From: Plumapathes pennacea
Taxonomy: Eukaryota > Cnidaria > Anthozoa > Antipatharia > Myriopathidae
Assembly: GCA_964036295.1 (NCBI GenBank)
Contig: OZ038464.1
Coordinates: 15,926,443 to 15,990,442 of the forward strand
Direction: 5' to 3'
Length of the DNA: 64,000 bases
The notes below the pieces were generated by a model that saw only the letters and a list, made by a program, of their open reading frames with translations, did no database searches and was not told where the DNA came from. The first letter of the stretch is position 1, and every line of letters begins with the position of its first letter. Below are positions 1-64,000 of this stretch, in pieces. The translations under genes and the position numbers were made by a program.

Positions 1-64
1 ATCCAGCCTCTTACGCAATGAATGTGAGTTCACATTAAAGTTAATTACTTTGCTTTTATTCAAG

Positions 65-262
65 GTGCTGATCTTCATGCTGTTGGGATTGTCGGTCAGA
101 ACGCCCTTCACTATGCGTGTCAGTCTGATGATGTGGCGACGATACAATTGTTTTTGGACAAAGGATTTAAGATTGAGTGCGTTGACAAGAATGGTGCAAC
201 CCCACTGCTGCTTGGAGCGCTAAAAGGCCATGCGAACACTGTAACTTTCCTGCTGTCAAAAG
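65..262 (+). CDS. Ankyrin-repeat exon, gene A (two ANK repeats)
   Basis: This 198-bp exon encodes 66 residues, exactly two 33-residue ankyrin repeats. A pyrimidine-rich acceptor ends in CAAG before base 65, and a donor reads AAAAG|GTAATAGG after base 262. Both junctions are phase 1: the first codon is completed by a G from the exon upstream. Ankyrin hallmarks are visible, with NALHYAC in the first repeat and ATPLLLGAL plus GHANTVTFLL in the second. Ankyrin stacks are protein- or ligand-binding scaffolds; the ligand is unknown. Upstream exons of this gene lie outside the window. Compared with gene B units it carries Q in place of R before NALH, and NG in place of ED in the second hairpin. Confidence 0.87.
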
Positions 263-1371
263 GTAATAGGTCCATCTATGTGAGTGTTGCAAGTCAAAAG
301 GGTTATTGTCGTTTTACGTCAGTTGGATAGAAATTTGTGGTTTTGGAGGTCCAAAATACCGGTAAACCGTGGATTAGATCACTTCCAATATTGTGACGTT
401 TTTGAGCAGATTTTTGGCGATTTCTGGATTAAAACACATGGTGTTTTCGTTATTAAAAAGCCCAGTGGTGTCAACATCCTGGTGTAACGTAGTGTCACTT
501 ATGCAGAGCCGGGACTGAACTTGGGATATTAAGATACTCGACGATATATAGTTCGGCGACATAGACCAAAAGAGACTGAGGAGCGTGACGCCTCGACTTG
601 TGACCAAGACTTTCACATTTCGAGGCTTAGCGAAGAGAAAAAAATAAAATAAAACACCTAATATAGGAGCAACCTACTCATGCTTGGAACAGCTAGGTTC
701 AGATTGTTATAAAATTTTGCACATCCCTAAAAAGAAAACCCTCGAGATGTAACAGTTTATGAATTATAGTAGGATACTAAAAGCCATCATGAGCGGGATT
801 TGGCGCTATTAATAAATCGCTGTGAGAAGTGCTTTTTTAGCTTACTAGATACGGAGTCGTAACTGCTACTGATCCTACTTAATCCTTTTTTTTTTTTCTG
901 TTTGATATTATTTTAACCATTGGTGACTTTAAGTGAGAAAATGGAATACGCGCTATTAGAAAGGAGCAGGGCAAAGTGGCGAAGGAATTATTTAGCCACT
1001 TTTACAGTCATGAGAAGTAGCTAATAAAACTTTTTGATTTCCGTTAACGACTACTTTTGAACATGAAGTAAACTGTTTATTCTGAGTTAAAATTTTTGTC
1101 GAATTGAGCGGATGTCCCGACTCTGCCTGGCAAGTTTGATTGTCAAGTGGCCCGCCAAAATATCTCAGCCTCGCCAACGGCGCATGAGTGTGAACGTGTT
1201 TTTTTTAAACCTCCTATAATACCAAAAGAAATATTATGAGTTAAACAAACCTTCACCAACCGGCGATGTAGTTTTAGAAATTCTAAGATTAAGGCTGTTT
1301 TACCAGAATCCAGCCTCTTACGCAATGAATGTGAGTTCACATTAAAGTTAATTACTTTGCTTTTATTCAAG

Positions 1372-1569
1372 GTGCTGATCTTCATGCTGTTGGGTATGTC
1401 GGTCAGAACGCCCTTCACTATGCGTGTAAGTCTGATGATGTGGCGACGATACAATTGTTTTTGGACAAAGGATTTAAGATTGAGTGCGTTGACAAGAATG
1501 GTGCAACCCCACTGCTGCTTGGAGCGCTAAATGGCCATGCGAACACTGTAACTTTCCTGCTGTCAAAAG
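1372..1569 (+). CDS. Ankyrin-repeat exon, gene A (second unit)
   Basis: This is a 198-bp copy of the exon one unit upstream, with the same phase-1 acceptor and donor. It encodes two ankyrin repeats and differs from the first copy at four residues: I to Y and Q to K in the first repeat, and K to N in the second repeat helix region, plus the codon near GYVG. No stop or frameshift is present. The next in-frame exon of gene A is at 5652, so gene A has only two units here where gene B has six. Confidence 0.87.
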
Positions 1570-2370
1570 GTAATAGGTCCATCTATGTGAGTGTTGCAAG
1601 TCAAAAGGGTTATTGTCGTTCTAGGTCAGTTGGATAGAAATTTGTGGTTTTGGAGGTCCAAAATACCGGTAAACCGTGGATTAGATCACTTCCAATATTG
1701 TGACGTTTTTGAGCAGATTTTTGGCGATTTCTGGATTAAAACACATGGTGTTTTCGTTATTAAAAAGCCCAGTGGTGTCAATATCCTGGTGTAACGTAGT
1801 GTCACTTATGCAGAGCCGGGACTGAACTTGGGATATTAAGATACTCGACGATATATAGTTCGGCGACATAGACCAAAAGAGACTGAGGAGCGTGACGCCT
1901 CGACTTGTGACCAAGACTTTCACATTTCGAGGCTTAGCGAAGAGAAAATAATAAAATAAAACACCTAATATAGGAGCAACCTACTCATGCTTGGAACAGC
2001 TAGGTTCAGATTGTTATAAAATTTTGCACATCCCTAAAAAGAAAACCCTCGAGATGTAACAGTTTATGAATTATAGTAGGATACTAAAAGCCATCATGAG
2101 CGGGATTTGGCGCTATTAATAAATCGCTGTGAGAAGTGGTGTTTTAGCTTACTAGATACGGAGTCGTAACTGCTACTGATCCTACTTAATCCTTTTTTTT
2201 TTCTGTTTGATATTATTTTAACCACTGGTGACTTTAAGTGAGAAGATGGAATACGCGCTATTAGCAAGGAGCAGGGGAAAGTAAAGAAGGGATTATTTAG
2301 CCACTTTTACAGTCATGAGCTAATGAGACTTTTTGATTTCCGTTAACGACTACCTTTGAACTTGGCAGTT

Positions 2371-2915
2371 CCGCTCTTGTCCCTAATTTCCATTTTAGTA
2401 TATTCTGGCCTCGACCCAACTCACGCCGCGAGCTCACTGGCAATGTCAGTCTAGTCATTTCTCGTACACAGTGACCATTGCGAAACAAAGGTTGCATGAT
2501 CGAATGGAAAAACATTTCAACAGGCAATGTACGATAAGCAGAAGCATTTTATGAGGCAACATATGTCATGTACAATGTAAGGCATAAGTCGCCAATGTTT
2601 TACGTCTAAAGCTCATCGTAGCTTTGGTTTCCGTTTTCGGCCTGTTATCTTCCCAGAAGTATTTCGTGTTGTCACAGAAAGTTTCGTCGAGACTAACTAA
2701 TTAGCGGCGACAGAGTTATTTGCAAGCCCGTAGCGGTATCCATCAAATATCGAATCCACCAAATTTCCGCGGTGAACTCAGGAACGGAAGCCAAAATCAT
2801 TCCCTAAAACCCAGTTTATCCGTGCATGTTCCACAGAGCCAAACGGTGTTGAGTTTGGGTGGGATGTAGTTAACTTAACACACAGGCAAACGAACAATTC
2901 AATAGCCCACATCCC
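2371..2915. repeat. Diverged, rearranged copy of the 1.77-kb repeat
   Basis: Bases 2371-2455 match the right end of the 1.77-kb element at 16598-18364 in the same orientation (CTCGACCCAACTCACGCC and onward). Bases about 2467-2885 match its interior in the opposite orientation, including the stretch around CTGTTATCTTCCCAGAAGT. It is clearly older than the two full copies. The same rearranged copy sits at 46553-47050 in the duplicated block. Confidence 0.7.
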
Positions 2916-3158
2916 TATGGAGGGTGATCCCCGCCAAAATTAAACACGGCATTATTCAATGCCAAAGTTTCATTATGCTATCTTTCTTTTCGATTGCGTT
3001 ATGACTGTTGTTTGTTCTGGGACTTTTGTCATCTCTATGAAGTTGATGAAGTCTGTAGTATCTTTTAGATACGACTTCTGTGTTTTGGCTATTGGCTGAA
3101 GTAGTCTGTCGACAAAAGACGACAGTTTTTCTGTAGGGCCTTCGCAGCCGGAAATGAG

Positions 3159-3375
3159 GGGTGGTCTAATTCCACTGCGTATCTGCGTGTCCGCGTATCC
3201 ACTTCCACATATACTTCAAAAACGTAGGGTGAGGGGTGGTCTAACTCCACTGCGTATATCCACTTCCACATATAGTTCAACAATTTAGGGGGAGGGATGG
3301 TCTAACTCCAATGTATTTCTCGTTCTACTGAGGAGGGTGGTCTAGCTTGACTGCGTATCCGCGTATCCACCGTTT
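3159..3375 (+). repeat. Short imperfect tandem repeat (GGTGGTCTAACTCCACTGCG)
   Basis: Four imperfect copies of a motif reading GGTGGTCTAACTCCACTGCG start near 3159, 3234, 3295 and 3336, several followed by TATCC-ACTTCCACATAT. The opposite strand is open over part of this and would give a repeated YAVELDHPS peptide, but nothing else supports coding. The array is conserved in copy 2 at 47303-47520. Confidence 0.6.
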
Positions 3376-3714
3376 TCTAGGGGTGCTCCAAAAAATGCGG
3401 GGTATTCTGTAGTTACTCCACTACAAAAAACAGATTGCCGCTGCTTCGCCAAAATGAAGCCTAGCCGACAATCCAAAATTGGCATCTGGACTAATTCAAG
3501 CATGCTCCTTTTAGTGCTGGAGTCAAGAAGGTACAATCTGTTATTTTGGAAGGTGTTTGACCGAAATTAGAAGAAAAGAAGGCAAGAAAAATAAAGGGAG
3601 CTCATGGATCCGCCATGTGCAAAAACTGACTCGGCTATAATATCTTTTGCATATAAACGAACGACAAAAGTTCCTCTCCCGGAACCCCGCGTGTCTCTAT
3701 TCATTGTACTAATG

Positions 3715-4407
3715 GCAAATGGTTTGAACCCAGGAGTGTGAACAGTAGGTTGGTTGTGATCGTCCGGGTTAGAGTAGTCTCCAGAAAGACTGTTGTTGGT
3801 GACTGACGTTTCGACTACCTGAGCGGAAGTCATCAACAGACAGGGAACAGTATACAGAATATCTTGTACTGACTGCAAAGCCACCTACATCGGTGAAACT
3901 GGCAGAAACCTGAACACGAGACTTACTGAACACAAACGAGCTACCAGAAACGGCGACATCAGAAATCACATTTCTGAACACCACCGACAGACTAAACACG
4001 ACATCAACTGGGACTCTGCTGAATGCATCAGCCACAGTACCAACTACTACCAACGACTTACACTGGAAAGCTGGTACACAAACTTAGAACGGAGACCACT
4101 CAACAGATGCCAACAATTACCGGCACCTTACAAACGACTGATAGATGACATCAAACGCAACCGAACGAACAATAGACTAATCAACAGGACAAAAGAACAT
4201 CAACTGACCAATAACGAAATACAACCAAGCCGACTCGACCAACCATAGACCGACATAACGGACCAATCACTTCTACAACCAGAGACATATATACCGCCAT
4301 CTGACGAATACTTTTCAGATGACTTCCGCTCAGGTAGTCGAAACGTCAGTCACCAACAACAGTCTTTCTGGAGACTACTCTAACCCGGACGATCACAACC
4401 AACCTAC
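3715..4407 (+). mobile_element. Penelope-like element remnant with inverted terminal repeats
   Basis: A 693-bp insertion is flanked by a 13-bp target duplication, CATTGTACTAATG, at 3702-3714 and 4408-4420. The paralogous block at 47850-47862 has a single copy of this target and no insertion. Inside, bases 3745-3834 and 4318-4407 form an almost perfect 90-bp inverted repeat. Between them lies only the C-terminal endonuclease region of the element. Penelope-like elements are known for unusual terminal repeats, sometimes inverted, and for variable target duplications, which fits. The RT region is missing, so it is not autonomous. Confidence 0.85.
3841..4248 (+). pseudogene. GIY-YIG endonuclease domain of a Penelope-like element (fragment)
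   Basis: This open frame of 135 codons ends at TAG (4246-4248). It carries the GIY-YIG pattern of Penelope-like endonucleases: TVYRISCTDC, then ATYIGETGR, then NTRLTEHKRATRNGD and an LTLESW segment with the expected acidic residue. In the intact element this domain follows the reverse transcriptase and makes the nick used for target-primed reverse transcription. No start codon or RT domain is present, so this is a 5'-truncated fragment that probably makes no protein, although the domain itself has no stop or frameshift. Confidence 0.82.
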
Positions 4408-4420
4408 CATTGTACTAATG

Positions 4421-5651
4421 ACGCCACAAGCGCACTGGCCACTGGCCTGTCTTGTTAACCTTTCGATTACGCTCACCGCCCTCGTATAACTGTTTTCCAG
4501 TCCGATCAAGTGTTTCGAAAGAACTGACAGTCAGATTTCAGCAACTTGTGGACTTCCTGTACTCGATAGATATAAAAAGAAAACAAGACAGATGCGAGGA
4601 TTCAAGTTTGGTGTGGCAAGTGTCCGCACGCACCATAAGAATTGTTGAATAAGCAATCGAGAGCGAGACTCCCAAGAGTGATCTTCTTCAATTTTCTCTT
4701 TCAATTTCTCAGCCGAAAAAATATTATACAGTATAGGGAACTTGGCTTTTGATTTAATTACTCAAATGAACCTGATTAAACTATAAATTATAATTGCAAC
4801 ACTCATACATTTGCGGCAAAAGGATAAGAGAATCTACATTTTGAGTTTGGGAGTATGCGGGACTTATCTCATTTTCATGCATGTTTGACTTCGAACATTT
4901 GTTTTTAATCACAGGCCACGATTAATCTAGCCTGCGCTTCATTACTTACCTGTTTTTCGTCCTCTAAATTGCGTTTCTTCTACCAGGTTTTCTAAATTTC
5001 CAGTCGGCCTGTTTCATTTCAGAGCTATTATCACACCGCGGTTTTGACGAATTCACGGTTGTGTTTGACGAGCGTATGTTAAAGCTGAAAAACCCAGCCG
5101 GGAGCGACTTCAGCTTGTCGAAAAATGCGAAAGTGAATATAAATGAACAAAAACCGCAAGAGCGCAAGTATATGTTAACAAAAATCTCACGTTAGAAAAG
5201 AAAGGCTTCCACGCCGCTTGCACGTGAACATATCCAATCAAAATATAGTATTTTTGCTTACACGTCAATCAAGCTTCAAAATCCTAGAGGAGGGACTTCT
5301 CTTACCAATTGTCATGATACCTACGCTGTGGTTTTCGGGTGAAAACAAAATAATTATCCGATCATTCATAAATGCTTTTAATGTGTGCTCTGTGGTTATT
5401 TCATTGGATATCTGAAATTCAAGGATCTTTAACGTTTTGTAAATCGGCGCATTAATCTGCATCACTACATTTTTATGTCTTTGTTCCGTTCATTTTAAAA
5501 ACTTCAAATTGGATTTAATTGTTTAGTTTTGATTCCAGTCGATTTAAGGTACTCACACTTACAACACCAAAGTTGGCTTTACGTCAAAATATCATTAGTG
5601 GTGATGTTTGCCTTTCTTTAAAACCGCTTTTCTAAAACCGTTTCTCCAAAG
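4421..5651. other. Intron of gene A, no gene seen
   Basis: This stretch precedes the last ankyrin exon and is collinear with 47863-49180. No ORF with recognisable domains occurs. The copies differ by small indels, the largest about 60 bp present in copy 2 near 48590-48650. Confidence 0.6.
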
Positions 5652-5855
5652 GCGCTGATCTTCATGCTGAGAACAATCATGGATGGACTGCAGTACATTA
5701 CGCAGCAAAGTCTGGTAATGTGGCAACACTCACTCTACTGCTGGATAAGGGATGCAACATCAATGAGAAGACCAATGATGGCAAAAATGCTCTGATGATT
5801 GCTACGATGAATAGAAGAGAAGCTGCGGCAGAGTATCTGATGTCACGTGCTGAAG
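5652..5855 (+). CDS. Last ankyrin-repeat exon, gene A
   Basis: This 204-bp exon (68 codons) is phase 1 at both ends, with an acceptor after CTCCAAAG and a donor GAAG|GTAAAT. It encodes two ankyrin repeats that differ from the cassette exons: the first contains GWTAVHYAAKSGNVATLTLL and the second NDGKNALMIATMNRREAA, ending in YLMSRAE. The departure from the TPLLLAAL consensus in the last repeat suggests a capping repeat at the C-terminal end of the stack. The copy in gene B is at 49181-49384 and differs at a few residues (for example ENNHGW here, EDNDGW there). Confidence 0.87.
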
Positions 5856-6974
5856 GTAAATATATGATTCATCATTTGTAAATTATGCGGACCGTTATTA
5901 GAGCAGGTGTTTGTGTGTGTGTGTGTGGTTTGTGCATGTTTGCGTACTTGCGCTCGATATTCAGCTTTGTCAGATTTTTTCCTTGTGAATTTGTTAGCCA
6001 GCTAAAGTGTAATTTTGCCGTTTGTTGATTTTTACTGGCGGCTGTAATAAATATTTCACATTATTTTGACGTTTCATTTAAAATTCAGAATCACCCGGTT
6101 GAGTTTAAAACGCCATTTGGAAATTTTCACCTTGTCACGGTGCCTTGTTATTTTTTGCTAAATAGCTAGACTAGTCAGGTGCATATCCCTTTAATGAGAG
6201 AACTGGTAGCCCTAAGTTGATCTCAGTCGAATAAAATAAAGTAGTCAAACCGTTCCGCCATGGTTTGGAGTTTTCTCGCAACAGCGCACTCTCGCTTTTT
6301 CCCGTCACGTTCCTTGATAAGTAGAGTCCCAGGATTAACTTTTCACCGGGTGGCCAAACTGTTCCAACTTTGTTGAAACAGAAACGTTAAAAGTCGAGTT
6401 TAAGAGTGAATTTGTTTGGTCAGATTTAGAAGTTTTTCCGATTTTACAGAAACAGCTGGCCACCTAAATGAAACAATTCTGCTAAAATTTTGCCAGGAAA
6501 ACGAATCTTACAAAGAATGGCGTAACCCCAGCCATTCGCACCTATACCTTGAGCAAAGTTGCCAATGCGATCTAAGCTCGTGCTAATCTTTTTGTTGTCA
6601 AGAAAAACAATATTCATAGATGAGAATGAAGCTGTTTTATACTTGCCGTTGAGCCGGGTTGTCTTCCAATCGATGCGATTGCTGTAGCTATTTCACCTGT
6701 TTCTTTACACTGAACACTCTCCAGCGATTGTATAGGAACCCAAGTGAGAGTGTGCAACAAAATAGCGTCACTTCATGCAATTATAATACATGTCTGCATA
6801 TGTAGTTTAGATTGTCAATTAAATTTAATCACATGATGATAGTGTTATTGCAGTGAATCAAAAAAGTAGTAGATGAGAATGAAACCGTTTACTTGTCTTT
6901 ACTCAAGTGTGCAATCCGCCGCTACCCCGTACAGTGCTCGTCCTCTAACTTTGTTTTTTTCTTTTTTATAACAG
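5856..6974. other. 3' intron of gene A, no gene seen
   Basis: Collinear with 49385-50898 except for a 408-bp solo-LTR-like insertion in the other copy. It contains a short (GT)n run near 5910-5927. No coding signal was seen. Confidence 0.55.
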
Positions 6975-6982
6975 CAGAGTGA
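6975..6982 (+). CDS. Candidate terminal coding exon, gene A
   Basis: A pyrimidine-rich tract ending TTTTTTATAACAG precedes base 6975. Joined in phase 1 to the last ankyrin exon it adds two codons (A, E) and then TGA at 6980-6982. The rest would be 3'UTR running to an AATAAA at 7507. The arrangement is identical in gene B (50899-50906). The exon is too short to be certain; the competing choice is 7192-7376. Confidence 0.35.
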
Positions 6983-7191
6983 CCTGGTGATCATGAACCC
7001 TGTAAACATGGCAACAGATACAGTGAGACATGACCACGTGACTATACCCTGACTCCAGTGGTCTACTCTTGCTCCTGTTGCCGACTGAAGTTTTTTGCCT
7101 AAATTCAGTGAACGGGTGAATGATACTGTTGTTGAGACTGCTTTAAAACTTTCGCATTTATTTTCCTTGTTACTTACCATTGGCTAAACAG

Positions 7192-7376
7192 TGGATTCAC
7201 AGCGAGTATTTAATATAATGAGTGACACCACTGAATTTTGTGGCATTTACGGAACTGATCATTTTAACTTGTGTAATGAGTATAGGCTGAAGAACCCGAT
7301 CACATTTTTAACTCAAAGCTCGAAATGGGGAAACAAGGTATCAAACTTTTGTATCAACAGTTTGTGGTTCACTTAA
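7192..7376 (+). CDS. Alternative terminal coding exon, gene A (uncertain)
   Basis: An acceptor (GGCTAAACAG) precedes base 7192. Read in phase 1 the exon is open for 61 codons, beginning VDSQRVFNIMSDTTEFCGIY and ending with TAA at 7374-7376. The frame is preserved in gene B (51124-51308) with one residue change, although the acceptor there reads AACTCAG. No domain is recognised. High overall identity of the two blocks makes frame conservation weak evidence. An internal donor-like ACAAG|GTATC lies near the end. Confidence 0.3.
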
Positions 7377-7506
7377 TTTTTGTACCTTCCTGTCAGAACG
7401 GTTAAAATGACACGAGGCTTACATTGGCCGCGCAGTGAGCGTCATGCATTCTAAGAGGAAGATCTCGCGTTTGACTAGTTTAGGATAATATGTAAGTTAA
7501 GATTTG

Positions 7507-7512
7507 AATAAA
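7507..7512 (+). terminator. Poly(A) signal AATAAA, gene A
   Basis: AATAAA lies downstream of both candidate stop codons, in TTTGAATAAACAGG. The same signal is at 51441-51446 in gene B. Its position at the end of the conserved gene part supports it as the gene 3' end. Confidence 0.45.
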
Positions 7513-8140
7513 CAGGGTAACTTGAAACATGCGTGACTAGAAATAGAAGTAAATGGAAGTAACGTCGTTAAAATGTTGCAAAAATGCGGGAAGGACATCA
7601 GGAAAGGTTAGGGGCTTTTATACTTCAAAATACCAGGATGTCCGTAAAATGGTTCCGCCAGCTACATTCATGCTGAATTACATACCGTGTATAAATATTA
7701 ATAAAGATTTCAACTGTAAAGTTAATCTATAAACATAGATTGGTCAGATCCCAACATTTCCCCAACAAGCTGTATTATCTCCTTCTTTCCTAAATCTGTG
7801 TAAACACATGATTCAAGGTTCCTTAATAGTTTACTGTGATTTTAAGATACATTATAAAGTTTTGTACTGTCAAAAGTCCTTCGCTATAGCCTCTACAAAA
7901 AAAGCAGAAAGAAACTTGATATTTCACTACGTGCGAGTACGGTAGCCGTAGTGTCCTTGCGCGTGAAAACGAGCCCTTGATGTCAAGAAGACATGTACCT
8001 TGATGTGCAAACAGCTAAAGGGGGGGATGTATCCCCGAAATGTTTCACAAACGCACATTTAGCTCCAGGGGCTAGAGGTGTCAGAACTTGGAGAGGGAGA
8101 GCTTACGTTAGTTTTTTTATGCAGCAAGAATACGGCTTAT

Positions 8141-8217
8141 GGCCTGGCAAAACGAGGACACATTGTGGTGGCAATTCCTCGTGTTGCCGCCACAATGTGT
8201 CCTCGTTTTGCCAGGCC
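8141..8217 (+). repeat. Near-perfect hairpin (34-bp arms), copy 1
   Basis: The arms 8141-8174 and 8184-8217 are reverse complements with one mismatch (a G:T pair in RNA) around a 9-bp loop; the arm begins GGCCTGGCAAAACGAGGACA. The paralogous block keeps the hairpin at 51996-52078 with a different loop. It could be a small foldback element or a hairpin-RNA precursor. Confidence 0.75.
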
Positions 8218-8394
8218 TTTAGACAAATTAAAAGAAAGAAACAAAACAAAACGCGATAAAACAACATGTTTTTCATGCGGATCAGTCGGATCTCGTCCAA
8301 CCTGAAAAAAAGAAAATTAAAGAAAAGCGGAAGTCTGGGATGTAGGCCCCTGGAATATTTGGGCCCCAGTTTTTCCCGTCTAAATTCTTCCAAG

Positions 8395-8850
8395 ATGGCG
8401 GACGAAGGTGACGATCGATCGTTCAGCTCTTTCTAGCAAACCTGGAACAAAATGGAAATACAAGGTGTGTTTGTGTCGCAGTTTCTTCCTAAATACTTTA
8501 TCGACATAGCGAAATTGTATATGAACGTCATAATTATTCCAGATACATAATTTCAGAAGAATATTCGATAAATGTTTTGGAGACACCAAATTCTGTTGAA
8601 CACTCAACTCTTTTGCTGCAAGTGGAAATTCTCCTTTTCACCCAGCTTTTGTGAGAGTCAAAGTGCTATTCAAAAAGAATACTCCACTTGTGTTGTTTCT
8701 TTGCTGTTCAAAGTTTTTACTGCAGTACCAGCTAATCGGACCTGATATTTTTCCTGGGGATGGGTATTCTTGGGTTGCAATGGATCTCTTGAGATTCAAA
8801 TTACAAAGACATTGCGGCCATATTGGATCCACTTACAATAAAAGTAAGTG
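8395..8850 (+). pseudogene. Exon-like block of an unidentified gene, copy 1 (frameshifted)
   Basis: A well-placed start (CAAGATGGCGGACGAAG|GTGACG) offers MADE followed by a donor. An acceptor at ATTTCAG (before about 8557) opens a frame beginning EEYSINVLETPNSVEHS. In this copy a 1-nt loss near 8635 shifts the frame and gives TGA; in copy 2 (52416-52706) the frame stays open for 97 codons. The segment ends at a GTAAG-type donor. I do not recognise the product. Alternatively this is non-coding sequence that happens to be open in one copy. Confidence 0.3.
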
Positions 8851-9283
8851 AGCATTTTTTTATTTTTTTTATTAAATGCCCTCCAACATATGGCAGCCAT
8901 GACATCAATTGCAACCCCAGAATTCCTTATAATTTTGGATGGGAGTGTGTTGCACAGTTTTCAAACCCAGCCCTTACCCTATTTCAGGCCAAACATTAGG
9001 ATTTGCATATAACCCTTCAGATCTATGCCCTATCTCAGTCCTGCACCATATTTAACCAGATCAAAAGGTCACAGTCTATACCCTATTTCCCACTAAAATG
9101 CTTGAAAATGATACCCTTGGGTCTTACATACCTTAGATGGCTTATAGTTTATATGAGTGTCCTTCCAACCTGGCATTTTCTGTACAATGGCTGTTTCCTT
9201 CTTATTTTGGTTTATTTATTGTTAGAGGATGTGGGAAATAAAGCTACAGTGTTTTCACAATATTGCACTGTGAATTAATGAAG

Positions 9284-9356
9284 CTCGGGAAGGCCTGCAT
9301 GCAGTCGACAGAAAAATCGAAGATGTGTTCAACAGACACACCAAACAATGGTTAAG
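9284..9356 (+). pseudogene. Exon-like fragment, unidentified
   Basis: This short open stretch reads EAREGLHAVDRKIEDVFNRH and then TKQWLR, before a donor-like AAG|GTCAGC. Its charged, helical character looks coding, but no family is recognised and its phase does not join cleanly to the fragment at 10762. Confidence 0.25.
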
Positions 9357-9924
9357 GTCAGCAAATCATTACATTCCTGTGTATAAGTTTTATTTTATAC
9401 TTGGGACTGGTGTTTTAAAGTAATTTTCTCCAATGAACTGTACCTTTTGATATCTGTAAGTAGAAAGATCTAATTTGAAGTTCAGCTAACACGTCATAAT
9501 GTACACTTTATAAACCAACTGAATTTTCAACTACACTGGCAAGGACTGGCCCCACAACCTAGCATGATTATTTCTCGCTGTACTTCAGCGTCATTCTGCT
9601 AAAAATAAACACTGTATGTCAATCTCATTCTGGTATGTTTGACTTGGGATAATGATGCTTTTTTAAACCAATTTAATTGGGACCATGCAATTTTGGTTTA
9701 TTGTTTGTACTTGCAATAATTGCAACAATTATTGTGGTCTTATTAGGTTATATTAATTTGGAATAGCACACTAAGCTATAAAAGCTGCTATAGGTATGTG
9801 TTTGTCACATGTTTTATGCATACATATTTATCAAATCACAATAAAATTATTTATTATATACAAATACTATTGTGTCTTGGTGATCTCTTTTATTTTATAG
9901 GGTAAACTTAACAAGCAACAATAT

Positions 9925-10385
9925 TTTCATAGTGTTGGGCTAAAAGAGTTTCATAGTAAAGTCCCATGAACAGACCCTGTGAAATGGGACAACGGTTCAT
10001 AGGGTCTGATTTCATAGGCAAAGGATATAAAATCCCTATGAAACCTGCAATATTTCATAGGTTATTACTATAAAATAAATTTATAGGTATTTCATAGAAT
10101 TTGTTTCATAGATAATTCATAGTCTGGTTTCATAGGGTATTTCATAGGGTAAATATTTCATAGGTTTTTCATAAGGTAAATATTTTAGTTGAATTCATAG
10201 TATTTTCCCATGAAGCAAGGCCATGAAACGGGACAACGGTTCATAGCATTTGTTCATAGCACTATGAAAAATTGCTATGAAATACCCATGAATTTTTCCT
10301 GTCTTCATAGGGTCTTCTTATGAAAAGGCTATGAAAACATATGAATATTCATAGGGTTTTCATATGGTCTACATAGGATACTGCA
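9925..10385. repeat. TTCATAG/CTATGAA-rich repeat element
   Basis: About twenty copies of TTCATAG or its complement CTATGAA, many extended to TTTCATAGGG, occur in both orientations within 460 bp. A longer motif, GGGACAACGGTTCATAG, occurs twice about 240 bp apart, so the element contains an internal tandem duplication. The paralogous region near 53.1-53.2 kb lacks it, consistent with an insertion or local amplification. No ORF. Confidence 0.7.
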
Positions 10386-10761
10386 CCAGAGTGATTAATG
10401 CATCAGAATTAATTACATTATTTTCTGCTGATGAAAGGGCAGTAATTAATAAAATTTATAATTTATTGTTAAGACTGTAGACATAAAATGCAACTATTTG
10501 TAGCCACGCTATTTTGCAATGAATATATTTACTAGTAGACATTTCTACAGAAAAAAGAGCATGTCAAAATTGTAGTCTGATTCAGGCAAAGGTTTCAGAG
10601 TGCAGGTCAATACATGATATAGAAAACACGAAAAATTAAAAGTAAGAGCAGATATTGTGTGCAGGTTAACCTGTGAACCAAGTGAAAAGGGTCCATATTG
10701 TATATTGGACATTCCAATGGTGCCATAATAATGGAAAGCTGTCAAACACTTTTGCCACCAG

Positions 10762-10889
10762 AAGCCATGAAGAGTGCAGCTGACTGAGAAAAATTTAAAA
10801 GGTCAAGAAGTTTTCTGCAAGTAGCATCTGAGCAAGGGGTTGAGCGGAGTAAACTTGAACTCAACACAAGATTGAGATGAACACTATGC
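10762..10889 (+). pseudogene. Exon-like fragment with in-frame stops
   Basis: After an acceptor (GCCACCAG) the frame EAMKSAAD is broken by TGA, continues EKFKRSRSFLQVASEQGVER and SKLELNTRLR, meets a second TGA and ends at a donor (TATGCAG|GTATG). The helical, charged text looks like a decayed coiled-coil exon. Family unknown. Confidence 0.25.
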
Positions 10890-11026
10890 AGGTATGTTAT
10901 AAAATAAATGCACAGATTTCTCTGCACAGCTCAGTTTGAATGCTATGGATGTGTTTTAGTCTCTTCAGTTATGCATTAATTTTATACTTCACAAGAGATA
11001 ATTTAGATCGAGTCTCATTCTGGCAG

Positions 11027-11115
11027 AGCAAGAGGAATTTCAGCAGTTTTTCTCTTTTTATCAACAAGCTCTGGATAACTCTAAGATGCCCCCTGACATG
11101 AAAATGACTTTTGAG
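11027..11115 (+). pseudogene. Exon-like fragment EQEEFQQFFSFYQQALDN
   Basis: An acceptor (TCTGGCAG) and a donor (TTTGAG|GTAAAG) bound an 89-bp open stretch, read in phase 1 as EQEEFQQFFSFYQQALDN followed by SKMPPDMKMTFE. Composition and both splice-like sites make coding origin plausible. It cannot be joined in phase to the fragment at 10762, so it may be a remnant of a lost gene. Not found in the paralogous region. Confidence 0.35.
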
Positions 11116-12788
11116 GTAAAGTTGTTATGCTGTTAAACTGTTGTTTTTCTTGAAAGGATAGGTTATAGTCTGAAGTGCACATGTTTAAGCTGTTGCACTG
11201 TTTTGTGAGCTGCAGTAGGCTTTGTGCCCTGAATTTGGTTGGAAGTAGATGACAGGACATACATGAATTATAAGCTGCCCCCTAAATACCAATTCAACAG
11301 CTAGTATTTTAAAATCCTGCTTGACCCTACACATTCCATGTTGTCTGCTCTGACGATTACCTAAATGTTAACTAATATTCCCTACAAGTTTAAATCAAGT
11401 TATATCCTAATATCAAACCCAGGAAAGGGGTAGTACAAGAAAATTGTATGACACTTCTGTGGAGAAGGTGTCAAAACCTAGAGTACATGTAGAAACTCCT
11501 TTTCAACCAACTTTAACTTAAGATTTATGTCACTAGGTTAGAAATAGCACCCAATATATTTTTTGTGTTTGGTATTCATCAAAAAATATTTTAACACAGA
11601 GACTCTCCAATATTGTTTCCAAATGGAGCATCTATTATGAACTGATCTTAATTCAGATTATTATGAGCTGCCTTCATGTATGTGTGTCAGCATGCTCTGG
11701 TAGTTTTGTAGCCTCTTCTGGCATCTCATTTAGTCAGACACAACCATTTCTGGACAGTGTCATGGAAAATGAGGTTTAATGTTTCACCAAATTTGAAGTT
11801 GTGCTCCAGTTTATTGTCGTGTTCAGTCACGCAATTTGATTGGAGGGAGACCGTACAGTGTGTATTGCTGAAGTGAGTGTGAGGGGTTAACGAGCTTATG
11901 GTTTGGAAGAGCCTTGATCTGTCATGTTTACTATTTGTGGACATATCGCGAACAATCCCGTCACCAATACTTTTGGCATCTGATGAACAATTACGCAAAC
12001 AAAGCATTTTACATGTATTCAAATCAAGGAAAAAGAGCCTGGGAACGAGGATAGGCATTTGACTCGAGTTTGTGCGCGAATGATCGCGGTTGGAGTTGAC
12101 TCATACGTTAGTACTACTTGGATGCTCAGCTCTCCATGCGTAACCACATCTGTTGACATGTTGATGGAAGTTGTGATCTGCAATTCAACATATGCAAATA
12201 TCGGATTGTGGTCGTCGACACCCTATTTACGATTATGCAGCTAGACAGAGTGCACTAATTCTGTTTCCATTTTGAAGTGAGCAGTGAAGGAAGCACAAGT
12301 TGTTGGACGTAAAAAGTGATGTACTGATACGGTAGGCATGCAGAAGTTACTTATGTTTTCGTCGCATGCAAATTCGGTAACTGCCAACATAACTCAGACT
12401 TATTGTAGTGTAAGAGCATTCACTTCGTCAGAATGATGTGAGAAGCTGAGTTTAGTATCACTGTTTTTACTAACCTGCCTAATGCTGAAGACACATTTGT
12501 TCTTCGTAAGCCTTTTCATGTAGCACGAACAAACATACGTTCAGAGCTGAGCGGAAGTGAAGTGCATGCGTTGAGTTTATACACGATGTTTCAATTTAAT
12601 TTTTCAACTATTGGATTGATCTTATCTGGCCAGACGACTCACTATGTTGCGATGTTGATTTGATGCAGTCATACAGATACCAACTATAAGCAATAAATCA
12701 AGCAGGTTATTGATCCGGCCTAACAGGTTTTGTTTATGAACATTCTGAACTGAGAGTAGTTTTGCAAAGTAATATGGCCCCGTCCACA
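11116..12788. other. Intergenic, old duplicated DNA, no gene seen
   Basis: Patches match the other intergenic region: 11165-11265 resembles 55948-56040, and 11936-12560 resembles 54300-55000 (for example GAGCAGTGAAGG and ACTGATACGGTA). The first patch is out of order between copies. No recognisable coding sequence. Confidence 0.5.
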
Positions 12789-13103
12789 GGCCCCGTCCAC
12801 ACGTATCCGGATATTTTTGAATCGTAACTTTCTCGATGCGGATTGGCCTCCCGTCCGCACGTATCCGATGAATACGATTGATGAATCCGCAATTTTTTGA
12901 TGAGCGTATTAAAAAATATACGGATTTGACCGTCCACACGATGCCGTATTCACAGCGTATTAAAAAAAAAATCCACTCTGGGAAGCGTTTTCAAAAAGTT
13001 GCGGATTCATCAACCGTATTCACCGGATACGTGTGGCCGGGAGGCCAATCCGCAAAGAAAAAGTTGCGGATTCAAAAATATCCAGATACGTGTGGACGGG
13101 GCC
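12789..13103. mobile_element. MITE with long TIRs (GGCCCCGTCCACACGTATCC)
   Basis: A 315-bp element begins GGCCCCGTCCACACGTATCC and ends with its reverse complement, with similarity of the two arms continuing for about 60 bp (GGATATTTTTGAATC, then GCGGATTGGCCTCCCG). A partial extra copy of the tip (GGCCCCGTCCACA) precedes it at 12776. No protein is encoded. I could not define a clean target duplication, so the superfamily is left open. Confidence 0.8.
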
Positions 13104-14425
13104 TAATTTAGTCCTTGTGTACAGCGCATTTGTTGAAAATTGCGACTATTTTCAAGAGCTATTTTTACAGAACAATAAAACAGGGCTACATAACCGCTTT
13201 GTTAACAATTCCATCATGCACGATTTCCTCGTACTATCGAGAAAGTTTAGCTTGTTTTTTATAATTGTGGACACATTTGGAGAAATCAATGTGTTTTGTT
13301 CAACAGCCTTGGAACTCAGTAATTATTTGAAAAATCGTATGTTCATAGAAATCTTTTGTTCTTGACACAATTACTTGAAAATGAAAACGGCACTGTTCTG
13401 TTACCAGTGAAAGGTATAAAGAACGACGAACAGTGTTAGTTTGTATGTTTCTTCTAATGATCTCGACGTGCAGGAATCGTCTTATCGCACCCCTTCCAAT
13501 CTCCGGTACAGGTTTTAATCAATTGAGGTCATTGGAGCAAATCACTGCAAGACGTTTCGTGGGATGTTTTGAAACCATTTCAGTGCTGATTTAGGCTCCG
13601 CTTTTTGCTCATAGTTATTCTACATTCGGTTTCATTACGCTCTTTGTATTAAACTACGTTGCCCGCACGTAAATGCAAGTTGCCTCAAGACATACTCAAC
13701 TAAAAAACAAACAGATATATTCTACTCCTCATATTCGTCTCTAAAATTATATAGAAGTTAACGATGTAATTTATTTATTAACATATTTACTATTTATCTG
13801 CTCTACTAATCTAAGATGATCATCAATATCTTGAGTGTGACTGTTTCAAAACTAATTCAGGCAAACATATTGAATTTCTCTCGTATGCCAGCGTTGTGAT
13901 TTTTGCACACAGTATTTCTACATTATAAGGATCTAGTAAATTTCAGGTATGGAGCATCAACTGTTACCGAGCTACAAATTAAAGTTGAAATGAGTGTTCT
14001 TCATTTGAAGGAAATTTACACATGACTTTACAAGTGTCTTGTAACCACTTTAGCATTGATATGCCACCGCTGCAACTTACTAAAACTTTCATTTTTTTTT
14101 TCTTCTTATAACTTTTAGAGTGAAGTATGCCTGGCAGATCGTCTTAAAGGCGGTGTTTCGTTTTGCACGTTTGTGTGGACAAATGGATTTCCGCTGAGAC
14201 AAAGCAAGTTTTGTGTTCTTTATTCGTTCTAAAGGTGAGCAACATACTTTGGTCCGTTTAGTTTGGTTTTGTCCAGTCAGCCAACTCAAGCCACTGATTT
14301 GTAGGTCCAGTGGTCCTTCGATTGAAGGTTCAGTCCAGTGCAACGGCGTTTAGCCTTCCCACACCAACTTTTAGTTGATTTGCCATACGTTTTCTATCCA
14401 CACGAACAGTCAGAATCTTCCCCTG

Positions 14426-14438
14426 CGTGTGTGTGTGT

Positions 14439-14469
<31 letters not shown>

Positions 14470-14476
14470 GGGGGGG
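14426..14476 (+). repeat. (GT)n followed by a 24-G run
   Basis: A GT dinucleotide tract (14426-14453) runs directly into an uninterrupted run of about 24 G. It has G-quadruplex potential, and the run length may be inexact in the assembly. Confidence 0.85.
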
Positions 14477-14636
14477 TGTCACATTTTGCATCGAACTTCA
14501 AGAAAGACTGTCAAGAATGATTTAGGAAATCTTAATGCGTTTGCTATGGCTTTAAGACAATTACTAATCTGACAAAAAACGTCATGTATATACTATTCAC
14601 GATCCAGTGCTTCCAACTGTCTGAGATAACATAATA

Positions 14637-14858
14637 CGTTGGTTGTGATTGCCCGGTTAAGAGTAGTCTTCGGTAAGACTGTTGTTTGTGGCTGGCGTTT
14701 TGACTACCTGAGCGGAAGTCATTTTCAGAGTCAGTTGGAAACCTCTTTACTCGACTTTGAAGATGATCTCCGTTCAGGCAGTCTAAACATCAGTCACCAA
14801 CAACAGTCTTCCTGAAGACTACTCTCACTTACTGTAGACGATCATAACCAACATAATT
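14637..14858. mobile_element. Decayed foldback remnant of the Penelope-like terminal repeats
   Basis: The left part (GTTGGTTGTGATTGCCCGG and onward to GACTACCTGAGCGGAAGTCA) and the right part (GTCACCAACAACAGTCTTCC to CATAACCAAC) match the two 90-bp arms of the element at 3715-4407, but with about 15-20% mismatches by eye. Only about 45 bp separate the arms and no endonuclease sequence remains. Confidence 0.7.
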
Positions 14859-15311
14859 ATACTGTTCAAACTCCAGGCTTTCAAATACTATTTAATACTA
14901 TTTGTGTGCAGGTGTATACATTATATATCCCAAGTCACAACTTCTGTATGCCTCGTAAATTACACTTAGATGGTGATCTAGTAAACATCTTTAAGACAGG
15001 CGTTATTTACTATTTTTCTGAGGGAACGTTATTGTACAGAAAATGGAAGCGAAAGGCGTTAATACGGGACATTGGTTTACAATGCATGAACTTTATGTTT
15101 GATTCAAAGAGATGAAAGTATTTAAATACTTTTGGTCAACGTCTCAGCAAAGTACTTTGTATCCTCAATTAGTTGAGATAGAGATCAAAGTTTACTACTG
15201 ACAGCACTGTATGAGGCATAGAATAAAATTTATAGGCCACTTTACATAACCTTGTTTTACGATTTCATATTATTGTACCTAAGAGTCTGTTTTCTATACG
15301 GGGCTGTTCGG

Positions 15312-15325
15312 TATATATTATAAAA
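15312..15325 (+). promoter_or_regulatory. Possible TATA region of gene B
   Basis: TATATATTATAAAA lies about 125 bp upstream of the HEPN start codon. With a start site near 15345 the 5'UTR would be about 100 nt. AT-rich intergenic DNA makes chance matches common. Confidence 0.25.
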
Positions 15326-15447
15326 ACATTGTACTTTATCATACCTTATTTATTCAAACTGTCGACAGTTTTTGAAATTTTGGTAAATGTTTATGAAAGC
15401 AGTCCATTATTTTCGGGTTCTGTAGGTTAACAGATGCACAAGTCACA

Positions 15448-16083
15448 ATGTCAAGTCTGGCTGTTTCCCTTAGAAGTTCTCCTGAAAAGACCAACGGTGC
15501 AAAGTTAAGCCGACTTATAATAGACGGTGGGAGGACAGCACTTCAGAAAGTGTTTGACAATATCCACCCCCCAGGGACATTGCAAGCGGCCCTCAACAGC
15601 CAGCACAGCACTCTTCTCGCACTCCATAAGAAGAGGATATTGAACGGAACACAGTGGAAACTTCTGTTTCCGCCAAGTGGAGCAGCACCTCAATCCACTG
15701 AATTTGACATAACATTGCTGTTTGTCCTTCTCCGAAACGTTTGTAGACTTAGTACCCCAGCATCTGGATGGGACAGCAAGCCGCCTTTGACTGATACATC
15801 ACGGGAAGCTAATTTGGCGCGGATTAAATGGTTCAGAAACGAGGTTTATGGCCATGTAACATCAACGGGAATCGATGCATGGTCATTCAACGCGCACTGG
15901 GCTGAGTTGTCAGACGCTCTAGTTCAACTCGGTCTTGACCGCACGGAGATCAATCGTTTAAAGAATTCGCCTCTGGATGAAGACTATTACCTAAACCTGT
16001 TGTCGGAATGGAAGATCCAGGAGGACGACATCAAAACGGAGCTTGAGAGCGTGAACAGTAAACTTGATGTTTTACTGTCTAAG
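15448..16083 (+). CDS. Gene B exon 1: DZIP3-type HEPN domain
   Basis: The exon encodes residues 1-212, a HEPN domain of the DZIP3/hRUL138 kind. Visible hallmarks are the N-terminal KLSRLIIDGGRTALQKVFD, then LHPPGT-like NIHPPGTLQ, FDITLLFVLLRNVC, and the catalytic-type motif RNEVYGH (R130 to H136, an Rx4-6H HEPN motif). HEPN proteins with this motif are usually metal-independent RNases. The ATG at 15448 opens the only long frame, and an earlier ATG at 15434 is out of frame. The donor TCTAAG|GTTGGT at 16083 leaves phase 0, matching the acceptor of the kinase exon. Without splicing, the frame reads to TAG at 16150-16152, giving a 234-residue HEPN-only protein. Confidence 0.85.
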
Positions 16084-16597
16084 GTTGGTATAGAAGTTTG
16101 GTCTCATAAACACCAAAAGTATTCATACGTACGAATTGTAAAACAAAATTAGAATATTGTCTGTAGGTGGATGAGAGCGTTGTCACATAATGCCATTACA
16201 TGCACTGGCAATTATGATAATAACAGCACATTGTGAGTTTCAATAATTAATGTTAACCTCAGGTCAAGCTTCTACTTAACGAGTCCATATTTTTCAGCCC
16301 AATGTCATGCCTCCCGTCATGTTTCATTTCAAGTCATGTTTCATTCCAAATTTTGTCACCAACTTATTGTTGCGTCATGGCAAATAAAATATTATCAGAG
16401 CACAGCGTAGTTACTCCGGAACTGTGTTTTTGGAAGAATGGAAACAAGTTCCATAGTTTGAAGCATGCGGTAATCAACCCAGTATTTGATCCAGGATCAG
16501 GCCCTTCTTCATTTTTGTGTTCTGTTTTAAGAAACAGTTCCTGTCGCAGATTTCTACTGTAACTCATTTGACATGATACTGGAAACTTCGATTTATT
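16084..16597. other. Intron 1 of gene B, proximal part
   Basis: After the read-through stop at 16152 no coding signal is seen up to the inserted 1.77-kb element. Confidence 0.5.
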
Positions 16598-18364
16598 GCT
16601 CGCGGGGGCCTGGGGCCCACGAGAGCTTAAAAATGGGCATTTTTATTTTTTTCCTTTTTGTGGGTCGAGAATCAGCACACGGTGATTGGTTCATATTATC
16701 ACGTGCTGGGCGATGACGTAATTGACTTCGCTAAACAACTCGAGATGTGGCCAGTGAATTGCTCGTTACTTGTGTGTAAAAGTTAACTGCATCCCATCCA
16801 AACTCAACACCATTTGGCTCTGTGGAATAGGCACGGATAAACTGGATTTTCGGGAACGATTTTGGCTCGCGTTCACCGCGGAAGCTTTGAGAATAGTCGT
16901 AAACAAATATTTGATGGTACCGCTGTCGCCGATAAATATTTAGTCCCGACGAAACTTTCTGTGGCGACACGAAATACTTTTGGGAAGATAACAGGGCGAA
17001 AGCAGAAACCAAAGCTACGGTGAGCTTTAGCCGTAAAACAATGACGCTTTATGCTTTACTCTGTACATGACATCTGTTGCCTCATAAAATTCTTCTGCGT
17101 ATCGTACATTGCCTGTTGAAGTGTTTCTTTCATTCGATCATGTAGCCTTTGTTTCGCAATGGTCAGTGAATACCAGAAATGAAAAATACACCGAAATAAT
17201 TCTGAGGATTGAGTTTGCAGTCACAAATGGACTGAACACACTGTGAACAAAAGCGCAATAATATTGTAAACATCTCTCGTGTGACATTCCTCGCTTTCAA
17301 TTTTATATTTGTTACAGAGCACGAATACTCGAAAGCCTGATAGAAAAAAACGTATTGAGTTAATAAAAGAAAACACATAAGTAGTGAAGCGAAAAAGTAA
17401 ACTGCATCCCATTCAAATTCAACGCCATTTGGCTCTGTGGAATAGGCACGGATAAACTGGATTTTAGGAAAAGATTTTGGCTCGCGTTCACCGCAGAAGC
17501 TTTGAGAATAGCCGTAAACAAATGTTTGATGGTACTTCTGGGGTATTGCAAATATCTCTGTCGCCGATAAGTATTTAGTCCCGACGAAACTTTCTGTGGC
17601 GACACGAAATACTTTTGGGAAGATAACAGGGCGAAAACAGAAACCAAAGCTACGGTGAGCTTTAGCCGTAAAACAATGACGCTTTAAGGTTTACGCTGTA
17701 CATGACATCTGTTGCCTCATAAAATTCTTCTGCGTATCGTACATTGCCTGTTGAAGTGTTTCTTTCATTCGATCATGTAGTCTTTGTTTCGCAATGTTCA
17801 TTAAATACCAGAAATGAAAAATACACCGAAATAATTCTAAGGATTGAGTTTGCAGTCACAAATGGACTGAACACACTGTGAACAAAAGCGCAATAATATT
17901 GTAAACATCTCTCGTGTGACATTCCTCGCTTTCAATTTTATATTTGTTACAGAGCACGAATACTCGAAAGCCTGATAGAAGAAACGTATTGAGTTAACAA
18001 AAGAAAACACATAAGTAGTGAAGCGAAGGCTGGATTAATCGTGGCCTCTGACTAGAAATATGAGTCAAGGTCAAACTGTCATATAATCGATTGTGCATAA
18101 AAAGATATGTCACGCATTCTCAAGATGCAGGGTCGCTCAACCTTTAAGAAGCAAGTGTATGAGTGTTGTAATAATAATTTTTAGTTTAATCAAGGTGTCA
18201 AAAGAGCAAGGTGTCAAAAGCCAAGTTCTCTATACTGTGTGATATTTTTATGGTGAGAAATTGGAAGTCTCTCTTGGGAGTTCCGCTCTTGTCCCCTACT
18301 TTCCATTTTATATTCTGGTCTCGACCCAACTCACGCCGCGAGCTCACTGGCAAGGCCAGTCTAG
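16598..18364. mobile_element. 1.77-kb non-autonomous element, copy 1
   Basis: This element starts GCTCGCGGGGGCCTGGGGCC and ends AAGGCCAGTCTAG. It is flanked by TTATT (16593-16597 and 18365-18369). A copy with the same ends, very high identity and the same internal structure lies at 31088-32861, so movement was recent. Inside are two tandem versions of a segment of roughly 620 bp (around 16790-17390 and 17400-18020). No protein domain is found; frames on the minus strand repeat with the segment and look non-coding. The tips are not inverted repeats, so a retroposed origin is as likely as a DNA transposon. Confidence 0.75.
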
Positions 18365-18917
18365 TTATTGCCAAGTATTGACTGAGTGTTTTTCTCGCAT
18401 AACGTTCAGAATGATGATGGTTGTTCGCCGTTTAGTCAATTCTAATTCCATCTTAAAGTCACTTTTACCTATTCTCTTGCAGTCATGATCTATAGGAAGA
18501 CGCCAAGTTTTAGAAAAATACTCTGCAGGCTATGCCTTTCTTGCACTGATTAAAAGTAGTGTAACAGTTTCGTTTGGAAAGTTATATTACAAATGAGTTC
18601 CCGTTTTCAGGCAAGGGGTGTTATGAAAGGTTTTGTCGACACGCTGGAGGAAACGTTTTTAGTGCTTTTCGATGAATCTGTTGGCGTATCGTAGGGTGTA
18701 GTTTGCTTTCGAGCGCTACTACGGTACGACCATAATGGCAATATATTATTCGTAGATCTTTTAATGTCACAAGTACAGACAGGCTTTACCAGAAATCCGA
18801 CCAAAAAAATAACACTTTAATTTAATTCCGGTTTCATCGACAAAAGCCCCTGTTGAAACTTTGCACTAAGTGGGTCCGCGCTATTTCACCACGACTAATG
18901 CATTCCTTTTATTTTAG

Positions 18918-19727
18918 AATGAAGGATTTGTCGGTGATATCGAATGTCAAGAAGATGAAGCACACGTGATTGGCAAGGGAAGCAAAGGCACTCTAGTGTA
19001 TTCAGGAAAGTTTTTACCTTCTGGCCAGAGTGTAGCTGTCAAACGGATGTTCGCTGGAATGTTTGACCTGAGAGAAGCCAATCGACTGAGACAGCTGCAG
19101 CACCCAAACATAATCCAGTGCTTTGCAGTTGAGAAGAGGGGTGACTTCATCTATTTGGCACTAGAGCTCTGCAAAAAAACACTGAGAAGTTGCATGGATG
19201 AGAACGACTTTATGAGGAAGGACAGTGGCGTTGAGAGGCTTAAGTGCCTGAAAGAAATCACCGCAGCGGTAGAATACCTGCATAAGCGTAAAATCTGTCA
19301 TCGTGACATCAAACCGGACAACATACTGTTGTCAGTCTCGGATCCCAAGCGGTTTGTTTTAGCCGATTTCAACACTTCAAAAGAAGTAAGTTCAACTGAG
19401 TCAGCGTCAACGCAATTTGGTTGTGCCGTTGGAACCCCCGGGTACATAGCGCCTGAGATGTACAGGCCTGGTGAAACAGTAACTGTCAAGACTGATATAT
19501 TTTCACTTGGATGTGTGTTCTACTTTACTCTTACAGACAAAAGTCATCCCTTTGGTTCAGTACAACATTTGAAACGATGCCAAGCAAATATCAATAGTGG
19601 TCAGGATCCAACTCTTAAGGAAGCTGAATTCCTTGAGCACACCTGGATCAGATACATCATTGAAGCAATGGTTTTGATTCATCCTGATAAGCGGCCAAAC
19701 GCTACAGATGTCATGGAAGCTCTCGAG
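18918..19727 (+). CDS. Gene B exon 2: IRE1-like protein kinase domain
   Basis: This single 810-bp exon (residues 213-482) holds a full kinase fold, phase 0 at both ends (acceptor TTTTAG before 18918, donor CTCGAG|GTATT). Motifs in order are the glycine loop VIGKGSKG, the VAVK lysine (K254), the helix-C region FDLREANRLRQLQHPNIIQC, the catalytic loop CHRDIKPDN (D342), the metal loop DFN (D362, with Asn364 where DFG has Gly), GTPGYIAPE, and DIFSLGCVFYF followed by SHPFGS. The last of these and the HPDKRPNA segment are typical of the IRE1/RNase L kinase group. No KEN nuclease domain follows; the nuclease-like domain is the HEPN on the N-terminal side. Catalytic residues apart from the DFG glycine are intact, so it may be active or act as a nucleotide-binding switch. 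Confidence 0.88.
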
Positions 19728-19896
19728 GTATTACAATATTTTTACTTCCTTGTTTTAGTTTCTTAAACTATTATATTGTGCAGTTGTCTGGAGTATATTT
19801 TAGGACTAAGAGTTTTGATTAGCCTAGTGAAATTAATGTACGTGTAAATTGATCTTAAGCATTTCATCTTTTCCTGTCTCTTATTCTTCATACCAG

Positions 19897-19972
19897 AAAC
19901 CAGGAGATAGTTTCAAGATGCTCAGCAAAAATAGATTACAAACAGTCGCAAAGGAAAGAAGCACTACGACAG
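19897..19972 (+). CDS. Gene B exon 3: linker
   Basis: A 76-bp exon entered in phase 0 after ATACCAG and left in phase 1 (ACGACAG|GTAGCG). It encodes a basic linker, KPGDSFKMLSKNRLQTVAKE and so on. This exon makes the phase change that lets all later exons be phase-1 symmetric. Confidence 0.7.
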
Positions 19973-20416
19973 GTAGCGAAAGATTTGTAGAGATTTCTCC
20001 ATTTTATACGATTAGATAACCATTTCTGGAATAGCCTTGTAACAATTTTTTGTCACAATGAATCTAGTGTCGAGTATTAAAAGCCGTAAAACCGGAAGGA
20101 CGAGTCGAGGGATTTCATCAAAGCAAATACTGATCGAGTTTTCAGGTTTTCGGTACGCAACGAATCCCAGGATACCGGGTTGTATTCACGAAGGGGTCCA
20201 TCACGCCCTAGAGTACTAATCGCAACACTGCTTCGCATTTTGTAGGGGCCGGTTTAGGCCAGGGCGGTAACCTTAATTATATGTATTGTGTGAATATTTA
20301 AAAATATATATTTTGTCTTGACTTAGGATCTTCTATATTTGTTGTGTACTCGGCTAATGTTTTCCTTTATTTTCTTTCATTTTACGTGTGATTTCTGTTT
20401 GATGTTCAACATGAAG

Positions 20417-20515
20417 GAGATGGTTCCACGACGAACAGTGACATGAAATTTCCTGCAAGAGTCGAAGAGAAACGAAGCACTCTAGGAGCAGCGGGACGAA
20501 TCTCAGCTAGGATCG
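20417..20515 (+). CDS. Gene B exon 4: linker
   Basis: A 99-bp phase-1 symmetric exon between CATGAAG and ATCG|GTAAGG. It encodes a Ser/Thr- and charge-rich stretch including MKFPARVEEKRSTLGAAGRI. No domain. Assigned from splice sites, phase and open frame. Confidence 0.6.
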
Positions 20516-21860
20516 GTAAGGATTCTTCTATTTTATTGCATTGTTTCAGGGATGAAATTTTTACTGCGCAATTCTGAGTTCGGTCTTGTTTCTGCATACT
20601 TTGCAAAGGACCACCGGAGTGATTCATCAGTCTGCCAACCAAGTTTTATTAACAGTTGGCCCACCAGCATATCTCGCCTCCCTAACTGCACATCATATTT
20701 TTGTGATTATAACGATAGCTCAAACAAACTAGAGTACAAATTTGGACGCTGAGAATAAATTAATACCGACTAAATGTTTGCACTTTAACATCACTGCTTT
20801 CGTTGCCATCATGACAGTACTCGTTCTTTTTGTCTACTGCCCTTGCGCAAGTAGACACTATGCTATCGAGTGTGTAAGTAATATAATGTGAGGTAAGAAT
20901 CAATAAATGGTCGCGCGCTAATATTCGGAACTAATAAAAAGCAGCAATGGTTTGTTCGTGAATTCGGAACGATTGCCGACCGTATGTCAATTTTACCACT
21001 GGCCAGAATGTTTGCGGATAAAACCCATGCCGTCACAAAGTTCTTCTTTGCGATTTCAATTTGGCTTGAATCACAGCTTTTAAAAATGTTTATGTCGAAG
21101 ACCTTCGAATGAAATTCTAGGCAAACAATACAATTCAAGTCAAGTGTGAACGCAAAGAAAGGATAAAAATGGAAATACGTCACAAAACCTCTTGTACGGT
21201 CTTTCCTTACACTTGACTTGTAAAATTTGAAGCGATGCAAGGGAGGTGGGAGCTAATGCATACACTACTCATGGTAAATGCCAATTTTTTCATGCAAAAA
21301 AATGTAGTAGACACATACCTTCCGGCGCCTATTTCTTGGCAGTGAAAAGGCAAGTTTATGGTAATAGTTCACTTTGGTCCTCGAGGATTTTTTAAGGGAA
21401 CCAGGAAAAAATCTTCCCAAAATATACAGTAAACAACTAAAGCGCATCAGTCCCTGATGCCAACGAAGCAGTTCAGAAGGGCGTGGCAATTCGGAAAACT
21501 TTGGGGTTCAATTGGACAAATTCATATTTTCCTTTTTTTTTTTTCGCTTAAACAAATTTCCTTTTAGAGTTATGTGTTTGATTATTGCATCCTGTGGCAA
21601 AAGCAGACATCTGCTGAATTACAGTTGCACATGGCTTCACCCTGAAGTAACACTGAAACAATTTAATTGCGTACTGTAGTAGATGTTCAAAACCATAAAA
21701 GACATTCGTCTGATTGGAAACTTCTTGTCTTCTGCTTCACATTGTTTGAGTGTTGATTGAGACTTGACTGACATCTATAACTACTGAAGGTAGAATATGA
21801 TAAGATACAACATCCACTAAACAGGAAACTAATGAAAAGTCCTACCTTTCTCCTCTTCAG

Positions 21861-21947
21861 CCGGGATTTTCAAGAAAAATAAGAAAGATCAGCGACCTGA
21901 GCCGGGAGAAGGTTTATCAACAGCTTACCAGGACAATGCCCGTGTCG
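21861..21947 (+). CDS. Gene B exon 5: lysine-rich linker
   Basis: An 87-bp phase-1 symmetric exon between CTCTTCAG and GTGTCG|GTGAGG. It reads GIFKKNKKDQRPEPGEGLST and onward. Low-complexity and probably disordered; supported by the good acceptor and donor and by consistent phase. Confidence 0.6.
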
Positions 21948-22049
21948 GTGAGGATTCAAATATGTTCCTTTGTTGCACTACAGATCGTTTTTTGAAACTC
22001 GTACTTTCCTTCTTTCGCGCTCTTTCTTTTTTGTGGTGGGCGTAACCAC

Positions 22050-22665
22050 GATTCAGTAGCATGTTGCAAGCTTGACTCCGTGTCGAGTTACTTGTTTGTC
22101 GATTATCGTCCGAGATTCCGAATCGGCAAATCACAGGAAAAACAAGGTCAGCAATGACAGATTAACTTCCCACCGTCGTCATTGAGGTCAGCCGTGCTCG
22201 ATCTTGAGGCAGTCTCTGTTAACACAATTGTACAGTATGTCGATATGTGTCTGTACCACTCTTTCCTTCGACATCAGATCAGATTCAAGGGTCGCCATGT
22301 TGAACATGCAACACGCCTAAAACAATTCCGAAAACCGTCATTTTACATCCAAAACCAATTGAAGGGAAAAATGAATAAATGAGTTTGGGGTAAAACGTGC
22401 GAAACTGTGTTTGAACGGAATGCGACATGCGGAACCAGTTTATATTGAAATGCACTGTCAGGCGTTATTGCTTCTGCCTTTCGCAGTCTAATCTAATAGC
22501 AGGCTTGATCTTTTGTCTTTTCTAGAGTTTATGCGACAGGACGGTGCAGTGATCGATGCATAGTAGCCTGTTGAAAGCTTGATACCTTGTTGAATTAGAT
22601 TGTCTATTTTCACCCCAGAAACAGGAGTCGGCAAATCACAAGAAAATCAGGGCTGACTACAGCTA
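22050..22665 (+). repeat. Old direct duplication inside an intron
   Basis: About 22052-22160 and 22560-22665 share a diverged sequence running from GTTGCAAGCTTGA (second copy GTTGAAAGCTTGA) to TCGGCAAATCACA and AAAATCAGG-like text, about 510 bp apart. No coding signal. Confidence 0.45.
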
Positions 22666-22937
22666 CAGAGAAATTTCCAGTTATCATTTGGGGTAGTTCA
22701 TTCGCCGTCATTTCTCATCTGGTTAAATCTTGCTATAGAACCGGGACTATTTCAGTCCAGACGTAGTCTTGAAATTTTCACACACCAAAAATAACTCCAG
22801 ATAACAAGTGGCAACAAGTGTGTGATACGAGTAACGGCCAAACTCTAATAATTGATGTCAGGAAAGTGTGACACGAAATATTTGTTCTTTTTCATCTTTT
22901 GTAATAATACTCCTTTTTCTTAATCTTTAATTTTCAG

Positions 22938-23147
22938 AAAAGCCGTCCGCTCATCAGTTCATCGAAACTAATGCTAAAGGTTGGAGCACATTTCATCACG
23001 CATGCGCTCGAGGGAATGTAAAGTTGATTAAGATGCATCTGCAGAAAGGAGTGGACATCAATCTTACCACTAATGACGGCGAAACCCCACTGTTGTGTGC
23101 AGCACTAAATGGCCATGTTGATGCAATCAGCCTTCTCCTTTCCGAAG
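22938..23147 (+). CDS. Gene B exon 6: first ankyrin pair
   Basis: A 210-bp exon (70 codons), phase 1 at both ends (TTTTCAG before, CCGAAG|GTACCG after). It carries two ankyrin repeats: GWSTFHHACARGNVKLIKMH and GETPLLCAALNGHVDAISLL. It differs strongly from the cassette exons and does not take part in their recent amplification, so it is probably the ancestral N-terminal cap of the stack. Confidence 0.85.
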
Positions 23148-25398
23148 GTACCGTGTGTTTTTCGTCCTTTTTGGCAGCACACTGTAAAATAATGTACAAG
23201 ATGTGTGGCAGTTTAGTAGCAGTAGTGAAGCAAATTGTGGAACCACTCGAGGAAATGTAGCAGAACGAATGTAAAGTCATGGATCGAGTTATGGAAATGA
23301 AAATAATGTTAGTGACATGCATTTGTGAATTCAAAGTGCATAGTTATCAAGTCGAAGGTAACTAGCTGGCATTTCAGCAGTTTGTATTCCTCGCGTCTGT
23401 CGCACCTTTCCTACATCAATTGAGCTCGCCAAACGATACACTCTGTTTTGTTTGTGTGCCGTTGTCTGTCGCTGCTACAAGTTGTTGATATTGACTTTAT
23501 CTAAATGAGTTTAATTACCGCTGTCCGGCTAAATTTGTGTATCCATCTCGTCTTGCCCTTTTACGTGATTTTAGATAGTTGGACGGGACAGAGGAGACAG
23601 GTGTATTAAAGGGGCAAGGAGATAATGACTGTGATAATCTGCAGTTATTCTATTTAGAACCGTGTTCCGGGATTCCAGCTCCTGTTATAACCTCTGCAGG
23701 TTGGTCAATTATGACACACCACATCAGCCACACGGCGTAACACTGCGCGCAGTGTTGGAAATTAAAGTAGAAGTACCTTCTACTTCCGCAACATTGCACG
23801 CAACAATTACACAGTGTTTCCATCCAATTGCGTGCAGCATTGCGCGGGACAACTGCGTCGTGTGTCCCATAGTGTTAAAACTTCATAAAGTATCAACTTT
23901 TTACGAGATGGCAGCATGAATATAAGATTGCTGTTGATAAATGTTTGCAAAAGTCCCCTCGCAGCAAGTTGCAGCAAAAAAAAATTAAATGTATTAGTAA
24001 AATATGAGAAAGTGTTCGCTGTACCACCCGCCTGGATTTCAGTTAAAAAGGGCGTTGTAATTTTTGAAGTATTTCTGAAAAAAGAAAAAAATCTTTTGGC
24101 TTCGTTGAACCCTCAATTTGTTGGGCCCTGTTAAAATCTGGAAACTCGTAATAAAGTGGAAGCCATTTCGTTTCATGACCGAGTTGTTGGTCTAGTAGCT
24201 GTACAAGAGTGGATGTTATCTATACAGTACGTTACTCGATTCACTGATTTCCTTTAGTGCTACAATCTCGCAATATGCCAACTGGAGGTTTTGCAGCCGG
24301 CTCTAGCAACACTCGAGAATGTGAATTGAGCTTTTAACTAAAACAAAAAATGTTTTCGCAAAAAATGGCGCAAACGTATGTTAGCGACGTTGGATTTGAT
24401 GCACTTTAACAATCCAAGTGTAGATACGGTCTCACACCTTTAATTTAAGTTGTAGCCATTCGACGACCAACTGCCGTGAGAAATAGAGGTCGGAATTAAA
24501 ACTGCAGAGTTGCGACAGTCGAAGTACAGAAGCAATTTCCACAACCTTCGGGCCTACAGGGCTTTCGAAATGTTTCTTTCAGTCGATTATAGTTGACGAA
24601 GACTTCTTTTGTAATACAACGGTTAGTGCATACAATTGAACAAGACGAGAGTACCGCTATAGAGCAGTAAACAAGCGTCTGGCGTTCTTTATTCTAACTT
24701 TCATTAAATTTCTGACAGCGCTGGCAGAATTCGCATAGAAGAATCAAAATTTAACAACAAAGAAACCCTGTTTCTGAATAAGGATGGCCGCTTTGGTTAA
24801 AAAAATTCACCGTTTGTGAAAGTCAAAAATTGCCATATCAACTGTGCATCAAAGAAGATGAATCACGAAACTTTCTTCCAGTTGGCGTAGAGGGACATCC
24901 TCGCTCTTGTCTTCAGAAATTCTTACGATATGAAGGATTCTGTTTCATCAAACCGTAAATTATAATATGCTTGTGGTATGCTGCTGTGTAAAACTCTAAA
25001 CTAGTTACAACAATTACAGTAGCTTTCTTCATTGCGACTTTTGGAGTAAGGCTTTTAAATCATCCTATTTTGGACCCACGCAAAAAAGCGCTTAAACTAG
25101 GGTAAACCCGATCTGCTTCTGCTCAGCTCTGCTTCTGTTTCTGGCAAAGTGCAACAAAATATAATGCGAATGAGCGAGCGTTCAGCAGCAACACTGCTTT
25201 TCAAAAGGGGGTTTTACCTTCGAGCAAAATAATCAAAATCAAAATAATATTTTAATACATCACTATAAAAATATGGTAAATAGCACATTTTGGTTAAAGA
25301 TACACGTATTTTAAATATTCTGATGAGAGAGTTATTGCAGATTGGTTTTTCAGATTACAGATTTCCACAGGATAGTAGGTGAAAGGGCTTCTTTAAGA
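23148..25398. other. Intron of gene B, no gene seen
   Basis: About 2.2 kb with no coding signal. Bases about 23735-23870 hold imperfect inverted GCGCA/TTGC-rich arms (GGCGTAACACTGCGCGCAG and its rough complement), perhaps a decayed MITE. Confidence 0.45.
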
Positions 25399-25491
25399 AA
25401 TTGTTTTTTGGACAAAGGATTTGAGATTGACTGCGTTTATAATCAAGCTCTTATAGCAGAGCCATCGCCGTAACTTTCCTGCTTTCAAATG
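25399..25491 (+). pseudogene. Dead ankyrin cassette exon
   Basis: The sequence matches the cassette exon (TTTTTTGGACAAAGGATTTG, GATTGACTGCGTT, CGTAACTTTCCTGCTTTCAAA) but has lost its 5' part and a central block. An extra T in the TTGTTTTTTGG run shifts the frame. The donor GGTAATGGG is kept. The matching intron follows in diverged form (25492-25800, and again near 26670-26760). It is much more diverged than the live units, so it records an older round of the same amplification. Confidence 0.75.
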
Positions 25492-25799
25492 GTAATGGGT
25501 TATATGTTTTGGATAAAATTTGTCGTTTAGAGGTCCAAAATACTGGTAAACCGCGGAATTGATCACTTTTAATATCGTGAGTTTCTTGAGCGTTTATTTT
25601 TTATTTTTTATTCTTTTTATTTTTTGTGATATCTGGTTTTATAAACGTGATGGTTTTCATTATTGAAAAGCCCACCGGTGTCGTCATCCTGATGTACTCA
25701 TTTATGCCGGAACTATAGTTAGGACATAAAAGATATTTTACGACGACTCGCTACTTTGGCAACACACAGACCGAGAGATGATAATGATAAAGATATCCG

Positions 25800-27347
<1,548 letters not shown>

Positions 27348-27651
27348 TATATAATATAATATAATATATATAATAACAAATATTGAGCGGATGTCCCGAC
27401 TCTACCTGGCAAGTTTGATTGTCAAGTGGCCCGCCAAAATATCTCAGCCTCGCCAACGGCGCATGAGTGTGAACGTGGTTTTTTTAAACCTCCTATAATA
27501 CCAAAAAAAATATTATGAGTTAAACAAACCTTCACCAACCGGCGATGTAGTTTTAGAAATTCTAAGATTAAGGCTGTTTTACCAGAATCCAGCCCCTTAC
27601 GCAATGAATGTGAGTTCACATTTAAAGTTAATTACTTTGCTTTTATTCAAG

Positions 27652-27849
27652 GTGCTGATCTTCATGCTGTTGGGTTGGTCGGTCGGAACGCCCTTCACCA
27701 TGCGTGTCAGTCTGGTGATGTGGCGACGATACAATTGTTTTTGGGCAAAGGATTTAAGATTGAGTGCGTTGACAAGGAAGATGCCACCCCATTGCTGCTT
27801 GCAGCGCTAGAAGGCCATGCGAACACTGTAACTTTCCTGCTGTCAAAAG
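27652..27849 (+). CDS. Gene B ankyrin cassette exon 1
   Basis: A 198-bp phase-1 symmetric exon, two ankyrin repeats. Variant residues relative to the cassette consensus: G in place of D at LFLGKG and E in place of K at AALEGHA. The second hairpin reads VDKEDATP and the first helix NALHHAC. Confidence 0.87.
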
Positions 27850-28958
27850 GTAATGGGTCCATCTAAGCGAGTGTGCAAGTCAAAAGGGTTATTGTCGTTC
27901 TAGGTCAGTTGGATAGAAATTTGTGGTTTTGGAGATCCAAAATACCGGTAAACCGTGGATTAGATCACTTCCAATATTGTGACGTTTTTGAGCAGATTTT
28001 TGGCGATTTCTGGATTAAAAAACATGGTGTTTTCGTTATTAAAAAGCCAGTGGTGTCAACATCCTGGTGTAACGTAGTGTCACTTATGCAGAGCCGGGAC
28101 TGAACTTGGGATATTAAGATATTCGACGATATATAGTTCGGCGACATAGACCAAAAGAGACTGAGGAGCGTGACGCCTCGACTTGTGACCAAGACTTTCA
28201 CATTTCGAGGCTTAGCGAAGAGAAAAAAATTAAATAAAACACCTAATATAGGAGCAACCTACTCATGCTTGGAACAGCTAGGTTCAGAGTGTTATAAAAG
28301 TTTGTACATCCCTAAAAAGAAAACCCTCGAAAAGTAACAGTTTATGAATATTATAGTAGGATACTAAAAGCCATCATGAGCGGGATTTGGCGCTATTAAT
28401 AAATCGCTGTGAGAAGTGCTTTTTTAGCTTACTAGATACGGAGTCGTAACTGCTACTGATCCTACTTAATCCTTTTTTTTTTTTCTGTTTGATATTATTT
28501 TAACCACTTGTGACTTTAAGTGAGAAGATGGAATACGCGCTATTAGAAAGGAGCAGGGGAAAGTAAAGAAGGAATTATTTAGCCACTTTTACAGTCATGA
28601 GAAGTAGCTAATAAAACTTTTTGATTTCCGTTAACGACTACTTTTGAACATGAAGTAAATGTTTATTCTGAGTTAAAATGTTTGTCGAATTGAGCGGATG
28701 TCCCGACTCTGCCTGGCAAGTTTGATTGTCAAGTGGCCCGCCAAAATATCTCAGCCTCGCCAACGGCGCATGAGTGTGAACGTGGTTTTTTTAAACCTCC
28801 TATAATACCAAAAGAAATATTATGAGTTAAACAAACCTTCACCAACCGGCGATGTAGTTTTAGAAATTCTAAGATTAAGGCTGTTTTACCAGAATCCAGC
28901 CCCTTACGCAATGAATGTGAGTTCACATTTAAAGTTAATTACTTTGCTTTTATTCAAG

Positions 28959-29156
28959 GTGCTGATCTTCATGCTGTTGGGTTGGTCGGTCGGAACGCCC
29001 TTCACCATGCGTGTCAGTCTGGTGATGTGGCGACGATACAATTGTTTTTGGACAAAGGATTTAACATTGAGTGCGTTGACAAGGAAGATGCCACCCCATT
29101 GCTGCTTGCAGCGCTAAAAGGCCATGCGAATACTGTAACTTTCCTGCTGTCAAAAG
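28959..29156 (+). CDS. Gene B ankyrin cassette exon 2
   Basis: A 198-bp phase-1 symmetric exon, two ankyrin repeats. Private change K to N at KGFNIEC; otherwise NALHHAC and VDKEDATP. Splice sites are identical to the other cassettes. Confidence 0.87.
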
Positions 29157-30264
29157 GTAATGGGTCCATCTAAGCGAGTGTGCAATTCAAAAGGGTTATT
29201 GTCGTTCTAGGTCAGTTGGATAGAAATTTGTGGTTTTGGAGGTCCAAAATACCGGTAAACCGTGGATTAGATCACTTCCAATATTGTGACGTTTTTGAGC
29301 AGATTTTTGGCGATTTTCTGGATTTGAAATCATGGTGTTTTCGTTATTAAAAAGCCAGTGGTGTCAACATCCTGGTGTAACGTAGTGTCACTTATGCAGA
29401 GCCGGGACTGAACTTGGGATATTAAGATATTCGACGATATATAGTTCGGCGACATAGACCAAAAGAGACTGAGGAGCGTGACGCCTCGACTTGTGACCAA
29501 GACTTTCACATTTCGAGGCTTAGCGAAGAGAAAAAAATTAAATAAAACACCTAATATAGGAGCAACCTACTCATGCTTGGAACAGCTAGGTTCAGAGTGT
29601 AATAAAAGTTTGTACATCCCTAAAAAGAAAACCCTCGAAAAGTAACAGTTTATGAATTATAGTAGGATACTAAAAGCCATCATGAGCGGGATTTGGCGCT
29701 ATTAATAAATCGCTGTGAGAAGTGCTTTTTTAGCTTACTAGATACGGAGTCGTAACTGCTACTGATCCTACTTAATCCTTTTTTTTTTTCTGTTTGATAT
29801 TATTTTAACCACTTGTGACTTTAAGTGAGAAGATGGAATACGCGCTATTAGAAAGGAGCAGGGGAAAGTAAAGAAGGAATTATTTAGCCACTTTTACAGT
29901 CATGAGAAGTAGCTAATAAAACTTTTTGATTTCCGTTAACGACTACTTTTGAACATGAAGTAAATGTTTATTCTGAGTTAAAATGTTTGTCGAATTGAGC
30001 GGATGTCCCGACTCTGCCTGGCAAGTTTGATTGTCAAGTGGCCCGCCAAAATATCTCAGCCTCGCCAACGGCGCATGAGTGTGAACGTGGTTTTTTTTAA
30101 ACCTCCTATAATACCAAAAGAAATATTATGAGTTAAACAAACCTTCACCAACCGGCGATGTAGTTTTAGAAATTCTAAGATTAAGGCTGTTTTACCAGAA
30201 TCCAGCCTCTTACGCAATGAATGTGAGTTCACATTTAAAGTTAATTACTTTGCTTTTATTCAAG

Positions 30265-30462
30265 GTGCTGATCTTCATGCTGTTGGGTTGGTCGGTCGGA
30301 ACGCCCTTCACTATGCGTGTCGGTCTGGTGATGTGGCGACGATACAATTGCTTTTGGACAAAGGATTTAAGATTGAGTGCGTTGACAAGGAAGATGCCAC
30401 CCCATTGCTGCTTGCAGCGCTAAAAGGCCATGCGAACACTGTAACTTTCCTGCTGTCGAAAG
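30265..30462 (+). CDS. Gene B ankyrin cassette exon 3
   Basis: A 198-bp phase-1 symmetric exon, two ankyrin repeats. Private changes Q to R (HYACRSGD) and F to L (IQLLLDKG); the first helix has Tyr (NALHYAC). Confidence 0.87.
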
Positions 30463-31087
30463 GTAATGGGTCCATCTAAGCGAGTGTGCAATTCAAAAGG
30501 GTTATTGTCGTTCTAGGTCAGTTGGATAGAAATTTGTGGTTTTGGAGGTCCAAAATACCGGTAAACCGTGGATTAGATCACTTCCAATATTGTGACGTTT
30601 TTGAGCAGATTTTTGGCGATTTCTGGATTAAAAAACATGGTGTTTTTGTTATTAAAAAGCCAGTGGTGTCAACATCCTGGTGTAACGTAGTGTCACTTAT
30701 GCAGAGCCGGGACTGAACTTGGGATATTAAGATATTCGACGATATATAGTTCATCGACATAGACCAAAAGAGACTGAGGAGCGTGACGCCTCGACTTGTG
30801 ACTAAGACTTTCACATTTCGAGGCTTAGAGAAGAGAAAAAAATTAAATAAAACACCTAATATAGGAGCAACCTACTCATGCTTGGAACAGCTAGGTTCAG
30901 AGTGTTATAAAAGTTTGTACATCCCTAAAAAGAAAACCCTCGAAAAGTAACAGTTTATGAATTATAGTAGGATACTAAAAGTCATCATGAGCGGGATTTG
31001 GCGCTATTAATAAATCGCTGTGAGAGTGCTTTTTTAGCTTACTAGATACGGAGTCGTAACTGCTACTGATCCTACTTAATCCTTTTT

Positions 31088-32861
31088 GCTCGCGGGGGCC
31101 TGGGGCCCACGAGAGCTTAAAAATGGGCATTTTTTTTATTTTTTATTTTTTCCTTTTTGTGGGTCGAGAATCAGGACACGGTGATTGGTTCATATTATCA
31201 CGTGCTGGGCGATGACGTAATTGACTTCGCTAAACAACTCGAGATGTGGCCAGTGAATTGCTCGTTACTTGTGTGTAAAAGTTAACTGCATCCCATCCAA
31301 ACTCAACACCATTTGGCTCTGTGGAATAGGCACGGATAAACTGGATTTTCGGGAACGATTTTGGCTCGCGTTCACCGCGGAAGCTTTGAGAATAGCCGTA
31401 AACAAATATTTGATGGTACCGCTGTCGCCGATAAATATTTAGTCCCGACGAAACTTTCTGTGGCGACACGAAATACTTTTGGGAAGATAACAGGGCGAAA
31501 GCAGAAACCAAAGCTACGGTGAGCTTTAGCCGTAAAACAATGACGCTTTATGCTTTACTCTGTACATGACATCTGTTGCCTCATAAAATTCTTCTGCGTA
31601 TCGTACATTGCCTGTTGAAGTGTTTCTTTCATTCGATCATGTAGCCTTTGTTTCGCAATGGTCAGTGAATACCAGAAATGAAAAATACACCGAAATAATT
31701 ATGAGGATTGAGTTTGCAGTCACAAATGGACTGAACACACTGTGAACAAAAGCGCAATAATATTGTAAACATCTCTCGTGTGACATTCCTCGCTGTCAAT
31801 TTTATATTTGTTACAGAGCACGAATATTCGAAAGCCTGATAGAAAGAAACGTATTGAGTTAATAAAAGAAAACATATAAGTAGTGAAGCGAAAAAGTAAA
31901 CTGCATCCCATTCAAATTCAACGCCATTTGGCTCTGTGGAATAGGCACGGATAAACTGGATTTTAGGAAAAGATTTTGGCTCGCGTTCACCGCAGAAGCT
32001 TTGAGAATAGCCGTAAACAAATGTTTGATGGTACTTCTGGGGTATTGCAAATATCTCTGTCGCCGATAAGTATTTAGTCCCGACGAAACTTTCTGTGGCG
32101 ACACGAAATACTTTTGGGAAGATAACAGGGCGAAAACAGAAACCAAAGCTACGGTGAGCTTTAGCCGTAAAACAATGACACTTTATGCTTTACTCTGTAC
32201 ATGACATCTGTTGCCTCATAAAATTCTTCTGCGTATCGTACATTGCCTGTTGAAGTGTTTCTTTCATTCGATCATGTAGTCTTTCTTTCGCAATGTTCAT
32301 TAAATACCAGAAATGAAAAATACACCGAAATAATTATGAGGATTGAGTTTGCAGTCACAAATGGACTGAACACACTGTGAACAAAAGCGCAATAATATTG
32401 TAAACATCTCTCGTGTGACATTCCTCGCTGTCAATTTTATATTTGTTACAGAGCACGAATACTCGAAAGCCTGATAGAAGAAACGTATTGAGTTAAGAAA
32501 AGAAAACACACAAGTAGTGAAGCGAAGGCTGGATTAATCGTGGCCTCTGATTAGAAACATGAGTCAAGGTCAAACTGTCAAAATCGATTGTGCATAAAAG
32601 GATATATCACGCATTCTCAAGATGCAGGGTCGCTCAACCTTTAAGAAGCAAGTGTATGAGTGTTGTAATAATAATTTTTAGTTTAATCAAGGTGTCAAAA
32701 GAGCAAGGTGTCAAAAGCCAAGTTCTCTATACTGTGTGATATTTTTATGGTGAGAAATTGGAAGTCTCTCTTGGGAGTTCCGCTCTTGTCCCCTACTATC
32801 CATTTTATATTCTGGTCTCGACCCAACTCACGCCGCGAGCTCACTGGCAAGGCCAGTCTAG
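31088..32861. mobile_element. 1.77-kb non-autonomous element, copy 2
   Basis: The same ends as the copy at 16598-18364 (GCTCGCGGGGGCC to GGCCAGTCTAG) and the same internal tandem segment. It is inserted in the poly-T stretch of a cassette intron, with TTTTT on both sides; the other units show the uninterrupted stretch CTTAATCCTTTTT, so the empty site is known. Only this unit carries it, so it inserted after the units were amplified. Confidence 0.8.
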
Positions 32862-33343
32862 TTTTTTTTCTGTTTGATATTATTTTAACCACTTGTGACT
32901 TTAAGTGAGAAGATGGAATACGCGCTATTAGAAAGGAGCAGGGGAAAGTAAAGAAGGAATTATTTAGCCACTTTTACAGTCATGAGAAGTAGCTAATAAA
33001 ACTTTTTGATTTCCGTTAACGACTACTTTTGAACATGAAGTAAATGTTTATTCTGAGTTAAAATTTTTGTCGAATTGAGCGGATGTCCCGACTCTGCCTG
33101 GCAAGTTTGATTGTCAAGTGGCCCGCCAAAATATCTCAGCCTCGCCAACGGCGCATGAGTGTGAACGTGGTTTTTTTAAACCTCCTATAATACCAAAAGA
33201 AATATTATGAGTTAAACAAACCTTCACCAACCGGCGATGTAGTTTTAGAAATTCTAAGATTAAGGCTGTTTTACCAGAATCCAGCCTCTTACGCAATGAA
33301 TGTGAGTTCACATTTAAAGTTAATTACTTTGCTTTTATTCAAG

Positions 33344-33541
33344 GTGCTGATCTTCATGCTGTTGGGTTGGTCGGTCGGAACGCCCTTCACTATGCGTGTC
33401 AGTCTTGTGATGGGGCGACGATACAATTGTTTTTGGACAAGGGATTTAAGATTGAGTGCGTTGACAAGAAAGGTGCCACCCCATTGCTGCTTGCAGCGCT
33501 AAAAGGCCATGCGAACACTGTAACTTTCCTGCTGTCAAAAG
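33344..33541 (+). CDS. Gene B ankyrin cassette exon 4
   Basis: A 198-bp phase-1 symmetric exon, two ankyrin repeats. Private changes G to C and V to G at QSCDGATIQ, and KG in place of ED in the second hairpin (VDKKGATP), which resembles the NG form in gene A. Confidence 0.87.
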
Positions 33542-34648
33542 GTAATGGGTCCATCTAAGCGAGTGTGCAAGTCAAAAGGGTTATTGTCGTTCTAGGTCAG
33601 TTGGATAGAAATTTGTGGTTTTGGAGATCCAAAATACCGGTAAACCGTGGATTAGATCACTTCCAATATTGTGACGTTTTTGAGCAGATTTTTGGCGATT
33701 TCTGGATTAAAAAACATGGTGTTTTCGTTATTAAAAAGCCAGTGGTGTCAACATCCTGGTGTAACGTAGTGTCACTTATGCAGAGCCGGGACTGAACTTG
33801 GGATATTAAGATATTCGACGATATATAGTTCGGCGACATAGACCAAAAGAGACTGAGGAGCGTGACGCCTCGACTTGTGACCAAGACTTTCACATTTCGA
33901 GGCTTAGCGAAGAGAAAAAAATTAAATAAAACACCTAATATAGGAGCAACCTACTCATGCTTGGAACAGCTAGGTTCAGAGTGTTATAAAATTTTGTACA
34001 TCCCTAAAAAGAAAACCCTCGAAAAGTAACAGTTTATGAATTATAGTAGGATACTAAAAGCCATCATGAGCGGGATTTGGCGCTATTAATAAATCGCTGT
34101 GAGAAGTGCTTTTTTAGCTTACTAGATACGGAGTCGTAAGTGCTACTGATCCTACTTAATCCTTTTTTTTTCTGTTTGATATTATTTTAACCACTTGTGA
34201 CTTTAAGTGAGAAGATGGAATACGCGCTATTAGAAAGGAGCAGGGGAAAGTAAAGAAGGAATTATTTAGCCACTTTTACAGTCATGAGAAGTATAGCTAA
34301 TAAAACTTTTTGATTTCCGTTAACGACTACTTTTAAACGTGAAGTAAATGTTTATTCTGAGTTAAAATGTTTGTCGAATTGAGCGGATGTCCCGACTCTG
34401 CCTGGCAAGTTTGATTGTCAAGTGGCCCGCCAAAATATCTCAGCCTCGCCAACGGCGCATGAGTGTGAACGTGGTTTTTTTTAAACCTCCTATAATACCA
34501 AAAGAAATATTATGAGTTAAACAAACCTTCACCAACCGGCGATGTAGTTTTAGAAATTCTAAGATTAAGGCTGTTTTACCAGAATCCAGCCTCTTACGCA
34601 ATGAATGTGAGTTCACATTTAAAGTTAATTACTTTGCTTTTATTCAAG

Positions 34649-34846
34649 GTGCTGATCTTCATGCTGTTGACTTAGTCGGTCGGAACGCCCTTCACAATGC
34701 GTGTCAGTCTGGTGATGTGGCGACGATACAATTATTTTTGGACAAAGGATTTAAGATTGAGTGCGTTGACAAGGAAGATCGCACCCCATTGCTGCTTGCA
34801 GCGCTAAAAGGCCATGCGAACACTGTAACTTTCCTGCTGTCAAAAG
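34649..34846 (+). CDS. Gene B ankyrin cassette exon 5
   Basis: A 198-bp phase-1 symmetric exon, two ankyrin repeats. It has D in place of G at HAVDLVG (shared with the next unit), N at NALHNAC, and R in place of A at KEDRTPLL. All three lie in or next to ankyrin hairpins. Confidence 0.87.
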
Positions 34847-35953
34847 GTAATGGGTCCATCTAAGCGAGTGTGCAAGTCAAAAGGGTTATTGTCGTTCTAG
34901 GTCAGTTGGATAGAAATTTGTGGTTTTGGAGGTCCAAAATACCGGTAAACCGTGGATTAGATCACTTCCAATATTGTGACGTTTTTGAGCAGATTTTTGG
35001 CGATTTCTGGATTAAAAAACATGGTGTTTTCGTTATTAAAAAGCCAGTGGTGTCAACATCCTGGTGTAACGTAGTGTCACTTATGCAGAGCCGGGACTGA
35101 ACTTGGGATATTAAGATATTCGACGATATATAGTTCGGCGACATAGACCAAAAGAGACTGAGGAGCGTGACGCCTCGACTTGTGACCAAGACTTTCACAT
35201 TTCGAGGCTTAGCGAAGAGAAAAAAATTAAATAAAACACCTAATATAGGAGCAACCTACTCATGCTTGGAACAGCTAGGTTCAGAGTGTTATAAAATTTT
35301 GTACATCCCTAAAAAGAAAACCCTCGAAAAGTAACAGTTTATGAATTATAGTAGGATACTAAAAGCCATCATGAGCGGGATTTGGCGCTATTAATAAATC
35401 GCTGTGAGAAGTGCTTTTTTAGCTTACTAGATACGGAGTCGTAAGTGCTACTGATCCTACTTAATCCTTTTTTTTTTCTGTTTGATATTATTTTAACCAC
35501 TTGTGACTTTAAGTGAGAAGATGGAATACGCGCTATTAGAAAGGAGCAGGGGAAAGTAAAGAAGGAATTATTTAGCCACTTTTACAGTCATGAGAAGTAT
35601 AGCTAATAAAACTTTTTGATTTCCGTTAACGACTACTTTTAAACGTGAAGTAAATGTTTATTCTGAGTTAAAATGTTTGTCGAATTGAGCGGATGTCCCG
35701 ACTCTGCCTGGCAAGTTTGATTGTCAAGTGGCCCGCCAAAATATCTCAGCCTCGCCAACGGCGCATGAGTGTGAACGTGGTTTTTTTAAACCTCCTATAA
35801 TACCAAAAGAAATATTATGAGTTAAACAAACCTTCACCAACCGGCGATGTAGTTTTAGAAATTCTAAGATTAAGGCTGTTTTACCAGATTCCAGCCTCTT
35901 ACGCAATGAATGTGAGTTCACATTTAAAGTTAATTACTTTGCTTTTATTCAAG

Positions 35954-36151
35954 GTGCTGATCTTCATGCTGTTGACTTAGTCGGTCGGAACGCCCTTCAC
36001 CATGCGTGTCAGTCTGGTGATGTGGCGACGATACAATTGTTTTTGGACAAAGGATTTAAGATTGAGTGCGTTGACAAGGAAGATGCCTCCCCATTGCTGC
36101 TTGCAGCGCTAAAAGGCCATGCGAACACTGTAACTTTCCTGCTGTCAAAAG
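35954..36151 (+). CDS. Gene B ankyrin cassette exon 6
   Basis: A 198-bp phase-1 symmetric exon, two ankyrin repeats. It shares HAVDLVG with the previous unit, has NALHHAC, and has S in place of T at EDASPLL, changing the otherwise conserved TPL motif of the repeat. The next coding exon is 13 kb away at 49181. Confidence 0.87.
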
Positions 36152-36623
36152 GTAATGGGTCCATCTAAGCGAGTGTGCAAGTGAAAAGGGTTATTATCGT
36201 TCTAGGTCAGTTGGATAGAAATTTGTTGTTTTGGAGGTCCAAAATACCGGTAAACCGTGGATTAGATCACTTCCAATATTGTGACGTTTTTGAGCAGATT
36301 TTTGGCGATTTCTGGATTAAAAAACATGGTGTTTTCGTTATTAAAAAGCCCAGTGGTGTCAACATCCTAGTGTAACGTAGTGTCACTTATGCAGAGCCGG
36401 GACTGAACTTGGGATATTAAGATATTCGACGATAATATATAGTTCGGCGACATAGACCAAAAGAGACTGAGGAGCGTGACGCCTCGACTTGTGACCAAGA
36501 CTTTCACATTTCGAGGCTTAGCGAAGAGAAATGAGCTAATAACACTTTTTGATTTCCGTTAACGACTACTTTTGAACTTGGCAGTTCCGCTCTTGTCCCT
36601 AATTTCCATTTTAGTATATTCTA

Positions 36624-36886
36624 CAATCAAATGCAAAAGTAGTTGAGACACTGTGCATATTTTTGAGCAATTTATCGGCTTTTAAGTTTTGTTCATTTCT
36701 GCCCCCCCTCCCCCCGTCTCAATGTTGTTCGGGCCTGAAATCTCACTGTACGATATTGGATACTCAACATTGAAACGGGGGAGGGGGGGAAGGAGGCTGT
36801 CAAACGCAATCCAGATAAGAGTGAGGGAATAGAAGAGAAAATTGGGTCTTTTTTTGCGAGTGTCTCAACCATTTTGCATTTGATTG
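36624..36886. repeat. 263-bp inverted-repeat module, type copy of seven
   Basis: Outer inverted tips: CAATCAAATGCAAAAGTAG and GTTGAGACACT at the left, complement of AGTGTCTCAAC and CATTTTGCATTTGATTG at the right. A second inverted pair lies inside: CTCCCCCCGTCTCAATGTTG against CAACATTGAAACGGGGGAGG, separated by about 50 bp. At internal junctions the palindrome extends by TTCAGA on the left and TCTGAA on the right; at the two outer ends the flank is TA. The other six copies are at the starts listed for the array. Confidence 0.85.
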
Positions 36887-37363
36887 TCTGAAGCGGTTAA
36901 TGTGCTATTTCTCTGTGAATATCTGAGGTATCTGCATAGAATTTGCAGAACGTACGCATGGTCCGACTACCGTTTGCAAAACAGTTAGAAATGTGTTACA
37001 ACGGCAGTTTTCGAGATTTGGCAAGGAATTTCCTTTGTAAATTGAACGTTTTTAAACGCACATAATTGTCACAGCTGGGTATCCGTCTTATTAAACCTTA
37101 CTTTACTCACTGTCTATTGATGTGAAAGTTCAGTGATGCACGTCATGTCATTTTCTGGTTTTCGGTAACAATTCTGGAACAGTTGATGTAGTCTTTACGT
37201 GTTCGGCCCTCACTTTAGGCCTAAAATGGGCTGTGAGGTATACGTGCGTAAGAGCAGGCGTGACTCTGTTTACGCGCGATAGCGTGTTAACGCCTAAACA
37301 ATTTTAGGGAAAGAAGTCACACTCAGCACTAATGCACCTTTTTTACCTATAATTTGTGTGTGC

Positions 37364-37370
37364 TATATAA
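37364..37370 (+). promoter_or_regulatory. TATA box in each array core (type copy)
   Basis: GCTATATAAACC is a strong TATA-type core promoter, 110 bp upstream of a small ORF. A CG-containing inverted repeat (GCGTAAGAG and CTCTGTTTACGC) lies about 120 bp further upstream. Present in all six cores. Confidence 0.45.
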
Positions 37371-37473
37371 ACCTGGGGTTTTCACCTGCTTTCAAACATT
37401 CTCGCTGAGTTTATACATCGTTTAGGCAGTTCAATCGTTATCTGAGTGCATCAGAATATCACAGAAACGAGAC

Positions 37474-37599
37474 ATGGAAGACATACAACCGTATTTATCA
37501 GAACTAGACGGTTGGGATGACGGTCAAAATTTCCCATCTGAACCAAGCACAACATTGCCCATTGGACAGGCATCTGAAGTGAATGAGACACATAAATAA
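37474..37599 (+). CDS. Small ORF (41 codons) in each array core, type copy
   Basis: ATG at 37474 in a good initiation context (G at -3, G at +4) gives an acidic 41-residue peptide starting MEDIQPYLSELDGWDDG and ending NETHK before TAA. Copies start at 39093, 40702, 42311, 43920 and 45529, with no change seen. It might be exon 1 of a captured gene: a donor-like GAA|GTGAAT lies near its end and an acceptor-like AATTTTAG about 90 bp on, but the sequence after it stops within 20 codons. No family recognised. Confidence 0.35.
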   Translation: MEDIQPYLSELDGWDDGQNFPSEPSTTLPIGQASEVNETHK

Positions 37600-37790
37600 T
37601 GTGATTGACGAGCGAGAAACTGTGATACTGTCTGTGCGATGACGAGTATTCAATTTTAGCTATCGGATTCCCGCAGAGGAGCAGAAAGACATTCCACCGT
37701 ACCCGAAATGCTTCTCTAAGCTTATTCTCGGCCGAAATTGAGTGAACGATCATCACAATGTCCAGCAGATTCATATCCATGAAGATTTCA

Positions 37791-37891
37791 ACGGTCTACC
37801 ACGGTCTACCACGGTCTACCATGTAAACAAAAGATTATTTACATAATTCCTTTGTTCTGATGGTAGACCGTGGTAGACCGTGGTAGACCGT
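37791..37891. repeat. ACGGTCTACC inverted repeat cluster in each core (type copy)
   Basis: Three head-to-tail ACGGTCTACC decamers (37791-37820) face three GGTAGACCGT decamers (37862-37891), with a nested ATGTAAA/TTTACAT pair between them. Cores 2-6 have only two decamers on the left and three on the right, which accounts for the 10-bp longer first unit. It should form a strong cruciform or hairpin. Confidence 0.85.
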
Positions 37892-38242
37892 TGGTTTTCC
37901 GTCAAAACAGGTTTTTGTTTTCGCCAATTAGCTTTAAAATAGTGAGAGTTCATTGAACAAAACGTAACATGCACGAAATAGCCTCCATAGTGTTTATTTC
38001 AGGCCGTATTTGTGGCAAACATACCATCAATTAATAACACACCGGAAGTAATATTGTACTAGTCTTATCCCGTCATTTCCGGAAATTTCAAATTTGATAC
38101 AGCTAATCGCCCCACCTCCAAAGAACCTTGAGACTTAGTTTTCCTAATAGAAGATAACACAGTGATGAATCATACCAAAAATCGCCTTTCAAAATTGAAA
38201 AAAGACGCTCTGAGCCAACATTTTCGACACATGACTTTCAGA

Positions 38243-41200
38243 CAATCAAATGCAAAAGTAGTTGAGACACTGTGCATATTTTTGAGCAATTTATCGGCTT
38301 TTAAGTTTTGTTCATTTCTGCCCCCCCTCCCCCCGTCTCAATGTTGTTCGGGCCTGAAATCTCACTGTACGATATTGGATACTCAACATTGAAACGGGGG
38401 AGGGGGGGAAGGAGGCTGTCAAACGCAATCCAGATAAGAGTGAGGGAATAGAAGAGAAAATTGGGTCTTTTTTTGCGAGTGTCTCAACCATTTTGCATTT
38501 GATTGTCTGAAGCGGTTAATGTGCTATTTCTCTGTGAATATCTGAGGTATCTGCATAGAATTTGCAGAACGTACGCATGGTCCGACTACCGTTTGCAAAA
38601 CAGTTAGAAATGTGTTACAACGGCAGTTTTCGAGATTTGGCAAGGAATTTCCTTTGTAAATTGAACGTTTTTAAACGCACATAATTGTCACAGCTGGGTA
38701 TCCGTCTTATTAAACCTTACTTTACTCACTGTCTATTGATGTGAAAGTTCAGTGATGCACGTCATGTCATTTTCTGGTTTTCGGTAACAATTCTGGAACA
38801 GTTGATGTAGTCTTTACGTGTTCGGCCCTCACTTTAGGCCTAAAATGGGCTGTGAGGTATACGTGCGTAAGAGCAGGCGTGACTCTGTTTACGCGCGATA
38901 GCGTGTTAACGCCTAAACAATTTTAGGGAAAGAAGTCACACTCAGCACTAATGCACCTTTTTTACCTATAATTTGTGTGTGCTATATAAACCTGGGGTTT
39001 TCACCTGCTTTCAAACATTCTCGCTGAGTTTATACATCGTTTAGGCAGTTCAATCGTTATCTGAGTGCATCAGAATATCACAGAAACGAGACATGGAAGA
39101 CATACAACCGTATTTATCAGAACTAGACGGTTGGGATGACGGTCAAAATTTCCCATCTGAACCAAGCACAACATTGCCCATTGGACAGGCATCTGAAGTG
39201 AATGAGACACATAAATAATGTGATTGACGAGCGAGAAACTGTGATACTGTCTGTGCGATGACGAGTATTCAATTTTAGCTATCGGATTCCCGCAGAGGAG
39301 CAGAAAGACATTCCACCGTACCCGAAATGCTTCTCTAAGCTTATTCTCGGCCGAAATTGAGTGAACGATCATCACAATGTCCAGCAGATTCATATCCATG
39401 AAGATTTCAACGGTCTACCACGGTCTACCATGTAAACAAAAGATTATTTACATAATTCCTTTGTTCTGATGGTAGACCGTGGTAGACCGTGGTAGACCGT
39501 TGGTTTTCCGTCAAAACAGGTTTTTGTTTTCGCCAATTAGCTTTAAAATAGTGAGAGTTCATTGAACAAAACGTAACATGCACGAAATAGCCTCCATAGT
39601 GTTTATTTCAGGCCGTATTTGTGGCAAACATACCATCAATTAATAACACACCGGAAGTAATATTGTACTAGTCTTATCCCGTCATTTCCGGAAATTTCAA
39701 ATTTGATACAGCTAATCGCCCCACCTCCAAAGAACCTTGAGACTTAGTTTTCCTAATAGAAGATAACACAGTGATGAATCATACCAAAAATCGCCTTTCA
39801 AAATTGAAAAAAGACGCTCTGAGCCAACATTTTCGACACATGACTTTCAGACAATCAAATGCAAAAGTAGTTGAGACACTGTGCATATTTTTGAGCAATT
39901 TATCGGCTTTTAAGTTTTGTTCATTTCTGCCCCCCCTCCCCCCGTCTCAATGTTGTTCGGGCCTGAAATCTCACTGTACGATATTGGATACTCAACATTG
40001 AAACGGGGGAGGGGGGGAAGGAGGCTGTCAAACGCAATCCAGATAAGAGTGAGGGAATAGAAGAGAAAATTGGGTCTTTTTTTGCGAGTGTCTCAACCAT
40101 TTTGCATTTGATTGTCTGAAGCGGTTAATGTGCTATTTCTCTGTGAATATCTGAGGTATCTGCATAGAATTTGCAGAACGTACGCATGGTCCGACTACCG
40201 TTTGCAAAACAGTTAGAAATGTGTTACAACGGCAGTTTTCGAGATTTGGCAAGGAATTTCCTTTGTAAATTGAACGTTTTTAAACGCACATAATTGTCAC
40301 AGCTGGGTATCCGTCTTATTAAACCTTACTTTACTCACTGTCTATTGATGTGAAAGTTCAGTGATGCACGTCATGTCATTTTCTGGTTTTCGGTAACAAT
40401 TCTGGAACAGTTGATGTAGTCTTTACGTGTTCGGCCCTCACTTTAGGCCTAAAATGGGCTGTGAGGTATACGTGCGTAAGAGCAGGCGTGACTCTGTTTA
40501 CGCGCGATAGCGTGTTAACGCCTAAACAATTTTAGGGAAAGAAGTCACACTCAGCACTAATGCACCTTTTTTACCTATAATTTGTGTGTGCTATATAAAC
40601 CTGGGGTTTTCACCTGCTTTCAAACATTCTCGCTGAGTTTATACATCGTTTAGGCAGTTCAATCGTTATCTGAGTGCATCAGAATATCACAGAAACGAGA
40701 CATGGAAGACATACAACCGTATTTATCAGAACTAGACGGTTGGGATGACGGTCAAAATTTCCCATCTGAACCAAGCACAACATTGCCCATTGGACAGGCA
40801 TCTGAAGTGAATGAGACACATAAATAATGTGATTGACGAGCGAGAAACTGTGATACTGTCTGTGCGATGACGAGTATTCAATTTTAGCTATCGGATTCCC
40901 GCAGAGGAGCAGAAAGACATTCCACCGTACCCGAAATGCTTCTCTAAGCTTATTCTCGGCCGAAATTGAGTGAACGATCATCACAATGTCCAGCAGATTC
41001 ATATCCATGAAGATTTCAACGGTCTACCACGGTCTACCATGTAAACAAAAGATTATTTACATAATTCCTTTGTTCTGATGGTAGACCGTGGTAGACCGTG
41101 GTAGACCGTTGGTTTTCCGTCAAAACAGGTTTTTGTTTTCGCCAATTAGCTTTAAAATAGTGAGAGTTCATTGAACAAAACGTAACATGCACGAAATAGC

Positions 41201-44200
41201 CTCCATAGTGTTTATTTCAGGCCGTATTTGTGGCAAACATACCATCAATTAATAACACACCGGAAGTAATATTGTACTAGTCTTATCCCGTCATTTCCGG
41301 AAATTTCAAATTTGATACAGCTAATCGCCCCACCTCCAAAGAACCTTGAGACTTAGTTTTCCTAATAGAAGATAACACAGTGATGAATCATACCAAAAAT
41401 CGCCTTTCAAAATTGAAAAAAGACGCTCTGAGCGAACATTTTCGACACATGACTTTCAGACAATCAAATGCAAAAGTAGTTGAGACACTGTGCATATTTT
41501 TGAGCAATTTATCGGCTTTTAAGTTTTGTTCATTTCTGCCCCCCCTCCCCCCGTCTCAATGTTGTTCGGGCCTGAAATCTCACTGTACGATATTGGATAC
41601 TCAACATTGAAACGGGGGAGGGGGGGAAGGAGGCTGTCAAACGCAATCCAGATAAGAGTGAGGGAATAGAAGAGAAAATTGGGTCTTTTTTTGCGAGTGT
41701 CTCAACCATTTTGCATTTGATTGTCTGAAGCGGTTAATGTGCTATTTCTCTGTGAATATCTGAGGTATCTGCATAGAATTTGCAGAACGTACGCATGGTC
41801 CGACTACCGTTTGCAAAACAGTTAGAAATGTGTTACAACGGCAGTTTTCGAGATTTGGCAAGGAATTTCCTTTGTAAATTGAACGTTTTTAAACGCACAT
41901 AATTGTCACAGCTGGGTATCCGTCTTATTAAACCTTACTTTACTCACTGTCTATTGATGTGAAAGTTCAGTGATGCACGTCATGTCATTTTCTGGTTTTC
42001 GGTAACAATTCTGGAACAGTTGATGTAGTCTTTACGTGTTCGGCCCTCACTTTAGGCCTAAAATGGGCTGTGAGGTATACGTGCGTAAGAGCAGGCGTGA
42101 CTCTGTTTACGCGCGATAGCGTGTTAACGCCTAAACAATTTTAGGGAAAGAAGTCACACTCAGCACTAATGCACCTTTTTTACCTATAATTTGTGTGTGC
42201 TATATAAACCTGGGGTTTTCACCTGCTTTCAAACATTCTCGCTGAGTTTATACATCGTTTAGGCAGTTCAATCGTTATCTGAGTGCATCAGAATATCACA
42301 GAAACGAGACATGGAAGACATACAACCGTATTTATCAGAACTAGACGGTTGGGATGACGGTCAAAATTTCCCATCTGAACCAAGCACAACATTGCCCATT
42401 GGACAGGCATCTGAAGTGAATGAGACACATAAATAATGTGATTGACGAGCGAGAAACTGTGATACTGTCTGTGCGATGACGAGTATTCAATTTTAGCTAT
42501 CGGATTCCCGCAGAGGAGCAGAAAGACATTCCACCGTACCCGAAATGCTTCTCTAAGCTTATTCTCGGCCGAAATTGAGTGAACGATCATCACAATGTCC
42601 AGCAGATTCATATCCATGAAGATTTCAACGGTCTACCACGGTCTACCATGTAAACAAAAGATTATTTACATAATTCCTTTGTTCTGATGGTAGACCGTGG
42701 TAGACCGTGGTAGACCGTTGGTTTTCCGTCAAAACAGGTTTTTGTTTTCGCCAATTAGCTTTAAAATAGTGAGAGTTCATTGAACAAAACGTAACATGCA
42801 CGAAATAGCCTCCATAGTGTTTATTTCAGGCCGTATTTGTGGCAAACATACCATCAATTAATAACACACCGGAAGTAATATTGTACTAGTCTTATCCCGT
42901 CATTTCCGGAAATTTCAAATTTGATACAGCTAATCGCCCCACCTCCAAAGAACCTTGAGACTTAGTTTTCCTAATAGAAGATAACACAGTGATGAATCAT
43001 ACCAAAAATCGCCTTTCAAAATTGAAAAAAGACGCTCTGAGCCAACATTTTCGACACATGACTTTCAGACAATCAAATGCAAAAGTAGTTGAGACACTGT
43101 GCATATTTTTGAGCAATTTATCGGCTTTTAAGTTTTGTTCATTTCTGCCCCCCCTCCCCCCGTCTCAATGTTGTTCGGGCCTGAAATCTCACTGTACGAT
43201 ATTGGATACTCAACATTGAAACGGGGGAGGGGGGGAAGGAGGCTGTCAAACGCAATCCAGATAAGAGTGAGGGAATAGAAGAGAAAATTGGGTCTTTTTT
43301 TGCGAGTGTCTCAACCATTTTGCATTTGATTGTCTGAAGCGGTTAATGTGCTATTTCTCTGTGAATATCTGAGGTATCTGCATAGAATTTGCAGAACGTA
43401 CGCATGGTCCGACTACCGTTTGCAAAACAGTTAGAAATGTGTTACAACGGCAGTTTTCGAGATTTGGCAAGGAATTTCCTTTGTAAATTGAACGTTTTTA
43501 AACGCACATAATTGTCACAGCTGGGTATCCGTCTTATTAAACCTTACTTTACTCACTGTCTATTGATGTGAAAGTTCAGTGATGCACGTCATGTCATTTT
43601 CTGGTTTTCGGTAACAATTCTGGAACAGTTGATGTAGTCTTTACGTGTTCGGCCCTCACTTTAGGCCTAAAATGGGCTGTGAGGTATACGTGCGTAAGAG
43701 CAGGCGTGACTCTGTTTACGCGCGATAGCGTGTTAACGCCTAAACAATTTTAGGGAAAGAAGTCACACTCAGCACTAATGCACCTTTTTTACCTATAATT
43801 TGTGTGTGCTATATAAACCTGGGGTTTTCACCTGCTTTCAAACATTCTCGCTGAGTTTATACATCGTTTAGGCAGTTCAATCGTTATCTGAGTGCATCAG
43901 AATATCACAGAAACGAGACATGGAAGACATACAACCGTATTTATCAGAACTAGACGGTTGGGATGACGGTCAAAATTTCCCATCTGAACCAAGCACAACA
44001 TTGCCCATTGGACAGGCATCTGAAGTGAATGAGACACATAAATAATGTGATTGACGAGCGAGAAACTGTGATACTGTCTGTGCGATGACGAGTATTCAAT
44101 TTTAGCTATCGGATTCCCGCAGAGGAGCAGAAAGACATTCCACCGTACCCGAAATGCTTCTCTAAGCTTATTCTCGGCCGAAATTGAGTGAACGATCATC

Positions 44201-46287
44201 ACAATGTCCAGCAGATTCATATCCATGAAGATTTCAACGGTCTACCACGGTCTACCATGTAAACAAAAGATTATTTACATAATTCCTTTGTTCTGATGGT
44301 AGACCGTGGTAGACCGTGGTAGACCGTTGGTTTTCCGTCAAAACAGGTTTTTGTTTTCGCCAATTAGCTTTAAAATAGTGAGAGTTCATTGAACAAAACG
44401 TAACATGCACGAAATAGCCTCCATAGTGTTTATTTCAGGCCGTATTTGTGGCAAACATACCATCAATTAATAACACACCGGAAGTAATATTGTACTAGTC
44501 TTATCCCGTCATTTCCGGAAATTTCAAATTTGATACAGCTAATCGCCCCACCTCCAAAGAACCTTGAGACTTAGTTTTCCTAATAGAAGATAACACAGTG
44601 ATGAATCATACCAAAAATCGCCTTTCAAAATTGAAAAAAGACGCTCTGAGCCAACATTTTCGACACATGACTTTCAGACAATCAAATGCAAAAGTAGTTG
44701 AGACACTGTGCATATTTTTGAGCAATTTATCGGCTTTTAAGTTTTGTTCATTTCTGCCCCCCCTCCCCCCGTCTCAATGTTGTTCGGGCCTGAAATCTCA
44801 CTGTACGATATTGGATACTCAACATTGAAACGGGGGAGGGGGGGAAGGAGGCTGTCAAACGCAATCCAGATAAGAGTGAGGGAATAGAAGAGAAAATTGG
44901 GTCTTTTTTTGCGAGTGTCTCAACCATTTTGCATTTGATTGTCTGAAGCGGTTAATGTGCTATTTCTCTGTGAATATCTGAGGTATCTGCATAGAATTTG
45001 CAGAACGTACGCATGGTCCGACTACCGTTTGCAAAACAGTTAGAAATGTGTTACAACGGCAGTTTTCGAGATTTGGCAAGGAATTTCCTTTGTAAATTGA
45101 ACGTTTTTAAACGCACATAATTGTCACAGCTGGGTATCCGTCTTATTAAACCTTACTTTACTCACTGTCTATTGATGTGAAAGTTCAGTGATGCACGTCA
45201 TGTCATTTTCTGGTTTTCGGTAACAATTCTGGAACAGTTGATGTAGTCTTTACGTGTTCGGCCCTCACTTTAGGCCTAAAATGGGCTGTGAGGTATACGT
45301 GCGTAAGAGCAGGCGTGACTCTGTTTACGCGCGATAGCGTGTTAACGCCTAAACAATTTTAGGGAAAGAAGTCACACTCAGCACTAATGCACCTTTTTTA
45401 CCTATAATTTGTGTGTGCTATATAAACCTGGGGTTTTCACCTGCTTTCAAACATTCTCGCTGAGTTTATACATCGTTTAGGCAGTTCAATCGTTATCTGA
45501 GTGCATCAGAATATCACAGAAACGAGACATGGAAGACATACAACCGTATTTATCAGAACTAGACGGTTGGGATGACGGTCAAAATTTCCCATCTGAACCA
45601 AGCACAACATTGCCCATTGGACAGGCATCTGAAGTGAATGAGACACATAAATAATGTGATTGACGAGCGAGAAACTGTGATACTGTCTGTGCGATGACGA
45701 GTATTCAATTTTAGCTATCGGATTCCCGCAGAGGAGCAGAAAGACATTCCACCGTACCCGAAATGCTTCTCTAAGCTTATTCTCGGCCGAAATTGAGTGA
45801 ACGATCATCACAATGTCCAGCAGATTCATATCCATGAAGATTTCAACGGTCTACCACGGTCTACCATGTAAACAAAAGATTATTTACATAATTCCTTTGT
45901 TCTGATGGTAGACCGTGGTAGACCGTGGTAGACCGTTGGTTTTCCGTCAAAACAGGTTTTTGTTTTCGCCAATTAGCTTTAAAATAGTGAGAGTTCATTG
46001 AACAAAACGTAACATGCACGAAATAGCCTCCATAGTGTTTATTTCAGGCCGTATTTGTGGCAAACATACCATCAATTAATAACACACCGGAAGTAATATT
46101 GTACTAGTCTTATCCCGTCATTTCCGGAAATTTCAAATTTGATACAGCTAATCGCCCCACCTCCAAAGAACCTTGAGACTTAGTTTTCCTAATAGAAGAT
46201 AACACAGTGATGAATCATACCAAAAATCGCCTTTCAAAATTGAAAAAAGACGCTCTGAGCGAACATTTTCGACACATGACTTTCAGA
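38243..46287. repeat. Array units 2-6 with a three-unit higher-order pattern
   Basis: At one position near the end of each core (for example 38215, GAGCCAAC against GAGCGAAC) the six cores read C, C, G, C, C, G. This suggests that a block of three units (4827 bp) was duplicated as a whole. The last module also has a private change (AATGTGGTT for AATGTTGTT, near 46389). Confidence 0.6.
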
Positions 46288-49180
46288 CAATCAAATGCAA
46301 AAGTAGTTGAGACACTGTGCATATTTTTGAGCAATTTATCGGCTTTTAAGTTTTGTTCATTTCTGCCCCCCCTCCCCCCGTCTCAATGTGGTTCGGGCCT
46401 GAAATCTCACTGTACGATATTGGATACTCAACATTGAAACGGGGGAGGGGGGGAAGGAGGCTGTCAAACGCAATCCAGATAAGAGTGAGGGAATAGAAGA
46501 GAAAATTGGGTCTTTTTTTGCGAGTGTCTCAACCATTTTGCATTTGATTGTAGCCTCGACCCAACTCACGCCGCGAGCTCACTGGCAATGTCAATCTAGT
46601 CATTTCTCGTATACAGTGACCAATGCGAAACAAAGGCTGCATGATCGAATGGAAAAACATTTCAACAGGCAATGTACGATAAGCAGAAGCATTTTATGAG
46701 GCAACATATGTCATGCACAATGTAAGGCATAAATCGCCATTGTTTTACCTCTAAAGCTCATCGTAGCTTTGGCTTCCGTTTTCGGCCTGTTATCTTCCCA
46801 GAAGTATTTCGTGTTGTCACAGAAATTTTCGTCGGGACTAACTAATTAGCGGCGACAGAGTTATTTGCAAGCCCGTAGCGGTATCCATCAAATATCGAAT
46901 CCACCAAATTTCCGCGGTGAACTCAGGAACGGAAGCCAAAATCATTCCCTAAAATCCGGTTTATCCGTGCATGTTCCACAGACCCAAACGGTGTTGAGTT
47001 TGGGTGGGATGCAGTTAACTTAACACACAGGCAAACGAACAATGCAATAGCCCACATCCCTATGGAGGGTGATCCCCGCCAAAATTAAACACGGCATTAT
47101 TCAATGCCAAAGTTTCACTATGCTATCTTTCTTTTCGATTGCGTTATGACTGTTGTTTGTTCTGGGACTTTTGTCCTCTTTATGAAGTTGATGAAGTCTG
47201 TAGTATCTTTTAGATACGACTTCTGTGTTTTGGCTATTGGCTGAAGTAGTCTGTCGACAAAAGACGACAGTTTTTCTGTAGGGCCTTCGTAGCCGGAAAT
47301 GAGGGGTGGTCTAATTCCACTGCGTATCTGCGTGTCCGCGTATCCACTTCCACATATACTTCAAAAACGTAGGGTGAGGGGTGGTCTAACTCCACTGCGT
47401 ATATCCACTTCCACATATAGTTCAACAATTTAGGGGGAGGGATGGTCTAACTCCAATGTATTTCTCGTTCTACTGAGGAGGGTGGTCTAGCTTGACTGCG
47501 TATCCGCGTATCCACCGTTTTCTAGGGGTGCTCCAAAAAATGCGGGGTATTCTGTAGTTACTCCACTACAAAAAACAGATTGCCGCTGCTTCGCCAAAAT
47601 GAAGCCTAGCCGACAATCCAAAATTGGCATCTGGACTAATTCAGGCATGCTCCTTTTAGTGCTGGAGTCAAGAAGGTACAATCTGTTATTTTGGAAGGTG
47701 TTTGACCGAAATTAGAAGAAAAGAAGGCAAGAAAAATAAAGGGAGCTCATGGATCCGCCATGTGCAAAAACTGACTCGGCTATAATATCTTTTGCATATA
47801 AACGAACGACAAAAGTTCCTCTCCCGGAAGCCCGCGTGTCTCTATTCATTGTACTAATGACGCCACAAGCGCACTGGCCACTGGCCTGTCTTGTTAACCT
47901 TTCGATTACGCTCACCGCCCTCGTATAACTGTTTTCCAGCCGATCAAGTGTTTCGAAAGAACTGACAGTCAGATTTCAGCAACTTGTGGACTTCCTGTAC
48001 TCGATAGATATAAATATAACTTAAACAAGTTTTGTCGCGTGAAAACAAGACAGATGCTGGGATTCAAGTTTGGTGTGGCAAGTGTCCGCACGCACCATAA
48101 GAATTGTTGAATAAGCAATCTCTGGACTAGAGCGAGACTCCCAAGAGTGATCTTCTTGAATTTTCTCTTTCAATTTCTCACCCGAAAAAATATTATACAG
48201 TATAGGGAACTTGGCTTTTGATTTAATTACTCAAATGAACCTGATTAAACTATAAATTATAATTACAACACTCGTACATTTGCGGCAAAAGGATAAGAGA
48301 ATCTACATTTTGAGTTTAGGAGTATGCGTGACTTATCTCATTTTCATGCATGTTTGACTTCGAACATTTGTTTCTAATCACAGGCCACGATTAATCTAGC
48401 CTGCGCTTCATTACTTACCTGTTTTTCGTCCTCTAAATTGCGTTTCTTCTACCAGGTTTTCTAAATTTCCAGTCGGCCTGTTTCATTTCAGAGCTATTAT
48501 CACCGCGGTTTTGACGAATTCACGGTTGTGTTTGACGAGCGTATGCCAGCGTATGAAAAACCCAGCCGGGAGCGACTTCAGCTTGTCGAAATGGTATCGT
48601 TTGATTATGTTTGCTTTCCTTCGCTTAGTTTTAACCAGCTGGACGAAGAAAAATGCGAAAGTGAATATAAATGAACAAAAACCGCAAGAGCGCAAGTATA
48701 TGTTAACAAAAATCTCACGTTAGAAAAGAAAGGCTTCCACGCCGCCTGCACGTGAACATTATCCAATCAAAATATAGTATTTTTGCTTACACGTCAATCA
48801 AGCTTCAAAATCCTAGAGGGGGGACTTCTCTTACCAATTGTCATGATACCTACGCTGTGGTTTTCGGGTGAAAACAAAATAATTATCCGATCATCCATAA
48901 ATGCTTTAAATGTGTGGTCTGTGGTTATTTCATTGGATATCTGGAATTCAAGGATCTTTAACGTTTTGTAAATCGGCGCATTAGTCTGCATCACTACATT
49001 CTTATGTCTTTGTTCCGTTCATTTTAAAAACTTCAAATTGGATTTAATTGTTTAGTTTTGATTCCAGTCGATTTAAGGTACTCACACTTACACCATCAAA
49101 GTCGGCTTTACGTCAAAATATTATTAATGGTGATGTTTGCCTTTCTTTAAAACCGCTTTTCTAAAACCGTTTCTCCAAAG

Positions 49181-49384
49181 ACGCTGATCTTCATGCTGAG
49201 GACAATGATGGATGGACTGCAGTACATTACGCAGCAAAGTCTGGTAATGTGGCAACACTCACTCTACTGCTGGATAAGGGATGCAACATCAGTGAGAAGA
49301 CCAATGATGGCAAAAATGCTCTGATGATTGCTACGATGAATAGAAGAGAAGCTGCGGCAGAATATCTGATGTCACGTGCTGAAG
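49181..49384 (+). CDS. Gene B last ankyrin exon
   Basis: A 204-bp exon, phase 1 at both ends (CTCCAAAG before, GAAG|GTAAAT after), two ankyrin repeats, with GWTAVHYAAKSGNVATLTLL in the first and NALMIATMNRREAAAEYL in the second. The changed second repeat suggests a C-terminal cap. Its first residue becomes D rather than G (AC in place of GC at the exon start). Confidence 0.87.
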
Positions 49385-50147
49385 GTAAATATATGATTCA
49401 TCATTTGTAAATTATGCGGACCGTTATTAGAGCAGGTGTTTGTGTGTGTGTGTGTGGTTTGTGCATGTTTGCGTACTTGCGCTCGATATTCAGCTTTGTC
49501 AGATTTTTTCCTTGTGAATTTGTTAGCCAGCTAAAGTATAATTTTGCCGTTTGTTGATTTTTACTGGCGGCTGTAATAAATATTTCACATTATTTTGACG
49601 TTTCATTTAAAATTCAGAATCACCCGGTTGAGTTTAAAACGCCATTTGGAAATTTTCACCTTGTCACGGTGCCTTGTTATTTTTGCTAAATAACTAGACT
49701 AGTCAGGTGCATATCCCTTTAATGAGAGAGCTGGTAGCCCTAAGTTGATCTCAGTCGAATAAAAGAAGTGGTCAAACCGTTCCGCCATGGTTTGGAGTTT
49801 TCTCGCAACAGCGCACTCTCGCTTTTTCTCGTCTCGTTCCTTGATAAGTAGAGTCCCACGATCAACTTTCCACCGGGTGGCCACTGTTCCAACGTTGTTG
49901 AAACTGAAACGTTGAAAGTCGAGTTTAAGAGTGAATTTGTTTGGTCAGATTTAGACGTTTTTCCGATTTTACAGAAACAGCTGGCCACCTAAATGAAACA
50001 ATTCTGTTAAAATTTTGCCAGGAAAACAAATCTTACAAAGAATGGCGTAACCCCAGCCATTCGTACCTATACCTTGAGCAAAGTTGCCAATGCGATCTAA
50101 GCTCGTGCTAATCTTTTTGCTGTCAAGAAAAACAATATTCATAGATG

Positions 50148-50555
50148 TGTAACAAGGCCTTGCAGGGAGGAATTAGCTTTTTGCGAGAGGTGCCTTGTCA
50201 CAGTCCGGGATCTTTTATATTGAGTAGATCAGGACTAGCAGTCAGGACTCGTTGTCGTTTATTTCGGTCCGAAGACCTTCACCAACCGACTCTCAGGCAA
50301 GACTCTCCGTCAGAGGAAAGGACGCGAATACTAATAATGCTCTTAACCAATAGTAGTTGGACAAGTCAAGTCCGGCTGGACAAAGAACAAAGTTTACAGG
50401 ATATTAATTCTAACACCTCTGGACCTGTCTACTCATTTCATATTCTGTTCACTTTGCATCACAAGCAGAGTTCACACCTAGATCTGAGCAGCTGGCAAAA
50501 CTAGATTTCAAAAGTTTCAAAGTGCCTTCCTTTTGCGTAAAACTGCTCCGTAACA
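50148..50555. mobile_element. Solo LTR-like insertion (TGTAACA...CGTAACA)
   Basis: A 408-bp insertion present only in copy 2. It begins TGTAACAAGG and ends CTCCGTAACA, so it has the TG...CA ends of an LTR, and GATG flanks both sides (50144-50147 and 50556-50559). Copy 1 has the intact empty site ATTCATAGATGAGAATG at 6616-6632. A TTTTATATTGAG stretch inside could be its TATA region. A 4-bp target duplication fits Gypsy-type LTR elements; no internal region remains. Confidence 0.75.
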
Positions 50556-50898
50556 GATGAGAATGAAGCTGTTTTATACTTGCCGTTGAGCCGGGTTGTC
50601 TTCCAATCGATGCGATTGCTGTAGCTATTTCACCTGTTTCTTTATACTGAACACTCTCCAGCGATTGTATAGGAACCCAAGTGAGAGTGCACAACAAAAT
50701 AGCGTCACTTCATGAAATTATAATACATGTCTGCATGTGTAGTTTAGATTGTCAATTAAATTTAATCACATGATGATAGTGTTATTGCAGTGAATCAAAA
50801 AAGTTGTGGATGAGAATGAAATCGTTTACTTGTCTTTACTGAAGTGTGCAAGTGTACAGTGCTCGTCTTCTAACTTTGTTTTTTCTTTTTTATAACAG

Positions 50899-50906
50899 CA
50901 GAGTGA
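50899..50906 (+). CDS. Candidate terminal coding exon, gene B
   Basis: Acceptor TTTTTATAACAG, then two codons and TGA (50904-50906) in phase 1, as in gene A. The 3'UTR would run to AATAAA at 51441. See the alternative at 51124. Confidence 0.35.
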
Positions 50907-51123
50907 CCTGGTGATCATGGATCCTGTAAACATGGCAACAGATACAGTGAGACATGACCACGTGACTATACCCTGACTCCAGTGGTCTATTCTTGCTCCT
51001 GTTGCCAACTGAAGTTTTTTGCCTAAATTCAGTGATTGGCGAATGATACTGTTGTTGAGACTGCTTTGAAAGCTTTCGCTTTTATTTTCCTTGTTACTGT
51101 TACTCATCGTTGGCTAAACTCAG

Positions 51124-51308
51124 TGGATTCACAGCGAGTATTTAATATAATGAGTGACACCACTGAATTTTGTGGTATTTACGGAACTGATCATTTTAAC
51201 TTGTGTATTGAGTATAGGCTGAAGAACCCGATCACATTTTTAACTCAAAGCTCGAAATGGGGAAACAAGGTATCAAACTTTTGTATCAACAGTTTGTGGT
51301 TCACTTAA
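51124..51308 (+). CDS. Alternative terminal coding exon, gene B (uncertain)
   Basis: Acceptor GGCTAAACTCAG, then 61 codons in phase 1 starting VDSQRVFNIMSDTTEFCGIY and ending with TAA. One residue differs from the gene A version (LCIEY here, LCNEY there). A 2-bp change at the acceptor keeps a usable AG. No known domain. Confidence 0.3.
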
Positions 51309-51440
51309 ATTTTGTACCTTCCTGTCAGAACGGTTAAAATGACACGAGGCTTACATTGGCCGCACAGTGAGCGTCATGCATTCAAAGCGGAAAATCTTTA
51401 CGCATTTGATAGTTTAGGATAATATGCAAGTTAAGATTTG

Positions 51441-51446
51441 AATAAA
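51441..51446 (+). terminator. Poly(A) signal AATAAA, gene B
   Basis: AATAAA in TTTGAATAAACAGG, at the same place as in gene A and downstream of both candidate stops. Confidence 0.45.
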
Positions 51447-51488
51447 CAGGTCAACTTGAAACATGCGTGACTAGAAATAGAAGTAAAT

Positions 51489-51940
51489 GTTGACTATTTC
51501 CTTAAACCACTTGTACATCAAATCCCATCCTACATCAAGGATACAACACATTTCCTCAACATCATTTTCAACATCAACACTCCCCTACCCCCCGACACAA
51601 TCTTGGTTACAATCGACGTCATCTCCCTGTACACCAACATCCCTCACGACGAAGGTATCAAAGCAGCTATTGAAGCCCTCTCCCTGGCCCCACCACAACC
51701 CCAACAACCACCCCTCCACGATATTGAAACCCTCCTCAAATTTATCCTCCAATACAACTACTTTTCATTCAGCAATGACTACTTCCTACAAACCCAATGC
51801 ACAGCCATGGGAACACGAATGGCCCCTTCCTATGCTAACTTGTTCATGGCTGCCTTAGAAAAACAAATTTTACAAAATGCCCCCAACCAACTACAACCTC
51901 TCCTATGGAAACGGTTTATTGACGACATCTTTCTGTGCAG
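51489..51940 (+). pseudogene. Penelope-like element reverse transcriptase fragment
   Basis: An open frame of about 150 codons with Penelope-type RT text: VDYFLKPLVHQIPSYIKDTT, the motif A region DVISLYTNIPHDEGI, YNYFSFSNDYFLQTQ, CTAMGTRMAPSYANLFMAAL, and the motif C region RFIDDIF with both catalytic Asp. The palm core is intact but the N-terminal part, thumb and GIY-YIG endonuclease are missing, so it is a fragment. Its C-rich base use differs from the AT-rich surroundings. In copy 1 the corresponding place (about 7556-8060) holds unrelated DNA; the right junction lies at a shared CAGAACTT. Confidence 0.85.
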
Positions 51941-51995
51941 AACTTGTAGAGGGAGAGCTTACGTTAGTTTTTTATGCAGCAAGAATACGGCTTAT

Positions 51996-52078
51996 GGCCT
52001 GGCAAAACGAGGACACATTGTGGCGGCAACATTGTGTCCTCATGTTGCCGCCACAATGTGTCCTCGTTTTGCCAGACC
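51996..52078 (+). repeat. Near-perfect hairpin (35-bp arms), copy 2
   Basis: Arms 51996-52030 and 52044-52078 pair with one mismatch around a 13-bp loop that itself repeats part of the arm (ATTGTGTCCTCAT). The stem of copy 1 (8141-8217) is kept while the loop has changed. Confidence 0.75.
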
Positions 52079-52253
52079 TTTAGACAAATTAAAAGAAAGA
52101 AACAAAACAAAACGCGATAAAACAACATGTTTTTCATGCGGATCAGTCGGATCTCGTCCAACCTGAAAAAAAAAAAAAAAAAAAAAGCGGAAGTCTGGGA
52201 TGTAGGCCCCTGGAATATTTGGCCCCAGTTTTTCCCGTCTAAATTCTTCCAAG

Positions 52254-52265
52254 ATGGCGGACGAA
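52254..52265 (+). CDS. Possible first exon MADE of an unidentified gene, copy 2
   Basis: CCAAGATGGCGGACGAAG|GTGACG gives a strong initiation context and a donor after 13 bases. Unspliced, the ORF has 13 codons (to TAG at 52293-52295); copy 1 differs only by a synonymous change. Confidence 0.25.
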
Positions 52266-52415
52266 GGTGACGATCGATCGTTCAGTTCTTTCTAGCAAAC
52301 CTGGGACAAAATGGAAATACAAGGTGTGTTTGTGTCGCAGTTTCTTCCTAAATACTTTATCGACATAGCGAAATTGTATATGAACGTCATAATTATTCCA
52401 GATACATAATTTCAG

Positions 52416-52706
52416 AAGAATGTTCGATAAATGATTTGGAGACACCAAATTCTGTTGAACACTCAACTCTTTTGCTGCAAGTGGAAAGTCTATTTTTCAC
52501 GCCAGCTTTTGTGAGAGTTGAAGTGTTATTCAAAAAGAATACTCCACTGGTGTTGTTTCTTTGCTGTTCAAAGTTTTTACTGCAGTACCAGCTAATCGAA
52601 CCTGATTTTTTTCCTGGGGATGGGTATTCTTGGGTTGCAATCGATCTCTTGAGATTCAAATTACAAAGACATTGCGGCCATGATGTTGGATCCACTAACA
52701 ATACAA
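52416..52706 (+). CDS. Exon-like open block, unidentified, copy 2
   Basis: Acceptor ATTTCAG before 52416. In phase 1 after MADE the frame reads EECSINDLETPNSVEHSTLL, continues through FFTPAFVRVEVLFKKNTP and DGYSWVAIDLLRFKLQRH, and reaches a donor-like ACAA|GTAAAT. The frame is open for 97 codons here and broken in copy 1. The product is not recognised. It could be a small real gene, a pseudogene or chance. Confidence 0.3.
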
Positions 52707-53110
52707 GTAAATGAGCATTTTTATTATTATTATTATTATTATTTTTATTAAATGCCCTCCATTGGCAGCCATGGCATCAATTGGAACCCCAGAATTCCTC
52801 ATAACTTTGGATGGGGCTGTGTTGCACAGTTCTCAAACCCGGCCCTTACCCTATTTCAGGCCAAACGTATGATTTGCATACTCTTCAGACCTGTATCCTA
52901 TCTCAGTCCTAGTACATGCATGCACCACAATTCACCAGATCAAAAGTCACAGTCGATACCCTATTTTCTACTGAAATGCTTGAAAATGATACCCTTGGGT
53001 CTTACATATCTACACGGCTTAAAGTGTATATGAGTGTCCTCCCAACTCAGCATTTTCTGTACAACTGCTGTTTTTTCCTCATTTTTGTTTTTCTATATTG
53101 TTAGAGGATG

Positions 53111-55014
53111 AAAAGAAAATAATGATGAAGGGATGTCAGAAATGAGCTAACAGTGGTTTCACAATAATATGCAAAGATACAAAGAATTTGCATTAAAATG
53201 CATTGGATTGAATTACATTGAATTCTGCTGATGAAAGGGCAGTAATTAATAAAATATTTTATTAAACAGTAGACATAAAATGCAACTTTTGTAGCCATGC
53301 TTGTTGCAATGAATATTTATTGGTAAACGGTCCAAAGAGGAAAGAGCATGTCAAAATTGCTTATGCAGGCAAAATGTTTCAGAGTGCAGTATCACTTTGA
53401 AGTACATACATGCCTTGAGTGGAGTTTGAAGCCGTGCCCTCAATGTGAAAGGTGACCGTGCTCACCGCAAGGCCACTGCCGCTCTCTTAGCTAAAGAGGG
53501 GTATGAATATGCCCTATCCTGAGATTGTCAGACCTGTGTAGTTATGAGGTGGAGAATTTGCACAACTGTATAAAATTGATAACTTAAACTAACCTCATTA
53601 TATACTATAGGAGTTTATTACTTAATTCTGTTTAGAAAGAGAAATCAACAAAATAACACTTACTTGCCAAAATTGCAAATGCAGTATCATGAAAATATTA
53701 GGAAAAATAATTTTATGACAGTGTCTTGAGGACCACACACCAACCACAACCCCTCCCCACCAGCCTACCCTATAGAAGAAACAAAGTAACAACACAACAA
53801 TTAACACAAAACACTGAACAGAACAGAACAGAAGTAAACAAAAAGAATAATAAATGGATAAATTAGTACATGCGAAGGGGTGCAATGTAGTAGACTATTT
53901 TTACAAGTCAGTTTCATTTTATTAATCAAACCTGCAAGGTGAGACAAATTATTTACCCTATGACAAATGAACGAGATACAGGGCCAAATTTTAATCATTT
54001 TTTGTTTGTGTTCACATTCTTTTGTCATTTATATTTAGTATTGTTGTTGAGAACATTGGAAGAATGCTCATTATTATATGTTCTATTTTATTGTGACAAA
54101 CTTGTGACTGTGATGTGTGCAATTTACTAGCTGATCCCATATTTGTCCCTGGGTATGTGTTTGTTTCAAAGCAGTTCATTATTTTTTTGGTTGCATGATT
54201 TATTGCTCAAACTTCCAGTATCAGTAAGAGCTAAAATATGGAAATAGTTGTCACTTAAGACCTGTCTGTCTGTCTGTCTACTGTCTGAAAGTTGTGACCA
54301 AAACAATACTCTTGACATCTGATGAGCAGTCACGCCACATTGTTTCTGCTAAGAAGACCTCAGAATAAAATTGTCCTAATTTGGACCAATCAGTGCGTGT
54401 AAAACGTGAATCCTCTCCTCAGTGCATCTTGCAGCTCATGCAACTTCGTCTCCAGGCTTCCTTCCTTACCCGCCCTTCTTGTCTAGGGGGTGGGGTGACA
54501 AAAGGAGCCTGGGGACGAAAATGCAGCTCTGATTACTTGCGCGTAAACCACATCCGTTGAGATGTTGATGAATGTATCAAGAAAAAACAATGAGATTCTT
54601 TACTTCTTTCACTTCAAATGAAATTTAATACATGCAAGTATCACTGGTATGCTGATCGCTACCGTTTTCAATCCAACGGCGGTAATTTTGTTTTGCGTTT
54701 GATGTGAGCAGTGAAGGCAACACAAAGTGTTAGACGTATAGAAGCAAATGTACTGATACGGTACAAGCAGCACTTTTATACTCGTGTGTTCGTCGCATGT
54801 AAGTTTAACATAATATCTCACCACGATCGTGTTTGTGTGCAAGGTTCTCGGCTTGCTGGTTGAAATAAGTTATTTACTTATAATAATCAAATGCGAGAAA
54901 CCCTGAGCTTGGTAATACTGCCTGTCCTGTATGTTACTGAAGGCGCATATTTGTTCTTTGAAAGCCTCTACACGTTATACGAACGAAGATACGTACGGAA
55001 AATGGAAGTGAATA
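53111..55014. other. Intergenic, decayed duplicate of 9.3-12.6 kb
   Basis: Bases 53220-53400 match 10420-10610, and 54300-55000 match 11936-12560 at low identity. Bases 53421-53514 read RALNVKGDRAHRKATAALLA and then KEGYEYALS before TGA; this looks protein-like but has no upstream exon in view. A short (CTGT)n run lies at 54261-54285. No other gene seen. Confidence 0.45.
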
Positions 55015-55178
55015 CAGTGACCTCTCTGAGGCGGACACCTACCATTTTGTAGTGTCTGTCTTAGAAAGGTGTCCGCCTTAGAGAGAGTTCAGCTACAGAG
55101 AACCAAGTGGAAACCAGCAAAGCCCAATTTGCATGCTGTCCGCTTTAGAAATGTGTCCGCTTTAGAGAAAGTTGACTG
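55015..55178. mobile_element. TA-flanked MITE (CAGT..., GGCGGACACC type)
   Basis: A 164-bp element begins CAGTGACCTCTCTGAGGCGG and ends with GTGTCCGCTTTAGAGAAAGT then TGACTG, an imperfect inverted pair. TA flanks both sides (55013-55014, 55179-55180). Internal GTCCGCCTTAGAGAGAGTT repeats the end motif. It has the look of a Tc1/mariner-derived short element. Confidence 0.75.
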
Positions 55179-55180
55179 TA

Positions 55181-56833
55181 TTGTATGTCGAGTTCACTAT
55201 TTTCAACTGTTTTACTGCTTTCTTGTATGGTGAGTCACCTCAAGTCCCTGACTAGTACAGTAATGTCACGGTATTCATTTGATGCATATGAGAGCCAATT
55301 GTAAGAGCTGAGAGTGTTAAAGGAGTAAATCAAGCACGTGTTTGCATATCCTGTGATTCCGTATACTGCAGCCATGTTATAACGAAGACTACACAGCTTT
55401 TTCTCTTACAGTTCATTATTCTTCTTTGCGTTGCTGAAATCAGCATTTCACAGCAGTGCGACTGAGATGGGATATTTTATACAATGTAGACTTTGACTTT
55501 GCATTCTCGTATTGCAACATTCCAGAGGTCTGATTTCAGCTCGCGTTTACTGTAAAGCTTTGTTTTGTGTGTGTACGGAGTCCCACGACTCGCAGGTATA
55601 TTACTTCTTTTTCCAATCATGTTAGGAACTACTGTAGTCCTACAGTATAGATCTTGCAGATCTCATGGCTTTTAAATTTTGATACATATACCGTAAATAG
55701 AGATGTGGTAACTTACCTGCAGCAAAGCTGATGGGATAATAAACACAAAGTGTGCTGATTGAATCCACACTCAGGACTTTTATTACAAAACTGTCTTCAG
55801 CATCTGCATGCTACCGCTGTAACTGACTACAACTTACGTTCTTTTTCTCTTTATGAATTTTCAGGAAAACTGAGGCTATAAGTAAAATAACATCCGAATG
55901 CAAAACATGTTTTTCTTTTGCAGATTTTGTGAACAGTTTATGTGTTTTAGTCTGCAGTGCACATGTTTAAGCTGTTGCACTGTTCTGTGAGCTGCAGTAG
56001 GCTTTGTGCCTTGAATTTGGTTGGAAGTAGAGAACAGGGCACACTACCATTTAGCTGCACATTGTATAGACGTACAGATGATAGTTTACGAAACTCGTGA
56101 GACGTCTTTAATGCTGTGCCGTTTATTCTAAAGTATCTAAACTAATCTGCTTACTTTCTAGTTTGCATTCTTTAGATGATATACTTCACTTACATGCATG
56201 TGCTTAGACATGTAAAACGGGCATGCGTCTAAATAATTTTATATATGTTTTTCATGTTTAGTCACAAGATTCGTCTGAGCTAACGGAAAAAATATTTCAT
56301 CAACGTATGTCCTATTCATTGTTGGTTGAGATTGTACTTGGATAGATATTAGTTCTTTGTATGTGTAGTGTATGTATAATTCCAAGCTTACCTTAAAACA
56401 TTCAAAAATTAATACAGCTTCAAAATAACTCGTATTCCTGTTGTCAACGTTCCCTTAATTTCTGGAAAACACTTGAAATAACGACAAGTTTAAAATGTGT
56501 TACAGGCGTAAAAACATTACATAGAATATTATTTGTAGACGTCGGTAAAAGTTTCTCCGAGCCGTGTATGTGGCACCAACTTAATTGTTCATTAGAAAAA
56601 AAAAAACTGTGATTTCATTGCCTAGCAACTTAAAAAGTTCGTTTGACAACCCAAGTTTTCTTTGTTTGCACCGGCGACAATAAGTAAAGGAAGCGATATG
56701 TGAAAAAGTGTTAATACAGGGTTAGTCGCACCATACGCTCGATTTGTACGCTCAGGGCTTCATCAAGTATTGCTTTTTCCCTGTTTCTGTACCTGTTGGA
56801 ACTCTTGTGCTTCGCTGCTTCAGCGCAGAAGTC
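55181..56833. other. Intergenic upstream of gene C
   Basis: Includes patches shared with 14.03-14.10 kb (at 55.79-55.87 kb) and with 11.17 kb (at 55.95 kb). It should contain the promoter and 5'UTR of gene C, but no clear TATA box or upstream exon was identified. Confidence 0.4.
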
Positions 56834-56990
56834 ATGATCAACCCAGTCTCCATTTTCTATCGTCGCCGGCTCAAGATTTGTCTCTGGGTCGCTTTGCTGG
56901 TTTTTACAGTCCACGTGGTTAGATTAATGGATGAATTATGGCAGGAAGAATCGCTTGCCGTCGAGAGATGTGAAGGATCTTCTTGTCAAG
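56834..56990 (+). CDS. Gene C exon 1: signal anchor
   Basis: ATG at 56834 opens MINPVSIFYRRRLKICLWVA, with LLVFTVHVVRL continuing the hydrophobic segment. A short cytosolic tail, an RRR cluster and one membrane helix are typical of a type II Golgi enzyme. The exon ends CTTGTCAAG|GTAGTG in phase 1, after CEGSSCQ. An upstream in-frame ATG at 56744 would add 30 residues; the nearer ATG fits the family layout better. Confidence 0.72.
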
Positions 56991-58301
56991 GTAGTGGTAA
57001 CTATATGTGTTCAGTCGTTCTCCGCGGTAACTTTATGCTCCTAGTACGATATTTGCCGGAAGCGCATTGCCACATTTGCATGAACACTAATAGCAGTTTA
57101 ACAATAGCCACTGACTTGTACTTTTGACTGAACAAATCGTTAAAGAAGCTTCCCGGTATAATACGAGGTGCAAGTTTGTTTTAGTGGCATAATAATTGAT
57201 CCGTTTCAAATTTGCTTTGTTACTTGTTGCAGACGCCTTTAGACAACTAACCCTTCTTGTCAGGATGTACAGAAAAACATAACGATCCTACCAATATAAA
57301 GTAGTTTTGGGCATCAACCAGCAAATTTACTACTTTGAAGTTACCAAAAATAATGACACTGGATATGATGAAGAATGCACATGTTAGTACCGTGTATGCT
57401 CGTTTTCTGTTTCAAAGTCAGAACGTTAAAGACCGATTTACACGGAGCGACGTATTTAGTTTACCGCTGCCGCTTACAATTTTCGTACAACACTTCTTAC
57501 GATACAAGAGAAGGCCGTACGATTTTTAAACTTGTTTTATGCTTTGAGAAAAATCCTGGCCCTAAAACGTGTCGTCAAAGATGTTGTATGCGAGAGACTT
57601 GAGTTAAATCACATTTTCGTCAAATCGGGCTTACGTAGTATCTGACCCTTTCAAGAACAAAGAGTTTTGCAGTTGCTTGGTAACGCGAGGCACTTTGGAA
57701 TAATTCGCCCGCACGTTTCAATAGATTAAATGAAGCTTGATTTGCTCTCTCCGTCAATCTGGATACAGCAAATGAAAACGCTTTACTGTAGTATAACCGG
57801 CACCAAGTGTTTGTAACATGAACATCTTCGCTTTTCATATACTTTGGTATAATACTATTCTGTTCATTCCAGAATCAGAAAAGGCTCCGGCAAAAAAGCA
57901 CAGCATTTATTCCGTGTTTTTCGTATTTCTGGCGGAATGATCGCAAAAGAAGCACGTGCTTAAAACAGCTAAAGAAATATAACAGCAGAATAACAAAAGA
58001 TTACCCAGTATATACTCGAATTGATTCATATCATTTGACTCCAAGGAATTAAAACTGTTCAAATATTGACGCTTTTCCGACTGTGACTGTTGTCAAGAGA
58101 CATTTTTATGTTCTTCTCTTATCTCTTTATTTCACTAATTATGGTTCTTCACTTGATGATAGAAAAATTGCCTGGACACAAAGTGCGATAAGCGCCGTCT
58201 AATTGTATCTACTAGAAATACGATAATCGCAGATATCCTCGCTCTGTAGTGGGTTTTCGAAAAGCGGGGTTCTTGTTTATTTTCCGCGTGGAGATTATTT
58301 T

Positions 58302-58338
<37 letters not shown>

Positions 58339-60149
58339 GGTTGTAGAACGACGTTACCAGTCGGCCTCTAAAAAACATCTTTGTCGCACGGCAGTCTGGT
58401 TTAGTTCAGACAACATGCACAGTTTGGAATTTTCGTGGACATTAGCTGAACTCCAAAATTTGCTGAGACAACTTTTACACGCAACTACAGAATACTCCCG
58501 AGACTTGAAAGCCAAGAAAAGCGCAACTTGAATCGTGACTCAATCAGTTTTGCACAGTCAGCAAAGTCGATCTTTGACACCGAGCTTTTTATGAATTTTA
58601 AGAAAAGCCGCATTGCTCCAGCCAACGCTGTATCCTAACCACATACGGGTAAGGTTTTTATTTTACTTTATCAATTTAATACGCTTCTTTGAGTGTAACA
58701 AGTTTAAAAACTTTCCTTTCGAGGTCTCGGAAATGTGTGAATTTTGGCAAGGATTCAATTTTGAACCCAACAACTTTTCAAACCGCGTTTGACGAATTTA
58801 AAATATTTGACAGAAAAAAGAAATCCAGTCACTAATAATACAAGGTTCAATTGTATTGAGCGAGCAAACCCGGTCACTAAATAATGCAAGGTCTGATTGT
58901 GTTGAGCGAGCAAATTCGGCCACCCATAGACAATAATATACAATAGACTGTAATTGTTTAATTTGGAAAGCAGTGGCTCCTGGCCGGGTATTTTCTACTT
59001 TAATAGCCTTCAGAAAGCAAGAGCACTTCAACCCGGTTACATTTCATCCTTGGATACAGGGTGTGCCAACAAACACGGCGAGAAAACTTCACAGCATTTC
59101 CATGTGTCAGACTGCAGCGAAATTATGCAATTATGTCAGGAATCGGATGACACAATCTTGCACGAAGGCACTCTGAAATAGCTTTGAAAACTAGCGAAAA
59201 GATCACAATATAATCCTTCTTGGCCTTCATCGCAGTTCCCGGGGCATCAAACGACAAATATACGGCGATTGTTGAAATACCATAATGATAACACGACTTG
59301 AACATAGCATACGCGTACTGTACATTAATTGATGTAATTTTTCACCGTTAGCTCTTTTCCAGCAAAGGAAACAAAACCCAAAACACTATTGTTTACGTCT
59401 TCAGGGATTTCAAAATACACGGTGTAGAGCAGTCCTCATACAGTACGAAACACTTTCCATTGTATTATGCGTCGTCATCTTGTCAAAACTTGGATTCTGA
59501 AAACTACAATCCTGTTATTGTAAAAAGTCAAACTCGCCACGGTAATTGTTCGATTTCCAACGACTGTATTTTGCTATTCCTTTCTGAAGTAGTGTCTGCG
59601 TTTTTTAAACACAATACTGGCGTCCGGGATTGTGTTCAGGCCGGCCAGTCGATGCCTTAAAGAATTTGTTTCAAGGCTATCAAGCTTGCCTCCCATACAC
59701 TGGCAAGATATCCAGGCAGTTTACAGCCGTCCGTCGAACTGCTTGGCCTTGTATCTGCGTCTTGTTGTACAAAATAACTTCCGTTCGTACTCTATCGTTT
59801 GTCAACAAAAACAATGGCGGCTTACAGTTCAGCTGCTGAGTAACCGCGCTTAAGTAACCGCGTCTTGAAGTCGTACCTGACACACACACGAACATTAAAT
59901 TTTGAGATGGCGACCCGCTTGGAGCCCCCACATAAGGCGATACTACTGCATTAGCGTCGTGATTATTACCCTCGCTTACGCTCGGGGACAACATCTTAAT
60001 CACGCAGAGGGTACTGACCGGGTCTTATTTAACTATAATCTTATTTAACGTCAACGCGAAGTTATATCTGAGAATGCATATGAGTCGTTGTCATCATTTA
60101 TTTGTTTATTTGCCTATACTCAATCATCGCATGTCTTCTTTCGCAAAAG
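56991..60149. other. Intron 1 of gene C
   Basis: About 3.2 kb. It contains a long poly-T run (about 58303-58336). Short open stretches occur (57335-57600 and 58970-59180), but they lack consistent splice sites. No gene seen. Confidence 0.45.
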
Positions 60150-60286
60150 AAGTCCTGAAACATGACCGAAGACCGTTATATGAGAAAGTACAAACGGCGG
60201 TGACTTCAGCCACTCAAACAACATCAGTGGTGGATTCGGGAGAGCAGGGACATGCTTGCGACAAACGCCCGACTGCGAACATTAAT
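60150..60286 (+). CDS. Gene C exon 2: stem region
   Basis: Acceptor TTCGCAAAAG, donor ATTAAT|GTAAGC. Entered in phase 1 and left in phase 0. It reads EVLKHDRRPLYEKVQTAVTS and onward to KRPTANIN. The GSSCQEVLKHDRRPL join resembles the short conserved stretch before PA14 in B4GALNT3/4. Confidence 0.65.
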
Positions 60287-60539
60287 GTAAGCCACCAATA
60301 ATATCTGTCCATTTGATCAGTGTAGAAGTGGGGAGAGTAAAAACCAGGCATGTTTTGCGGAGAATTATGTTTAACTTTCATACAAATTGGGATGTTTAGC
60401 TCTTTGATTTACTAGGAATGAGAGTCTCTTCAGTGTTTTCTGCCATGTGTTTCTCTAGTTGTTAGGAACATTAAATGTGCACACATGGAGAGGCTGGTGC
60501 GGCTTTACCGTGGACGACTTAAGGAGAGATCCAAGATTT

Positions 60540-60720
60540 CCACTGCAACCAAACGTGAGTTAAGATAAGTAACAGGGGCAACATTTTCTTGCAACTTGTC
60601 GCGCAACAAAAGTTGCAGCCTGTTGTTGCACGTATTACTACTTACGCGCGTAACTTGTTCTGCAACAAAATTTCGTGTTGCGAGTTGCGGCAACATGTTG
60701 CAAACTAACTAATACATTCC
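60540..60720. repeat. GCAAC/GTTGC-rich inverted element in intron 2
   Basis: Dense GCAAC and TTGC words in both orientations (GTTGCAGCCTGTTGTTGCAC, GCAACAAAATTTCGTGTTGC) suggest a decayed MITE. Ends not defined. Confidence 0.4.
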
Positions 60721-60971
60721 TATCTACCCTGCACGTACCTCCCTAAATACGCCCCACAGTCGCGGAATTGGGCAACCGAGAGATTGTGCATTGTCAATAC
60801 TCATCTTCAACAGGGGGAGCAGTGGGGGATCTATAAACAAAATATCTGTGAATTGGAGCCCCCAGACATAGGTGTCCAAGAATTTTTTATTGTATGTACG
60901 AACACACAAACTTAAACTACATACATCTATATTTCTGTGCAACACTTAATAAAAATTGCTCTTAATTTTAG

Positions 60972-61065
60972 GTTAAAACTTCCATCACAGATTTTGCGAT
61001 TAATGTGTCTCGCAGTGAGTTCCTCGGTAGGAGGGTCTTTGGATATATACATCCCCCGATCACGG
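60972..61065 (+). CDS. Gene C exon 3: start of PA14 domain
   Basis: Acceptor AATTTTAG, donor ATCACGG|GTAAGG; phase 0 in, phase 1 out. It reads VKTSITDFAINVSRSEFLGR and RVFGYIHPPIT. The FGYIHP segment is the first strong match to the B4GALNT3/4 PA14 domain. Confidence 0.78.
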
Positions 61066-61114
61066 GTAAGGCGATAGATAAATATCCACCGTACGCTGTA
61101 AAGTCCGCCGCTTG

Positions 61115-61686
61115 CTTTTTCTTTCATTTTCTCCGCTATTTGATGTCGTTCTTTCCCTTTCTTCTGTATTCTCTCTCCTCTTCTCTTTTTTTATTCGTTT
61201 CTTTCCTATTCTCCCTAACTATTTTGTCCTCTTCTCATTTCATCTCAATGATAACTTCACTTCTTATTTCTTCTCTTTTAATACTCCACGCCTTGTTTTT
61301 TCTCCCCCTCTCTTTCTTTCTCTATTTTCGCTGTCTTCAGACGTCTCGTCATTTCTTCTTTGATATCCCTACGTTCCTGTCGTCGATTTCGTTGTTTCCG
61401 TTTTCTGAATTCTAATCTTGTTTTCTTTTCTTAATGTCTCTTTTAAATCAAACAGGCATTTCTTCTTGTTCCTGTTTATCTATATTTTGTCTTTACCATC
61501 TTCGCTTGTTCCAAATCCAATTTTGTCTTTACCATCTTCACTTGTTCCTTAATGAAATAACCAAAAATGAATCTTCCTTAACTTTTAATTCGTGTTTCCT
61601 GGCCCAACAAGTAGACCTTCCTCTCTGATTGTGTGCGATTTTATTTTATTTTGTTTTGTTTTTGTTTTTGTTTTAATTTGTTTTAG
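61115..61686 (+). other. Pyrimidine-rich intron tract
   Basis: About 450 bp of strongly C/T-biased sense strand (TTTCTTTC, CTCCCCCTC) leads to the acceptor at 61686. Long apparent ORFs here are a by-product of the bias. Confidence 0.6.
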
Positions 61687-61787
61687 GAACTTATACATTC
61701 GCAATTAGTTCCGCCGACAGCTCTGAACTGTGGCTTAGTTCAGACGAAAGTCCTAAATCTTCTCAGCTGATAGCATATCTTGGTGAG
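61687..61787 (+). CDS. Gene C exon 4: PA14 domain
   Basis: Acceptor TGTTTTAG, donor GGTGAG|GTAAGT; phase 1 in, phase 0 out. TYTFAISSADSSELWLSSDE is the PA14 signature (F-x-I-S-S-x-D-S-x-E-L-W-L), followed by SQLIAYLGE. Confidence 0.85.
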
Positions 61788-61889
61788 GTAAGTACATGTA
61801 CCTCCTGTTGCGACAAAGAGGACTGGACGTAAAATGCGCCTTTGCTTCTAACACTCTTTAATCTTTTAATAAACATGTTGGCTTGCTAG

Positions 61890-61966
61890 GCTGGTTTTGC
61901 ATACGGCGCTACCAGTCGGTTTATGGACTTCTCTGTGAAAGACTCACAAACCTCGAAAAACATCGG
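61890..61966 (+). CDS. Gene C exon 5: PA14 domain
   Basis: Acceptor GCTTGCTAG, donor ATCGG|GTAAGA; phase 0 in, phase 2 out. Reads AGFAYGATSRFMDFSVKDSQ and TSKNI, aligning to the loop after the IAYLGE strand. Confidence 0.75.
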
Positions 61967-62307
61967 GTAAGAAGTGTGTTGTATTAATCTCACGTTCTAT
62001 TACGTTACTCGGTAAACGTCGGTATTTAAAGAAATAAAAACATTAAATTTTCCTAATTGAAATTTCTTCAAAATGCAAACATGTTTTAAAGAAAAAAACC
62101 TATCAGGTCAGGAGGCACATGAAAGCAAAAACATTTTGCGTCTTACCATGTAATTTTAAATGACTTGATTTAGCTTCACTGAGTTGTGTATCGTGTTGTG
62201 TATGGTGAGTTGTGTATCGTGTTGCCTGGGGTGATATTTTACGTTTCGTTATACTGCGTTACACTTTGTTCCGTTACGTTAACACGCCCACTTGACTGAT
62301 TCTTAAG

Positions 62308-62383
62308 CCTAATAGGAGGACAGAGTTATTACATCGAAGCTCTGCATAAACAAAAGCACAACAAAGAGCACATAGAAGTCGCT
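62308..62383 (+). CDS. Gene C exon 6: PA14 domain
   Basis: The acceptor at TTCTTAAG (not the AATAG eight bases later) keeps phase 2 and gives GLIGGQSYYIEALHKQKHNK then EHIEVA, the conserved YYIEALHKQ strand of the domain. Donor GTCGCT|GTAAGT, phase 0. Confidence 0.78.
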
Positions 62384-62592
62384 GTAAGTACTAAACTTAG
62401 GCATTAGAGCCGTTTTCGCATGACTGTTGAAAGTAATCGTGTCATTGCTTTTGTTTTGCATTTGCTACGCTTCCCGACTGATCCTAACAAGTTTAGAAAC
62501 ATTCTTGGCACATCAAGGTTGCGATATTCTCTCGCAAGAAAGCAAGTGGCGATGGCGTGTTCTCGCACTACTGATTCGTTAGTTAAGTTGTT

Positions 62593-62791
62593 GTTACACT
62601 GGTCGATTTGCAACGATACGATGTTGCACTAAAAATCGTTTAGGTGTAACACCCCATTGCGAACGATTTTTCGCGATGTTTGCAGTGCTGCAACGCGTTG
62701 CAAGTTTTTGAAAGCGATTCAGAAACTTGCAACACCGCTGCGTGAATTTTAAGCAAATCGGCGTTGCAAATCGTCGTTGCACCAGTGTAAC
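62593..62791. mobile_element. MITE with GTTACACTGG tips
   Basis: About 199 bp, beginning GTTACACTGGTCGATTTGCA and ending TGCACCAGTGTAAC, with further inverted similarity inside (GATTTGCAACG against CGTTGCAAATC). The target duplication is not clear. Within intron 6 of gene C. Confidence 0.65.
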
Positions 62792-63463
62792 ACCAGCTTA
62801 AAACCCAATCGCAATTACTTGGTTTTGGTACTTCTAATTGCCCGTCGGACGCGTTCTTGCTTGCCTCATTGATTGGCTCTGGGATTGTTTTGGTTTTGGT
62901 TTTTGACGGTCATCAAAAAAGCGCTCCATACGACAAACAGCTATTGACATTAAAACTATGAAATCAGGTTTAGCGTGTATTCACGTTTCCTTCACTAGTT
63001 GCTCCCTTTCACTCCCCAGCTCAAAATATAGATTCTCGCTAAACGTGTGAGTGATGTAATGAGAATCAACAGTTTAATGAGCTTTCATCTAAGCAAGCTA
63101 TCAAAAGCCAAATTATCCATACTGTGTATCTGGGGAGAAATTGGAGGAGAAAATTGATCACTCTTGGGAATAAAAGGGTTTAGGATAGCTCTTCAAAGGG
63201 TTTGTTTCCTATCAGCCGAATCTTGGGCCGTATTCACAAAATTTGATTTGTATTACGAATGAAAATGTGCATAAGTATCACTTTATGCAATGAAGGGATA
63301 CTGGTTCGTTAACTTTGTGCGCAAGGCTCTATCGCTCCTTGCGAACATTCATATAGTCACGAGGTCCAGATTTTAATTATATTTTAGTGAAATTATGACG
63401 GCTTATGTTGTAATACTTCAATTTAGTACTTTGAAACTTTCCTAGGAATAAACTTTGAATCGA

Positions 63464-63465
63464 GG

Positions 63466-63507
<42 letters not shown>
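63464..63507. repeat. Poly-T tract (about 44 T)
   Basis: An uninterrupted T run just upstream of the acceptor at 63519; it may extend the polypyrimidine tract or be the A-tail of a retroposed sequence on the minus strand. Length may be inexact. Confidence 0.85.
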
Positions 63508-63519
63508 CTTCTGTTGTAG

Positions 63520-63583
63520 TGGATTACGCCTGGGAATAAACGCTTGGAAATTATATCAACCAAGTACTTGTCGTCGTTTGTTG
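63520..63583 (+). CDS. Gene C exon 7: end of PA14 domain
   Basis: Acceptor CTGTTGTAG, donor TTTGTTG|GTATGT; phase 0 in, phase 1 out. Reads WITPGNKRLEIISTKYLSSF. Joined to exon 6 it gives HIEVAW, the typical last strand of PA14. Confidence 0.75.
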
Positions 63584-63772
63584 GTATGTGCATGTTGTTA
63601 CTGAATTGTGAAAAGCAGTGAGAGAAAAGAACGGTTAGGATGGATAGAAACAAACAAACAAACAAACAAACGAATGGATAAAGGACTGTAGGGAAAAAGG
63701 GAAGAGAGATCGAGATCGAGATCGAGTCTATTTCGACGTGCCCAAAGACATATTTTTGTTTGATTTTTGTAG

Positions 63773-63858
63773 ATTATTCAGCTTCATCTCAAGACATTTC
63801 GGCTCGAGAAGTATGTGTCATGAAACGTCACCGACCTCTTGAACTCAGATACACGAAG
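63773..63858 (+). CDS. Gene C exon 8
   Basis: Acceptor ATTTTTGTAG, donor ACGAAG|GTACAG; phase 1 in, phase 0 out. Reads DYSASSQDISAREVCVMKRH and RPLELRYTK. Linker after the PA14 domain. Confidence 0.65.
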
Positions 63859-63973
63859 GTACAGCAATCGATTCTTAATCGTGCAATGCGATTTTGTCGT
63901 TAAATTATTTTTCGTCCGTATAAATAAACCTGAAAGATAAATTAAACCTCCGTTCTCTTTATCGTGTGTTTAG

Positions 63974-64000
63974 TTTTTCACTCCGGAACAATATGATCCC
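63974..64000 (+). CDS. Gene C exon 9 (cut by window edge)
   Basis: Acceptor GTGTGTTTAG, then FFTPEQYDP in frame to the last base. The exon and the rest of the gene continue to the right. Confidence 0.6.

Follow-up and report, generated by a model that had tools for sequence, protein, structure and literature searches.

The window, the whole 64,000-nucleotide stretch of Plumapathes pennacea DNA analyzed here, carries on its forward strand a phase-consistent chain of exons (15448–50906) that runs from a HEPN domain through an IRE1-type kinase and a linker exon to eight ankyrin exons. The first exon (15448–16083) supplies the start codon and a DZIP3-type HEPN domain in 212 codons and ends in phase 0 at the donor AAG/GTTGGT; the linker at the C-terminal end of this exon is Leu-rich and varies in length among paralogues. 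The second (18918–19727; 270 codons, phase 0 at both ends) encodes the kinase, with no KEN domain attached. A linker exon of 76 nt (19897–19972; 3n + 1), bounded by splice sites, is entered in phase 0 and left in phase 1. The first ankyrin exon (22938–23147) encodes two repeats (Ank_4, E = 3.9e-17). The second (27652–27849), also with two repeats, is the first of six 198-nt exons arranged in units of ~1305 nt, the others lying at 28959–29156, 30265–30462, 33344–33541, 34649–34846, and 35954–36151. The eighth (49181–49384) holds the last two repeats. The six 198-nt exons are near-identical and, like the eighth, are entered and left in phase 1. Eight exons of two repeats each give sixteen repeats, the number counted in an earlier note on this DNA. 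The stop codon would come from a weak 8-nt terminal exon (50899–50906), whose bases recur identically in the tail of the gene upstream.

The predicted spliced model is 1043 amino acids long, with a single, terminal stop and AG/GT at all internal boundaries, and Pfam detects in it, from N to C terminus, HEPN_DZIP3, Pkinase, and ankyrin repeats. By shifting the chain from phase 0 to phase 1, the 76-nt linker exon makes entry into the first ankyrin exon possible. Two parts of the model are no more than plausible: the 8-nt last exon and the 13-kb intron that leads into the eighth ankyrin exon. A conserved stretch at 22440–22600 was considered as an extra exon and rejected; since, among the matches listed, similarity appeared in many frames of both strands, we take it to be intron. 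When one copy of a 1609-nt tandem unit was translated on the plus strand, no ankyrin exon was found; the ankyrin HMM listed nothing in this unit, and the same HMM also missed the six 198-nt exons of the array. Positions 1–6990 (the end is approximate) hold the 3′ part of a tandem paralogue on the plus strand, with ankyrin exons at ~65, 1372, and 5652, the last of them homologous to the eighth ankyrin exon. The HEPN and kinase exons of this paralogue lie beyond the window (C3:15891174 and C3:15894995).

The HEPN exon matches PF18738 (HEPN_DZIP3) with an E value of 8.5e-51 (172 bits against a cut-off of 27). The Rx4-6H RNase motif is present as the earlier note had described it (R130, H136), with a polar residue after the arginine (R130 N131 x4 H136). 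R125, R130, N131, and H136 are identical in all 21 HEPN exons that were aligned out of 54 HEPN rows in the same genome, including two exons with 36% and 44% identity. The donor AAG/GTTGGT was also found in 10 of the 18 fetched copies examined; most of the others use different phase-0 donors, and in one (L022) no phase-0 donor, the only kind looked for, was found. A search of solved structures with the HEPN domain gave no significant relative, and the HEPN alignment found no relatives outside its own genome in viral_contigs and genome_contigs.

The kinase exon matches Pkinase (E = 2.5e-40), and its best solved relatives are IRE1 proteins (E ~1e-42). With a profile of the family kinases, the 16 top-scoring solved sequences were all IRE1, and IRE1 chains scored 163–190 bits compared with 102 for the best non-IRE1 kinase. 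In a 15-row tree, which carries a long-branch warning, the family kinases group as a single clade (93/99) adjacent to IRE1 and the kinases linked to KEN, with two outgroup kinases apart. These comparisons support assignment of the kinase to the IRE1 group. The window kinase keeps K254, E265, the HRD aspartate D342 (HRDIK), D362, and APE, while the glycine of DFG is replaced by asparagine (N364). The intact K254 and D342 recorded in the earlier note thus hold, and both are identical in the aligned paralogues: lysine, alpha-C glutamate, HRD aspartate, and DFG aspartate are present in 17 of 17 aligned kinases. The DFG glycine is present in none of the 17, and the catalytic-loop lysine is missing in three. 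By motif, three copies on C10, with HRDIN and DCN, look like pseudokinases.

The HEPN-kinase-ankyrin gene is a member of a large family with dozens of copies in its own genome. A kinase exon lies downstream of 21 of the 22 HEPN exons with at least 55% identity, on the same strand and within 10 kb; in one copy (C2) the HEPN-kinase intron is just 205 nt long, in phase 0/0. Conversely, 23 of 38 kinase exons sit after a HEPN. For 15 of 39 kinase rows no HEPN was detected within 20 kb upstream, and inspection of ~9.8 kb at two of these rows likewise revealed no HEPN. One copy on another contig, L014, has a different C-terminal part. There, a HEPN exon, a kinase exon, and a 70-nt linker exon are followed on the same strand by DEAD/ResIII helicase, RIG-I_C, Helicase_C, and RIG-I_C-RD, so that the helicase and the C-terminal domain of a RIG-I-like receptor are both present. 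At a second kinase-plus-RIG-I locus (L024), no counterparts of the L014 helicase pieces were detected; that locus may be broken or may differ. At one neighboring locus, a CARD exon follows HEPN.

We propose, with a probability of about 0.6, that the window gene encodes a sensor-effector protein in which a predicted N-terminal HEPN endoribonuclease is joined through an IRE1-type kinase switch to a C-terminal ankyrin sensor. The observed basis is the gene structure and exon order, the conservation of predicted RNase residues and of kinase nucleotide-binding residues in the aligned copies, the lack of a detectable KEN domain, the expansion of the family, and the sister gene with the RIG-I-like helicase; from these we infer RNase activity, kinase-driven pairing, a ligand, a cellular location, and an immune role. 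The protein would probably be cytosolic, and its array of ~16 ankyrin repeats would bind a ligand or partner. The kinase would act mainly as a nucleotide-gated dimerization switch: upon ligand binding, at least two molecules would pair through their kinases, as in IRE1 and RNase L, and through the linker that follows HEPN. Two HEPN domains would then meet to form a composite R/N/H active site and could cut RNA in defense or stress.

Phosphorylation could instead be the output, with HEPN merely pairing molecules or binding RNA as the scaffold of an ankyrin-tethered Ser/Thr kinase in immune signaling. The retention of K254, D342, HRDIK, and APE in the window kinase agrees with this, as does the stronger constraint on kinase exons (median dN/dS of 0.20, 76 of 136 pairs usable) than on HEPN exons (median 0.35, 85 of 210 pairs usable; only moderately low, the usable pairs reaching 0.76). 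In one close kinase pair that lies outside the range used, window versus L013, dN (0.008) exceeds dS (0.006). Yet a scaffold need not keep R130, N131, and H136, which are invariant even in the aligned HEPN exons with 36% and 44% identity, and every aligned kinase has lost the DFG glycine, with three also lacking the catalytic-loop lysine. We consider a signaling kinase with a HEPN scaffold unlikely.

The model might also fuse two separate genes, one for HEPN and kinase and an unrelated one for ankyrin repeats. Introns of up to 13 kb and the unsure C-terminal end would allow this, and although the linker exon peptide is 96% identical in L013 and L019, its matches in the more distant L011, L012, and L017 are weak (33%–38%, E of 0.98 or worse). 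However, a methionine ahead of the domain is missing both from the kinase exon frame (in which the preceding stop is the TAG of the acceptor itself) and from the first ankyrin exon; both therefore require an upstream exon, and the linker exon provides the phase in which the ankyrin exon is entered. Of 16 fetched copies that carry the kinase, 11 have a homologue of the first ankyrin exon downstream of it on the same strand, and L014 repeats the HEPN-kinase-linker phase chain ahead of another C-terminal part. We judge a fusion of separate genes improbable from the phases, the missing start codons, and the paralogues. Order, phase, and paralogues support a single gene, and the phase-consistent HEPN-kinase-ankyrin model put forward in the earlier note stands, with its AG/GT boundaries, its single terminal stop, and the 21 of 22 HEPN-kinase pairs in the genome.

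Recent tandem repeats, found within the ankyrin region as well as in one intron, would fit a decaying array in which most copies, the window copy included, are non-functional. A stop codon interrupts 2 of 38 kinase exons, and the 15 kinase rows without a detected HEPN point the same way. On the other hand, every exon of the window model is open with AG/GT boundaries, the median dN/dS is well below 1 in HEPN and kinase exons, and the predicted catalytic residues are identical in aligned copies, which makes general decay very improbable. The ankyrin exons are more variable than their flanks (20 of 198 versus 47 of 1059 variable sites, p = 0.003), which might fit a binding surface under change. 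Synonymous change in them is raised too (pN of 0.038, pS of 0.044), so the variation may reflect gene conversion rather than selection.

RNase L is an antiviral enzyme with the order ankyrin, kinase-like, KEN, and its DFG motif is altered. The window gene resembles it in combining, in one predicted protein, an ankyrin array, a kinase of the IRE1 group that keeps nucleotide-binding residues, and an RNase motif of the HEPN superfamily. With regard to 2-5A binding by the ankyrin repeats, RNase L was absent from the best 60 of 141 solved ankyrin relatives, and a search for OAS1_C gave no match, but the controls were likewise without a match. The earlier note had read the gene as carrying the three modules of RNase L with the nuclease shifted to the N-terminal end. 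Both the kinds of module and their reversed order hold, and profile searches of the HEPN and kinase parts bore out both domain types; the nuclease, however, is of the DZIP3/hRUL138 HEPN type and not KEN, no KEN follows the kinase, and the kinase itself scores closer to IRE1. A search for KEN (PF06479) found none within 100 kb of the 39 family kinase rows, while 23 KEN rows lie elsewhere in the genome. These include ankyrin-kinase-KEN genes, that is, the RNase L order in separate genes, one of them an open frame of 1951 amino acids. When HEPN_DZIP3 and KEN profiles from this genome were compared, they did not align (hhalign probability of 0.4%; the KEN profile has four rows only). Although both nuclease types have been placed in the HEPN superfamily (PMC3710099), and the kinase is of the IRE1 group, relocation of KEN can be set aside on the profile-profile comparison and the genome-wide KEN search. 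With profiles that do not align, no KEN nearby, and KEN genes elsewhere, the IRE1-type kinase carries, at the opposite end, a predicted nuclease from another HEPN family; by these comparisons the predicted nuclease is a replacement or re-invention, not a relocation.

Compared with IRE1 (ERN1), with which the family shares its kinase domain, HEPN_DZIP3 stands at the N terminus and KEN is missing after the kinase. By domain matches, HEPN_DZIP3 and a short linker precede the kinase in place of a luminal sensor and transmembrane helix. The family kinase occupies a single exon, while that of a multi-exon IRE1-like gene in the same genome (on C4) is split over several. The HEPN family is shared with the DZIP3/hRUL138-type HEPN immune proteins of animals, for which Table 1 of PMC3710099, in the excerpt available, lists ankyrin partners and Nematostella expansions but no protein kinase among the partners. 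NACHT-HEPN is reported in cnidarians (PMC8260672) and NACHT-LRR-Death-HEPN in Aplysia (PMC9334734). No description of HEPN-kinase-ankyrin or HEPN-kinase-RLR proteins was found in the open-licence PubMed Central literature as seen in part, including PMC3710099, PMC8260672, PMC8195603, PMC13319465, PMC10942766, and PMC9334734.

In L014, the HEPN-kinase part occupies the place of the CARDs of RIG-I, and its position before a RIG-I-like helicase suggests a portable sensor-kinase-RNase module. This sister gene also lends indirect support to the suggestion of the earlier note that the window protein may be a ligand-activated RNase in defense. We tentatively propose, at somewhat less than even odds, that a HEPN_DZIP3 RNase and a KEN-less IRE1-type kinase form a portable effector unit that has been coupled, across an intron in phase 1, to varied sensors, among them ankyrin arrays and a dsRNA helicase of the RIG-I-like type and perhaps also an OTU domain. 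RNase L-like sensors would then comprise a second class, put together independently, in which one member couples RNA sensing directly to an RNase, and the same animal would also retain genes of RNase L order. If the sensor-effector reading is true, the plan of sensor, kinase switch, and HEPN RNase known from RNase L and IRE1 arose at least twice, the two versions differing in nuclease family and running in opposite order, so that activation of an unrelated HEPN nuclease by an IRE1-type kinase dimer from the other side could be tested directly. L014 would then offer, in a single protein, a path from recognizing viral RNA to destroying RNA that bypasses the OAS/RNase L second messenger, and, as large ankyrin-kinase-KEN genes are present in the genome as well, both designs could be compared in one animal.

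Pfam matches in the window gene mark a DZIP3-type HEPN domain at 15448-16149 (E 8.5e-51), a protein kinase at 18918-19763 (E 2.5e-40) and ankyrin repeats in the open frame 22931-23257 and in a set of repeated exons. The splice model joins exons 1-4 (15448-16083, 18918-19727, 19897-19972 and 22938-23147) to an array of six 198-nt ankyrin exons from 27652 to 36151 and to a 3' end formed by 49181-49384 and a final exon of weak standing at 50899-50906. All internal boundaries are AG/GT, and the spliced model encodes 1043 aa with one stop, at 50906; Pfam finds HEPN, kinase and ankyrin in this protein, in that order. The frame of the kinase exon starts exactly at the acceptor, whose TAG is also the preceding stop. 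Because there is no Met ahead of the ATP loop in this exon, nor ahead of the first repeat in the first ankyrin exon, each needs an upstream exon. The phase-consistent chain, the Pfam order, the missing Mets and the paralogues described below bear out the earlier note, which had claimed a single HEPN - IRE1-like kinase - ankyrin gene.

Searches of the same genome (290 Mb, 24 contigs; the window is C3, 15926443-15990442) gave 54 matches with a HEPN profile and 51 with the HEPN protein query. The kinase query gave at least 126 matches, at least 39 of them (38 exons, one split in two) at ≥54% identity and hereafter called family kinases; both counts are lower bounds, with 142 of 201 candidates scored. 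A family kinase exon lies within 10 kb downstream, on the same strand, of 21 of the 22 HEPN exons of ≥55% identity (the exception is C11:14238059), and two further HEPN exons of 36-37% identity are also paired. Fifteen family kinase matches have no HEPN detected within 20 kb upstream; two of these, checked over ~9.8 kb, show none. We fetched 20 regions around the best 20 HEPN matches besides the window's own, most remaining copies being known by position only. The kinase exon is present in 16 of the 20, with an ankyrin exon downstream as well in 11; of the five others, one (L015) covered merely 3 kb past the kinase. In four of the 11 ankyrin-bearing regions a longer query met a stop, the frame being open for 75-76 aa, beyond the exon end. 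The HEPN donor AAG/GTTGGT was seen in 10 of 18 copies examined for phase-0 donors (none in L022), the kinase splice sites recur in paralogues, and a copy on C2 has a HEPN-kinase intron of 205 nt, phase 0/0. Broken copies also occur: the kinase is interrupted by TAA at C3:14040587 and by TGA at C11:14221447.

R125, I126, R130, N131 and H136 are identical in all 21 aligned HEPN exons (the window's and the best 20 others); PMC3710099 assigns residues of this kind to the RNase site in active HEPN domains. The three ATP-loop glycines, K254, E265, H340-R341-D342, N347 and D362 are kept in all 17 aligned kinase exons (of 38). R130/H136 and K254/D342, the residues named in the earlier note, are kept throughout both alignments. 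In the same 17 kinases the DFG glycine is always replaced (Asn in 16, Ser in one), and three copies on C10 have Asn in place of the catalytic-loop Lys (344). Median dN/dS was 0.35 for HEPN (highest 0.76; 85 of 210 pairs with dS 0.05-1.5) and 0.20 for the kinase (76 of 136 pairs, same range); the close kinase pair formed by the window and L013, outside this range, has dN 0.008 and dS 0.006.

The earlier note had further proposed the same three modules as in RNase L with the nuclease moved to the N terminus. A relocated KEN is disfavoured by a profile comparison and a genome-wide KEN search. The HEPN profile (21 rows) and a KEN profile from the same genome gave no alignment (probability 0.4%); as the latter holds four rows only, this means that the profiles are not close and does not imply unrelatedness. 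The PF06479 search found no KEN match within 100 kb of any family kinase. KEN is present elsewhere, at 22 loci (23 matches), and 22 matches sit 34 to 2432 bases behind a non-family kinase match. A multi-exon IRE1-like gene is retained on C4. At C10:15722113-15727965 (+), L032 and L035 form a single 1951-aa open frame in the RNase L order, ankyrin - kinase - KEN, and contain some 30 ankyrin repeats (a home-made HMM, built partly from this gene's own repeats, gives 31 matches); Pfam also finds ankyrin, kinase and KEN in L030 and L034. L029, at C3:24269661-24270803 (+), encodes LRR, kinase and KEN in a single 792-aa open frame and looks like an LRR receptor-like IRE1 relative. By eye, a hydrophobic stretch between its LRR and kinase resembles a transmembrane helix.

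Against solved chains, the 17-exon kinase profile scored 163-190 bits with IRE1 and 102 bits with the next kinase. RNase L chains are present in the Protein Data Bank; they were absent from the 30 hits at E ≤1e-25, and the family kinase therefore scores nearer to IRE1. In a 15-row tree the family forms one clade (93/99; 90% of bootstrap trees) surrounded by IRE1, the LRR-KEN kinase and the ankyrin-KEN kinases, with two other kinases outside (88/88). Branching order among the family and the KEN-linked groups is not resolved by this tree, for which the software gave a long-branch warning.

The HEPN-kinase part also carries another C-terminal part, a putative exchange of sensor seen in L014 (C10:14019100-14028900, -). 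Here HEPN and an IRE1-like pseudokinase are followed on one strand by DEAD/ResIII helicase, RIG-I_C, Helicase_C and RIG-I_C-RD. A scan for exons of length 3n+1 found a 70-nt linker exon, with a shorter variant nested in it, connecting the phase-0 kinase donor to a helicase exon entered in phase 1. The window gene has the same succession of phases, its 76-nt exon leading into the ankyrin exon. Of six RIG-I_C-RD loci in the genome, five follow a same-strand HEPN exon at a distance of 6.8-10.6 kb, with a kinase between in two of the five. One of these two, behind L024, carries a stop within its RIG-I domain match, and a search of L024 did not recover the L014 helicase pieces; only L014 is therefore a convincing HEPN-kinase-RLR gene. 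The kinase-less L043 (C10:14092000-14096400, -) has a CARD exon after HEPN and a RIG-I C-terminal domain ~9 kb behind HEPN on the same strand, possibly a HEPN-CARD-RLR gene. L024 and L025 (C10, -) have HEPN and pseudokinase exons and, ~1 kb further on, an exon for an OTU-like cysteine protease. The grounds for reading any of these loci as a single gene are order and strand, with phase in addition for L014.

Among the six tandem ankyrin exons of the window gene, 20 of 198 sites are variable, compared with 47 of 1059 sites in the flanking sequence (p 0.003). This excess is suggestive only, because pN (0.038) and pS (0.044) are alike, the aligned units vary at their ends too and the copies are not independent. 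The repeats are generic by sequence; RNase L was absent from the best 60 of 141 solved chains matched by a shortened array. Within an intron, 36623-46551 consists of six ~1609-nt units and part of a seventh, >99% identical in long alignments and without a detected ankyrin exon, reflecting either very recent amplification or an assembly effect. Two ~1.78-kb stretches in separate introns (16592-18366 and 31083-32863) are 98% identical and probably a mobile element. Pfam marks GIY-YIG-like and reverse transcriptase fragments at 3823-4245 and 51471-52163, a pairing known from Penelope-like elements.

IRE1 and RNase L dimerise through their kinase and HEPN parts in a parallel, back-to-back arrangement (PMC10942766). 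By analogy, the likeliest mechanism is one in which a ligand would be sensed by the ankyrin array, the ATP-bound kinase would dimerise and a pair of HEPN domains would together make an active site, giving an RNase with a putative immune role. The linker after HEPN holds a Leu-rich repeat run, short in the window and of differing lengths in several copies, which to the eye could pair as a coiled coil.

In Table 1 of PMC3710099 the partners listed for DZIP3-type HEPN are TPR, Zn-ribbon, RING, ankyrin, CARD, NACHT, DEATH and LRR, with no kinase among them; for KEN the table gives kinase and ankyrin. In the portions available, other sources describe NACHT-HEPN and RIG-I-like receptors in anthozoans, with no mention of HEPN with kinase or RIG-I helicase (PMC8260672), TRADD-N partnered by HEPN and by RLR-like domains in cnidarians and brachiopods (PMC8195603), a NACHT-LRR-Death-HEPN protein in Aplysia (PMC9334734) and an OAS1 homologue in Nematostella, HEPN being unmentioned (PMC13319465). 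A full-text literature search, over the text it reached, did not find the HEPN-kinase-ankyrin or HEPN-kinase-RLR combination; animal protein databases may well list such predictions. The window protein falls outside the RNase L family, although it would work like RNase L if the inference holds.
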